A DNA stretch of 64,000 nt, taken from contig OX453278.1 of assembly GCA_949710005.1 (NCBI GenBank), forward strand, positions 4,113,501 through 4,177,500, in the 5' to 3' direction. This stretch comes from Ricordea florida (taxonomy: Eukaryota > Cnidaria > Anthozoa > Corallimorpharia > Ricordeidae). A program made the translations under genes and the position numbers. How positions within the stretch are numbered: position 1 is the stretch's first letter; the number at the start of each line of letters is the position of its first letter. Positions 1 to 64,000 of the stretch are shown one piece after another. The notes beneath the pieces are model-generated. The model saw nothing but the letters and a program-made list of their open reading frames with translations. It was not told where the DNA came from and made no database searches.

Positions 1-765
1 CACTGTGAAGAATGACAATATTCACTTTTTTTTGCGCTGTTTTGTTGCAAATTTTGAATTTGCCGGCTTCGTTCCAAAACAAAAATACACGGGTTGGACC
101 GTTTCCATGGAAATGGTCCGTACTGCAAAATCCCGACCGAGAAAGAACCAATCAGAGCACAGGGATTTGCCTCAGACTGGCTTTGCCATATAATAACATG
201 CAGTACTCTTGTACAGCTCTACTTTGTTACCAAGGAACATGAAAAACTGAGCAGAGTTTTTTTCTTGTTATGCGGTTTTGTTCACTGTCTGTCACAAAGG
301 AAAATTAAAATCAGCCGAGCCAATTCTGAGACTATTTGTTATTGGAGATCAGTACTTTAGCAATTTTCGTGAAATTCGCGAGTTCCCGGGTAAGCCTCAT
401 TTTTTAACAAATCGCGAAATTTAAGTAACGCGAAATATGCCCGTTCCATTCTCTCGAAATAAAGCTCGCACAAAACTAAACAACACAAAGATATTTTGCT
501 TCGTAAAACGAAAATAGGACACCTCTTAACACACGTATTAACAAGATTCAATCAATCCATACTTCTTTATCTCCTTCGATAAAATGGTACAAAAATGTAA
601 TTCGACAGAAAACATACGAAACGCTGAGATAAAAAAAACTGACAAACAGTTTACACAGTAGCAATTTTACGCAACCTTTTTTGTAATAAATTCACTTCCT
701 GGTTTTTGGAAATTCTAAAAACGAAACTTTGAACCTGTACGCATTTGAATGACGAACAGATTTAC
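1..765. other. Intron of NBEA-like gene (left edge)
   Basis: AT-rich sequence downstream of the last visible coding exon of the minus-strand gene. I see no further exon and no clear repeat. Confidence 0.6.
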
Positions 766-3700
766 CTTGCAAGGGACAGCAAAATATTTAATGCCTCCTC
801 TGTAAGGTGCGTCAAGACAGCCTATAACAGAGAAAAGCATGTTCTCTTTAATATATTTTCTTGCAAAGTGTGCAAAAAAAGTTTAAAATTGAACAACCAA
901 ATGGCAGAAATCAATGTCTCCTAAAACTGAAAAACAAACTATATCACAACAAGGTACTCAATAAATCTTCTCCAAAGGAAGACTACAATTTACGCCACTG
1001 CAACCACACTCTATAGTAACGTAACAGTACAGTACTGTTCAGTAGCTTTCCAAAGAACGGTCACACTGCATGGTTTGATCCACAGATGAAAAAGTTAGAA
1101 CCACACTGTATAGTAAGAAAAACAGTACCACAGCACAGTACTGTTCAGTAGATTTACAAAGAACGGTCACACTGCATGGTTTGATCCACAGATGAAAAAG
1201 TTAGAACCACACTGTATAGTAAAACAAACAGTACTACAGTACAGTACTGTTCAGTAGCTTTACAAAGAATGGTCACACTGCATGGTTTGATCCACATATG
1301 AAAAAGTTAGAGTCACACTGTATAGTAAAACAAACAGTACCACAGCACAGTACTGTTCAGTAGCTTTACAAAGAATGATCACACTGCATGGTTTGATCCA
1401 ATGTAGTTTATGAGATGCAGATGGGTTTTTCCCATTTTACCTTTTCCAACACATGGCTGATAACAAGAAAACCCTGACATTGAATCATCTGCTGTTGACT
1501 TGTACATGAACTCCGCAGAAGATCGGACAGAAGCGACAAAAGCACAGTACTACAAAATAGAGAAGAGAAAATTTGTTCAGGCACACGTACTTGGCTTCCA
1601 AGGTACAAAAATATTCCACTTTAAGACAAACCCGAGCTAGTCTGGGAAAGTAACGGTCAACAGTAAACAGTAAGCAAAAGTCAATCATGAAATCTGTAAA
1701 CGCAAAGGGAAAACACTGTACAAAGTGTATGTTGCCTGCACTCACCATATTGCCACATCTGGGGCGTTGCTACAGCCGTCTTCAGTTCCCTCCTGGATGA
1801 AATCCAGTTGAGTGAACAAAGGGAGCAACATCTGCAAATAAACACATCTAATAAATAATCCGCAACATGTGAAAAAGTCGTTAGTTTCTAAAGAGACGGT
1901 GCTGCGAAGGTGGGTAAACTGAAACACAAACAACATGGTTTATTGAAAATTAAGAAACAGAAAACATTTTGCGTGCTTCTATCGAGTTATAGAAACACGA
2001 GTGGAAGTTTGGGAGAACGATAAAAGCTGTGCGAACACTGACGAGCCGATAGACTAGTGTTTCCAAAGCTTTTTCGAGTTCTCACAAACTTTCATGAGTG
2101 TTTCTATAACTGATAGAAACACGAAGAAAACGGGTTCTATTTCTTTTAGAGAGCGAATAATCTAATTGTTTTAGTATAAATCTACTAGTCGTTCAAAACT
2201 TTGTCTTTTCTGGAACAGCCTCGACCAGTAAACTGTCTAAATCTTCTTCACGGACACTTCGAAAACGTGAAGAAGCGGCTGCCATTACGCTACTCACTAT
2301 CTATCACAGAATAGATAGTGGGTAGTGTAGCCAATCAGAGTGCGGCATTTGTGATAGAACGCTAGTAGATTTATACTGATCTGTGATAGATAGTGAGTAG
2401 CGTAGCAGTGTGCCCTTGCTAACAAAATGGCGGCCGCTTCTTCACGTTTTCGAAGTGTCCGTGAAGAAGATTTAGACAGTTTACTGGTCGAGGCTGTTCC
2501 GGGAAAGACAAAGTTTCGAACGACTAGTAGATTTATACTAAAACAATTAGATTATTTGCTCTCGATTTCCATCACGCGATAGAAATCTCGAGCTCATAAT
2601 CTAATTGTTTAATAGAAACACGATTTTTATCAAATTACCGCGCGTATTTTCCTTGGGATATTTTCTACTGTAATTTGTAGAATGTTCAGACAAACGTGAA
2701 GCTTGTGTTTAGAGCGTTAGCCCTGGCTGCAAATTCACTTTGCTCCAACTTGGCATGATGCAATTGCTTCAAGAAGATTTCAGCTGCCTCCTTCATTGCA
2801 AAAGCTAAAATGGCGCGCTAGGGAAACTTGTTTTCGCTGCAACGTGGTTTTTGCAAATTCTACTGAATCACAGGATGGAAACGGCTGGCGCGTCTTTCCC
2901 CCCAAATGAAGCTGGTTAACGGGGGCACGCTTTCCCACCATTGCAAAATTTTTTAAAGGTTAACATTTCCTGAAATACAATAATTCGGTTAGCATCGGTA
3001 CAAACCTGAATGCCTCCAAGTGAATGCAAAATACACTGCAAAGAATGAGTGACTACAGCTTGCACTCCCTTAAAAAAGAAAAAAAATTAATAAATACAAA
3101 AATAACGGTTCATGACACCTGCATACTGGCAAGAGAAAATGAGGAAAGAGAACATAACCCCGTCTGATATTATAAGGGACAGAATCTATATTTAGCGCGG
3201 AATTTATTTATTTCTCGTTCCATGGCTGCGCGGTTTCCACCTGGCGCATTGAAATTAGAACCACGTGATGAAAAGGACATCAGCCATTGGTCAGTTCAAA
3301 TAGTTTCCGGATTTAAAATTAGATTCTGTCCCCCTATCATAGTAAGAGAACTCAGTAAAGAGGATGCGTTCTCTTGCCTCATTTTCTCTTGATACTGGAA
3401 ACTTGAAATTATCGCAGAATTCACTGGCTGAACAAAAAGGGTGTTTCCCTACAATTCCCTCCCTAGACTGAATGCATGTAAATACTAGCTACAGTTTAGT
3501 TCAAGGCCTCCGTATTTTATTTTCTACTGCCCAAGTGTACTGTGCTTGCTCTAATCGGCGAGTTTCTTTTACTTTGATTGTAATGTGGATGAAGTATATC
3601 GATCTTTGACAAGTGCAGCATGACAATGGAGCAAACTTTGAATTCACTGTCTGCGAAAACAACCCAAAGAATAATCGGGCGAAGATTTCGTTTACCCTTC

Positions 3701-4284
3701 AACCTCTGTAGGCCGTTTTCAGCCGCAAAGGAGGAGGACTGACATGTTTTGGGAATCAACCGTTTACGGTTTATCGAATTGGATGGATAATGTTTGCGGT
3801 TCAACTGAGAACAAATTGTTTTTGGTTAGCTTATTAGATCAACCAATTCAACAAAACCGAACTCAGCTTGAAAAGATTAAAAAAATCAAGGATACATATC
3901 ACTGTCATTTTTTGTAGACTATTGAGGAGGACAAAGCTCGGGCTGTTACGTTTTCCTACTCACTGTAAACGTTAGAAAGTCCTTGAAATAACCATTCCCT
4001 GGACTTAACAAGTTTCAACAAAAATGTCTGTGATTGTGATTGTGATTGTGATTGGAACGCATGATCCCAATTCAAAGCAAAAGGTCTTTCCAAAGTGTGA
4101 GGTGATTTTCTTTTTTCAGTTCTTTTTTCTTTCTCTCCTTTATATACTATTTTCACTTATAAATAAATACATACAAATAGAAATTATACATTAACTAAAT
4201 AAAAGGGTCTGCCAAGATTAGCAAAAGCTACCTGCAGACCCGCCCAACGTAAATAATTTAGTAACTAGAAATAAAGATGTTGTT

Positions 4285-4324
<40 letters not shown>

Positions 4325-5958
4325 TAATAATAATAATAATAGTAAGTCTCTTACCTCTAACATGAGGGCATGAGGAGAATGACAAAAGTAGGACGGATTT
4401 TCAGTTGGGGAGGCTTCCATGCACAGCTGTTGATCACAAGCTTTGGGATTGTACATAAACATGATTGAAGATGACAGATGACCATCAAACAACACCTGAA
4501 AAACATAATAGGTTACGTTAAGTAGATTCGCTGTAATGAATTGTTTGGAGTCACCAAAAATACAAATTACTGATATTAATACTCTACGTACCTTTTTGTC
4601 TTGTTCTGCCAGAGGAATATCAATTTCAGCTGGAAACTTGAACTGGCCCTGAAAAGACATTTCTGTCAATCAATAGTCGGTGGAGCCTGGGGGGGAGGGG
4701 TTGCTTTTGAGCACCACATTTTAGGGAAAAAACAAATACGTTTTTACGGGTCCCTGGTCGAAAGCAAAGAGCAGTAAGCGCAAAATCTCTTTCGACAGTC
4801 TAGGGCATGCATGAAACAATGTTCTCAGAAATGGTGACTTGTTCGTTAAAAATTTGTTATAAAGTTAAACTCTGGCTGCGTCTTATAGTCAAATGTTTTC
4901 ACGCAACGAATAATAATTGGCCAGAATATTTTCAAACTTTTTGTCTGTCAAACGACCTAAAGAGTCTAAAAAAGAAACAACGAATTGCAACGAATTGTCA
5001 TTTGACTCATAAACAACGGATACTAACAAACTTACAATCTTTATAGAGAAACTAAATTTACAGCGTTATGGGGATAGTTTCTAAAGAAACTTAAAAATTT
5101 AAAAATTTAATGTAATTTGAAAATTTACGGGCGATCTCTCAAAGGAACAAAAAATCGTTTAAAATAGCTGATAAAAAAAATGGAATTTCAAAGCAAAGAA
5201 AAAGAGTTTTAGCTCGAGCTGGTTGACAATGAAAACACAGGAGAACAGAGGCATGCGCCAAAACTGACCTTGTACCCAGGTCCCAGTCGGTGTATTGCCC
5301 CAACGGTCTGTGCAACAAGTGCTTCAGAAAACACATACACCGCGGACATTTGTCCACAGAACACACTGGTTACATCGGCCTTGGGAGACGAGCCTATGTA
5401 GCACTTGTCAAATGGCTACAAAGGACAGCAAGACAGTGAAGCATGTAAGTAAAGGTACTGTGGACAATTGAAGTTGAGTTGAGTTTAGCTAATACAGGAA
5501 CCCATTACCCCTGGTTAATATCAAACAGCGCAAATTTGTCACACTTTGGCACTATATGCCGTTTGCGGGTCATGCTTTGCTCACTAGTGCCCCTAGCTTC
5601 CTTTGATAATGATAATGATAATGAATTTATATAGCGCACTTTTTCATATGAATATGTTCAAAGGCGCTTTACACCTCTATTGGGTGAGATCGGACGTCAG
5701 CATGTAAAGGCGCCTCTGGCTGCCGCTATCAGTCCATATATGATCTCACCCACCCACCCAACCCATGCATGAATTGTCAGATGAAACCAGACGTAGAGAT
5801 AGCCCACCACACCGGGAACTAAGTCCCCTACTCTTTTCGAACAGTGTGTGGGTTCTTTAACGTCCTACAGATTATTAGGAACAAGTGTTGTGAGATGGGT
5901 CCTACGGTTTATCGTCCTTATCCGAGAAGACTAGAAAGTCTAACCATTTACAGATGTC

Positions 5959-5990
<32 letters not shown>

Positions 5991-8900
5991 CTTAAGACCC
6001 TTAGTGTTGGTCCGGCAGGGATTTGAACCCGCGACCTCCCGCACGGTAGTCCGGTGCTCTACCAACTGAGCTAACCGGTTGCAGCGGTTGTCTGGCTCGT
6101 CACGTAACGTTCCCTTCGTGTGGGAAGAATCCTTGACTTATCGTTAAAATAACATTCATGAACAGAAATTCGACGACAACCTCGCTAACTCGAAATGCGG
6201 CTTTCTTGCTTACTATCCTTAATGATTTATTAACGTTTTCAGGAAAACGGTTACGGATCAAATGGAGGTGAATCAGCAGGGAGGTGACAGTACCTCATTG
6301 GCGTTAACAAGTGTTGTATCGCCAGAAGACACCAACTTTCCATTTACAAAGCATCTGATTTCACTGGAATGAAATCTGTTGTATACGTGCACCACTGTGA
6401 CCATGTACCACTGAAAACAAACAACGGACACCGTTACGAGAATCTAAGAGTAAGTTTCAATAAAAGCCAAAATCCAGTGAAGGGGGGTGGGGGCTTTGTC
6501 AATCGAGTAGAGGGGGGTGGGGGCTTCGTCAATCCGGTGGAGGATGTTGGGGGCTTCATCAATCCAGTGGAGGGGTGTGGGGGCTTCATCAATCCAGTGG
6601 AAGGGGGGGGGGGTGGGGGTTTCATCAATTCAGAGGAGGGGGGTGGAGGCTTCGTCAATCGAGTAGGAGGGTAGGGGCTTCGTCAATCGAGTGGAGGGGG
6701 TTTGGGGCTTCGTCAATCCAGTGGAGGGGGGTGGAGGCTTCATCAATCCAACAAAGTGGAATTCAAGTTGACAAAGACACAACCTCACCATGTACTATGC
6801 GTTTTTGTGCATCAAAAATACAGGCCAGAGCAGGGTAACGCATTGTAGTGTGTTTTCATGTGCAAAATAACAGGGATTTACCTGCTGAGGGTGAAATTCA
6901 AATTTCACAAGGTGATGATGCACTTTGTTTTCCTTTTTCCCTGTTTTAACAGCACATTCCAACACAAGCATTGGACCAGAAAAATGAGCTGAATATCCAA
7001 GGCCCTTTCCTGTACGAAAACTGCAACAAAAACCATTTATAAACCACTAACGTTTAACAATCCCTTATAAAATGGCACCAAAGGAAATACTTTGGCACTT
7101 TCTCAGTTTTCAAGGTAGTATTAAACTCTAAGTAATGGAACCACTCACTTCCCACAAAATTAAAGAAGAACAATACAAAAGCCACTGTTTTCTAACAGCA
7201 TTGCTAATAATATTATAACTCTTCCGTTCCTGCTACAGCACTTAGTGTTTTCGTACATACCAGTATAAGTGAGGTTTGCACTTCTCTGCATTAGCCAAGT
7301 GAGATGTGTCAAGACACAGCCAGGTTGAAAAGGTAAAGCCTGACTGAAGGGGCCACTTGGAGATGGGAGGAAGAGTAATGGCCTGTAAGACAAAGCAAAG
7401 AGAAACAACCACAGATTTTGTTATATAGATTTTTAAATTGGTCTAACAATAAACAGGGATCTCCCTAGTTTTCGGCACAACAGGTAAGGGACCTTTTCAG
7501 TCTGGTAAAGCATTTGGTTAAGGCATATTTTTACGACTTCTGAGCATTGCAGGCGGTAATAAGTGCTCTTTCGAGTGGTAAATTTTACCGCTTACCACCG
7601 GATAAGGAGAACACTACAACGTAGTGAATTACCATTTTTGGACGGCTAACTGCTAGTCCTCTTCAGGCAACAGGGTCGACTGGTTACAGTGCACAGTTAT
7701 TTAGGTTTGGGTGGTACACTCTGATTGGTCATATATCAGTCAAATCAAAGATAAATCTACAATTTTGTAAACCCTTTTACTTCCAAGAAGATCTGAGTAG
7801 TAAAACTCCTCAAACAGTGTGATATACTGCATATTGTATTTCTTTCCTTCTGTATATATTAGTTTCGAGAATGTAGAGCTTGATCCATTGAGTCTCATTC
7901 AGTCGATCTTATTCTCAATTCTCAATCTCCATACATTAGACATGTACTTGTACCTAAATTGTAAGGAGTTTTATTGGTTGCTTCCGGGAGTAACAGGATT
8001 TAACTTAATTGTAACTTAAAGATAACCAAGAGTAATTCAAACTGATGGACAGTGCCGTACCTTTAAAGAAATAAAGTAACGTTTAACTCAATATGCAGAG
8101 TGCAATGATGCTGTTTCGTTTTACAGTGGTAAGAGACACCAATGTCACTTCCCACTCAATTGTACAAATGCATACTAACAATGTAATAAATTGGCAACCC
8201 ATGATGAAAAGGGAGGGCATGAAGTGCTTCATCCCACCAAAAACAGAATCAGCTCTCACAACTGGCTGTGCAAGCCTCCATTGGCAATTTTGCACCTTAA
8301 TATCATTTTCATAGCCATGAGACTACAGGACCATTCCCCATTTCCATTAAATAAACTTTTTAACAACTCACTGCTCCGTCTTGACCAGAAAAGTTGAAGT
8401 ACACATCAGGTCCTTGTTTCTCCAACATCAGCTTCAAGACTGCCAGCAACTTTACAGTTTGATAGGGCTTCAAGAAAAAAATTATTTCAAATCTAAACAT
8501 GGTTTGCTTTTAAGTTTTTATTGTGCTTCATTAAGAGGGTTCACCAATACATATGACTAGACTTCACTGGAATCAAAGTTTTCCTATTTGCGAGAGGGAC
8601 AATGATGTGTAGTGTCCTTGTCTGGGGTCATGGCTTAAAGAACAATGTGTGTCACAAGTGTAGCAATTACGCGTCTCAGGTCACAGCTTCCAAAACAAGG
8701 TATTTTGACTTCCCAAAACCCCAGTGCATTTCCAGTGGACTGTGATGGACTCCACTAGAATCTAGTGGAGTATATTGGACAGATATGTGCTCAGATTATC
8801 CAAAAAATAAATGCCCACTGGTAAAGTTTATAATAATTTTATACCAAAAACTAGAAGTAGTTATTTACAACAAATAACAGGGCAGATACTAGCAATTACT

Positions 8901-11900
8901 CACCCATCTTCCATCCTTCCCTTTCAAAGTGGAAAAGAGAGTCTTGAGTTCTTTAACAGTTATGCTGTAACTTGACAAGATACCTAGCAACTCTATCAAC
9001 TTGTCTGAAATAAAATGGCCGTAAAACACAGTCATTTTAGACTGAAATTTTTATGCTAGTATTTATTAACACACAATAACTCCAACTTTCAAAACATAAG
9101 GATGCTGGGCTTTTGCTGGCACATAGAACTAGGTTCTGTCTCTGTGAAGGCAATTAGCATATTGAGCTGTTTTATTATATGGCTGGTTCCACAAGCAGAC
9201 AAGATGAGGACAATCCTGTGTTCTGATTGGCTATCAAAGCAGGCAAGATGGGTCTGTCTGGCCCGCCGAGGATTTCCCATGTTATCCCGTGAAACAAAAC
9301 AGAGTAAAATAGCTATATAATAAATCCTTTATTGGCCAAGCTTGTTCAGTGGAGGCACAGTAGTGTAGTGGTTAGCACGTCGGACTTCCAAGCAGAAGGT
9401 TTGGAGTTCGAGCCCTGGTGCTGGCACTGTGTTGTTTCCTTAGACAAGAAACTTTACTCCACACTATCTCTCTCCACCCAGGGTACCGGCGATACAATGC
9501 TGGGGGTTACCCTGCGATGGACTAGCATCCCATCCACGGGGAGTAACAATACTCCCAGGTGCTTCATGTTACTGAACCCAAGATAAGCTGGGCCTCCTGT
9601 GGCACCAGTGGGTCTCCTGTGGCTCCTGCTATGTGATGCACGGGTGACTCAGTGATTGAGTAGCAATACTCCCAGGTGCTTCATGCTATTGAAACCAGGA
9701 TAAGCTCCGACCGTGTGGGCCTTAAGGCTCGTGTGCGCCTTTACCTTTACCTTGTTCAGTCAAGATGGCTGGATATTAGCCACATTTGTTTTTTTTTCTT
9801 GGCGTTTTTATTGACCAAGACGTAGTTAAGGTCACTAAAAACGCAAAAAAGACCTCTGCAAATATGCAGCCATCTTGACCTCACACTTGACCAATAATGC
9901 CTACAACTACTTACATCTTTTAGTTTCAATCCATATGTTAATTAATCTTGCTCTTCAGACACTGTCAATAAGTCATTTGTACAGCGCATTGGTATTTGTT
10001 CTAAATTAGCAAAGATATATAACTAGGTACACATACAACTCTTGAGATTCTAATGGCTAAAAATGAACTATCTACTTACAATGGTTACATGAAACAGTAG
10101 AAATATTACAGTGTACATGTTGTGGTTCAATTTTATCCTTGGTTCAAAGCTGGTTTTCTTTTGTTTTGGTTATGGTAATTTTATGTTAATGAGTTTGAAA
10201 CAAAGGAAAATAAAATTTGAACCGAGGACAAAATTAAACCACAACACACATACCTGCCACAACTTCTCTTTCCTGTGGAAGTCGGCATAGCACTTTCTCT
10301 ATCAAGCCAATCCTGGTGGCAGCTTGGAGGTTAGGGATGCTCTTCCGCAAAATTGCAATAAGTAATCCTAAAATTTCAACCTGTCAAAAACAGAATGCAA
10401 AATATTGCAAACAACTCTGTGCACTAACAAAAATAATTTGGGCATATCATCAGCATCATTTCAATACATAGTAATGATATCCCTCCTTAATCACAGGCAC
10501 AGGGTTTTCAATAAGAATTGTAGCAGCAGGAGAATTGTGTAAAGTAACAGGAGAATATTCTGAAAGCGCTCCATGTCTGAATTTAAAACTAGCTCAGGCC
10601 ATCTAAATTTGACCAGAGAATTCTTCGTAGCAGCCGGAGAATTCTTCATAGCAGCTGGAGAATTCTCAGATCTCTGATGCCTAATGAACACCCTGAATCA
10701 GTTTCTTTCCCTGAAATGATTCTAAATACAAAATTTGTGATTTGCAAATCAAGAATTGACTTGAGCATGCTTTTAGCAACAAAAGTCATAAATGACAACG
10801 ACTTTGTTTAATTAACATTCCTGAATTTTAAAAATCTGTAGGTAGTTCATTAGCAGACATCAGCCAAATCTTGACTTGTCATTTTAAGCTGAAGTACATC
10901 TGGAAGGTCTAAAAGATACCCAGAAATCAAGAATACCAAAAAAAGTTAATCTGAATGTTTACACAAACAGTTAAAAATGGCCAAGGATTCATCATTTGCA
11001 AGTATTACATCTTATATCAGCCTCGTTTTTTTTTATTTTGATCTATACTTCTAAATTATGTTTTATTTTGTTTTTTTTCTTTTGCTACTTTTAGTTTGCT
11101 AAGATACAGAGCCAGGTTGTATAATATCCAAGATCTCAACCAAATGCTTTAGAATTTCAACTTACTCATTTGGAATAATTGTCATCAACAAGATAAACTT
11201 CCTGTCTTCACAAGAAAAAAACAAAAACAACATGACCTATAATGGAGTTTGTTTATCACAGTTTCCCAAAACAGAAGGAAAATAGCAAAACAAACGATAT
11301 ATTCATGCCTTAACTTTAGTACAAAACGTGTACATGATTAGAAAAAGCGACAGCAACCTCATTGAATCTTTATTTCTCCACCAACACTTTGCTCATATTC
11401 ACGATTGCAAAATATAGTGTTGGTCGCCTTTAATCTTCCGCACTGATCAAGTGCACTTCTTGGAGACTCGATATGATTTGAAATAATTTGCACCTGCGGC
11501 ACAAAGAACTGCGTGCTTTCCCATAACACACCAGCAGAAGACGACAAGTACTTATTTATTTTAAAAAACAATTGTTGCGTTTTTGACCTGACGCGCTGTA
11601 GTCCTAGCAATATCGGCCCGCTGATTTTTCAAAGTCCGCATTTTAATAGGAGGCTTTTCAAAAAAAAAAAAAAAAAAGAGATAAAAGTACAATTGATCAA
11701 ATATTCGAATGTCGGTTACATTACCTTTAGGGATACGTTGCAGTGTTCTAGAAGCTCCAGCAAAATAACAAGCTCTGATGAGTTTATGATGGTAAATCGC
11801 GATTCGAGATCAAAAGCTCCACCAACGAGCTGAAAGATGTACCAATTCAAACAAATGACCTGTAATCTAACTTTCCCGGAAGAAAATGGGAGCTATAAGT

Positions 11901-12264
11901 ATACAATTCTTTACAACAAAAATTATTCTTCCGACAACAAAAACACATTATACAAAAATCTTTAACAGGAATCACTTTAACAAGTGCTAACTCATTTTGC
12001 AGCGGAGTAAAGAAATAATAGAAACTTATAATAGCTCACCGAGTCGAATACTGTGTCCACAACAATTTTGTAATTTGTTTCTCCTTCGGATTCGGCCTCG
12101 CTGGCCAGTTGTATTAACTGCGAGAGTTTTGTCCTCGCAGCAGCGTTTGTGGCTTTGTAGTTCCGCTCCTTTTCTGAGTTTTCTCTGTCGGTAATTTCAT
12201 TGTTTTTATCCTCAGATAGACTTTGAGAGCTGCTAGTAATAGGAGCGCCAGGTGAATCCGCCAT
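766..12264 (-). CDS. NBEA: Neurobeachin/LRBA-type BEACH protein, N-terminal part (3' end outside window)
   Basis: Fifteen coding exons on the minus strand: 12040-12264, 11725-11829, 10254-10380, 8904-9004, 8372-8467, 7261-7382, 6882-7020, 6294-6410, 5269-5415, 4592-4648, 4355-4495, 3006-3068, 1746-1831, 1441-1549, 766-821. All have GT/AG borders and consistent phases, giving 563 codons plus 2 nt. Recognisable family segments in order are [123 protein letters not shown] and [11 protein letters not shown]. This is the armadillo-like N-terminus plus the concanavalin-like lectin domain. The PH-BEACH-WD40 end should lie left of base 1. The family acts as membrane-associated AKAP/vesicle-trafficking scaffolds. 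A single cnidarian gene probably predates the NBEA/LRBA split, so either symbol could apply. The first 40 residues are unlike the vertebrate proteins. Confidence 0.93.
1005..1400 (-). repeat. 106-bp satellite array, about 3.5 units
   Basis: Tandem units in reverse orientation, recognised by ACTGCATGGTTTGATCCACA and CAGTACAGTACTGTTCAGTAG. The array lies in the NBEA-like intron 822-1440 and ends 41 bp before the exon at 1441. Confidence 0.95.
2160..2600. mobile_element. Fold-back element carrying a gene-head fragment in both arms
   Basis: Two inverted arms of about 130 bp (2161-2290 and 2425-2560) are nearly identical. Each holds the same coding head reading [20 protein letters not shown], in opposite directions (minus from 2285; plus from 2427, open to a stop at 2580-2582). 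The left copy stops earlier, at AAG-TTT-TGA. Similar heads are common in cnidarian KIAA1958/QRICH1-like (Crypton-derived recombinase) proteins; that link is from memory. It lies in the NBEA-like intron 1832-3005. Confidence 0.7.
3124..3403. mobile_element. Fold-back MITE-like element
   Basis: Imperfect inverted ends contain GAGAAAATGAGG and GGGACAGAATCTA on the left and their inverses on the right (TAGATTCTGTCCCC, CCTCATTTTCTC). Arms are about 60 bp. No ORF. Confidence 0.65.
4288..4341. repeat. (AAT)n microsatellite
   Basis: About 17 AAT/ATA triplets with one interruption, 14 bp beyond the donor of the NBEA-like exon 4355-4495, inside the intron. Confidence 0.9.
5604..6090 (-). mobile_element. 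tRNA-derived SINE with (ATTATC)n tail
   Basis: On the minus strand, near 6080-6010, an A-box TAGCTCAGTTGGTAGAGCA and a B-box GGGTTCAAATCCC sit at tRNA spacing. A body follows that contains a region around 5625-5720 with AGCGC and AAGGCGCTTTACA. The tail is (ATTATC)n at 5604-5622. The acceptor-stem ends do not pair and the body is long, so it is a SINE rather than a tRNA gene. Confidence 0.75.
6474..6760. repeat. 30-bp G-rich minisatellite
   Basis: About nine copies of a unit like GAGGGGGGTGGGGGCTTCGT with CAATCCAGTG following. The G runs (up to 9) lie on the plus strand. It is in the NBEA-like intron 6411-6881. Confidence 0.95.
9150..9900. mobile_element. Older fold-back repeat interrupted by SINE
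   Basis: Sequence on both sides of the SINE (CCAAGCTTGTTCAGT before, CAAGATGGCTGGATA after, and GCAGCCATCTTGACC near 9870) matches the element at 34885-35165 in STK16. It resembles a non-autonomous DNA element. Exact borders unclear. Confidence 0.5.
9351..9750 (+). mobile_element. tRNA-derived SINE with 10-bp target duplication
   Basis: Flanked by exact CTTGTTCAGT at 9341-9350 and 9751-9760. The head has an A-box-like TAGTGTAGTGGTTAGCA and a B-box-like GAGTTCGAGCCC. The 400-bp body ends in CTTTACCTTTAC. It interrupts an older fold-back repeat whose relative is at 34885-35165. Confidence 0.85.
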
Positions 12265-12503
12265 ATTGGTTCATCTTTTCAGTCATGCGCAAGTAGAGAC
12301 GGTTGCCTCGTTTTCGATGTCAGCTGCTGGCAAAGCGTCGTGCCTTGTTGTCAAGAGCACACGAGAAGTTAGCGTCCACTCAACATTTCCTGGGATTAAA
12401 CATGGGTTTTTGACGCAGATCTTTTCATAACTGGGTCCGTTTTCCCTATAATCCTTACCGTTGGCCTTCTTTATCGCTATAGTGAAGATCTATCTCCAAT
12501 ACA
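12265..12503. promoter_or_regulatory. Shared head-to-head promoter of NBEA-like and MDM1 genes
   Basis: Only 239 bp separate the two start codons, which point away from each other. This stretch must hold both 5' UTRs and both core promoters. No TATA box is obvious on either strand. GC is slightly higher than in the surrounding introns. The bidirectional role is inferred from geometry only. Confidence 0.6.
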
Positions 12504-15500
12504 ATGCCGGAGCCCCGCTCTAAGGTAAAACTGCAACCAATGTTGACATATCAACATACCATGCAATATGGATCGGGACATTTTGCTTTTAGTAATCCGG
12601 CTCATCTAAATTTCTTATTTGGTTGATTTATTATTGTTTTCGTCTGCATACAATGCTGAAGTGTTAGGTCTTGGTTTTTAGTCAAATTTGTAGCCTCTGA
12701 GCGATTTTACTTGTCAAACAATTACTTTTAATTGAATTTGTGTAAAAACATTTCAATGATGCTTGTGCTCGAAAAATGTGAATTATTTTTAATTCCATAA
12801 ACAAGGCAAATGTTTTGCTTACCTTAGTAGAATGCTGACTTTTCTGGTCTCTGGTTTACTTCAAGCTGAGCAAACATTTATTTCAAATTTCGACTCGGGT
12901 GTTAATGAAATGAAAATAATTAAGTTTATCTAGTGCCAATTCCCTTAAAAAATGATGATTTCTGCACTTACATGTGCTTCCTGGTTGCCTTCTTTGACTT
13001 TATGTGAACCTTGAATTTTTGTTTAAATTATGTCATTCAATTTTTCATTGCATGTTTGTTCCTGTTATTCTAGAGGTATGATTCTGAATACGCCAGACAT
13101 TACAAGCAGTTTGAAGCAAGACGTCCCAATACGGTCAAGGCCGAACACACAAGATCGTTGAGCCATGGCAATATTCATAGTAATAAATCAACACCAAGGG
13201 CTGGATTGCAATCAAGTCAGCTGGGTACAATTCATGAACCACCACTGCAAAGAAAGAAAATTGTTCCTTATGAAAAGAACCATAACATTTTCTGTACAAC
13301 TACGACGAAGGAAGAACGCGATCGTGAGTGGTTGAAAAGAGATGATGACATTTCGCATGGGAATTATTCATCACATCACAGATATCATAAGGAGGTAATC
13401 ATTGATTTTGCATACAATGTAATTTCTGGTCAGAATTAAGTCAGAGAAGGCTGTTTGGGTTTAAAGTGGTGGCAACACATAAAATTACGTGGAAGAAACA
13501 TTCATGTTGGGCTGTATTAAATTGTACTTAAAATTAGTTTAGTGATGCACTAGAGTTTGCAGTCTCTACAGTTTTGGGTCAGCTGATGAAGCAATTAAAG
13601 TGTTAAGTGTAATACAATACTGTATAGATTTATGCATAAATGAGAAAATGTTTTCATGACAAAAAAATCTTGCAAAGTTATGATGATCTATAAAGAATCT
13701 AGACATGACCCTACCCTGGTGTTCCTGCCCTCTCCCTAATCCCTACACCTGAGTCTTCAAGGGGTGATGGACAAAACGCTGACCCCCAGTCCATGGACTA
13801 CCCTAATGGACTACCCTAATAGACTACCCCTAGAAAATACTATTTCGAATGAGTACTATTCAAGGAACTGCTATTTATATACTTACTAACTTAGATTGCA
13901 CAAACCTTGTTTATCCTTCGTCTGATCCAGCCGTTATCTTGCATATTATATTCAATAAACAACTGCTGAATGCAGAAAAATGTAGTCTCAAATCTAATCA
14001 CCCTTACAAGGAACTTTATAAAAATGTCTTCACCACGAGTAAGATGGTTTTATAACCGTAGCTGATGATCTGCACATTTTCTTACACCTGAGCCGGGATC
14101 AGACGAAAAATAAACAAAGTTCGTGCAATGTAAGTATATAAATGAATATGAATAGTACTCATTCGAAATAGTATATAATTCGAAATAGTATACTTCTAGG
14201 GGTAGTCCATTGGGTAGTCCATCGGGGTAGTCCATGGACTGGGGGTCAGTGTTTTGTCCATCACGTGTTCAAGGTCTTATTCCTTTACAGTCTAACACAA
14301 GGTAAAATTTGTCTACCTTGATTTAACAAGTAAATGGTCACAATATTAATTGCTGCATATGTGAATGCATGATTTGAACCAAGGAGTCTCATTGGTTATT
14401 TGTCAGATTCGGTTATCCAGGTGTAGGTAATTCTGGGAAGAACTGTTGTTGAATGTATTGCAGGGAGGAAATGGGAATGTTAAGAGTTCTGTGCTGTACA
14501 GAAGTGAAACACCAATCCTTGCCGCAGAGAAGAAGATATTTAAGGATGAACACAGAAACAGAAGCCCCCCTGCGGCTGGTTATGTTCCAGACAGGATTAA
14601 AAGAAGAAGCACTTACAAGAATGACTATGTGAACTACCAGAAGAAATCCCACTCTAGATCAAAGAGCAAAACCACACTTCGAAAAAGTCCACATAAGCCT
14701 AAGGTGGTTGGTGGAAAAAAAGGTATATTGTGGCATTTTCAACTATTTCAGGTTATTTCAGATTGCAAGTTAAAAACCTATATTTTAATCTAATAATTAT
14801 ACTATAATTTACTTTTATAAATAAAGCTGTTGTTGCTGTTAGTGTGTTCTTATTTGTATTCCAGAGTAACTCAATAATTGGCTTTTGATCAATGTAACCA
14901 TGCAGCTGGTGTTACTGACAATAATATCATTAGTGCAAGTATCCTAGGACTTTATGTAATGTTTTCTCAGTACTTGAGCTCCAATGATGTGTTCTGATTT
15001 CCATCTCGTTTGTGCTTGTTCTTCTAATCTAGATGTGAGTCCAGATCATCTTCCTCCTGCTGGCATTCGCTCTGCAACCAGTTTTGGCGACACAAGACTA
15101 CTGAGGCCTTCAGAGGACTCCCAGTACATGAGATCCCCAGAGCGAGAACAGCCAAGGTAAACGTGAAGACCAAAATTCTCCAGAAGGCATATAAGGAAGC
15201 TTATAGAAAATCACTTTTCAAGAATGATTATTAATAACTTGGGTTAACATTTTACACCCTAAGAGTGACTTTATAGATTTTACTCTGGCTAATGCCAGAT
15301 GATTTTACTCATCACAGGGAGACCCCTTATGGCTTAAAGGGTTAAAAAAAAACTATCTCTGTTAAAAAAAAAAAAAACTATAGATTTTACTCTGGCTAAT
15401 GCCAGATGGTTTTACTCATCACAAACAGACTCCTTAGGGCTTAAAGGGTTAAAAAACTCTTTACACCCTAAGAGTGACTTTATAGATTTTACTCTGGCTA

Positions 15501-17414
15501 ATGCCAGATGATTTTACTCGTCAGAGGGAGACCCCTTAGGGCTTTAAGGGTTAAAAAACTATCTCTCTTAACCCTCATCCTTGTAGCTATTGCTTCCTTG
15601 CTCTTACATTTATACCAATACAACTCAGCAAGTAATTTCACAGTTTGTTTCTCCAAGGGAGCAGTTTTAAATCATGCTAGAACAGCTAGTTGATTATTGA
15701 TTCATCTCTGTACAATACTTCCACATCTACTATTCTTATTAACCGTACTTGCTAATGGATTAACAGTACCCATTTTTTTTTCCAGGGTATTTGACTCAGA
15801 GTATACTAGTCACTATACACAGCCAACCAAGTTTAAGTATGTGAATGGTATGTGGATAGAAGCCCCAGTTACCAATAGTAACACATACTACAATGAGGTC
15901 AGTAACACCGGAACACCCACTTGTAATTTTATTAAAAATAAATTATTTATTTCACGTTAAGTCAATTGCAAGGGAATTACCTGGCATGTTGTATGTGTGG
16001 ATTGGGTTTAAAACTCCCTTCTTGAATGCATTAATAATGCACATAATGCCAGTAATTTGTGATATATTGTAAAGGTACAATGATGTAGGTATTAATATTT
16101 AGGCTTCAGTTCAGGGATCTGTCATGGTACAATAACTCTACATGCCCTGGAAATGCATTGCCTTTTGTCTTGTATCCATGCTTATATTCTTTGTTAACAT
16201 GGAGGCGTTGGACTATGGCTTCTTTATTACCTTCACTTGTTAAACCAACCAATTGTGCACTGCCTTTCACTTTTTTGTAGGCTGGAAGAAGGCAGAAGAC
16301 TCCAGACTGGTTTAATCAGGTAATTCACTTTTTACTTTGCTTTTACTTGATGTAAAATTATGTGCACCTTGATTTACGGCCAGTATCCAACAAAGGGGAG
16401 TTAGCCGGGGGGACCATACTTTGTGGTATACTTATATGTGTTTGAATTTTTAATGTTCTGCTTGTTATTATCTTTTTTCTTGGAAGGGGGGGGGGCTTCA
16501 CTTCAAGTGTGGGGAAATTTTTGCAGGGTGGCTGGGGGGGCTTCTTATCTATCACCCCATTACATCCCCCATTCTGATTGCGTAACCTGTCTGTTCGTGA
16601 TCGACAGGTGATAGAGCGGCGCAACGAGGCTTACGGTTACTCGCAACACGCAAGGGGCACACACTTCTCGCGCGAAAGCTTGGATGAAATGAACTGGGAA
16701 CGAGCGGAACGCGAAAGTTCTAGATCCGAGTCACAGTTTTCAGATTCTCCTCCTGAAGAAAAAAGCAGAGGTCGGGGAGTTAGGCCAGTGCCAAAAGAGA
16801 AATACGAGAACCCACCAAGAAAGCGCGAAGCTTGGACGGAGATCAAGCCGCGCTCTCCGACGGAACTCATTCGTGGTCGAGAGGATTCCCGCACTGAAGT
16901 ACCTTCCGATGACGAGGACATGGTTTTTCTCGAGCGCGGTCGGTCTCCGACGCCAGAGCTTCGTGAGTCGAGAGATTCTCGAAGGCACCATCTTGATGTG
17001 ACCACAGATGTCCTGAACGACAGTTTTAACAAAACGCTAAAATTGGACAAGAGGGAGAAGAGGGCTTCCCCTCGGGATGATGCGAAGGAGCCCCGCCCAA
17101 ACAGGCACGCAGGGGGGCCGCCTGATGAAGGGCATCGGAAGCCGTCCAGTCCTGCCCCCAGTGTTGACCTAAACAGTGACGCTGGGTCAGACGCACATAA
17201 ACCACTACGACCCCGTCACAAAGTCTTCCACAAGGCCAACCTCTCCCCCCCTGACCATGGCCGAGTTAGCCCCACCTCAACGGTAAGCGGCCGAGATGAC
17301 GACGTTCTCTCTGTTTCGGCCATGTCGAGTCGAGCGTCCACTGCTTCTGAAACGCTGGAAAGAGCAAGAAAACGAAGAGATGAGTTTTGGAAAGGAGAGA
17401 ACGGTGCTCGATAG
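12504..17414 (+). CDS. MDM1: MDM1 homologue (centriole/microtubule-binding nuclear protein)
   Basis: Seven coding exons: 12504-12524, 13074-13394, 14464-14722, 15033-15156, 15786-15897, 16281-16319, 16608-17414. The frame is continuous, giving 560 residues (the human protein is about 700). Short S-E-Y-x-x-x-Y/F repeats, the microtubule-binding signature of MDM1, occur near residues 11 (SEYARHY) and 245 (SEYTSHY), with a looser copy near 165. AGLQSSQLG with a following VPY, GTHFSRESL near residue 309, GRSPTPELRE and the C-terminal ARKRRDEFWKGE all match MDM1 landmarks. MDM1 is known as a centrosomal/centriolar protein that limits centriole duplication. The first exon encodes only seven residues before a GTAAAA donor. 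The last exon (268 codons) is charged and probably disordered. No AATAAA was seen just after the stop; AACATAATATA lies about 100 bp downstream. Confidence 0.92.
13758..14272. mobile_element. MITE with about 180-bp inverted arms in MDM1 intron 2
   Basis: The left arm begins at TGATGGACAAAACGCTGACC and contains GGACTACCCTAATGGACTAC. The right arm carries the inverse (GGGGTAGTCCATGGACTGGG, TTTTGTCCATCA). Arms are about 13758-13940 and 14090-14272, and the spacer about 150 bp. No coding capacity. Confidence 0.8.
15248..15562. repeat. About 100-bp tandem repeat, three copies, MDM1 intron 4
   Basis: Units share ACTCTGGCTAATGCCAGATG, GATTTTACTC and CTTAAAGGGTTAAAAA at about 15277, 15382 and 15487. 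Spacing is about 100 bp with small differences. Confidence 0.85.
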
Positions 17415-18306
17415 CTTTTGCTGATCCTCAGTGCAAACGTGTTTAAACCTATAATTTTTATAGTTGTAACGTTGTCAAAAATGTATGTGATTTTTATATT
17501 TGTTAACTTTGAACAATAACATAATATATTTTTTACATTTTTAGGCTTCGTATTTCTAACTAATCACTCCGGGTAAGGGTTTGCAATTCAAGATTCGCCT
17601 AATCATAGGGCATCAAAGGAAGCGATCAATCTTTTGAAGAATTCAACGGCTCCTTTAATACATCATGCTTATAAATCGTGACTCATATCATTCAAAAGGA
17701 AAGCCTTTTAACAAACAAGATTTAGACTCCGCAATGTGATTCGAGACCAACGCTCAAGTTTTACACGTCTTGAGAGAGTAAAACGTTGTGTCGTGGTTTA
17801 AAAGAAATTAAAAGAAAGTGAATCATACACGTACCTTCTTGTTGGTCTTTTTGGTTTTTAAGTGTTGTGGATCTTGTTTAACTCGTTCACTCCAAAGATC
17901 CAAGCCGTAATTCTTTTAATCGTAATGCAAATTTTGTTTTGGACTCACTTTTGCGTTCGACGTAGGAAAACGCAAACCTAATCTGGTGTTGGTGTCCTGT
18001 GTAATACAGGCGAAATGATGCGAGTTTGCTGTTCTCTGTGGCCGAAACAAATTTAGCCTCCAGTCCCCCCCCCCCCCGACCAATGTTTTTTTAGGAGCTG
18101 AGGCGTCGCTTTTTATATCAGCTCCGCTTTTACGCACACACGCAGGTGGGACCTCCCCGCGGGGGATACTCCCTTATGTGGGCTATATAGGTATGTGCGG
18201 TCCCAAAAGGGTATGGGTTTTCCACCATTTTGGTAACAAACAGGGTATAGATTTTTTGCACTCGCGTTATAGTGTGGAATTCTGAGCTTAAAACTCTGCA
18301 CATCAG

Positions 18307-18543
18307 GGGCCGGTTGTTCGAAGGCCGATTAGCGCTAATCCAGGGTTAAATTTTCGCCCTGGTTTCTTTTCTTCTTGTTGAAAAGCATTTCCTCCGATAA
18401 CTTTCTATTTTTGTCAGAGCATACAACCATCAAATTGTATTCAAAAAGAATTATACTAAATGTGCTTTTTAAGCTCTCGAATCCGCATTTAAAATTTCGC
18501 ACTAACCCTGGGTTACCTTAACCCTGCTTTGAACAACCCGGCC
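18307..18543. mobile_element. MITE family G (GGGCCGGTTGTTCG ends), copy 1
   Basis: Inverted ends GGGCCGGTTGTTCG and, at the right, GAACAACCCGGCCC. The inner palindromic end is GATTAGCGCTAATCC. The left flank ends AG and the right begins AG, as in the copies at 38704 and 39686. Confidence 0.85.
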
Positions 18544-18553
18544 CAGCAGTCTT

Positions 18554-18693
18554 GGGATCAATATCAGTTTCTGGGCAACCGTGCACCTACCCCTCCCCTA
18601 AACCAACATTAACGCTAACTTTTTAACTCATTATAACTTGTTGGATTAGGGGAGGGGTAAGTGCACAGTTGCCCAGAAACTGATATTGATCCC
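18554..18693. mobile_element. 140-bp palindromic MITE with 6-bp target duplication
   Basis: Arms of about 60 bp, GGGATCAATATCAG...CTGATATTGATCCC, include CACCTACCCCTCCCCTAA and its inverse. It is flanked on both sides by AGTCTT (18548-18553 and 18694-18699). Related palindromes are at 47645-47777 and 58350-58480. Confidence 0.9.
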
Positions 18694-19489
18694 AGTCTTG
18701 TAACCCACCCCTAAGCATTGACATTAAAATTGGTCTGAACTGGGGAAATAATTATACGGCAGGTCTGAAACAGGGTATTGATTTAAGGGTCAGGTCATAA
18801 ATAGGGTACCAAATGTTTGCTTAGGTCTTAAATAGGGTAGGGGAAAATCGCAGATTTTGGTCATAACTAGGGTAGGGGTTTTAGGAAGCGGGCCGCACAC
18901 CCCTACCCAATTTTTCTAGGAGTACTCCCCCTCCCGGGGGGAAAACTCGTCTGTGACGTTCAATCCAAGAAATCTACACAGCCTTCTGTCTAATCCTTTT
19001 TCGCCTAGAGTAATACTCAACCTCCGCTCCTCTTAACTATATCGAACGCACTCGCTTACACACTCTAGTCATATCGATGTGTCTAAAAATGTTTTATGCC
19101 TAAGGGACGATTCTTGATCATTTTTGACGCATGCAAATAAACCCAGCAACGGAGGGTGGCCTGTGTACGGCTCCCTATGGCGACGGGAAAACGCATGAGA
19201 AGAAACTGAGCGTAGACATGTTTTCGCAATGCTCGTAAACAAAGAATGGCTTTACGTCTAAGCTGAATGTACAGTAAACAAATCTCTAGGATAAAGGAAT
19301 TATCCAAATGAAACTAATCGCTTCACATGATTGATATCGATTTCGCGAAATTAAAACAATTACTACAAAGGAACCGAAGAAAAATCTGGCAAATCAGGTA
19401 AAGATTGGTAAAGATTTCTGTGGCTTTCGGCTAAAGGTCGAGTATTATACCCTTTGATCAGATCTGAGATAACGACAGAGAAAAACGAA

Positions 19490-21408
19490 ATGATTGATTT
19501 TTGTAGTTTACCAAACCTTCAACAGAATAGCGCAAATGTAGATGAGACTGAAAAGGCACGCTCAAAGGATTTTGCAGGTAGTAGTTAAATTTCTTTCCAG
19601 ATCATAGTGTAGTGTTGTTGAGTTTGTGGCCTAATTCGATGGAGCTTTTAAAGTTGTAGACAACACCGAAAAACTCCCACCGCTTTCAAGTTACCAACTT
19701 GATTACAGCAAACACTCAGTGAAAAGAAACTTTGCAGATTTCCAGCCAGGTAATTATAGATTTGGTAAAATAACAAGGATGGTATATGTTGAGTATGGAG
19801 AATTTGTGAAAGATGTATTTTACAGCATGCCACAAGGGGTCCACAAGCAAACCTCACAAAAAAGGATCGGAAATCTGAATTCTCCCAATAGAAGTTGAAT
19901 CTACGACGTTCCGATCCAGTAGTTCACTCCATAAAGTCGGTGGTTTTCTAAACGTTTTTGAATAATTTATACATATGTTTTGAATAATTTATGTTTGTGT
20001 TCTTGAACAATTTATGCTTGTTTTTACAACTACCAACGGAAGCACAATTTTTGAAAGGTTTGGAAAACATGTCTATTTGCAAATTTTAGGGCTACAAAGC
20101 AAGTGTTCAGATTGGGGCACCTTTTTTTATTTCGAAGGTGGTATTAGCTTTTTTATTATACCACCTACTGATAACCGTATGGTGTACCTGGCCTATAAGG
20201 GATCACACTACAGATTTATACAAATAGCCCAATTAATCACCTATATCTCGGTTACCAGTTAGTTCCTGGCTTGTAAAACAACGTTTTCCAGGTCAATCAG
20301 CGAGCCGCAGTAGAAAGGGGTCACTTTTGAAAGAAACTGGTGCTGCGTCGAAGAAAACTTGGAAAACACAAAAATGGGTTCACAAAACGAGATGTTCAAG
20401 TATATGTAAGTTGTATACCAACACAATTTAAAACGGAACCTGACGTTTCAAGCGGTGGCGTTCGTTTATCGGTGGCTGGTACGTTGATTGGTTGCCGTTT
20501 TTTATGTTACGTTTACCATGGCTTTTTGGTTCGTTGGTAAGTTGGCTTTTGCTAATTTTGTCTCCAGGCAAAACAAGCCCCAAGTTCATGCAATCTCCTT
20601 CAGTGGCTCCCATGACAACAACATTCAATGAAAGCTACCGCGGTGTTTATGGTCCTCCCGCTTCTAACAAGAGGTAAGGACCTCTTCTTTGCGGCACTCA
20701 GATTACCAAAATAAACAGTGTTATTATAGAGTACTAGTCAGTAGCCTTCCAAAGAATGATCACCGTGACACTGTATGGTTTGATCCACAGATGAAAAAGG
20801 TTAGAACCACCCTGTATATGGTAAAACGAACACTACCACAGTACAATACTGTTCAGTAGCTTTTTTACGGTAACACTGCATGGTTTGATCCACAGATGAA
20901 AAAGTTAAGACCACACTGTGTAGTAAAACAAAGAGTACCACAGTACAGTACTGTTCAGCAGCTTTCCAAAGAACTGTCACGGTACACTCTTTTGTCTACT
21001 TTTTTACTACGTACTCTGGTCCTAATATGATGAATGAAACCATGAAATGTTATATTGTCTTTATCATGAAAGGAATACAAAACAGACTGCACCTGCTGCA
21101 ATCTGATCTTTGTTTTTCACTTGCACGGTTACGTGACGTTGATTGTAGCCTATTACTGAGTAGACGTCCTTGCCGTTAGCTGTCATAAATTAGATGGTTA
21201 CACGTTTTTGAATAGGCCCAAGCAATTCCTCCCCGGTCCCTACAGAGTGGGACCTTCTTCTTACAAGGTCGATTTCTGCCCCAGACCTCTGAGGAAGCGC
21301 ACACCGCCAAGAGTACGAAAAGGAAATGTTCTAAATATATATCCTGGAAATGTGTTGTATCCTTACAAGGTTCCTGAGGAGATGAGAAAACTAGTTATGA
21401 AACATTAG
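19490..21408 (+). CDS. Small uncharacterised protein, cluster family member 1 (166 aa)
   Basis: Exons 19490-19577, 20292-20405, 20568-20673 and 21216-21408, with GT/AG borders and phases 1-1-2. The third exon is 106 nt, the same length as exon 2 of the member at 53013-55747. Its end, TTTFNESYRGVYGPPA, aligns with TTTYKREYAGTYGSPA there. The last exon has GPSSYKVDF where other members have S-T-Y-x-x-x-F, then RKGNVLNIYPGNV where they have R-K/x-N-N-P-x-P. It ends at VMKH without the later V/I-W exon. This is the only member on the plus strand. I do not recognise the family in named proteins. It is rich in Pro, Tyr and basic residues, with no signal peptide or membrane segment. Exons 3 and 4 are well supported; exons 1 and 2 rest on splice phase and are less certain. 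Confidence 0.68.
20735..20990 (-). repeat. 106-bp satellite, about 2.5 degenerate units
   Basis: Reverse-orientation units inside intron 3 (20674-21215) of family member 1, more diverged than other arrays (CACCGTGACACTGTATGG). Confidence 0.9.
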
Positions 21409-21426
21409 TTACAAACAGACGTGTCG

Positions 21427-21576
21427 GAATGATTTCCGCACAGGTCCCTACTTCGTTATGTATGCTGAAGCTGTCCTGTCTGGTGTAATGCACGTTCAAA
21501 TATTTCTTGTGTTCGAAGAACGAAATAGTATAGTTACAGAATGCATAACGAAGTAGGGACCTGTGCGGAAATCTTA
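21427..21576. mobile_element. MITE family P (AGGTCCCTACTTC ends), copy 1
   Basis: Inverted ends ATTTCCGCACAGGTCCCTAC and GTAGGGACCTGTGCGGAAAT, about 40-bp arms, 19 bp after the stop of family member 1. The second copy is at 35889-36042. Confidence 0.88.
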
Positions 21577-21599
21577 CCGACGTATCTTCCAACCAACCA

Positions 21600-24190
21600 T
21601 ACAGGGTACCAAGGACCCACAAATAATCCAACTTGAACTACAGATATTAAAACCAACCGAACATTCAACCAAGCGACCAACCACTAAAACATCAATGAAC
21701 CAACCAATACGCTAAACAACTCCCCAACAAAGCAAGCCACCAACAAACCAAACAAAATACCGACAAAACAACCAACTAATAAAAAAACTACACGTAACCA
21801 ATCACACCAACCAAACAACCAAAAACCTACACGTTTACAAGACACTAACCAATCATTCAACCATTACACTAACCGAACAATCACCCAACCTATACACTAA
21901 CCAAACAATCACCAAACCAATACACTCACCAAACAATCACCCAACCTATACACTCACCAAACAATCACCAAACCAATACACTAACCAAACAATCACCCAA
22001 CCATTACACTCACCAAACAATCACCCAAACATTACACTCACCAAACAATCACCCAACCATTACACTCACCCAACAATCACCCAAACATTACACTCACCAA
22101 ACAATCACCCAAACATTACACTCACCAAACAATCACCCAACCATTACACTCACCAAACAATCACCCAACCATTACACTCACCAAACAATCACCCAAACAT
22201 TACACTCACCAAACAATCACCCAACCATTACACTCACCAAACAATCACCAACTAATACACTCACCAAACAATCACCCAACCAATACCTAACCAAACAATC
22301 ACCCAACCATTACACTCACCAAACAATCACCAACCAATACACTCACCAAACAATCACCCAACCAATACCTAACCAAACAATCACCCAACCAATACCTAAC
22401 CAAACAATCACCCAACCAATACACTCACCAAACAATCACCCAACCAATACCTAACCAAACAATCACCAACCATTACACTCACCAAACAATCACCAACCAA
22501 TACCTAACCAAACAATCACCCAAACATTACACTAACCAAACAATCACCCAACCATTACACTCACCAAACAATCACCAACCAATACACTCACCAAACAATC
22601 ACCCAACCAATACACTCACCAAACAATCACCCAACCAATACCTAACCAAACAATCACCAACCATTACACTTACCAAACAATCACCAACCAATACACTCAC
22701 CAAACAATCACCCAACCAATACCTAACCAAACAATCACCAACCATTACACTCACCAAACAATCACCCAACCAATACCTAACCAAACAATCACCCAACCAT
22801 TACACTCACCAAACAATCACCAACCAATACACTCACCAAACAATCACCCAACCAATACCTAACCAAACAATCACCCAACCAATACCTAACCAAACAATCA
22901 CCCAACCAATACACTCACCAAACAATCACCCAACCAATACCTAACCAAACAATCACCAACCATTACACTTACCAAACAATCACCAACCAATACCTAACCA
23001 AACAATCACCCAAACATTACACTAACCAAACAATCACCCAACCATTACACTCACCAAACAATCACCAACCAATACCTAACCAAACATTCACCCAACCATT
23101 ACACTCACCAAACAATCACCAACCAATACACTCACCAAACAATCACCCAACCAATACACTCACCAAACAATCACCCAACCAATACCTAACCAAACAATCA
23201 CCAACCATTACACTCACCAAACAATCACCCAACCAATACACTCACCAAACAATCACCCAACCATTACACTTACCAAACAATCACCAACCATTACACTCAC
23301 CAAACAATCACCAAACCAATACGTAACCAAACAATTACCAACCATTACACTCACCAAACAATCACCCATAATATACTTACAATCTACTAACCAATAGAAT
23401 AACCAAACAATCACGAAACCAATACACAAACCAAACAATCACCCAACCATTACACTTACCAAACAATCACCCATAATATACTTACAATCTACTAACCAAT
23501 ACAATAACCAAACAATCACCAACCAATACACTAACCAAACAATCACCCAACCATTACACTCACCAAACAATCACCCATAATATACTTACAATCTACTAAC
23601 CAATACAATAACCAAACAATCACGAAACCAATACACAAACCAAACAATCACCCAACCATTACACTTACCAAACAATCACCCATAATATACTTACAATCTA
23701 CTAACCAATAGAATAACCAAACAATCACGAAACCAATACACAAACCAAACAATCACCCAACCATTACACTTACCAAACAATCACCCATAATATACTTACA
23801 ATCTACTAACCAATAGAATAACCAAACAATCACGAAACCAATACACAAACCAAACAATCACCCAACCATTACACTTACCAAACAATCACCCGTAAGACAC
23901 TCACATTCTACTAACCAATACATTAACCAAACAATCAACCAACCAAGCCTCCAACCACGAAAACATCAACCAACCAACCAACCAATACGCTAAACAACTA
24001 ACCAACCAGCCAATACAATAACCCGAAACCAAGCAAGCCACTAACAAATCAATCAAACAACCGCCAATAAAACAACCAACCAATAAACCTACTGACCAAT
24101 ACAATAACCAAACAATCAACCAAGCAAGCCACCAATAACAGAACCTAAACTGGCTCACCCAGCCCTCAGAACGGTCGAACTAAAGATATA
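21600..24190. repeat. G-depleted 26-28-bp satellite, about 2.5 kb
   Basis: Core unit ACCAAACAATCACCCAACCA followed by TTACACTC or ATACACTC or a shorter ATACCTA variant. Between about 21840 and 23340 the plus strand has almost no G. From about 23350 to 23900 a higher-order period of about 105 bp appears with AATATACTTACAATCTACTA. Both edges decay into irregular CCAA-rich sequence. It is open on the minus strand in places (VGDCLVSVMVGDCLV), but this is only satellite translation. Confidence 0.95.
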
Positions 24191-24799
24191 GGCTACCAAA
24201 CATGGTAAAAGTTTGGGTCATACGCAAAAGTGTACCCTGTCGCTGTAAGGTGGCTGGGCTGAAAGACAAAATATCGCCGTTAAGTAAAACAGAAAGGCTA
24301 AAAAATAACCTTGTTTTGCTGTTTGCAGATCATCACCGTATGGAAACCTTTTCCTGGACACCAACGAACCAATCGAACCACAGATCAAATCCTTTCACAA
24401 CTTGTTAGCAAGATGTATATTACGTCATACCATCTGGACTTTGACAAGTAACCATCTCTTGAATCCCGATCCCCACAGTCGTCGTCATATAAGACTGATC
24501 TGAGATCCGATTGCGAGATAATCGACCACTTTTTAACAAGTTGTTTTTTTAACTTGGTATAACAACGTCGTCGTTTTCAATATACAGTTTGAATCTAACG
24601 CACCAGAATAGATTCCAAAAGCCTTTTCGGCTTATGAGGAACGCTTGCCTGGGAACACGAAACAAGCAAGTTAAAGGAACTGAAGAGACAGTAACAACAA
24701 GAGTGGGAGAGTTTTATTCACAAATAAGCGTCATCTAGATTTATTGAAGTAAATATAGCTCTGGTTTTGTGTCCATACAACAAACATGTCTTCTTTTGA
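24191..24799. other. Intergenic, no feature seen
   Basis: Single-copy-looking sequence between the satellite and the non-LTR fragment. Short frames only. Confidence 0.5.
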
Positions 24800-25310
24800 C
24801 TTCTTAAGCTTCCAAAACTACAAAATCGCGCTGTTCGAGTTATCACAAAGTCTGATTATTATTCTAGTGCTACTGCTCTTCGCGCTAGACTTGGCTGGGA
24901 TGACCTTTCTACTAGAAGGATGAAATTCAAAATGAAGCTTATGTTTAAAACATTTAATAATCAGACTCCGGAATACCTTCAAGGCCTGTTTACACCATTC
25001 AGCTCAAATAACGAACTAAGGGATAAGGATTGTAAATTCACTCTACCCAAGCCCCGTACTGATTACATGAAACGCAGTTTCTGCTACAGTGGGACATTCT
25101 TGTGGAATAATCTTCCCCCAGAAGTCAGAGCAGTTCGATCCTTTCAATCGTTTAAAAGCGAAATCAATCGCCTTAAGTCTACCTCGTACTTCCACACGGC
25201 AAACATGTAAATCAGTTTTTTTTATTATTATTTTTTTTATCATTGTACTGATGTTTTTATCGTGTATAAATAAAGTTCATGATGATGATGATGGTGACTT
25301 TTACAACTAG
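24800..25310 (+). mobile_element. 5'-truncated non-LTR retrotransposon (reverse-transcriptase C-terminus)
   Basis: Open from 24800 to a stop at 25208-25210. KLPKLQNRAVRVITKSDYYS, LGWDDLSTRR, LFTPFSSNNELRD, KPRTDYMKRSFCYSGTFLWN and NLPPEVRAV are the usual C-terminal end of CR1/L2/jockey-like polymerases. After the stop, an AATAAAG-like site and a (TGA)n-type tail at about 25278-25296 mark the 3' end. Only about the last 135 residues remain, so it is a dead copy. Confidence 0.88.
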
Positions 25311-25666
25311 CAGATATGAAGAGCTAAATGGCTTATCATGTGGGCCGATATCTTATGAAAATGCCCTTACCGATCACAACAATTCAACAAGTTCAGAGGA
25401 GACAACTAGGAAAGCCAAAGGCATTCATTTTGGAGAAAAACTCAGTTCAAAATAACCCTGCATTTTCCCTGATCGCGTCACTCACTTAAATTCCACAAGT
25501 TGACTTCTACTGCATCTCATGAACGCCTTACTATCTCACTAGGACTATTATGAATCGATTTTAAGTATTTACCTCCAACGTTTGTAGTTATAATCACTTA
25601 CAGCTAGCTTCCATGTTCTTCAGATAGAAAATGTAATGAAATATAATTTTTCTAAAAAAGTTGTGG
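25311..25666. other. 3' flank of family member 2, nothing identified
   Basis: Sequence between the non-LTR tail and the last exon of the minus-strand gene. No repeat or frame of note. Confidence 0.5.
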
Positions 25667-28159
25667 TCATCTTGAGTACCATCTGTGATACCGAGTTTTT
25701 TCCATCTGCGTTTTAGGTTGTGGGTCACCTGTGGGAATTACAAAATAAGAGACCATTACGATAAGTCTTTGGCTACCTCATGAGGTAGCCATTGGGGAAG
25801 AGTGACTCTAAGGACGAAAAGCGAGAAGCACTGGGGACGAAAATGGACAATTAACACTCAACCTAGATCCCAGGGCCCTTCTCAGGGTTTGGGTGCCCGG
25901 GATTTATTTATTTATTTATTTATGTTATCATTTCCCTTTATTACAATACTAAAAGGGTAAAAAAGCTAACTTACATGGATAATACATGGGAAATATAAAA
26001 TAGGGAGAGGAAACGGCGAGGAAGTCTCAAGAAGCCATAAAGGCTTACAGGTGGGGCTCCCTCTTTAAATTAGATTTGAAGTTAAACTAGAATCGACCGA
26101 GGTTGAATTCAGCTCAAAGACTTAAATGTTCTCGCACCGATGTCGAAACGTAGCCGGCTTAAATAAAGAAAAGTGAATTTTTGTAATTGCACAGAATCAT
26201 TCTACCTTGTTTGGAGGTCTCTTCCGCTGATGATGCCGGTTTCCAAATCCACCTCGTCTGAAACGTTAAAAAATATGAGTTAAAGATACCGTTAACACTG
26301 GCGATTATTAATTACTGTGTCAGTCCATGTAACAGAATCCAGGAATCGGAATCCAGAACAGTTTGCTCTTGGAATCTGGAATCCTGCGTTATGGAATCCG
26401 GAATCCACTTTTGATCCGAACTTTAGAATCCTTTTAAGCGGTTTGAAATCCGAAATCTACTTGTAAACAGCGAGAAAATCAATTATAAAAAAAAAATTTC
26501 AGCGCAAGAAGATCGACAAAACTCTGAAATGTCCAGAAAACGTGGACTATGAGCGCTCTATAAAAGGAGGACTATATGTGCTTTGGAATCTGGAATCCAG
26601 GGGGCTGGAATAGGGCATTCAACACCTCAACAGATTCTGTTAATTGGGGAGAACAGTGGCTCAAATTACAACAAAATGTTTTTGGTGGCTTGTTGAAGTA
26701 AGGGAGGCAATTTCCCCCGGGCGTAGTGGGAGGGTTAGTTCACGATGTTATAAAGGACTCAGCGGTGTCTTACGAAATTTGGTTTGTCACTTCCGTAACG
26801 AATGAGACGCAACATTGTCTCTAGGCGCTTTCGGTGGTCACTCAGTGAAATAAGCTGTTTCTCAAGGTCATTTCAGGGGCTTAAAGAGGCTGTTTTGGGT
26901 GCTAATTTTACGGCATTACAACCGGGGCTTGTTTTGGTGGACATTTTTAAGGCAGAAAAATAGGCAGGTTTTGACGGTCATTTGACGCCCCCAAAAAATA
27001 ACGCTTTTTCGTGGTTATTTTAGGCCTGTAAATAAGCTAGATCCCTGTAACAATAAAGTATAACTGACGTAATATAGTTAAACGAAACGGCTGCTTACCC
27101 CATCTGGATAGTCGTATGAGTTCACCATTTTTGGCTGTGGGTTGTTATGCCGGTGCCTGGAATATGGTACCACAAACGCCAGCGAAAATGGGTCTCGTTT
27201 CTGGAAGTGCTGTTGGTAAGTGCTTGAGCCAAACTTGGATTTGATAGGAGCAAAATTGGCTGAAGCAGCCCTGAAAAACGACATGGAATCAACATGTTAA
27301 TAATATTGATTGACTGATTGATTGATCGAGTGATCAGAGGGCAGCCTTAAACTCATGCCGATCAGAGCTAAAATTCCGCTTTGGCCGCTAACAACCCTTT
27401 CGGGTTTCAACTCTTTGGCTACCATTGCTAGTGCAAAGCCGACTTTAGTTTGCACGAATTATATCACGTGTTCTTTTTATGAAAGCAGTCCTCGTAACTA
27501 TTGATCTCTTTCTTGTCGATCTTGCCTTTTTCTGCAAAATCATCTGCTCTACAAACGTGTCTGAAAATCATTTGATGTGTCTTAGGTGTTTGAGGTCTTA
27601 GATTGTACACCTCCGACAGAATAAAGTGACGATCAACCCGAAGAGTGACTTTTCGTTTCAGCCGTTACTATGGCAACGAGTCTGAAGGAAAGACATGGAT
27701 AATATTAGAAAGATCAAATCTAAACTTTTTGCAACTTACCTCTCAGGCAAAGGACGAGGCCAGAACCTTCCTTGAAAATCCGCATTGTATTTTGTATCAT
27801 ACATATGGCTGAACGAGTAAGGCTTAAACGCAGGCTGATAAAGCGCCGAGAGCGAAGTTAATCGAAGACCAGGCTTTACGGGAAGTCCTTGAACGCCGTT
27901 AAACTGTTTGTGAACATCTGCCAATTAAGAGCAAATAAAGAAATATAATAATTAGTCTTAACAATTCTTAAGACGAAAATGGTGAAGATAAAAACTATGG
28001 CTAAGAGCTGAGAATGGGTTTGTTCTTGAACTTACCTGTAAACGGCCTGTTTTGACTGTGGTGTGTCGAAATCGCTGTTCCGTTCCGTTCGTTCTTTGTT
28101 TGTGGACGCGAAGCAAGTTGTCTTGAGACTGGCAGCTCAGGTTCAGAAGTGTCTTTCAT
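25667..28159 (-). CDS. Small uncharacterised protein, cluster family member 2 (195 aa)
   Basis: Exons from 5' to 3': 28036-28159, 27740-27917, 27099-27270, 26206-26257, 25667-25728. Phases are 1-2-0-1, identical to the members at 42770-45829 and 53013-55747. Exon 3 carries GSSTYQQHFQ, then HNNPQP, the two family signatures. Exon 4 starts TRWIWKP, matching the V-W exon of the paralogues. Exon 5 is short and basic and ends WYSR-stop. The protein is soluble-looking and Tyr/Pro/Arg rich, with no recognised domain. The upstream intergenic space is occupied from 28382 by an intact Harbinger element, only 222 bp from the start codon. Exons 1-3 are strong; exons 4-5 depend on phase and the weak paralogue match. 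Function unknown. Confidence 0.72.
27664..27677. promoter_or_regulatory. RFX X-box-like palindrome
   Basis: GTTACTATGGCAAC is close to the RFX consensus GTTRCCATGGYAAC. It lies in intron 2 of family member 2. RFX factors control ciliary genes in animals. Location in an intron and a single site make the role uncertain. Confidence 0.35.
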
Positions 28160-28381
28160 GGCGAAACCTCTCTCTTTATACTCTACATCGTCTTAGGTAT
28201 CCTCACGACAGCAACTAACGTTCCAGAAAAGATTTTTAAAAGAAGAACAGCAACTCAAGTTTCTCCACCAAGACAGCAGCTTTCCCAAAAGCAGGACACG
28301 GTCAATTAGCAGTGACAATGCCGCCGAATGCGTGACTCTGTGGCAAACCATTCATATTGAAATGAACGCCATTTTAATATT
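28160..28381. promoter_or_regulatory. Upstream region of family member 2
   Basis: The 222 bp between the start codon and the Harbinger insertion. It must hold the remaining proximal promoter. No TATA box or clear motif seen. Confidence 0.4.
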
Positions 28382-28562
28382 AGGGACCTTAAGATACTGG
28401 ACGCGGCGGCCTTGAAGAAGGCGGTCACGTCCGAGAGGGCATGGGTCGTGACCGCCACCTTAGCGCGGGAAAAACAAACCTTAAGATTTGTTTTGTGTAA
28501 GCGGTGGCCGAAACAAGTAACAACAAACAGATTCAGTCAAAGAATCAGGCGGTTACGCTGTC

Positions 28563-29722
28563 ATGACGTCGTTTAAGAAGACTCGGGAGTTTTTAACTGG
28601 ATTTTATGTGACCGAAATCATTTCTGACGAAGAATTCGTGCTCCTCTATGACTGCAGCTTTTCAAAGAACTTAGAACTACCGTATGAAGACTACGAAAGA
28701 TTTGACCTCGAAGAAATGGCAGATTCAGAGTGTAGAGCAGAGTTCCGTGTGAATAAACGCGACCTACCACGTTTAGCAGAATGTTTACAAATACCTGACA
28801 CTTTTGTATGCAACCAGGGCTCCGTTTGTGAGGGTATGGAAGCTGTCTGTATGCTACTTCGAAGGCTTTCATACCCTTGCAGGTATTCAGATATGATAAC
28901 AAGATTTGGCAGACCAGCCCCCGTGTTGAGTATGGTGACTAACAAAGTAATTGATTTTGTCTATAACACCCATGGATGGAGAATCAAGCAATGGAATCAT
29001 GACCTTCTCAGTCCAGCACGTCTACAAACGTATGCAGATGCTGTGTACGCAAAAGGTGCAGCCCTTGAAAATTGCTTTGGATTCGTGGACGGCACTATTA
29101 GACCAATTGCACGACCAGATGAAAACCAGAGAGTTGTCTATAATGGACACAAAAGGGTACACGCCCTGAAATTTCAGTCTGTTGCACTACCTAATGGCAT
29201 CATAGCAAATATGTATGGACCTGTAGGTGGGTAAAACATTTTAATCAACTTTAATCAATACCCACAGAGTCTTTTAAAACTTAAAACTGTACACTGTTAT
29301 GAATTTCAGAAGGCAAGAAGCACGATGCAAGCATGCTGGGTGATTCTGGACTGCTTCACGAGCTACAGCAGTATGCATATTCTCCAACAGGACATCCTAT
29401 GTGCATATATGGGGACCCTGCATACCCTTTAAGGGCACAACTGCAAGCCCCTTTCAGAAATGTAGTTCTCACTCCACAGATGCAGGCATTTAATTCTTCA
29501 ATGAGCTCAGTAAGGAGTTGTGTGGAGTGGCTCTTTGGTGATATAGTTAATTACTTTAAATTTATTGATTTTAAGAAAAACCTGAAAATTGGGCTAAGTA
29601 GCATTGGAAAACTTTACATAGTATGTGCTGTGTTACAAAATGCTCTGAGCTGTTTATATGGCAATCTCACCTCAGAGTTTTTTGATCTACAACCACCTAC
29701 ATTAGAGGAGTATTTCGCTTAA
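28563..29722 (+). CDS. PIF/Harbinger transposase (DDE_Tnp_4 type), apparently intact
   Basis: Two exons, 28563-29226 and 29310-29722, joined by a GT/AG intron of 83 bp, give 358 residues with no internal stop. Family landmarks are FVDGTIRPIARP with the first catalytic Asp at about residue 176, YNGHKRVHALKFQ, GKKHDASML, YGDPAYPL with the second Asp at about 257, and RSCVEWLFG with the Glu at about 294. All three DDE positions are present. The small intron between the first Asp block and GKKHDAS splits codon 222. It is the cut-and-paste nuclease/strand-transferase of the element at 28382-31194. The partner Myb-like protein is encoded convergently at 29934-30617. Confidence 0.93.
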
Positions 29723-29933
29723 TGTATTCCGTAATGATGGGAATGTTTACAACTGTAGTAGTTTTGTGAGTCAATTATATAAAAGCCACCTCAATGAAAG
29801 AACAATCAATCGCTTTTATTGCTGTTAGCATACAAAGAACACAAAGGGATTTCTATCCCAAAATACTATCAAGCTTTTTTAAGGGTAGAAGTAAACAAAC
29901 AAGCGATCTGAAGTAAACATTGAAGTATGTCTC

Positions 29934-30617
29934 TTATTTTTCTGCAATTTTTTGCATGAGGCCAATCATCAGACTCATGAGTTGATTGCTCTGTTGTTGC
30001 TGCTGTTGTTGATTAGCAAGTGTTAACTCGTAAAGCCTTGTTTGCCGCTCGTGCTCCTCTCTTCTTGCTTTCTGATCTTCTTGTTTCATTTCCCTATCGA
30101 CTGTTGCTTTTTCCCTCAGAAACTCTACTATGTCATTTCCACCCTTTCTTGACCTTTTCTTCTTCGGCTCTGACGATCCCTCGCCTTCTCCTTTCCGTTT
30201 CATCGTTTCACTCAGCTTTTCGCACGCCCTCTTTCGAACCTCCTCTCCCATGGCTCTGTCGTCCTCTGTCTTTTTCTTGTTATTAAGCAATAATATATCT
30301 TGTTCTTCCGCTGCTTCCCACTTCTCGTTGATCTCCTCCAGGGCTTGGTCCAGCTCTGTTACCTCCACTTCCACTCCACTATCTCTCCGTTCCTTCTGCA
30401 TTCTTGCACGATACTTGTCCAGCAAAAGCTTAAGATGCTCCCTCACCGATTTCTTTGTGACAACAAACCTCAATATGGCATGTGAATTGAGGTTGTCGGC
30501 TATTATTTGCCACACTTTTCCTCTTTCAACTGTCCTCGCCTTGTGACGATACGGTTCTAATAACAAAACCTCCCGAGCAAGGGCAGTGTCGTGGTTCTTA
30601 GTCCATTCCATTGCCAA
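29934..30617 (-). CDS. Harbinger accessory protein, Myb/SANT-like DNA-binding
   Basis: One 227-codon open frame. Residues 1-75 form a trihelix/Myb-like region (start MEWTKNHD, then VWQIIADNLN and KKSVREHLKLLLDKYRARM). A basic segment KKKRSRKGG near residue 155 looks like a nuclear localisation signal. The C-terminus is a charged coiled-coil stretch with a short Gln run. PIF/Harbinger elements normally carry such a second protein, which binds the transposase and the DNA ends. A likely 5' untranslated exon near 31039 has a GTGAGT donor and could splice to CTTTAG just upstream of the ATG. Its 3' end faces the transposase 3' end, 211 bp apart. Confidence 0.9.
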   Translation of the reverse strand: MAMEWTKNHDTALAREVLLLEPYRHKARTVERGKVWQIIADNLNSHAILRFVVTKKSVREHLKLLLDKYRARMQKERRDSGVEVEVTELDQALEEINEKWEAAEEQDILLLNNKKKTEDDRAMGEEVRKRACEKLSETMKRKGEGEGSSEPKKKRSRKGGNDIVEFLREKATVDREMKQEDQKARREEHERQTRLYELTLANQQQQQQQSNQLMSLMIGLMQKIAEK

Positions 30618-31197
30618 ACTAAAGGAAGAGAAAGTAGAATTTCAATCAAACCATTGGTGCCATTTTTATTAAAACATCGTAAAACACGAGTCGAAGAAAG
30701 ATGATGAGTATGAAATCCACACATTTTTACAAATAATGCAAAATCATATTGTAGAGCGGCCCTAAACTGCTACTGACTAGTTTCACAAGATAAAAATCAA
30801 GGTGAAAATAAGAAATCAAAACAATATTCTGTGCGGGGAAATTTCCCCAGGTTTATCTGCTTATCGGATTGCTTTCTGAAGACTTGACGCTCACCTTTCC
30901 CTCTATAAACTCGCTAATACTGAATTATGAAAACAAAATTGAACCAAACAGTTTAGGAATCTATTTCCTTATCATAATGTTTACAAGTTCAGTGTAAAAC
31001 ATGTTATTTTAAGGGAAAAGTCGAAAAAATAACTCACCTTTCTGAGAGGCCGCCAAAATGAGCTTTGTCGCCGCCACCACAGAAGAGGAGGCCGTCAAGT
31101 GGCGTGACATTTATGCAAATTAGATGTAAGACCTTACAAATTTACTTCCGGTTACCGTCGACCTAGGCCGCGTTCAGGGTATCTTAAGGTCCCTATT

Positions 31198-32221
31198 GTG
31201 TGACGCCACGGGCTTCGGTCGGTGGGATCGATATAAATCCAAAGCAAAAATTGCTCAGTCGTGTCCTGGTTAGAAAGTTATTCTTTATCACGAGTGACAG
31301 AGGGGAAAAACCTCAGGAGGCGATTCAGTCCAGCATACGGAAAACTTTTAGAAAGTTGATATTTTCTGGCTTTCTTCAAAGAAGTCGCCGGAGACCAAGG
31401 AAGAGGGGGAGTGAAAGGGGTAATTGCGTGATACGGGATATTAATTGTCGTGACCGATGAAAACGCGAAACTAAAATCCGTGAACTTTGAATGTTTTACC
31501 TGTTGTGATACGTGAACCTTAAAAAGCGTTTGTCCGATTAAACGTGATGCGTTATTTCTACATTTTAATGTCCGTGAAACGTGTGTGGGACCCCTCTTTA
31601 CTCCCCTCAAGGAAACCAAGAAAGTTGACGTGGCCCTAAAACCAGACAGAAAAGAAATCGAATGCAAAAACTTCAAGGTAACCTTCATCCAGTTCTTGCG
31701 AATACAGCTTAAAACTAGACTAATGGAAAAAGTGGTGCTCTTTTAAGAGTCAGTATCAAGAAAACCACATGTAATCAAAGTTTTACCCTGAAACCGAGGT
31801 TTGTAAATTCTCGTTAAATCTCTCTTGCCTTTGCAGCATAGAGGAGGAAAACGAGTTGCAAGTTCTTGTTTTAAAACCACTTGAAACTAGTGAGAAGAAA
31901 AAAAACATTGGGCTTAGCGCATTGAAGTTTGGATCAAGTCGGTGGATATTTTGAGAACAGAGATTTTAAATGACACCTTTTGCGGGATCTGCCGGTATAC
32001 CCATACTTGATTTAGTCAAAAACCCCGAGTTGAGCTGGCACTCAAATTACACCCCCTAGATAGTCCATCTACTTCCGGTATAAGCCGGACCCAGTCAGTC
32101 GTTTTTACCAATGGCGCGCAGCCCGCGGAAGACTGGTGACCACTTGATAATATCTTGCCGGTTCAGCAGCATCCCGAACTTGTCGTAAAATTGAAAATAA
32201 TTTAGCTTTTCTTTTCTCTTT
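31198..32221. other. Intergenic, Harbinger element to STK16
   Basis: Includes a possible degenerate inverted repeat at about 31385-31620 (GACCAAGGAAGAGGGGGAGT versus ACTCCCCTCAAGGAAACC) and the STK16 upstream region. No gene supported. Confidence 0.45.
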
Positions 32222-35200
32222 ATGGGCCACCAGTGTTCGTCGTTGTGTCGGCCAACCGTGAAAGTTAATGGAAATCGGTACAGAGTCGTGAAGAACATCG
32301 GAGAAGGAGGTAAGAAAAACTTACGTTTCACTTATCTGCAGTTTGGTCAGTTTATCTTCAGCCCTGAATCAATTTGTTTACAAAGGACACAGATGGAATG
32401 TTTCCAAAATAAATAAACTCATTTTCAGCTCTCTTTCCTTGTACTGTAATTATCTTTGTTTCTTCTCGAGGTCCAGAAATATCAATCACTTTTTCTGTTC
32501 TTTTTTACGTTGATAAAATCAACATAGCATTGACGTGCTGATTTCAGCTGCACATACATGTAATGTTTACATTAACTTGTCATGTTTAATTTTAGATTGC
32601 GCCATAAAAGGTTGAAGATTTTTTTCCATTAGAATACAGTGTGTGATCATGAATTATTGAGTAGATGTGTTGGTACTTGTTCACACTGTAATTATACAGC
32701 ATCCTACTACTGATTTAATGCATAGAGATTGTGATTTTATACTAATCGTCCACTCTGTCCATGGTTCTTTTTTAAAATGATCTTTAATAGAATTATATCG
32801 TTATTTGAAATATTATGTGTGGGTACATACTGTAGATTATGTTTAATACTACTAATCTCATTTATTCAATACACAGATCTAATGCATAAACTTGAGAAAA
32901 ACTTAACAGATTTAAATATTTTCTTGAGAAACATTAATTTTTTGTCCTTTATTTGAAGGAAGTAAACTGTCGGGGTTTAAATTTGTTTTTTAGCATTCTC
33001 TTATGTTCACCTTGTCACACGTGGAAAGGAGTGGTATGCATTGGTGAGTTCACCCATTTACTTCCAATATCCGGTTAGCAATCTTCTTAAATGAAACCAT
33101 ACATAGTTCCCCCATGATATGGTACAGTATTTCAAAGTATGAATACTCGCTAGAATAAGTGCAAGTGTTGTACAGAAGGTGTTGAAATAAAGGACACATT
33201 TTCTGTAACATTTTGTCATTTGTCTTCGTTTTTAACAGAAGAGAATGCGTCTCCAACTACCGGAGCAAGAGGAGGTAATTGTACAAAATAAGATACTGTA
33301 GCTGTCTCATATGACCAAAAGGGAACAACACAGTGATGCAGGAACAGTGTACCTTATTTGGTATCATTTGGGTTATTATTGTTGTCAAATTTGGATTTGG
33401 ATTATCAAGCACTCTTGATAGTGTACATGGAGCATGCGCAAAGTGATAACTGTACTCAAAGTGAAGTACATATTATGTACACCATATTGCTTTATAGAAC
33501 TAGACTGCCTTGATTATTTCTAAATTAGTCCTTTTTTTATAATATTCAGATATCTTCAAAAAATACCTTTTACAGTGTAAAAGAATATTATAGTGCAGCT
33601 GGAGAGACTGAGGAAACATAAGGCCCTGTAATTACAAAATAAGCAAATCTGCAAAATCTGCCCAGTATAATTATTTGTCAGCTTTGTTTCTTTAAAGATT
33701 TGTGTGTGTGTAGGTGGAAATGCTTTCATGGCTCAACCCCTAGTGTCTTGGATGTAATTTTGTCCCACCCACGTGCAAAGTAAAGTAAAGTAAAACTTTA
33801 TTTAAACAGGGTAGCCCATTCAGCTCAAAGGCTGGTATCCATAGGGGCCCTGTATAGATAACATTAAGTTAAAAATACAAATTCATGTTCACAGATTAAA
33901 ATTATAACTTTACGTTAAAAACTAAAAACTGCACTAGAAATCTAAAATCTACGTTAGACTTCATTTAAGATATGACCCCTCCCACCATACCTGATCCCTC
34001 TAGTCCACACTACTTCTGTATTGTTTTCTCCCTGTGACCCTTACCAGTACAACCAGTTCTGTGTGCAACAGAAGAGTCAGTGGGAAAAACTAGTGTACCG
34101 TGTTGGTGAGTGTTCTTTTGAACACTCTTCATCAATGTCAGTTGGATAGCCTTCCCCTAACATGATGGAATACTTATTATGATCTCCATCTTTCTTTAAG
34201 GAAATTTAGACTGCCCCCGTCTTATTTCTCCCTCCATGCTATGCCCTTCTAAATAATGACCAGTCCAATATGGCGGGTGGACACAAGTGAGAATTGGTTA
34301 TGGGGGGCAGGTTACATGTACCTTTTAGAATTTGTCATTTAACATTTTGTCATTGCTAGGCATTTGAGCGAGAAGTTGATGCTCATCGTGCAGTTGATCA
34401 CCCAGGCATCCTTTCACTGTATGATGTTGAGCTGGTCTCCAAGGGAACATTTAAAGAAGCTAGGATGCTTGTTACTTACTACAAGGTAGTCTCTTAGGAA
34501 ACAAGTTCATGCATGTGAACCACAATATCTTGCTTTTTCCCAGTTTGCCTGTGACAGTGCCAAAAAAATGCACCTTTCACAAATTTTCAAGGTTCGAAAT
34601 ATAGCATCTCCAATATCACATGTTCTCCTGTTATATTAAATTTTGATATTCTCTTCTAGGATGGAACAGTTCAAGACTTAATTGAAAGGAAATTCAGCAA
34701 AAATAGCCACATACCAGAGCTCCATATCTTGCATATGTTCAAGTCACTTTGTGATGCCATACAGGCATTTCATTCGCATGATCCTCCTCTTGCACACAGA
34801 GACATCAAGGTAACAGAACACTGATGGTACTGCATTACAGTACATAGCACTGTCTAGGAAGAGTAGAAAGAGTAGAGTAGACTATATATATTCATCATTA
34901 ACCAAGCTTGTTCAGTCAAAATACCTGGATACTGACCAAGTTCTTTTCACAAAAAAAAAAGAGGCCAGTATACAGCCATCTTGACTGAAGAAGCTTGGTT
35001 GACAAAGGATATATTATATGCATGTCCATTATGTTTTGATTTGTTTGATGGGATAAAGTTGGAAATCCCATGTGGGCAAGATAAGCCCATTTTGCTCACT
35101 CTGGCAACCAATCAGAACTCAGAATTTCACTTATCTTGCCTGCTCCTGGAACCAGCCTAAAAACATAAATCAATATACGGTAATTGAAAAAATAATTACA

Positions 35201-38200
35201 TCCTTATAAACAAATTAAGATGATTAATGAAATTGGGTGACTGTGTAGCTGGAGTCCAAACTGTGTTCATGTGTGTAGGTGCAGACTGAATTGGAGGTAA
35301 TACATTCATGCCCTATATTTTCGTAATGTTTCTCCAGACCTGTTTGAGTTTTCAATCAATAATTACACAAGAATGTTTGCTGCAAAAAATCTTATACTTC
35401 TACTCGTTTCTTACTTGATGCTTTGTTTACATGAATTTTTTTAGCAAGATATCTTGAAAAGCAGAAGAGTTACAATGCTTTAAATGTTTGGTGTATATAG
35501 GACATGAATTTATTACTGAATTGGATGCCCCTCTGTCCTATTACAAGATAATCACACAAATAACAAATGTGAGAAGTTGTTCTGCATGTATGTATATTTT
35601 TTTTAATTAAGTTCTTTCACATAGTTACAGGATAGTGACTTTGAACTCACTTGAACGACGTACAAAATTGTAGTAATCGGTTGGCATTTTGATTTTTATT
35701 ATTAACCTGGTGAAGCTGCTACATTCTATGAACTGGTGCCTTTTTTGTTCAGTTCTCTTTGTTGGCTCCTTAGCCGTTAGATTTGACCTGTCAAGCTGCA
35801 ATTTGCAAACAATTGGACAGGTTAAATTAGACAAATTGACTCTTACTTACTGTACAGTGGAATTGTGCACCAAAACATCAGTGTTGTGATAAGATTTCCA
35901 CATGGGTCCCTACTTCATTATGCATGCTGTGGCTGTATTGTCTTGGGCATTATATGCACCAATTTTACATAATTATTTTGGAGGAACAAAATAGTATATC
36001 TACAGCATGCATAATGAAGTAGGGACCTGTGCGGAAATCTTACCAGTGTTGTTGATTACCAGTCAAATTCAATAATTTTGTTTGTGACTGATATGTAATG
36101 GACTCATTTAGATTTTGACCATTTGTTCCATCATTGATCATATATTCTTTCCAAGCCTCATAACCTGCTCCTGGGACCTAACATGTCAGTGGTTTTAATG
36201 GATCTCGGCAGTGTATCTGAAGCCAGATGTGAAATAACATCACGGTATCGTGTCGTTTCTTGCTATTCATTATTAATTAGGACCAACTCGCATTCTATCA
36301 CGAATCCTGCCATGTGATTGGCTAACACACTCAATATAATTTTATATTCTGTGATAGATAGCGAGTGGCGAAAACGCCCGAGTTTGAAAGAAGAAAATCT
36401 ACAAAATAAGTTGAAAAAAATCAGTAAATTAGTTTCTACAAAAAATTAGACTACTTGTTCTCGTTTTCTACGATTTTAAAAACAGCATTGAGTCATTGAA
36501 AACTGGAACTCACACTTTAATGTCATTCCACTAAAATATGGCGCACCTCATGTTCGGATGAATTCAAAAAACGGACTGACCGGTTTTCACTGGTTTTGCT
36601 CCTACTTGGCGGATGCTTTTTGCTTTTCCAATAGAGAACAATTTCCTCGTTAGTTTCTTCCTTGACTGTCGGGAAGTTTAGCAACAGGAACTCACGGCCA
36701 AACTGAACAGTAACTGTGCTGCAAAATGCAGCTGTACACGTCATGTTATGTGCGCACGCCCAGCGTTATGTTTGGTTAGGTGGCTTGGAGCCGATTAGCG
36801 GATAAATTATTCTCCGCTAATCTAGGCTCAAGCAGCAAGAGTTAATTATTGTTTTATCATGTATTTGCGCAAAGCGGGTTTTGTACGTATGTAAGAGCCA
36901 AAGTGAATAAGGTTCAGACTCATAACTGCTAAGGAATCACACGCTTTGAAACGCATATTTTCGGCGCCATGACGTTGACATAACATCCCGTACCTAGCCT
37001 AAACGTCATGACGGCTGCCAAAATTTTTCCCCCAAATGAGTCGGGTTAACGCATGTAACCTTTTACTTGTGTTAAAATGTATTGTCTTTTTATTAAATTT
37101 AGAGGCCTTCAACGTTCCTTTGAATTGCTTTAGCGACAATAAAAAGGTCGTCTAATGAAAAGAAGTGTTTTATTAAGAAAGTGGTGAAAACAATCTGTAG
37201 TGGAGGACTATTCCATAAATCCTACTGTAATTAGAAAGTTCCCTGTGACATGGCGAATAGGCCAGCGCTATCGCTTTGGGAAGCCTGTAGAAAGGGTACT
37301 CGTCATGAGACCTTTGTTGTGTTAGAACTGAGTTCTGTGGATGTTGTAATTTTAGGAGAGAAGCTCTGGCATTGCAAGAAAAATGTGCCCAAGAATGCAC
37401 AGCGGCATACAGGTGAGTGAAACAAAAAAATGTTGTTATATTCAAAGGAGCCCAATCGCATATAATTCATGGTAGGCCACCATATAGTCACAAAATATAG
37501 TGTTACTGGGTTATAAAAGGGTTCACAAAGGTATATCCTTATAAACCCGTGTATACCCCTGATGATTATGTAGCCAAAGGCATGACGAGTATTCTTAAGG
37601 GCGAGAACAATCTGACGTTTCGAGCTTGAAATGTTATTTTTTCTTCGTTTACATCTCGATTTCCAAAACCCAAAACAAGAAGATCGTCCTTTCTGACAGA
37701 TCTTGAGGGTTCAAAACGTCTTCGATTTGCAACCTTAAGTGTGAATTTTGTGTTCAAAATCAGTGCTTGCCTCTTCCTAACAATTTCCAACCACCGGTTC
37801 GTTAAGAGTTTGGTAACGCCCGCACATATTTAAGTTACTGTTGTGATATCCGTTATCGAGTGTATATGGGTTTGTTTCCTCGACGCAACCAACTTCCAGT
37901 TCGAAACGAAACCCTGGAAAAATGAAGAATATTCTTTGACCAAAGTTGAATTTGTTTTACAGGGCTCCGGAACTTTTTGAAGTCCCTTCAAACTGCTTCA
38001 TTGACGAGAAAACCGATGTGTGGTCATTAGGTTGCACTTTGTACGCTATGGCTTATGGTAGGTTAATTTGTTGTCTGGATTCCACTTACCTTTGCGTGAC
38101 CCAAAGTTGTCCCGAGTATCTTCCGGAGTTGTGCGAGGATCGTCCAAGTTTTCGGGATGTCTTCGTACTTTACTTCCCTTGGAGAAACGTCATACAGCTA

Positions 38201-41200
38201 AACAAATTTTATGTGGGATGAACGAAAATTTTGCACAGCGAAATGGAAAAAAAACGCTCTTGTTTCGCATCTTCATAACCTGCTGAAACACACTCTCTCG
38301 CTCTCCTTCTCTCTCTCTCTTGTTTGATTTGTTATTCTGCTTTTTGCCTGTATTTGACAGGTAGCAGTCCTTGTGATGGCTCCGCCCTCTCTGCTTACAG
38401 TGGAAACATACAGATTCCGGGTAACAGGTGTGAATAACATCGCACAGTTATTATGGCCAGTGGTGCTGTTTAGTTGTTTATTATCGTAAACAGCATACTG
38501 TGTACCGCACTTGAACCAAGAGAGTACTTTGAAGTTTAAACTACTTTAGAGATCCTTATACTCAGTGGATAAAACAGTACAGAAAGCTGCTGAACAGTAC
38601 TGTACTGTGGTACTGTGTATTTTACTATACAGTGTGGTTCTAACTTTTTTGTCTGTGGATCAAACCATTCAGTATGACCATTCTTTGGAAAGGTACTGAA
38701 CAGGGGCCGGTTGTTCGGAGGCCGATTAGCGCTAATCCAAGGTTAAATTTTAATCAGGGTTTCTTTTCCTCCTGTCAAAAAGCATTTTCTCCGATAACTT
38801 TATCTATTTTATTCAGAGCATACAATCATCAAATTGTATTCAAAGAGAATTATACTGAATGCGCTTTTTAAGCTCTCATATATGCATTTAAATTTCCCAC
38901 TAACCCTGGGTTACCTTAACCATTCTTCGAACAACCGGCCCAGTACTGTACCGTGTTACTGTTTGTTTTACTATACAGTGTGGTTCTAACGTTTTCATCT
39001 GTGGATCAAACCATGCAGTGTGACCATTCTTTGGAAAGCTACTGAACAGTACTGTACTATGGTACTGTTTGTTTTACTATACAGTGTGGTTCTATCTTTT
39101 TCATCTGTGGATCAAACCATGCAGTGTGACCATTCTTTGGAAAGCTACTGAACAGTACTGTACTGTGGTACTGTTTGTTTTACTATACAGTGTGGTTCTA
39201 TCTTTTTCATCTGTGGATCAAACCATGCAGTGTGACCATTCCTTGGAAAGCTACTGAACAGTACTGTACTGTGGTATTGTTTGTTTTACTATACAGTGTG
39301 GTTCTAACTTTCTCAGCTGTGGATCAAACCATGCAGTGTAACCATTCTTTGGAAAGCTACTGAACAGTACTGTACTGTGCTACTGTTTGTTTTACTATAC
39401 AGTGTGGTTCTAACGTTTTCATCTGTGGATCAAACCATGCAGTGTGACCATCCTTTGTAAAGCTACTGAACAGTACTGTACTGTGGTATTGTTTGTTTTA
39501 CTATACAGTGTGGTTCTAACTTTCTCAGCTGTGGATCAAACCATGCAGTGTAACCATTCTTTGGAAAGCTACTGAACAGTACTGTACTGTGGTACTGTTT
39601 GTTTTACTATACAGTGTGGTTCTAACTTTCTCAGCTGTGGATCAAACCATTCAGTATGACCATTCTTTGGAAAGGTACTGAACAGGGGCCGGTTGTTCGG
39701 AGGCCGATTAGCGCTAATCCAAGGTTAAATTTTAATCAGGGTTTCTTTTCCTCCTGTCAAAAAGCATTTTCTCCGATAACTTTATCTATTTTATTCAGAG
39801 CATACAATCATCAAATTGTATTCAAAGAGAATTATACTGAATGCGCTTTTTAAGCTCTCATATATGCATTTAAATTTCCCACTAACCCTGGGTTACCTTA
39901 ACCATTCTTCGAACAACCGGCCCAGTACTGTACCGTGTTACTGTTTGTTTTACTATACAGTGTGGTTCTAACGTTTTCATCTGTGGATCAAACCATGCAG
40001 TGTGACCATTCTTTGGAAAGCTACTGAACAGTACTGTACTATGGTACTGTTTGTTTTACTATACAGTGTGGTTCTATCTTTTTCATCTGTGGATCAAACC
40101 ATGCAGTGTGACCATTCTTTGGAAAGCTACTGAACAGTACTGTACTGTGGTACTGTTTGTTTTACTATACAGTGTGGTTCTATCTTTTTCATCTGTGGAT
40201 CAAACCATGCAGTGTGACCATTCCTTGGAAAGCTACTGAACAGTACTGTACTGTGGTATTGTTTGTTTTACTATACAGTGTGGTTCTAACTTTCTCAGCT
40301 GTGGATCAAACCATGCAGTGTAACCATTCTTTGGAAAGCTACTGAACAGTACTGTACTGTGCTACTGTTTGTTTTACTATACAGTGTGGTTCTAACGTTT
40401 TCATCTGTGGATCAAACCATGCAGTGTGACCATCCTTTGTAAAGCTACTGAACAGTACTGTACTGTGGTATTGTTTGTTTTACTATACAGTGTGGTTCTA
40501 ACTTTCTCAGCTGTGGATCAAACCATGCAGTGTAACCATTCTTTGGAAAGCTACTGAACAGTACTGTACTGTGGTACTGTTTGTTTTACTATACAGTGTG
40601 GTTCTAACTTTCTCAGCTGTGGATCAAACCATGCAGTGTAACCATTCTTTGGAAAGCTACTGAACAGTACTGTACTGTGGTATTGTTTGTTTTACTATAC
40701 AGTGTGGTTCTAACTTTCTCAGCTGTGGATCAAACCATGCAGTGTAACCATTCTTTGGAAAGCTACTGAACAGTACTGTACTGTGGTACTGTTTGTTTTA
40801 CTATACAGTGTGGTTCTAACTTTCTCAGCTGTGGATCAAACCATGCAGTGTGACCATTCTTTGGAAAGCTTCTGAACAGTACTGTACTGTGGTACTGTTT
40901 GTTTTACTATACAGTGTGGTTCTAACTTTCTCAGCTGTGGATCAAACCATGCAGTGTGACTATTCTTCGGAAAGCTACTGAACAGTACTGGCACTGTTTG
41001 TTTTACCGTGCGTCATGAACAATTCGGGACTTTTATTCAACCTATTCCTATTCGTATTTCTTATTTTTCAGTGTTTACTCCTTGGATATGAGCAATCTAA
41101 TCACGAGTATATTAAAAGTGGATCCACAAGAGAGACCAACTGTTCAAAACCTTCGGAGAAGACTAGAAAACTTAGCTCCTGTCTCCTCTCTGTTCAATTA

Positions 41201-41234
41201 CCATGACTCGAGAAATGTAGTTTTACAGATGTAA
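32222..41234 (+). CDS. STK16: Serine/threonine kinase 16 (STK16/NAK family)
   Basis: Ten exons: 32222-32309, 32994-33043, 33239-33274, 34360-34485, 34660-34809, 36156-36244, 37356-37412, 37963-38057, 38361-38427, 41072-41234. The frame is continuous, giving 306 residues (human 305). The N-terminus [10 protein letters not shown] keeps Gly2 for myristoylation and nearby cysteines (5, 9) for palmitoylation, as in Golgi-localised STK16. Kinase features are GEGAFSYV (Gly loop), ALK with Lys47, HRDIKPHN with Asp148, DLG in place of DFG at 166-168 (normal for STK16), RAPELF, and [12 protein letters not shown]. The C-terminus [13 protein letters not shown] ends the lobe. The first intron contains an X-free AT-rich stretch only. 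The last intron (38428-41071) is filled with a 106-bp satellite and two MITE copies. Confidence 0.95.
33777..33965. repeat. Dispersed repeat in STK16 intron 3
   Basis: Begins AAGTAAAGTAAAACTTTATT and contains ACAGGGTAGCCCATTCAGCT. It looks like a non-coding dispersed repeat; class not determined. Confidence 0.4.
34885..35165. mobile_element. Fold-back repeat in STK16 intron 5, relative of 9150-9900
   Basis: ACCAAGCTTGTTCAGTCAAA near the left and the inverse TTGACTGAAGAAGCTTGGTT inside. It shares the AAGCTTGTTCAGT block with the SINE-interrupted copy. Confidence 0.6.
35889..36042. mobile_element. MITE family P, copy 2, STK16 intron 5
   Basis: Inverted ends AAGATTTCCACATGGGTCCC and GGGACCTGTGCGGAAATCTT with CATAATGAAGTAGGGACC. 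The sequence between the ends differs from copy 1 at 21427. Confidence 0.88.
38704..38941. mobile_element. MITE family G, copy 2
   Basis: 238 bp with GGGCCGG/CCGGCCC ends inserted into a satellite unit between AG and AG of ...GAACAG / AGTACTG.... Confidence 0.9.
39686..39923. mobile_element. MITE family G, copy 3 (duplicate of copy 2)
   Basis: Same sequence as 38704-38941, displaced by 982 bp. It arose by duplication of the satellite block rather than by a second insertion. Confidence 0.9.
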
Positions 41235-41494
41235 GAATATGAGAAGAGAACAATATATATCCTGCCCGAGTGGACACTTCGATGGAAGTCAGCAAGTGTT
41301 GTGACCGTTTTGTCAATGTTTCTTACTTGTTGGTGATCCTATGGCCAATTTATGCAAATCTGGTGTCTCTTATCACAGTGGTTTTCAAATCACTGACGAA
41401 TTGTTTGATTGCGCCATTGCTTTTAGTGGTGTTGCGTCGCTACGATAGGTGAAAAAGAGAAGCTCTTATTTTTGTCAACCAACCATTTTCTTAT

Positions 41495-41780
41495 CACAGG
41501 GTAGATAAAACCATGTAGTGACCGTTCTTGGGAAAGCTACTGAACAGTACTGTACTGTGGTACTGTTTGTTTTACTATGCAGTGTGGTTCTAACGTTTTG
41601 ATCTGTGGATCAAACCAGGCAGTGTGACCATTCTTTGGAAAGCTACTAAACAGTACTGTACTGTGGTACTGTTTGTTTTACTATACAGTGTGGTTCTAAC
41701 TTTTTCATCAGTGGATCAAACCATGCAGTGTGACAATTTTTTGTAAAGCTACTGAACAGTACTCTACTGTGGTACTGAGG
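41495..41780 (+). repeat. 106-bp satellite, about 2.5 units
   Basis: Forward units 260 bp after the STK16 stop codon, with GTGACCGTTCTTGGGAAAGC at the left edge. Confidence 0.93.
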
Positions 41781-42079
41781 CAAACATACAATTGCAGAAT
41801 TCAGTCAAATAAGGTCCGAGTAGAATAATTCATCCCTTTTTTGTCGTCACTGGTGTTGTTGTTAGTCTCTCTTTTTTTATGTACTTGAAGTTTTTTGTTT
41901 GGCCTTCAATCGCCTTTTTTGTTGCCTCCAAATACCATCCGATCCGTTCTTTATAGGTCGTTAAATACACCCATAAACACTGTTAATAAATATAACCTGA
42001 ATTAGTCGTGTTTTGTTTCAGTAATATTCTATTATAGGTATAAAATTGATGTAAAACTCTTTGAAGGTCTTTGTGACCT

Positions 42080-42352
42080 TTAAAGGCTGGTCTTACTTTT
42101 TCTGCTTTTCTGTTTTGTGTACGCAAAAGTCGACATGGATCGCAGGACTTCGTAGGGCTTTCTTGTCTTTCCAAAACGCTCTCGCGCGAACCATCGTTGG
42201 TTCGTGCAGTTGGCTGCATCATTCTCTTGCAATACACGATTAAAACGTTTCTGCTTGATGCAGTGGCAGAAAAGACGTCGTTCACCGCTCGTGCCGAGGC
42301 GAAGTCTTCCGTTTTCATCCCGGAAAGATTTTGCCTTCCCAGACATCTTCAT
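42080..42352 (-). CDS. Possible single-exon small protein, no known relatives
   Basis: A 90-codon frame with ATG (MKMSGKAKSFRDENG), basic throughout (KQKSRKSKTSL at the end). It lies between STK16 and the next cluster gene, with no repeats in it. An overlapping frame of similar length exists, so coding is not certain. No domain recognised. Confidence 0.2.
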   Translation of the reverse strand: MKMSGKAKSFRDENGRLRLGTSGERRLFCHCIKQKRFNRVLQENDAANCTNQRWFARERFGKTRKPYEVLRSMSTFAYTKQKSRKSKTSL

Positions 42353-42769
42353 TTCAGCAATTAACGCAGGCTAGATCGAGCTTTGCAAAAAGTTTAAACT
42401 TTAAGAGAAGAATACATACATAAGCAATGAATGGGCAAATATGACGCTATAGACCTTAGAGGCGATATTTTAGACAATGGTAGTGGAAGCATGTGTCTCG
42501 CAATCCTGAGGAAATACACGGAGGAAAATACAGATGAAGTTTACAACAGTTGAATTGTTTTATTTTTTCCATCATCAAACAAGTCAATAAACAGTTAACG
42601 TCATAAAAAAAAACCAGTTCTTTTCGGAAGTGGTTACACCCAGGCGATCAATCTCGACAAACAACTACTTGGCAAAACAGCCGCCCCCGTCTGTAACTGC
42701 TGTCTGAAATCACGTGATAAACTGAATGCGTCCTGCTGCGTTTATTTCTGCTGTCCTTGTTATATCAAG

Positions 42770-45700
42770 CTATCGTACGCGCAGGCGCTGTAAAGAGGTT
42801 CGGTTGCCATTCACTGTGGGGAAATGATCCACCATATTGACTGCAAAACGAGGAGACAATGAGTTAAACCCTTCCATCATAATTGACTCTGCAAATGAAT
42901 ATATGGAAGACCATACATTTGAACTGCGGAGTAATATGTAATGACATTGATTGATCATCGCAGTTATGCACACAACTTAAGCAGCTGTGAAATTAAAGCC
43001 TGAAAAAATTCAGGCCTGAACGGGATTCGAACCCATGGCCTCTGCGATACCGGTGCAGTGCTCTACCAACTGGGAGCTGGTCATGTTGTGAGTTCGTAAT
43101 ATACCCGCAGATGGTGAAGAATGCAAATGAATATATATGAAAGACCATATATTTAATCTGCGGACTCGTTGACTAGTTGACTCTATTTGCAAACTGGAGT
43201 TAGAGGCCCTGCCGGGGGGGGGGGGGGGGAATTCCCAGGTCGCTTGTCGGAATTTTAAAATGCCTCGTGTCGGCGTTTTGTTAAGGCTTCACGTCGCTGT
43301 CGGAAATTAAGGGACAACTACTTCAGTTCTTTGTCACTAATTCTCGGCTTTGATGTCGCTGTCGACATTTTTTAATAGAATGGCAGTCGTTTGTCGCTAT
43401 TTCATTTGGTCGCTGTCGCTACTTTTCGGCCCGTGTCGCTTGTCGGAATTTACCCTGGCAGGGCCTCGAGTTAGTTTAACGGTACTCAAGGGGAGGGGAG
43501 AAAGTTTCCCAAAATATCTCGTTTTCACTATTACACGAAAGACAGTTTTAAGTTGTGAAAGACAATACAAAGATGTTTTTTTGTCGGGAAGAGAAGCTCA
43601 TTACTATCGGGGCACAGCATTGTAAGCTCAACTGTATACAACATGTTATCATGTTCAGCGGCGTAGCGTGAGATTTTGAAGGTGTACGCACAGGAAGAGA
43701 AGTATAACGTTTCTTGCCTTCTACCAAAACGACAAGGAAATACTAACACAAAGACACCAATATAATACGAAAAAAAATTATAAGCCATCCCGATTTAATG
43801 TTAAAAATGCTCTCGGGGAATAAAAAATTATACTTTTCCAGACTTAAGCTGTACACACGGGCATATGTGCGTATATAGGCGCTGTCCCTTTCTATTTAAT
43901 GCTTACCTTTTCTACGAATGAAAGGTGTTCGCGCGATTTCTTGCTGGTATGTGCTCAAGTTTCCAAAATTTCTCTTCAATCGTGAATGAAGGTTTCTCAA
44001 GTCCGCGGGCCGTTCGTGTTGCTTAGGGACAGGTGGGAGAGTGGGTCCTCTGTCCATGGGTACCCAGACCATGTATGTCTGAAGCTACGTAGGAAAAGGG
44101 AAGCCAAATCATTAAACCATTTTTTTTTACAAAGGCAAACGTCCAAGCTAAAGGAAGCGAGTCACAGTTTAGTTCTAACGTTTCCATAATTGGATCAAAC
44201 CATGCAGCGTGACCATTCTTTGGAACGCTACTGAACAGTACTGTACTGTGGTACTGTTTTTTTTACTATACAGTGTGGTTATAACTTTTTCATTTGTGGA
44301 TCAAACCATGCAGCGTGACCATTCTTTGGAAAGCGACTGCACAGCACTGTACTATGACACTGTTTGTTTTACTATACAATGTGGTTCTAACGTTTTCACA
44401 TATGGATCACAACATGCAGTTTGACAATTGTTTGGAAGCCACTAAACTGCACTGTACAGTGGTACTGTTTGTTTTACTGTGTTGAAATCATGCAGTGTGT
44501 GACCATAAATTGAAAATCTGCCCCTAAGCAGTCCATATGTTCTACTGAATTCTTACCCTGTCACCAGTCTGAAACGGAAAGAATATCCTAAACGGATGTG
44601 GGTTATTTCGGCTTACGTGACCAGGAAAAGCCTTCCTGGACAACTTCCCGTCATGCGTCCTGTGCATCGAGCCATCTTGGTATGCATGCGGATGTGAGGG
44701 TTCACCGCTGAAACGTAAAACAACTGTCACGATTTCTGGTAATCAAGGCACGGTTGCATGAGACTTCTAATGCTAATACAGGGTTAAGCAGTGATTTAGT
44801 AATAGGCTTAAAACCTAACCCAGGATTATGCTAATCTGCTCACGAAGACCCAATCTAATCAATCTAACTATCCAAACCCATTTATTGTTCTAACCTCAAG
44901 CTACAGCGCAACAAAATGGTAACAAAGAAAACTGAGCAGAATGCGCAGGTTTCAATCCACTCGCTTCAGCGCTCTTGTACAGGATCATATCAGTGCTTCT
45001 ATTCCAAACCATTATTCTGGGTCAATTAAACACCAAAGTCAAAATTTCATTCAAACACTGGGAATACAAGATTTCACAATTTTCTATAGTAAAGCTTTGA
45101 GTAACGATGTCGTTCATCTACTTAATAGTGGAGGCCTCTCATCAACTATACCTTTACGTTCTGTAGATCTGGAGCTCTTGGGTAAGCACTCTAACTCAGC
45201 AATGCTTTCTTAACAGCCACTACTACTTTTCTTTTCTAATCACAAAAATCATCTAAAGGGTTTGTATAGCACGTCAAGAATTGGATGCAAAAAAAAGTAA
45301 ACTTTGACAACCTGCGAGAAAGAACCAGTTTGTACGAAAAGAAACGTGAATTCTGTCATATAATAGCAAGGAATAAAATCACTTTACCAAGAAAGCAGTC
45401 TGCCGTGAGTATAGCTAGAAGTTTAAAATATTGCACACTTTTTAGTATCCGTTGCTAGGCGGCAGCGGGAAACTTAAACGCGCGCGGGAAAAATAAATTC
45501 TGAAGTTTGCGTAAAACTTACCCGAATATGTTCGATATTGGAGGCTTTTTGACTGCGTTGTCAAAGTAGTTTTTTAAATTTTGAGGCAAACCTATCGGTA
45601 TCTGGCGAGTTCTGGTCTCTTTTACTGTAAACAAGAAAGAAAAAGCACACGAGTATATAAATACTCTCCGACCATACACAGAAATAAGAAAAGCACAAAA

Positions 45701-45829
45701 ATTTGGAATATTTTTGAGCTGTAAAGGTAAGTTTTTTCAAAATGTCTGAGACCTACCTGTCGTTGCCCAATCTTTGTAAGGTATCACGTTCAACTTCGGC
45801 GACATTTCAGGTCTCGAATCGGTTGGCAT
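42770..45829 (-). CDS. Small uncharacterised protein, cluster family member 3 (189 aa)
   Basis: Exons from 5' to 3': 45757-45829, 45522-45624, 44557-44707, 43907-44078, 42770-42840; phases 1-2-0-1. Signatures are SRNNPHPF in exon 3, TYMVWVPMD at the start of exon 4 and LSTYQQEI later in that exon. The final exon is 71 nt, the same length as in the member at 53013-55747. Exon 1 begins MPTDSRPEMSP. The canonical S-T-Y motif before N-N-P is degenerate here (SMHRTHDG). Intron 3 holds 106-bp satellite units and intron 4 a tRNA-derived SINE and a fold-back element. No known domain, signal peptide or membrane segment is visible. The consistency of five junctions makes a real gene likely; the function is unknown. 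Confidence 0.75.
43000..43110 (-). mobile_element. tRNA-derived SINE head
   Basis: On the minus strand, CCCAGTTGGTAGAGCACTGC (A-box) and GGGTTCGAATCCCG (B-box) are at tRNA spacing in intron 4 of family member 3. The supposed acceptor ends do not pair. Similar short blocks (AATGAATATAT, AGACCATA) lie on either side at 42893 and 43126. Confidence 0.65.
43205..43470. mobile_element. Fold-back element with GAGGCCCTGCC ends
   Basis: The left end AGAGGCCCTGCCGGGGG and right end GGCAGGGCCTCGAG are inverted. Inside are repeated words CGCTGTCG, GTCGCTTGTCGGAATTT and a G homopolymer at about 43212-43229. Confidence 0.65.
44165..44500 (+). repeat. 106-bp satellite, about 3 diverged units
   Basis: Forward units in intron 3 (44079-44556) of family member 3. 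Confidence 0.9.
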
Positions 45830-47174
45830 CTTGAACCTTAATCCGGCTTGCAGTGCCACCGAAAAAGCTTTATTCTTGAAATTCCAGGAATAGAAACCAG
45901 AGCAAGTTGGTTTATTGTACACGACGTGGAGCTAAAATGGCTTCCACTAAGTTGACAAATTTCAACTCTAATGTCGCAGTGAGATTTTTAAATGTCGAGC
46001 TTCCCTGTTAAAAAGTTCGAGTAAATCTTGCAGCTTGGTGTCGCTCTGAGTTGTTTGTTTACCAAGATTAAACCATCTGCGGGTTCTATTGATTAGAGGA
46101 TTAGCGCGTTGTACAAAGAAAAAAAAGATTTCGTCTATCACAGTCTAGTAATTTCATTGTTTCACAAAAAGGTTGTGAAATTGCTTCACGTTTTGTTAGC
46201 TATTGGCTGTGAATCACAAAGCGGACTTTGTCGGCATTTTGTAATACTTATCGCTAGGCGAAATAGTGTTTACTTTCGCGACACGTAAGTCTGTCATTTT
46301 GCACTCATCAACGTTTAACGAGGCGATGAACAACCTCTTTACAACGTGATAATAAATACGGTAGTGTTGATTTTTACACCTACGTTGTTTGACTTGAAAT
46401 AGTGATACTCACTTTTCGTGTATTTGCATACCGACGAAATAATCCTTTAAAATGAGATATCCATTCAAAACACACCGAATAACTCAAAGATCACCGAATG
46501 GGAAATGAAATTTTTATCGGTTGTCAGTCAAGCAAAGCAAAGCAAAGCAAATTAAATCGCAGAACTGTATATCTTGAAAATTATCTTAATTAGGCTTAGG
46601 GCTCATTTCACCATTCAGTTCTGTTCAATTACTAGACTTAATGAAATAACTTCTGTACGTATAGACATTACAGTCACAAAACAACTCCAGTTACGAGTTC
46701 AAATAAAGAAAAAGATAGGAGAAAAACTAAATGACAAAGTGCGACCGAACCGTCGAACTTACTTCAATTTGGCTAAGCCGTCAAAGTTACCTTGTCCATT
46801 GTGCATCATAGAACGTTTACAATTAACCCAGGAAGCGTGGTAATTGTACAGCTTTACCTTTCATTTAGTTGCTGGTATGTCAACAGTTGACAATACGGTT
46901 AATAAATTACCTTCCTTGAACAATTGACACGGGTTCGGGCAATCCTTAGTGAGCTACTCTGTAGACTCATTCTGCTGCTATGTCGCCAATAAAGCTGTTA
47001 CTATTATCATCATCATCATCATCATCATTATTATTATTATTACAACTAAAGCTAGGCTATGAAAACAAGTCACATAAACGTTTAAATTGTAGTAACAAAT
47101 AACAAAGACCTTTTCTCTTCAAAACAGTCTTCACCTTTTCTCTTAAACTTGATTTGATCTTTATAACTACGTTC

Positions 47175-47430
47175 TAAAAGCTACTGAGTAGTACTATACT
47201 GAGGCACTGTTTGTATTATTATACAATGTGGTTCTGCCGTTCTCATCTGTTGATCAAACCATGCAGTGTGACCATTCTTTTGAAAGCTACTGAACAGTAC
47301 TGTACTGTGGTACTGTTTGGTTGACAATACGGTGTGGCTCTAACTTTTTCATTTGTGGATCAAGCCATGCAGTGTGACCATTCTTTGGAAAGCTACAGAA
47401 TAGTATTGTTCTGTGGTACGGTTTGTTTGG
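47175..47430 (+). repeat. 106-bp satellite, about 2.5 units
   Basis: Forward units directly abutting the 390-bp dispersed segment. Confidence 0.9.
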
Positions 47431-47820
47431 ATTTCCCTGTAAAGACTACTTATTACTTGGTTAATTAGTAGTATGTCAGTTAAACTAGTAGTGTAATAAT
47501 ATCGCTTCTTCTGCAAAGACCAGTTTGCCGGCCGACAATACACCAAATGGTTTTGTATATATTCTTGGATGTACGTATGTATTGTATATGTTTTAATTTT
47601 ATTTCAAGTATTCCAAAAAAAAAACAAATGCATAAACATTGTCGGATCACTGTCAGTATCTGGGCAACTGTTCACCTACCCCTCCCCTAACCCAACATTA
47701 ACACTAACTTTTTAACTTATTATAACTTGTCTGGTTAGGGGAGGGGTAGGTGCACAGTTGCTCAGATACTGACATTGCATGGTCCTTCTGATCTTCTATG
47801 TTTTCAGACAAGCAAGCAAA
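47430..47820 (+). repeat. 390-bp dispersed segment, copy 1
   Basis: Shares TTGCCGGCCGACAATACACC, AAATGCATAAACATTGTCGG, the CACCTACCCCTCCCCTAA palindrome and TGTTTTCAGACAAGC with the inverse of 58295-58690. Confidence 0.85.
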
Positions 47821-48152
47821 TATATAGCGATATTTAGCAGATTTTATACTTTATTGATATCGTGAAGGTATACTCTTAAGATTTCCAAAAAGTTCTGATA
47901 TCCTTGACACACAGTTAATATGCTTGATATGTTTACTTAACCTCTGTTAATTTACAATACGACTCATGTAACTCAGTGCAGTGGACGCGAAAACCAAACT
48001 TGTGTTCACTGTTTTGAGACTTAACACATTGAGGCCACTATAAGATTCCACTAAGTTATCCAAGTTTAAACTGGTTTCTCAAAGTTACGTATGCTGATAA
48101 GTCATGTATGCCTTGCGTAAGCTATGTACCGCGATTGGTTAGTTTGGTTCCA

Positions 48153-50134
48153 TCACTCGAACTTGATTGGTTGAAGTCTGTGCGGCCAGACCCAGTACCC
48201 CTGGGATCAAAGAATAAGAATAGAACATCAGTGTTGGCAGAAAGTCACTGTGGAAGGTAAGCAAAGACTGTTTTGAAAGTCAAGCCTATCTTAATACGCA
48301 ACTTAAGAGAAATTAGAATGGAATGAGACTGACGTAAAAACAAGCGAATTTTAAAAGTTCATTAGAAGCTTGCATCAACCGATAGGCGCACAAGCATACA
48401 GAGAGAGCGTGATGTGAATGATCCAATGAAAAGGCACGAATGATGAACTTACCCTGTTAGGAAACTTGAATGCATTTGTCATGCTTATTGGGTGTGGGTT
48501 GTTCTTCCTCCAAGCAGAGGTGGGGTGCGTCTTTTGTTTTGGGTCTGTACTCTTTTGGAAATTCGCTCTGTAGGTGGATGTACCGATTGGGTCTTTCGAT
48601 GGAAATTCGTATGGAGGCGGTCTGAAAAAAAAGGAAGAAAAAAATCTATACAACCGTTCAACAGTGTGATCACTACAGAAAAGCAACGAACTGCGCTGTA
48701 TTGTGGCACTGTTTGTTTTGCAATACAGTGTGGTTGTAGTTTAAAAATTTTATATGTGGATCAAACCATGCAGCGTTACCATTCTTTGGAAAGCTACTGT
48801 TTGTTATACTATACAGTGTGGTTCTAACTTTTTCATCAGTGGATCAAACGATGCAGTGGGACCATTCTTTGGAAAGCTACTGAATAGTACTGTTCTGTGG
48901 TACTGTTTGCTCAAGGCAACTTACTTGGCGCTCATTGCTGCCGGACCAAACGTGCCTTGAAACTCATCTCTGTATTTAGAGGTTTCAATGTTTCGATATT
49001 TTGAGTAAGCGATGGGAGCTGGAAGAGAAACCAAGAAAAAGGAAACAATTCTTTAACGAAAATTGAACTGTCATTAGGATTAATTAATACTGTTACTGAT
49101 ACTTACGTAGATTGCTGAAGGATCTGTACTTGAATGACTTAGGAGGAGTCACTGGTTGGTTGGTGTAATCTTTCTGATATGTCGATACAATGGGAGCCGC
49201 TGTAAAGAAACAACATTAAGTTAGAATCTTAAGGTAACACGATTTCAAGTGCTCTCCAGGTAATAATAACTTGCAATTGAAGCTAATAGCTTGAAGCTGC
49301 ATGCTGCGATCTAAAGACGTAATATAATGAGACAAACAGTACAGCACTCTTTTGTATCTTTAGACATGAGAAAGTTAACAGTTCATGGCTTGATCTACAG
49401 GTGAAAGAGTTAGAACCACACTGTCAGGAGCCCTGACACTGTACAGTAAAACAGTATTACAGTACTGAGTACTACAGTACTGAGTACTACAGTACAGTAC
49501 TCTTCAGTAGCTTTACAAAGAGTGGTTACATTGCATCGTTTGATCCACAGATAAAAAAGTTAGAACCACACTGTATAGTAAAACAAAGAGTACTACAGTA
49601 CAGTACTCTTCAGTAGCTTTACAAAGAGTGGTTACATTGCATCGTTAGATCCACAGATGAAAAAGTTAGAACCACACTGTATACTGAAACAAACAGTACC
49701 ACAGTACAGTACTCTTCAGTAGCTTTACAAAGAGTGGCTACATTGCATCGTTTGATCCACAGATAAAAAAGTTAGAACCACACTGTATAGTAAAACAAAG
49801 AGTACTACAGTACAGTACTCTTCAGTAGCTTGACAAAGAGTCGTTACATTGCATCGTTTGATCCACAGATGAAAAAGGTAGAACCACACTGTATACTGAA
49901 ACAAACAGTACCACAGTACAGTACTGTTCAGTAGCTTTCCAAAGAATGTTTCCATTGCGTATAGTAGAAGAAACAGTGTCTCGTACTGTTCAGCATTGAA
50001 TGAAGTTCATGGTTCTGCTGAAGAAATGTGGTAATTTAACAGCCCTGTAAATTTTTAATATTCATCATCATGGGACAACTTATCAAGACTTACTTACCAA
50101 TTGGTGGAAGATATCTCCCGCCCTGATAAGGCAT
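48153..50134 (-). CDS. Small uncharacterised protein, cluster family member 4 (146 aa)
   Basis: Exons from 5' to 3': 50098-50134, 49107-49199, 48925-49018, 48453-48621, 48153-48200. Phases are 1-1-2-0, one extra 1-1 exon compared with the three 1-2-0-1 members, as in the plus-strand member at 19490. It starts MPYQGGRYLPP. Exon 3 has KYRDEFQGTFGP, and exon 4 has GTSTYRANFQ then RKNNPHPISM. The final exon is only 48 nt and reads GYWVWPHRLQPIKFE then stop. It keeps the V-W pair but is much shorter than in its relatives. Introns 1 and 3 contain 106-bp satellite units in opposite orientations. Exons 2-4 are strong; the last exon is supported by the shared phase and motif. Confidence 0.75.
48655..48920 (+). 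repeat. 106-bp satellite, about 2.5 units
   Basis: Forward units in intron 3 (48622-48924) of family member 4. They stop just 5 bp or so before the exon at 48925. Confidence 0.9.
49335..49965 (-). repeat. 106-bp satellite, about 6 units
   Basis: Reverse-orientation units in intron 1 (49200-50097) of family member 4. They carry private changes such as CATTGCATCGTTTGATCC, shared by neighbouring units and showing local homogenisation. Confidence 0.93.
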
Positions 50135-50177
50135 GTCACATGACAGCTGTTCAGCTTGGTCCCAATCCTCTCAAGGC

Positions 50178-50317
50178 TTACTTATTTCTCTGCGGTTGCA
50201 GGGATTTGCGGAATATTCTGTGTCGAAAAAACAGTAAAGGCCTTTTTTACTTATTTCTCTGCGGTTGCAGAGATTTGCGGAATATTCTGTGTCGAAAAAA
50301 CAGTAAAGGCCTTTTTT
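50178..50317. repeat. 69-bp exact tandem duplication
   Basis: Two copies of TTACTTATTTCTCTGCGGTT... ending AAGGCCTTTT with one base difference (GGGATT/GAGATT). The length is a multiple of three, so a chance frame runs through both. Confidence 0.9.
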
Positions 50318-50608
50318 GAGCGGCCTGTGATTGGTCGGACCATTTTTTTCACTAGTGAAGAAAATGGTCCAATCAATCAAATTGCTTTTAGTTTTTCACA
50401 GACTATTTTTCTGTCACAGATTTGTCAGTAGTAAATCTCGGTACCTATGGAATAATCCTAAATCCTCGAATTTGACTGGCTAATCGCGCGCGTGTGACTG
50501 GTCCAGCTTTTCAAGATAGGGCCCACGGGCCGGATTTTTGCCCCGCTGTAGCAATTCCCTCTCTCTTTTCTTACTTTAAAAAGAAGACAACCCAAAAAAA
50601 TTAATCAG

Positions 50609-50719
50609 TTATTTACCGGGCCAGGAGCCCGTCAAGGGCTCCTGAACGGGCTAGGTCGGTCCGTATAGGTAAAAACTGTGCCCTTGGTCCCCATACGAAC
50701 CTTCCGCCCGGTAAATAAC
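50609..50719. mobile_element. Short TIR element
   Basis: The left GTTATTTACCGGG and right CCCGGTAAATAAC ends are inverted. The inner GAGCCCGTCAAGGGCTC is a further hairpin. About 111 bp, non-coding. Confidence 0.65.
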
Positions 50720-52118
50720 AGTTAGCATGGAGTTAACAGTAGCGAAAATTGATTTTGCGTCAACTGGTAAGATCTGTCGGAATATTTTTCATCGAATCAG
50801 TCAAAAGAAAATGGAAGCTGAGAGAAGACTGAAGATAGCTTTAGAGAGGACTCTGTTTCGAGTTGGGTCTAACTCCTCTTTGAACAAAGTTAGCTGGACA
50901 AATCTTTCAATTATAATGATTATACGTTCCACTATCACTTCTTATAAAGCTCTCTAAAGCTTAGCTATTATTGTTTCTTCCCAAGATAATTATGTGGGAA
51001 CGTTGGTAAAAATTCACAAATAATTCATAAAGAAAATGCAAAGGAAATTAATGTTTAATGAGTGTCTTTATATCTGACACAGACACAGCTAACATTTGCG
51101 TTCAATTTTCTTGGTCAAAATACACTAAAACCCAAAGTTAAATACGATAATGAATAGTTCCACATAAAACGTTTTTGAAGCCGTTCAATAAACTCGCATT
51201 TCGTGCTTTATCAGTATAAAACACGAGGCGTAGCCGAGTGTTTTATACTGATAAAGCACTCCTCGTTTATTAAGCTACACATAAACCAGGTTTGCCAAGA
51301 ATCGCAGTTGTCCAATGAACTTAGAATTCGAGGATGCGTTAAACTACTGGACGAAATGAAAGTGCATGAGCGACCAAAAAGGTGCTTTGGTAGCAAGTTC
51401 AACATCATGAGAATTACGTTTCAGCAACATAACACCATAATTACATGCAGCAGCTTTAATAACATGCGTACAAATCGTGAAACTAGTAAAGACACGTATT
51501 TGAGTGGAATTGTGCGTTCAGTCATGATATGAACAGTTTTTATGGCTGTTAATTGGAATTAGAAAATTCACGTTTTTAATAATGTCAGGTGTCTGTCTCA
51601 TTAAACAAAGCCACTTAAGTGAGGGGACAGTACACTTAACGGGTTTCAAAGGCTTTCACTAGTCACACTTTGCTTTTTTAGAAAGTTAGAACAAAACACT
51701 CAGTGTACAAGTCGTTTTCTTGCTATTGTTTGTATCGTACATAATACGATTTTTACAGTTCTGCAGCTGGTAGCTAAAGTAAGCGTCATAAGTTTTTTAA
51801 TCCTTAAAAGCTTATGAGGTTGAAAATTACTCAGATACCGATTTCTAGAAATTTGACTAAGCCTAGCAAAATGTTTCTCGAAAGTTTGCCAACCCATTTC
51901 GCGAGGAATAACTCTAACACCACAAAGACATTGGTACTCATTTGAGTTTACAGGAAGGCAAGCCTTTCTTCTCTTAAGCACGATGAAAGGACAGCTTTGT
52001 CAAAATGAATGCCTCATATTTTTAGCAACGGTTTCTTCGAGTCTCTTTCGGGTTTTAAGTGAAAAGTAAGTCAGTAAGCGCACTTAACGTACCTCGAGAA
52101 ATTTCTTGACCAGATTTT

Positions 52119-52310
52119 TCAGTGAAGGTTCGGTTCTTTGGTCAGTTGAGCTTTACATTCAGCTTGTCGCCAAGGTTTCCACCAGGTATATTCCCTTGAT
52201 AATTTCGTTTTTTGATCGCTGATTGGGTGACAGATCTTGGCTTTAGCCCACGGTCTCGCAGCACAATACTGTTTGTTCTTTACTGTCAAACTTCTGACAC
52301 GAAACCTCAC
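52119..52310 (-). CDS. Possible exon of an unidentified gene
   Basis: An open stretch on the minus strand without an ATG at its start ends at a TGA. It includes KLSREYTWWKPWRQ, an aromatic-rich segment that looks protein-like. A CAACAG acceptor-like site lies near its 5' edge. I found no neighbouring exons and no family I can name. It could be a chance frame. Confidence 0.25.
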   Translation of the reverse strand: MRFRVRSLTVKNKQYCAARPWAKAKICHPISDQKTKLSREYTWWKPWRQAECKAQLTKEPNLH

Positions 52311-53012
52311 TGTTCCGGCTGTTGGTGCTCAAATTTTCAGCTTCGAAAGACGCAGCTTGTGTAAGTGTTTTCAAATTTGAGTTTAGCAAAGTACACCTTT
52401 ACGTACACACAAAAGTATAAACAAACTAACTTCTCAAAGCTTCAAACGCCTGTGGTCTGTTTAATTAACACTTCATTAAAATCTTCCTTTGGACAGAAAA
52501 CCCCCATGAGAGAATTGTAAACATATAAAACAAATATTTGCAAGTTAAATTTCTTTTATTATTCATTTCATAAAACAGACGGCCACTTTGTTGACGAACT
52601 TAACGTTCAAATTAAATGGGTTTCTCTTTTTCCACAACTGTGGTTTTCGTTGAAATGGAGGTGGCATTGTTGAACAAAAGCTTTTGAAAATGCTAAACCA
52701 GAGGTTCAGCAATAATTTCGTATTAATTTATATTACTAAGTTTGGAAATTTGCTGAATCCTACACGGAGAAATAAAACAAAGAACAAAGCATACATAATA
52801 TATTGAGTTAAGGACTTTCCGATAATTCTGCACTTTCACGTAAATTGTGCTTACATGCGAACGTGAATGTAACTCACTCTGGCTTTGCACACAAAGGTAA
52901 ATAAATTAACAGCACCTTTGCGTAAACGTGGTTAGTTAAGAGCTATTCAAACGTTAAGATGGTAAATTGACTGATTAATAGATTTCTTCGCTTCCTGATT
53001 AACTTCCGGACA

Positions 53013-55747
53013 TCATCTTTTCATGTCGGAATCCATCCTGGCGGGCTCCAATTCTTCGTGACTTTTCCTAGATGAAGGATGGTCTATAAACGACAAAAAA
53101 AAGCTTAAGTTACCAATATGATTTAAGTAAAAACGAGACTCGAGCAATAGCAGGCAACAGAGTTGGTATCTCGAAAGACCTGAAAATTGCCGAACGTTTT
53201 CAGGTGCAAAACCCATACTGCAGTTCAGGAGCTTTCGAGGAAAGCGCGCCAGGTTTCTGTATAATTAAGCCCGATTTGGGGTGGAAAGTTCAAGTACCTT
53301 GAAGAGGAGGGACATAATCTTGTTGATAAATGGACCTAATCTTGTCCTGGCACACTTTTCGCAGGAGCTCAGAGCTAGAGGAACCTGCTGGTGCTATCAA
53401 GCGATGGTTGACTGGAGGGAGCTTGCTGTAATGCGACCACACAAAGAAGTCCTGCGAAGAAAAAAACAAACACAAAGCGAAAAGTTATCAGAATCTACAA
53501 CTTCAGTCTCTTAAAGTCACTCTTATTTGTAGATCAAATAATGCAGTGTGGCACACGATATTGTAACAATGCAGTTTGTAAAGCTGCTGTACAGTACTGT
53601 GATGTGACACTGTTTGTTTTATTATGTATGCAGAATGGTTCTAACTTTTTCATCCGTGGATCAAACCATACAGTGTGACCATTCTTTGGAAAGCTGCTGA
53701 ACAGTACTGCGCTGTTTCAGTTATTTTACTATACGATGTACAGAACTTGATACAGATCTTTGGAATCTGAACCCTAAGCGGATATTTTTGCCTGTGTATT
53801 CAGGAACCCTTGGCGTGGGCTTTTAAAACCAGTCACTTGCAAGCCGCTGCTTCATTTTACTTACCCTGTTTGGGTGATTGAAAACTTGCTCCATGTTGTG
53901 GGGATGAGGGTTGTTCTTGCGGTTACCCGAGGAGGTGCCATATGGCACTCTAATCCTGAGGTTTGGCTGGTTTGTCTGAAAGTGGGCCCTGTATGTGGAC
54001 CCTACATCGGGTTGTCCCGAAGGATAGAACCTTGAAGTGCGAACCCTAAAGAGAAGAAATTCACAACATCAAAACGCGATTGATTTAAGTACACTTTCCG
54101 ATAGAAATTTTCCCGAATATATTAGGCCTAATCTCCATTCAGTCTCGAACTATAATTTAAGATCCTCAGCAGTACCAGTCATAAGTACTCCTAAAGAAAG
54201 AAACACTTTTCAGGACCGTAGTGCTACACTTTTTAATAAATTACTTGTTAGAATTAGAAATATAGATGACTACGGACGTTTCTGCAGAAGTGTTAAGTAA
54301 TGGCTTGCGTAATAGCATTTTCAAGCGTCTACATGTGTATTATGCATGACTACTAGTTTGGTATTTTATCATCAAGTTGTAAATCTAAGTCGTTTTACAA
54401 GCATCTAATTAGTTAGACTAGTATAGTTTTAGTATCTTAGCATATTGAAAAATGAAGAGCCACTACATGGGAATGTTTCCGATAAAGGTCATTATTATTA
54501 TTTATTATTATTATTAAGTACCTCTGTTACAAGTCAACATATCCATAATTGTTGTCAAATATTGTTAGACTGCAGTAAAACATTCTTTTGTTGTCTTTAG
54601 TTGCGGATGGCGACGATACAAATGGATTACAACTTGAAAAGTTTGGTTCTAATTTTTCAAGCTTGACCCCTCTGCCTTCCATGTTAAAGTTGCCATGGAA
54701 AATTTAGAACCGTTTCCTTTAAAGATCTTTTTAATATTTTCGTTTGGTTGTGAGAGATCTTCTTCACGGACAAGCAAAGTTGCACATTCGAAATTGTGGA
54801 AAAGCAGTGACTAAGGGCATGCAACTCCCCCCGGACTAAGATCTATTTAGACGCATCGTAGGTATTTATCTGAATGAAAAGCTGCCTTACCTGGCACCAG
54901 GAGCCGGGGATCCGTACGTCCCTGCGTATTCTCTTTTGTACGTGGTCGTAAAGGCGGAAGGGACACGAGAATACACATCTTGAGAAGCCGTAGATGCTGC
55001 AACAGATAATAATGGGTTAATTCTTAAACAAAAAGCTAACAAGCCTGTACTTCGTGAGCCGCTTTACAGTAGGGCAGGATTCAATTGAAGCTGGAAAAGA
55101 AATTTGCAAAATATGTCTTGTCTCGACAAATAGTCATGTCTAATTCCGTTTCACTGAATTCTACCCTTTTAGCCCGAACATCAAAGTACATGTGATCCCT
55201 ATACATTTTATACAGTGCTAGTAAGGAGAATTTGATAAAATATCAAAAGCAATTCACCGCTGGTGATCGTTTCCTTATATTATCATTACGTGTATTCATA
55301 ACTGTGTATTGACATCAACAGGAGAAATTAACTTCTGATCACTACTGAGAGTTATGTAGTTTAATTTCGTACATTCAAGTCGGCACTGTAGCTGAGGTAC
55401 AGAGTTAAAACTGAACTGCTTTTGTTTATCATTGTTATCGCAGGCTGACGAATTCGCGATTTAGATTAATAGTTAACTGCGGAAGAAACCTGATCAAAGT
55501 TACTCAAAAAAGTAAAAAGTTTCAAAAGTTATTGCATAAATAGATGAAGCATAATGACGAAAATTTGCTAGTGGATTTTCGTTTAATGGATCGAGGCAGT
55601 GTGAACCTTCGCATGATGCTTAACCTTGTTTGCTCATTTCACTAACCTTGTGACATGCACAGTTGCTCGCCTTATAATTCAGTACAAATTTTGACAGATT
55701 AAAGCAAAATATCACCACGTACCTCCATCTGTCGCTATATTTCTCAT
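53013..55747 (-). CDS. Small uncharacterised protein, cluster family member 5 (178 aa)
   Basis: Exons from 5' to 3': 55723-55747, 54891-54996, 53865-54045, 53298-53451, 53013-53083; phases 1-2-0-1. Exon 3 is the clearest family exon: GSTYRAHFQ, then RKNNPHPHNMEQVFNHPNR directly before a GTAAGT donor. Exon 4 begins DFFVWSHYSKLPPV, and the C-terminus ends MDSDMKR. The first exon encodes eight residues. Intron 3 holds two 106-bp satellite units. Intron 2 holds an antisense non-LTR fragment whose tail reaches about 54520. The protein is Tyr-, Ser-, Pro- and Arg-rich and soluble-looking. A microtubule-associated role would fit the composition but is not shown by the sequence. Confidence 0.8.
53515..53755 (+). 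repeat. 106-bp satellite, about 2 units
   Basis: Forward units in intron 3 (53452-53864) of family member 5. Confidence 0.88.
54055..54520 (+). mobile_element. Truncated non-LTR retrotransposon fragment in intron 2 of family member 5
   Basis: Plus-strand frame to a stop at 54298-54300 with YNLRSSAVPVISTPKERNTF and ATLFNKLLVRIRNID, the usual end of another reverse-transcriptase clade. It is followed by a (ATT)n tail at about 54490-54515. It is antisense to the host gene and begins about 10 bp from the exon end at 54045. Confidence 0.7.
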
Positions 55748-56784
55748 ATTGAAGAAAAATGTGCTCGTCAACGGTAGTCTCGTACAAGCGATGTTCGCAG
55801 AAGATGAATCTTTCTCTTGCAATGGAAACAACGCTATCTCAGTACCACGTTTTTAATTTGTCTTCGTAACTGAATGCAAGAACTTAGAAAGGCCAACAGT
55901 TCAGCTGATTGTAATACCCCAAAGAAATCCCGCTTGGGCAGCTTATTTCGTGTTGCTAGGTCACTTTCTTGCTCGAATAAACTCTGTTGTTATGCAAGGT
56001 CCGAGAGCATTATTTGTGTAATATTCGTCTTGAGCATGCGGTTATCCACTCATGAAAGGTGTAAACAAATCTTGGATTATACCGATTGTTCTCTTTGTTT
56101 GAATACGAAAACCTCCTGTGTAATGTAAACAGTGTTTTTAAAAGGTATTATTAAACGGAAAAACTCAGTTGACTTCCAAATAAGCCGCGAATAGCGAGCG
56201 CACGTTCTGCCAAAAAGACGTGGGAAAGACACAGAGAACTGCGAAAAAATGGCGGATGGTGCCAACTCAGAAAATTAGTTTTATTGAGTTCGGAGTCTTC
56301 TCGAATATTCTAAAAGCGCGTGCTTAAAATCGTGTTTGGGGAAAGGATTCGGTTCGGATGGATTTACGATTTTTCTTACACAATGATTTGAAACTGAAGC
56401 AGAGCCACTCAATTTTATTAGCAAATGCCAGCGTCTTCTTAATTAATCATTTCATTGGTTAGCATAATTTATTAAATTGTTAACTGAATTCCACCCGCAG
56501 AACAAAGGGCTTCCAAGCGTCCATTACTGAAACACGAAATTGGACAAAAATGGAATTGAGGGAATTTTGAAATCTTATATATAACTAACGTCTACTAGAC
56601 TTCAGTTAAAGTCAGTGACTGAGTTCAAAGCCAGTCTTCTAGTAACGAATTACGCTGCATGCGGTCAAAATCAGTTTCATTGTTAAACTGCTGCTAAATC
56701 AGAATAAATGAGCAGTACTATTACACTGTATTCACTAATTACTTCTTTCCTACAACTCCTATGCAACCAATATGAACAAATTAG

Positions 56785-58250
56785 CAACCACACTGTATAG
56801 TAAGGAGTACCACAGTACAGTGCTGTTCAGTAGCTTTCCAAAGAATGGTCACACTGCATGGTTTGATCCACATATGAAAAAGTTAGAACCACGCTTTATA
56901 GTAAAACAAACAGTACCACAGTACAGTGCTGTTCAGTAGCTTTCCAAAGAATGGTCACACTGCATGGTTTGATCCACAGATGAAAAAGTTAGAACCACAC
57001 TGTATAGTAAAACAAACAGTACAAAGAATGGTCACACTGCATGGTTTGATCCACATAAGAAAACGTTAGAACCACACTGTATAGTAAAACAAACAGTACA
57101 AAGAATGGTCACACTGCATGGTTTGATCCACATATGAAAACGTTAGAACCACACTGTATAGTAAAACAAACAGTACAAAGAATGGTCACACTGCATGGTT
57201 TGATCCACATAAGAAAACGTTAGAACCACACTGTATAGTAAAACAAACAGTACCACAGTACAGTACTGTTTAGTAGCTTTACAAAGAATGGTCACACTGC
57301 ATGGTTTGATCTACAGATGAAAAAGCTAGAACCACACTGTATAGTAAAACAAACAGTACCACAGTACAGTACTGTTTAGTAGCTTTACAAAGAATGGTCA
57401 CACTGCATGGTTTGATCTACAGATGAAAAAGTTCGAACCACACTGTATAGTAAAAAAAAACAGTACCACAGTACAGTACTGTTCAGTAGCTTTACAAAGA
57501 ATGGTCACACGGCATGGTTTGATCCACATATGAAAACGTTAGAACCACACTGTATAGTAAAACAAACAGTACAAAGAATGGTCACACTGCATGGTTTGAT
57601 CCACATAAGAAAACGTCAGAACCACACTGTATAGTAAAACAAACAGTACAAAGAATGGTCACACTGCATGGTTTGATCCACATATGAAAACGTTTCAACC
57701 ACACCGTATAGTAAAACAAACAGTACAAAGAATGGTCACACTGCATGGTTTGATCCACATAAGAAAACGTTAGACCCACACTGTATAGTAAAACAAACAG
57801 TACAAAGAATGGTCACACTGCATGGTTTGATCCACATATGAAAACGTTAGAACCACACTGTATAGTAAAACAAACAGTACAAAGAATGGTCACACTGCAT
57901 GGTTTGATCCACATAAGAAAACGTTAGACCCACACTGTATAGTAAAACAAACAGTACAAAGAATGGTCACACTGCATGGTTTGATCCACATAAGAAAACG
58001 TTAGACCCACACTGTATAGTAAAACAAACAGTACAAAGAATGGTCACACTGCATGGTTTGATCCACATAAGAAAACGATATCCCCACACTGTATAGTAAA
58101 ACAAACAGTACAAAGAATGGTCACACTGCATGGTTTGATCCACATATGAAAATGTTAGAACCACACTGTATAGTAAAACAAACAGTACCACAGTACAGTA
58201 CTGTTTAGTAGCTTTACAAAGAATGGTCACATTGTATAGTTTGATCCATG
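56785..58250 (-). repeat. Mixed 106-bp and 77-bp satellite array
   Basis: Reverse-orientation array. Six or so full units are present, but a run of about ten units between 57015 and 58165 lacks the 29-bp block ACCACAGTACAGTACTGTTC plus AGTAGCTTT, giving a 77-bp period. Short units alternate between CACATAAGAAAACG and CACATATGAAAACG. Confidence 0.93.
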
Positions 58251-58294
58251 GACAAAAAACTTAGAACTGGCCTTTTGATACTTGTGATTCTCTG

Positions 58295-58690
58295 TTCTTC
58301 GATTTTAAAAGCTTGACAGAAAACATTGAAGATCGGAAGGACGATGCAATGTCATTATCTGGGCAACTGTGCACCTACCCCTCCCCTAACCCAACAAGTT
58401 ATAATACGTTAAAATGTTAGTGTTAATGTTGGGTTAGGGGAGGGGTAGGTGCACAGTTGCCCAGATACTGACACTGATCCGACGATGTTTATGCATTTGT
58501 CTTTTTTTTTTTGGACTACTTGAAATACAATTAAAACACATACAATACATACATACATCCAAGGATATATACAAAACTGTTTGGTGTATTGTCGGCCGGC
58601 AAACTGGTCTTTGCAGAAGAAGCGATATTATTAAATACTAGTTTAAATACATACTACTTATTAACAGAGTAATAAGTAGTCTTTACAGGA
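58295..58690 (-). repeat. 390-bp dispersed segment, copy 2 (inverted)
   Basis: Inverse of 47430-47820, including the CACCTACCCCTCCCCTAA palindrome, CGACGATGTTTATGCATTTG and TATTGTCGGCCGGCAAACTG. Confidence 0.85.
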
Positions 58691-58756
58691 AAACCTTGGA
58701 ACGAGGCGTGTTGACCCAGCGATAGCGAGGTCAATTCGTAAAGGCCAAGGTCTGAG

Positions 58757-59035
58757 ATTTCCTTGTAATGACCGAACGAACGAGGTTAATAAGTTATTTA
58801 TTACATGGCCTTTTAAGCTGTGGAAAAAAAAAACTGAAAGTGTTTTTCAATATCCGCTTGCGCACACTAGAGGTTATTCGAAGTCATGTTCACAGAACCG
58901 AAACACACCTGACCATGCGATCGAAACAAGGAAGAGACAGAAAAAACAGTTTCTTTGAAAATGAGACAAGTTTTGTCTATATTAAAAATAAAAAACATTG
59001 AAAAATTCTCATGATGCCCGGTCATTACAAGAAAA
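58757..59035. mobile_element. Inverted-end MITE-like element
   Basis: The left GATTTCCTTGTAATGACCG and right CGGTCATTACAAGAAAATC ends are inverse with one mismatch. The interior is AT-rich and non-coding. Confidence 0.65.
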
Positions 59036-59266
59036 TCTTGCCCGCTCAGCAGCCAATCAGAGCGCGCGTACTATTGTAGCCATAAATTATAATAAAACGC
59101 AAATATGACTGAGCTTATCATAAAACGGAATTTACAACAGAAATAATTTACAGAAGAACCATTTACGATAGAAATATTGTGAACTTTTGTTGCATCAGCC
59201 ACAACGTAACAAAATTGACTGACCTACTGAGCGCATTATACACAGTTCCTATTTAGGTGACCATTG

Positions 59267-62200
59267 TTACGGTTTGAAGAAGAGTAAGTACTGAAGCAAA
59301 GCGACAGCGTTTAGAGTGGAAAGGTCAGTGAGCACGGTCTGCAAATACAACACAATACAGATGTCAACAGAGATTTTAAACTATTGTCAGTGGGGGTAGT
59401 TTCTAAAGAAACACAAGAAATTGGGATAATCAAACGAATTAATAAAGTAAGTTATACCACCGTAAGATAAAAGGAAGGTGCTGACGTTTCGAGCGTTAGC
59501 CCTTCGTCAGAGCGAAATTATCCCAATTTCAGACAGCTTAAGCTGTAAGCGTCTAAAACTGATAAAAACACAGTAGAAATAAAAGCGAAGGCTGCTCACA
59601 ATTCTAAACATCACGTCTCATAGCCTTGAGTCTCTTGATTGTAACAGAAATGTCCTCGGGAAACGTTCTGGTTGCATTGGATAAAAGAAATACAAACCTG
59701 TGCTGCTTGTAGACTTGTTACTTCCATCAGATTTATTCGGCGGTAGGATAAAATGGCGACAGCCAAAACTGACGAGGGAAAAAACACCCAAGAATTGTTA
59801 ATCGTTCCATCACTGCAGAAACACTAGTACCACAGTACTGATCAGTAGCTTTCCAAAGAATGGTCACACTGCATGATTTCATCCACAGATGAAAAAGTTA
59901 GAACCACACTGTATAGTAAAACAAACAGTACCACAGTACAGTACTGTTCAGTAGCTTTACAAAGAATAGTCACACTGCATGGTTTGATTCACAGATGAGA
60001 AAGTTAGAACCACACTGTATAGTAAAACAAACAGTATCACAGAACAGTACTGTTCAGTAGCTTTACAAAGAATGGTCACACTGCATGGTTTGATCCACAG
60101 ATGAGAAAGTTAGAACCACACTGTATAATAAAGCAAACAATGCCACAGTACAGTACTGTTCAGTAGCTTTACAAAGAATGGTCACACTGCATGGTTTGAT
60201 CCACAGATGAAAAAGTTAGAACCACACTGTATAGTAAAGCAAACAATGCCACAGTACATAAAGTAAGTTATACCACCGTAAGGTAAAAGGGAGGTGCTGA
60301 CGTTTCGCTCCGATGAAGGGCTAACGCTCGAAACGTCAGCACCTCCCTTTTCCCTTTCGGTGGTATGACTTACTCTATCAATTCGTTTGATTTACCCAAT
60401 TTCTAGTACCACAGTACAGTACTGTTCAGTAGCTTTACAAAGAATGGTCACACTGCATGATTTGATGCACAGATGAAAAAGATAGAACCACACCGTATAG
60501 TAAAACAAACAGTACCACAGTACAGTACTGTTCAGTAGCTTTCCATAGAATGGTCACACTGCATGATTTGATGCACAGATGAAAAAGTTAGAACCACACT
60601 GTGTAGTAAAACAAACAGTACCACAGTACAGTACTGTTCAGTAGCTTTCCAAAGAATGGTCACACTGCATGGTTTGATCCACAGATGAAAACGTTAGAAC
60701 CACACTGTATAGTAAAACAAACAGTACCACAGTACCATACCGTTCGATAGCTTTCCAAAGAATGGTCACACTGTATAGTACTGTTCAGTAGCTTTACAAA
60801 GAATAGTCACACTGCATGGTTTGATCCACAGATGAGAAAGTTAGAACCACACTGTATAGTAAAACAAACAGTACCACAGTACAGTACTGTTCAGTAGCTT
60901 TACAAAGAATGGTCACACTGCATGGTTTGATCCACAGATGAAAAAGTTAGAACCACACTGTGTAGTGAAACAAACAGTACCACAGTACCGTACTGTTCAG
61001 TAGCTTTACAAAGAATGGTCACACTGCATGATTTGATGCACAGATGAAAACGTTAGAACCACACTGTATAGTAAAACAAACAGTACCACAGTACCGTACT
61101 GTTCAGTAGCTTTACAAAGAATGGTCACACTGCATGGTTTGATCCACAGATGAAAAAATTAGAACCACACTGTATAGTAAAACAAACAGTACCACAGTAC
61201 AGTACTGTTTAGTAGCTTTACAAAGAATGGTCACACTGCATGGTTTGATCCACAGATGAAAAAGTTAGAACCACACTGTATAGTAAAACAAACAGTATCA
61301 CAGTACAGTACTGTTCATTACCTTTCCAAAGAATGGTCGCACTGCATGGTTTGATACACAGATGAAAAAGTTAGAACCACACTGTATAGTAAAACAAACA
61401 GTACCACAGTACAGTACTGTTCAGTAGCTTTACAAAGGATGGTCACACTGCATGGTTTGATACACAGATGAAAAAGTTAGAACCACACTGTATAGTAAAA
61501 CAAACAGTACCACAGTACAGTACTGTTCAGTAGCTTTCCAGAGAATGGTCACACTGCATGGTTTGATCCACAGATGAAAAAGTTAGAACCACACTGTATA
61601 GTAAAACAAACAGTACCACAGTACCGTATTGTTCAGTGGCTTTACAAAGAATGGTCACACTGCATGGTTTGAGTATACAGTATCTACAGTTGACTGTACC
61701 TGCTAACAGCTCCATAGAGTCATAAGCAAATATTCTGTCCCACAGGAGAAGCAACTGCCAAACGAAAAGGTATCTTTTGTGAAATCAAGACTTAAATAAT
61801 ATTGGGAGTGATACTTCGTATGCCTGTTTTAGAAAGGAACTGAAGACTTTCTCAGTCGTACAACTCTAAAAGGTTCTCTAGCGATTTTGTAAATGATACT
61901 AAGAGATTCTTAGCGATTTGCTAAATAAGACATACCGATTACTACGCGATTTAACACAAACAGTGATTTACCTTCGAGTACGATTCTGTAGCGTTTAATG
62001 AGCAATTTTCAAGCGAAGATTTATTACAACTAGTCAATTCTTAGACCATTTGTGAGAAGCACTGAGCGATTTTAAGCTAGCGTTCAAAACACTTCTAGTG
62101 GATACCGGTAGTGTTTGAATGGTCCTTGTTAGGTTTCTAGGCGATATAAATATTCTTCGCTAAGCATCGGACGATGTCTGCGTCGACATGTCGGCCTGGG

Positions 62201-63933
62201 CCGGGTTTCTCGAAGCAGGGTTCGGGTAACCCAGGGTTGAGCGAAATTTAAATGCATATGTGAGAGCTTAAAAAGAACATTCAGTATAATTCTCTTTGAA
62301 TACAATTTGATGATTGTATACTCTAAAACATATAGAGAAAGTTATCGGACAAAATGCTTTTTAACAAGAGGAAAAGAAATCCGGGTTCAAATGTAACCCT
62401 AGCTTAGCGCTAATCGGTCTTCGAACAACAGGCTCCTGATCCTGGCAAAGAAAGGGGATACCAAGAAACGACATATTACCTGTTCACTGTCCAAGTAACC
62501 TGAAAATGCGTAGATTAACCAGTTGAACACGAGGCGAAGCCTGGACGAAAGATAAGAAGCCGAAAAGCGTGATATCAACTGCTCCCACCGTTAACAGCTG
62601 GTTTAGCTCAAGGCGCGAAGCCATATCACCCAAAAATTAGGACTTGACAAGATTTGAAAAATGAAGGCCAAATTGCACATTCACTTACGGATGGGCTCCG
62701 ACTTCTTTGAGGTGATAAAACAGCGCGGGTTCATGGTTTTGTAGAAGGCTCTCAAACAGTACGCACAGAGAAAGGATTCCCTGCAGAGCAAGAATGGGTT
62801 TTAGAATGTCAACAGTGTCAACCAAATTCTGTGTTGTGATTGGTCACCCCAGCGAGAAAATAGAACCAAAACACGTACTGTGATTCGCTAACCGAACAGT
62901 AAGGTTTTTTTTTTCCCAGATTTTTTGGCCACATCTAAAGAACGTTTTTTTTTAGCGGCTTTTCGTATCTGGCGTGGCACATCAATAAGCTTTTCATGCT
63001 TATAACATCTTCAGTAGATCCTGGTTACCTTGTAAATTCCCCTATATTACTACTGTACTCTAGATGACTGACTGGCATAACCTAAATAAACTAATTCACA
63101 TTAAATGTCTTGTTGTAGTGTACACAGAATATGATATATTTAACAATATTACAATACCTGGGGATGAGAAGACATGGTGTGCAAGCGAAAGAAATACCTG
63201 AAAAAGATGATGCCAGTGCTATACTGTCAAGTTTCTTGATCAATGTTAGAAGTAGTGACTGAACTAAGAGCAATGAGAGAAACCAGGAATGTTTGACTGA
63301 GATGCTAGAAATTCACTACTTTCCAAGAAAACTTAATTTTTTTTGGCTACTGCATATGAAATAATGCAGGAGCCAACTGTACGTCAAAGGAAACATGAGT
63401 GAGTGAGTAAAGGAGCCAATCAGCGCGTGCCTAGTTTTTAGCCAATCACAATGCACAATACAATTCGCGCACCGCAAAGAATTGTAATTGTGTCTAAACT
63501 CAGAAGAGACTTATGAAATCGAGGAAAGGCTATAGGTATGACAAAAAGGTCCGAATAAACTTAATAAATGCAGTAGCCACATGCATGCAATGCAATGCTT
63601 GCCTATTTTCTATATAGGCGAGACAGTTGACATACAACAGTTCAAGGAAAAAGATTTTAGCCACCTTCATGATTCCGGGCAAAGAAGCAAAACTGAACGC
63701 TTTAGAAATTTGCTTTCGCAACTACGACATTTCCGCAACACCGTGACACGCAGTTGTTGACCGCTATCAAATTTTTCCCGCCAAAACGGCACTGGTTCGC
63801 ACGTCTTGATCGTACTAGCAACTAAACTCTCTCATCTTTGAAAAAAAAAACATTTAAACTTACCGGGTATAGACTTTGCGGAAAAGAAAGTAGAGCTGAG
63901 GAGCTTTGGAACAGACGAAACCAAACGGAGACG
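59267..63933 (-). CDS. TBC1D19: TBC1 domain family member 19 homologue, C-terminal part (5' end outside window)
   Basis: Seven exons from 5' to 3': 63864-63933, 63158-63197, 62689-62780, 62480-62540, 61700-61754, 59698-59768, 59267-59338. They encode about 152 residues ending LLQYLLFFKP then stop. The order of motifs matches TBC1D19: YFFRLHTMSSHPQ, ILSLCVLFESLLQ, ALFYHLKEVGAHPLR, YAFSGYLDSEQLLLLWDRI, LAVAILSYRRINLMEVTSLQ. This is the second half of a Rab-GAP TBC domain; the catalytic Arg-finger half should lie beyond the right edge. The 1931-bp intron 59769-61699 is almost entirely 106-bp satellite. The intron 61755-62479 has a MITE copy. All junction phases agree. Confidence 0.93.
59815..61680 (-). 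repeat. 106-bp satellite array, about 16 units, in TBC1D19 intron
   Basis: Reverse-orientation units fill the intron 59769-61699, up to 20 bp from the exon at 61700. They are interrupted at 60260-60400 by a palindromic repeat. Confidence 0.95.
60258..60405. mobile_element. Palindromic repeat inserted in satellite
   Basis: Arms contain AAGTAAGTTATACCACCG, GGGAGGTGCTGACGTTTCG and their inverses. One single arm of the same family lies at 59440-59530 (GACGTTTCGAGCGTTAGCCC). Confidence 0.8.
62203..62436. mobile_element. MITE family G, copy 4 (inverted, diverged)
   Basis: Shares AACCCAGGGTT, AATTTAAATGCATATGTGAG, GAATACAATTTGATGATTGT and TTAGCGCTAATCGG with the inverse of 38704-38941. The ends are degenerate. 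It lies 43 bp from the TBC1D19 exon at 62480. Confidence 0.82.
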
Positions 63934-64000
63934 CTAAAAGAGGGACAAAAAACAGCATGACTAGCTCGAGAAATATTTTCGCTGCTGTTTTTAAGCGTTA

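Follow-up and report, generated by a model that had tools for sequence, protein, structure and literature searches.

Within the 64,000 nt analyzed from Ricordea florida (contig OX453278.1, 4,113,501-4,177,500 of the forward strand; hereafter the window), we identified a cluster of five short paralogues, genes A to E, at positions 19490..55747. Judging from motifs and similarity, these are probably Mn-repeat microtubule inner proteins belonging to a TEX26/CIMIP6-like family. Sequence comparison shows that the five genes share a common origin, that D and E are related to CIMIP6, and that all five are related to a longer gene, F.

Gene models and neighboring genes

All five genes of 146-195 codons proposed in the sequence-only reading gave open spliced models with ATG-to-stop frames (Table 1), comprising 24 exons and 19 introns, the latter bounded by GT...AG in 19 of 19 cases. 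The exon ends were picked by eye for GT/AG sites, and the models are therefore possible ones that do not imply transcription. The exon lengths reported as exactly conserved hold, being 106 nt for exon 3 of gene A and exon 2 of gene E, and 71 nt for the last exons of C and E. The reported phase series was likewise recovered for B, C, and E (1-2-0-1) and for A (1-1-2), while the 1-1-2 given for gene D was incomplete, as its series is 1-1-2-0.

Two further features had been placed between the members. One exon there matches STK16 (2buj, 1.2e-13), and the Harbinger element, described as intact, is represented by a DDE_Tnp_4 transposase present as two open pieces. An MDM1 homologue sits 2.1 kb from gene A and matches PF15501 at 7e-16 (58.7 bits, cut-off 27). 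Its units SEYARHY, STYKNDY, and SEYTSHY resemble the Mn units of the cluster, and MDM1 is listed as an Mn-repeat protein in PMC10973386. No similarity past the motif was found between MDM1 and genes A to F (best 18.1 bits), and A-E gave no match to PF15501. We put this gene forward as a predicted Mn-repeat neighbor of the cluster.

Table 1. Coordinates of the gene models, motifs, and related features. Positions are those of the window, except for CIMIP6/C2ORF73.
Feature	Position (strand)	Product	Exons	Intron phases	Motifs
Gene A	19490..21408 (+)	158 aa	19490-19577, 19660-19749, 20568-20673, 21216-21408	1-1-2	Mn-like units SSYQLDY 19686-19706, TTFNESY 20618-20638, SSYKVDF 21256-21276
Gene B	25667..28159 (-)	195 aa	28036-28159, 27740-27917, 27099-27270, 26206-26257, 25667-25728	1-2-0-1	TKYNADF 27775-27795, STYQQHF 27204-27224, NNPQP 27132-27146, IW 26243-26248
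Gene C	42770..45829 (-)	189 aa	45757-45829, 45522-45624, 44557-44707, 43907-44078, 42770-42840	1-2-0-1	NNPHP 44593-44607, VW 44064-44069, STYQQEI 43935-43955
Gene D	48153..50134 (-)	146 aa	50098-50134, 49107-49199, 48925-49018, 48453-48621, 48153-48200	1-1-2-0	STYQKDY 49165-49185, SKYRDEF 48960-48980, STYRANF 48558-48578, NNPHP 48489-48503, VW 48186-48191
Gene E	53013..55747 (-)	178 aa	55723-55747, 54891-54996, 53865-54045, 53298-53451, 53013-53083	1-2-0-1	TTYKREY 54926-54946, STYRAHF 53979-53999, NNPHP 53901-53915, VW 53437-53442, SIYQQDY 53314-53334
MDM1 homologue	12504..17414 (+)	560 aa	12504-12524, 13074-13394, 14464-14722, 15033-15156, 15786-15897, 16281-16319, 16608-17414 (7 exons)		
DDE_Tnp_4 transposase	28521-29234, 29303-29722	two open pieces			
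CIMIP6/C2ORF73	C4:11610837-11611271				

Mn units and kinship within the cluster

A motif trio of STYxxxF, NNPxP, and V/I-W had been described as common to all five genes, and B, D, and E do carry all three. NNPxP and V/I-W are present in four of the five (B, C, D, and E), with the W as the fifth residue past the phase-0 intron in each; both NNPxP and the V/I-W exon are absent from gene A. Strict STYxxxF is found only in B, D, and E. It is absent from A and from gene C, where STYQQEI is a degenerate unit positioned after V-W.

The STYxxxF motif conforms to the Mn unit of microtubule inner proteins, [TS][TS]x4[YF], for which PMC10973386 describes a luminal contact with tubulin. Across the five proteins this pattern was observed 9 times against 1.96 expected, a count reached by 4 of 20000 shuffles. 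A form with Y/F at the third place, which was defined only after the sequences had been seen, occurred 8 times against 0.21 expected (0 of 20000 shuffles), with none in C. At least two [TS][TS]x4[YF] units are present in A (3), D (2), and E (2). Gene B has STYQQHF, the formal [TS][TS]x4[YF] match TSLSALY, and the relaxed TKYNADF, and the strict count in C is 0. In genes B, D, and E, a core delimited by exons is preserved, consisting of an Mn unit, an Mn unit with RKNNPHP or RHNNPQP, and V/I-W, to which E adds a further unit. Of this core, C retains NNPHP and V-W followed by the degenerate unit, and A the Mn units alone.

Seven of the ten pairs exceeded their shuffles (at most 1 of 500), with none reaching the score of D-E, B-D, B-E, or A-D and one that of A-E, C-D, or C-E. 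E-values were 3e-16 for D-E, 4e-11 for B-D, 3e-4 for C-D, and 6e-4 for C-E, and gene C is the weakest member of the cluster. The other three pairs were not above shuffles (A-B 74/500, A-C 25/500, B-C 46/500), and the RxNNPHP pattern by itself occurred at fewer places (25) than its reversed control (59). Both observations would fit a likeness arising by chance, or by convergence of short proteins on a basic composition rich in Pro and Tyr, with A-E not forming one family. Against this stand the E-values of D-E and B-D, that of E with gene F given below, and the matching intron phases, which make such a reading highly improbable overall and already unlikely for A, B, D, and E. In a tree of six core regions, none of the three inner branches had good support, and branch lengths were 0.78-3.11 changes per column. 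These lengths fit the earlier description of the cluster as old or fast-evolving, between which they do not distinguish.

Pfam searches with exon pieces and full proteins of A-E returned no family at E 10. In PDB searches by sequence, gene E retrieved only a designed helix bundle (0.006), while D, F, and a four-row profile retrieved nothing; a five-row profile gave hnRNP L at 0.87, and none of these matches was meaningful. The AlphaFold2 model of the central exon of E had a low-confidence pLDDT of 55.3, uninformative on a helix of ~7 residues per unit. No paper on this cluster was recognized among the literature matches listed.

Relatives outside the window

The family is not limited to these five genes, since gene F and a weaker relative, gene G, lie outside the window on the same chromosome. 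Gene F is longer (366 aa), and its core has the phases 1-2-0-1 seen in the cluster. E-values against F were 8e-18 for E (136 columns), which is its nearest cluster member, 4e-13 for D, 1e-5 for A, 1e-3 for B, and 8e-3 for C. Genome queries with a 60-aa piece of E, the G exon, and the V-W exon of E each retrieved only themselves, and the B exon retrieved itself and D at 0.39. Scans for relatives gave 12 pattern matches in viral contigs and 33 in prokaryote contigs, with 0 confirmed in either.

The C-terminal half of F is missing in A-E, which stop after the core or the next short exon. Together with the motif loss in A and C and the transposase gene between members, this would be expected if A-E were partial, decaying, functionless duplicates of an F-like gene. 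We consider such decay unlikely, as open frames and usable splice sites in all five models, and the W register after the intron, kept in four of the five despite divergence, suggest constraint.

We tentatively liken F to TEX26, using a putative human TEX26 sequence for the comparison. The two aligned over 251 columns at 1e-9, scoring 43.5 bits where the highest of 1000 shuffles reached 29.3. The putative TEX26 sequence gave 0 matches as a genome query, was matched by no curated Pfam model, and scored E 0.02 (probability 2.4%) against the family profile. A-E differ from TEX26 in lacking the C-terminal half. In PMC10973386, TEX26 is listed as an Mn-repeat protein, and TEX26 and C2ORF73 were without assigned structure or function when that analysis was made.

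A CIMIP6/C2ORF73 gene is present in the same genome (PF15667, 1.5e-29) and reads TSYEAHY...RKNKPHP...STTRSDY(CPP), with the unit order of D and E. The sequence-only reading knew of no named family with the motif set; CIMIP6 carries the Mn unit and RKNxPHP in the same order. An assignment of F itself as CIMIP6 was dropped, as this gene on C4 is a far better CIMIP6. Against the genome CIMIP6, E-values were 2e-5 for gene E and 6e-4 for gene D (0 of 1000 shuffles reaching each), and A, B, C, and F were not above shuffles (100, 228, 283, and 66 of 1000). Aligned by hhalign, the B/D/E/F profile matched this CIMIP6 at E 2.2e-4 (probability 45%). CIMIP6 ranked first of 1002 with the central-exon profile and was not among the four best with the first- and third-unit profiles. 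The PF15667 cut-off of 27 bits was not reached by any of A-F: A-E had no match at E 10, full-length F had none, and a 309-aa form of F scored 14.1 bits (E 0.03). CIMIP6 differs from the cluster in having NKPHP in place of NNPHP, in that V/I-W was not seen at the corresponding place, and in an open frame of one exon. Its Pfam match begins at residue 33, with the TSYEAHY unit falling outside.

Proposed role of the cluster

An earlier guess at ciliary microtubule inner proteins finds support in the fit to the Mn unit, in the similarity of D and E to CIMIP6, and in relative F. The basic composition of A-E (pI 9.8-10.9), rich in Pro and Tyr, also fits this reading. As TEX26/CIMIP6-like proteins, A-E would each be stretched out on the luminal side of the wall in doublet or centriolar microtubules, where each Mn unit may form a short helix wedged between tubulin subunits. 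The conserved stretch between Mn units could set their spacing or add a further contact, and the copies may supply variant forms to sperm or to different kinds of ciliated cell. Motif and composition leave the side of the microtubule wall unfixed, and some MAP6 and SAXO proteins act from outside microtubules. MAP6 and SAXO proteins are also named among Mn-repeat proteins in PMC10973386, although Mn-unit contacts are luminal there, and CIMIP6, the nearest curated family, bears the name of a ciliary inner protein. That A-E attach to the outer side of microtubules or to other cytoskeleton, or gather tektin-like filaments into bundles, is accordingly improbable.

More tentatively, and with some doubt, RKNNPHP-V/I-W might itself be a microtubule-lumen module, partly common to CIMIP6, the TEX26-like gene, and the short coral paralogues, which this lineage diversified to tune cilia or sperm tails per cell type. 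If A-E are luminal proteins of the TEX26/CIMIP6-like type, an early-branching animal would possess clustered copies of a single kind of microtubule inner protein, and the conserved stretch between Mn units would point to a contact outside the modules named in the available part of PMC10973386. The cluster would then provide a family for studying two human genes, TEX26 and C2ORF73.

Gene models and family membership

Five short paralogous genes in the window (A-E) were rebuilt exon by exon, with exon boundaries and start codons chosen by eye. The 24 exons of the sequence-only reading assemble into open frames over 19 introns, GT...AG throughout, and A-E are plausible genes predicted from sequence. 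The intron phases given in that reading hold for A, B, C and E, but D, read as 1-1-2, is 1-1-2-0. A phase-2 intron precedes the NNPxP exon in B-E and lies at the corresponding position in A. The V/I-W dipeptide, claimed to follow a phase-0 intron in all five genes, does so in four, with the W as residue 5 past the intron in B, C, D and E; A stops before that point. Short repeats related to 'tggtttgatccacagatgaaaaagttagaaccacactgtatagtaaaac' are numerous, some lying in introns of these genes. Downstream of gene A is a long tandem array in which several frames are open owing to low complexity, and a Harbinger-like transposase in two open pieces, with a further open frame nearby, also lies in the window.

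Pairwise blastp (single-pair, not database, E-values) gave matches for D-E (3e-16), B-D (4e-11), B-E (1e-7), A-E (4e-5), A-D (7e-5), C-D (3e-4), C-E (6e-4), A-C (0.05), B-C (0.08) and A-B (0.09). In seven of the ten pairs, at most one of 500 shuffles equalled the real score; for A-B, A-C and B-C, 74, 25 and 46 of 500 reached it. A and C join through D and E. Gene C is the weakest member, its first Mn unit ([TS][TS]x4[YF]) being unrecognisable and its membership resting on RNNPHP, V-W and the intron phases. A-E plausibly form a single family, with C marginal.

Predicted features in the window (plain positions) and on contigs C7, which includes the window, and C4
Feature	Position	Strand	Details
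Gene A		plus	158 residues; phases 1-1-2
Gene B		minus	195 residues; phases 1-2-0-1
Gene C		minus	189 residues; phases 1-2-0-1
Gene D		minus	146 residues; phases 1-1-2-0
Gene E		minus	178 residues; phases 1-2-0-1
Open frame	11992-12270	minus	starts close to MDM1 start
MDM1 homologue	12504-17414	plus	PF15501 7e-16; 2.1 kb upstream of gene A
Tandem array	21680-23960		CCAAACAATCACC-type unit
DDE_Tnp_4 transposase	28521-30641		pieces 28521-29234, 29303-29722
Open frame	29934-30641	minus	235 aa
Repeat copies	about 38600-40350, 44180-44480, 48660-48960, 49440-50000, 53530-53720, 57350-58260		related to 'tggtttgatccacagatgaaaaagttagaaccacactgtatagtaaaac'
Gene F	C7:872714-884538		nine exons; 366 residues
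Gene G	C7 about 2.30 Mb, locus L033 4534-9034		303 aa; TTYSATY...RRNNPHP
CIMIP6	C4:11610837-11611271		Pfam profile 1.5e-29

Relatives elsewhere in the genome

In the genome (538 Mb, 48 contigs), where the window occupies C7:4113501-4177500, the D central exon matched five places. One was D itself; the others were E (6.5e-4), B (0.16), a place 0.87 Mb along C7 (0.09) and one on C4 (4.95). The 0.87-Mb place is gene F, and the family extends beyond the window. Its last two exons were located by eye past a repeat-rich stretch, and its middle part has phases 1-2-0-1 and carries TTNRREF; STYQCEF...RRNNPHP; AFMIW...STYQSDY. The 309 aa encoded by exons 1-7 matched E best (8e-18, 136 columns), followed by D (4e-13), A (1e-5), B (1e-3) and C (8e-3); an F exon searched against the genome recovered E (0.02) and D (0.2). 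Three core-exon profiles found no further members in the window and 10 kb either side.

A basic-type residue followed by NNPHP occurs at 25 places in the genome against 59 for the reversed control, and the pattern by itself therefore proves nothing. Four of the 25 have, by eye, an upstream in-frame [ST]TYxxx[FY] (D, E, F and G); C is a fifth family place, lacking that unit, and B falls outside the pattern, carrying NNPQP. Gene G matches F at 3e-5 via the NNPHP exon and may be a distant relative; its C-terminal half is of another kind, its Pfam matches are weak (DUF4722 0.014, SPATIAL 0.069), and its exon matched only itself in the genome. GFP-family exon matches number 61 in the genome, 57 of them in a large fluorescent-protein cluster on contig C11, many with internal stops; these matches point to an anthozoan, probably a coral.

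Human TEX26, in every comparison a provisional, non-database version of the sequence, matched F at 1e-9 over 251 columns and full F at 43.5 bits (none of 1000 shuffles as high, maximum 29.3). Searched by exon it had no match in the genome, and it fitted the B/D/E/F profile poorly (0.02, probability 2.4%); TEX26 is therefore only a lead to the identity of F.

CIMIP6, Mn units and a predicted ciliary role

The Pfam profile of CIMIP6 (C2ORF73, PF15667) found one strong gene, on C4 (protein 3.8e-32), overlapping the C4 place matched by the D exon. This link to CIMIP6 does not depend on the provisional TEX26 sequence. The sequence-only reading knew no named family with the motif set, yet this protein reads TSYEAHY...SAGRKNKPHP...STTRSDYCPP, with an Mn-like unit, RKNKPHP and STTRSDY in the order of the units in D and E; the Pfam match begins at RKNKPHP, TSYEAHY lying just outside. 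It matched E at 2e-5 and D at 6e-4 (0 of 1000 shuffles equal either), whereas 100, 228, 283 and 66 of 1000 shuffles reached its scores against A, B, C and F. By hhalign, the B/D/E/F profile matched it at 2.2e-4 (probability 45%), spanning three motifs. With the central-exon profile it ranked first of 1002 sequences, the others being its reverse and 1000 shuffles; it was absent from the best four with the first- and third-exon profiles, and A-E gave no match to the Pfam CIMIP6 model.

The Mn unit is a predicted short helix touching tubulin in the lumen, and the Mn-repeat proteins named include SAXO proteins, TEX26, C2ORF73 and MDM1 (PMC10973386). A-E, which are basic (pI 9.8-10.9), hold nine units where 1.96 would be expected, a count reached in 4 of 20000 shuffles. 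The form with Y/F at the third place, picked post hoc, occurs eight times against 0.21 expected (0 of 20000 shuffles); C has no unit of either form. The MDM1 homologue (SEYARHY, STYKNDY, SEYTSHY) and gene A are adjacent genes of two predicted Mn-repeat types. Its likeness to A-F is limited to the motif (best 18.1 bits), and the adjacency is therefore not counted as evidence of descent. The open frame on the opposite strand beside it is possibly a gene with a promoter region common to MDM1.

The earlier guess of ciliary microtubule inner proteins fares well, the sequences of A-E pointing to kinship with ciliary inner proteins, some named and others predicted. An AlphaFold2 model of the E exon is of low confidence (pLDDT 55.3) and uninformative. 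The extended basic proteins would thread inside doublet or centriolar microtubules, each Mn unit making one tubulin contact, and the conserved RKNNPHP-V/I-W stretch may serve as a spacer or additional contact.
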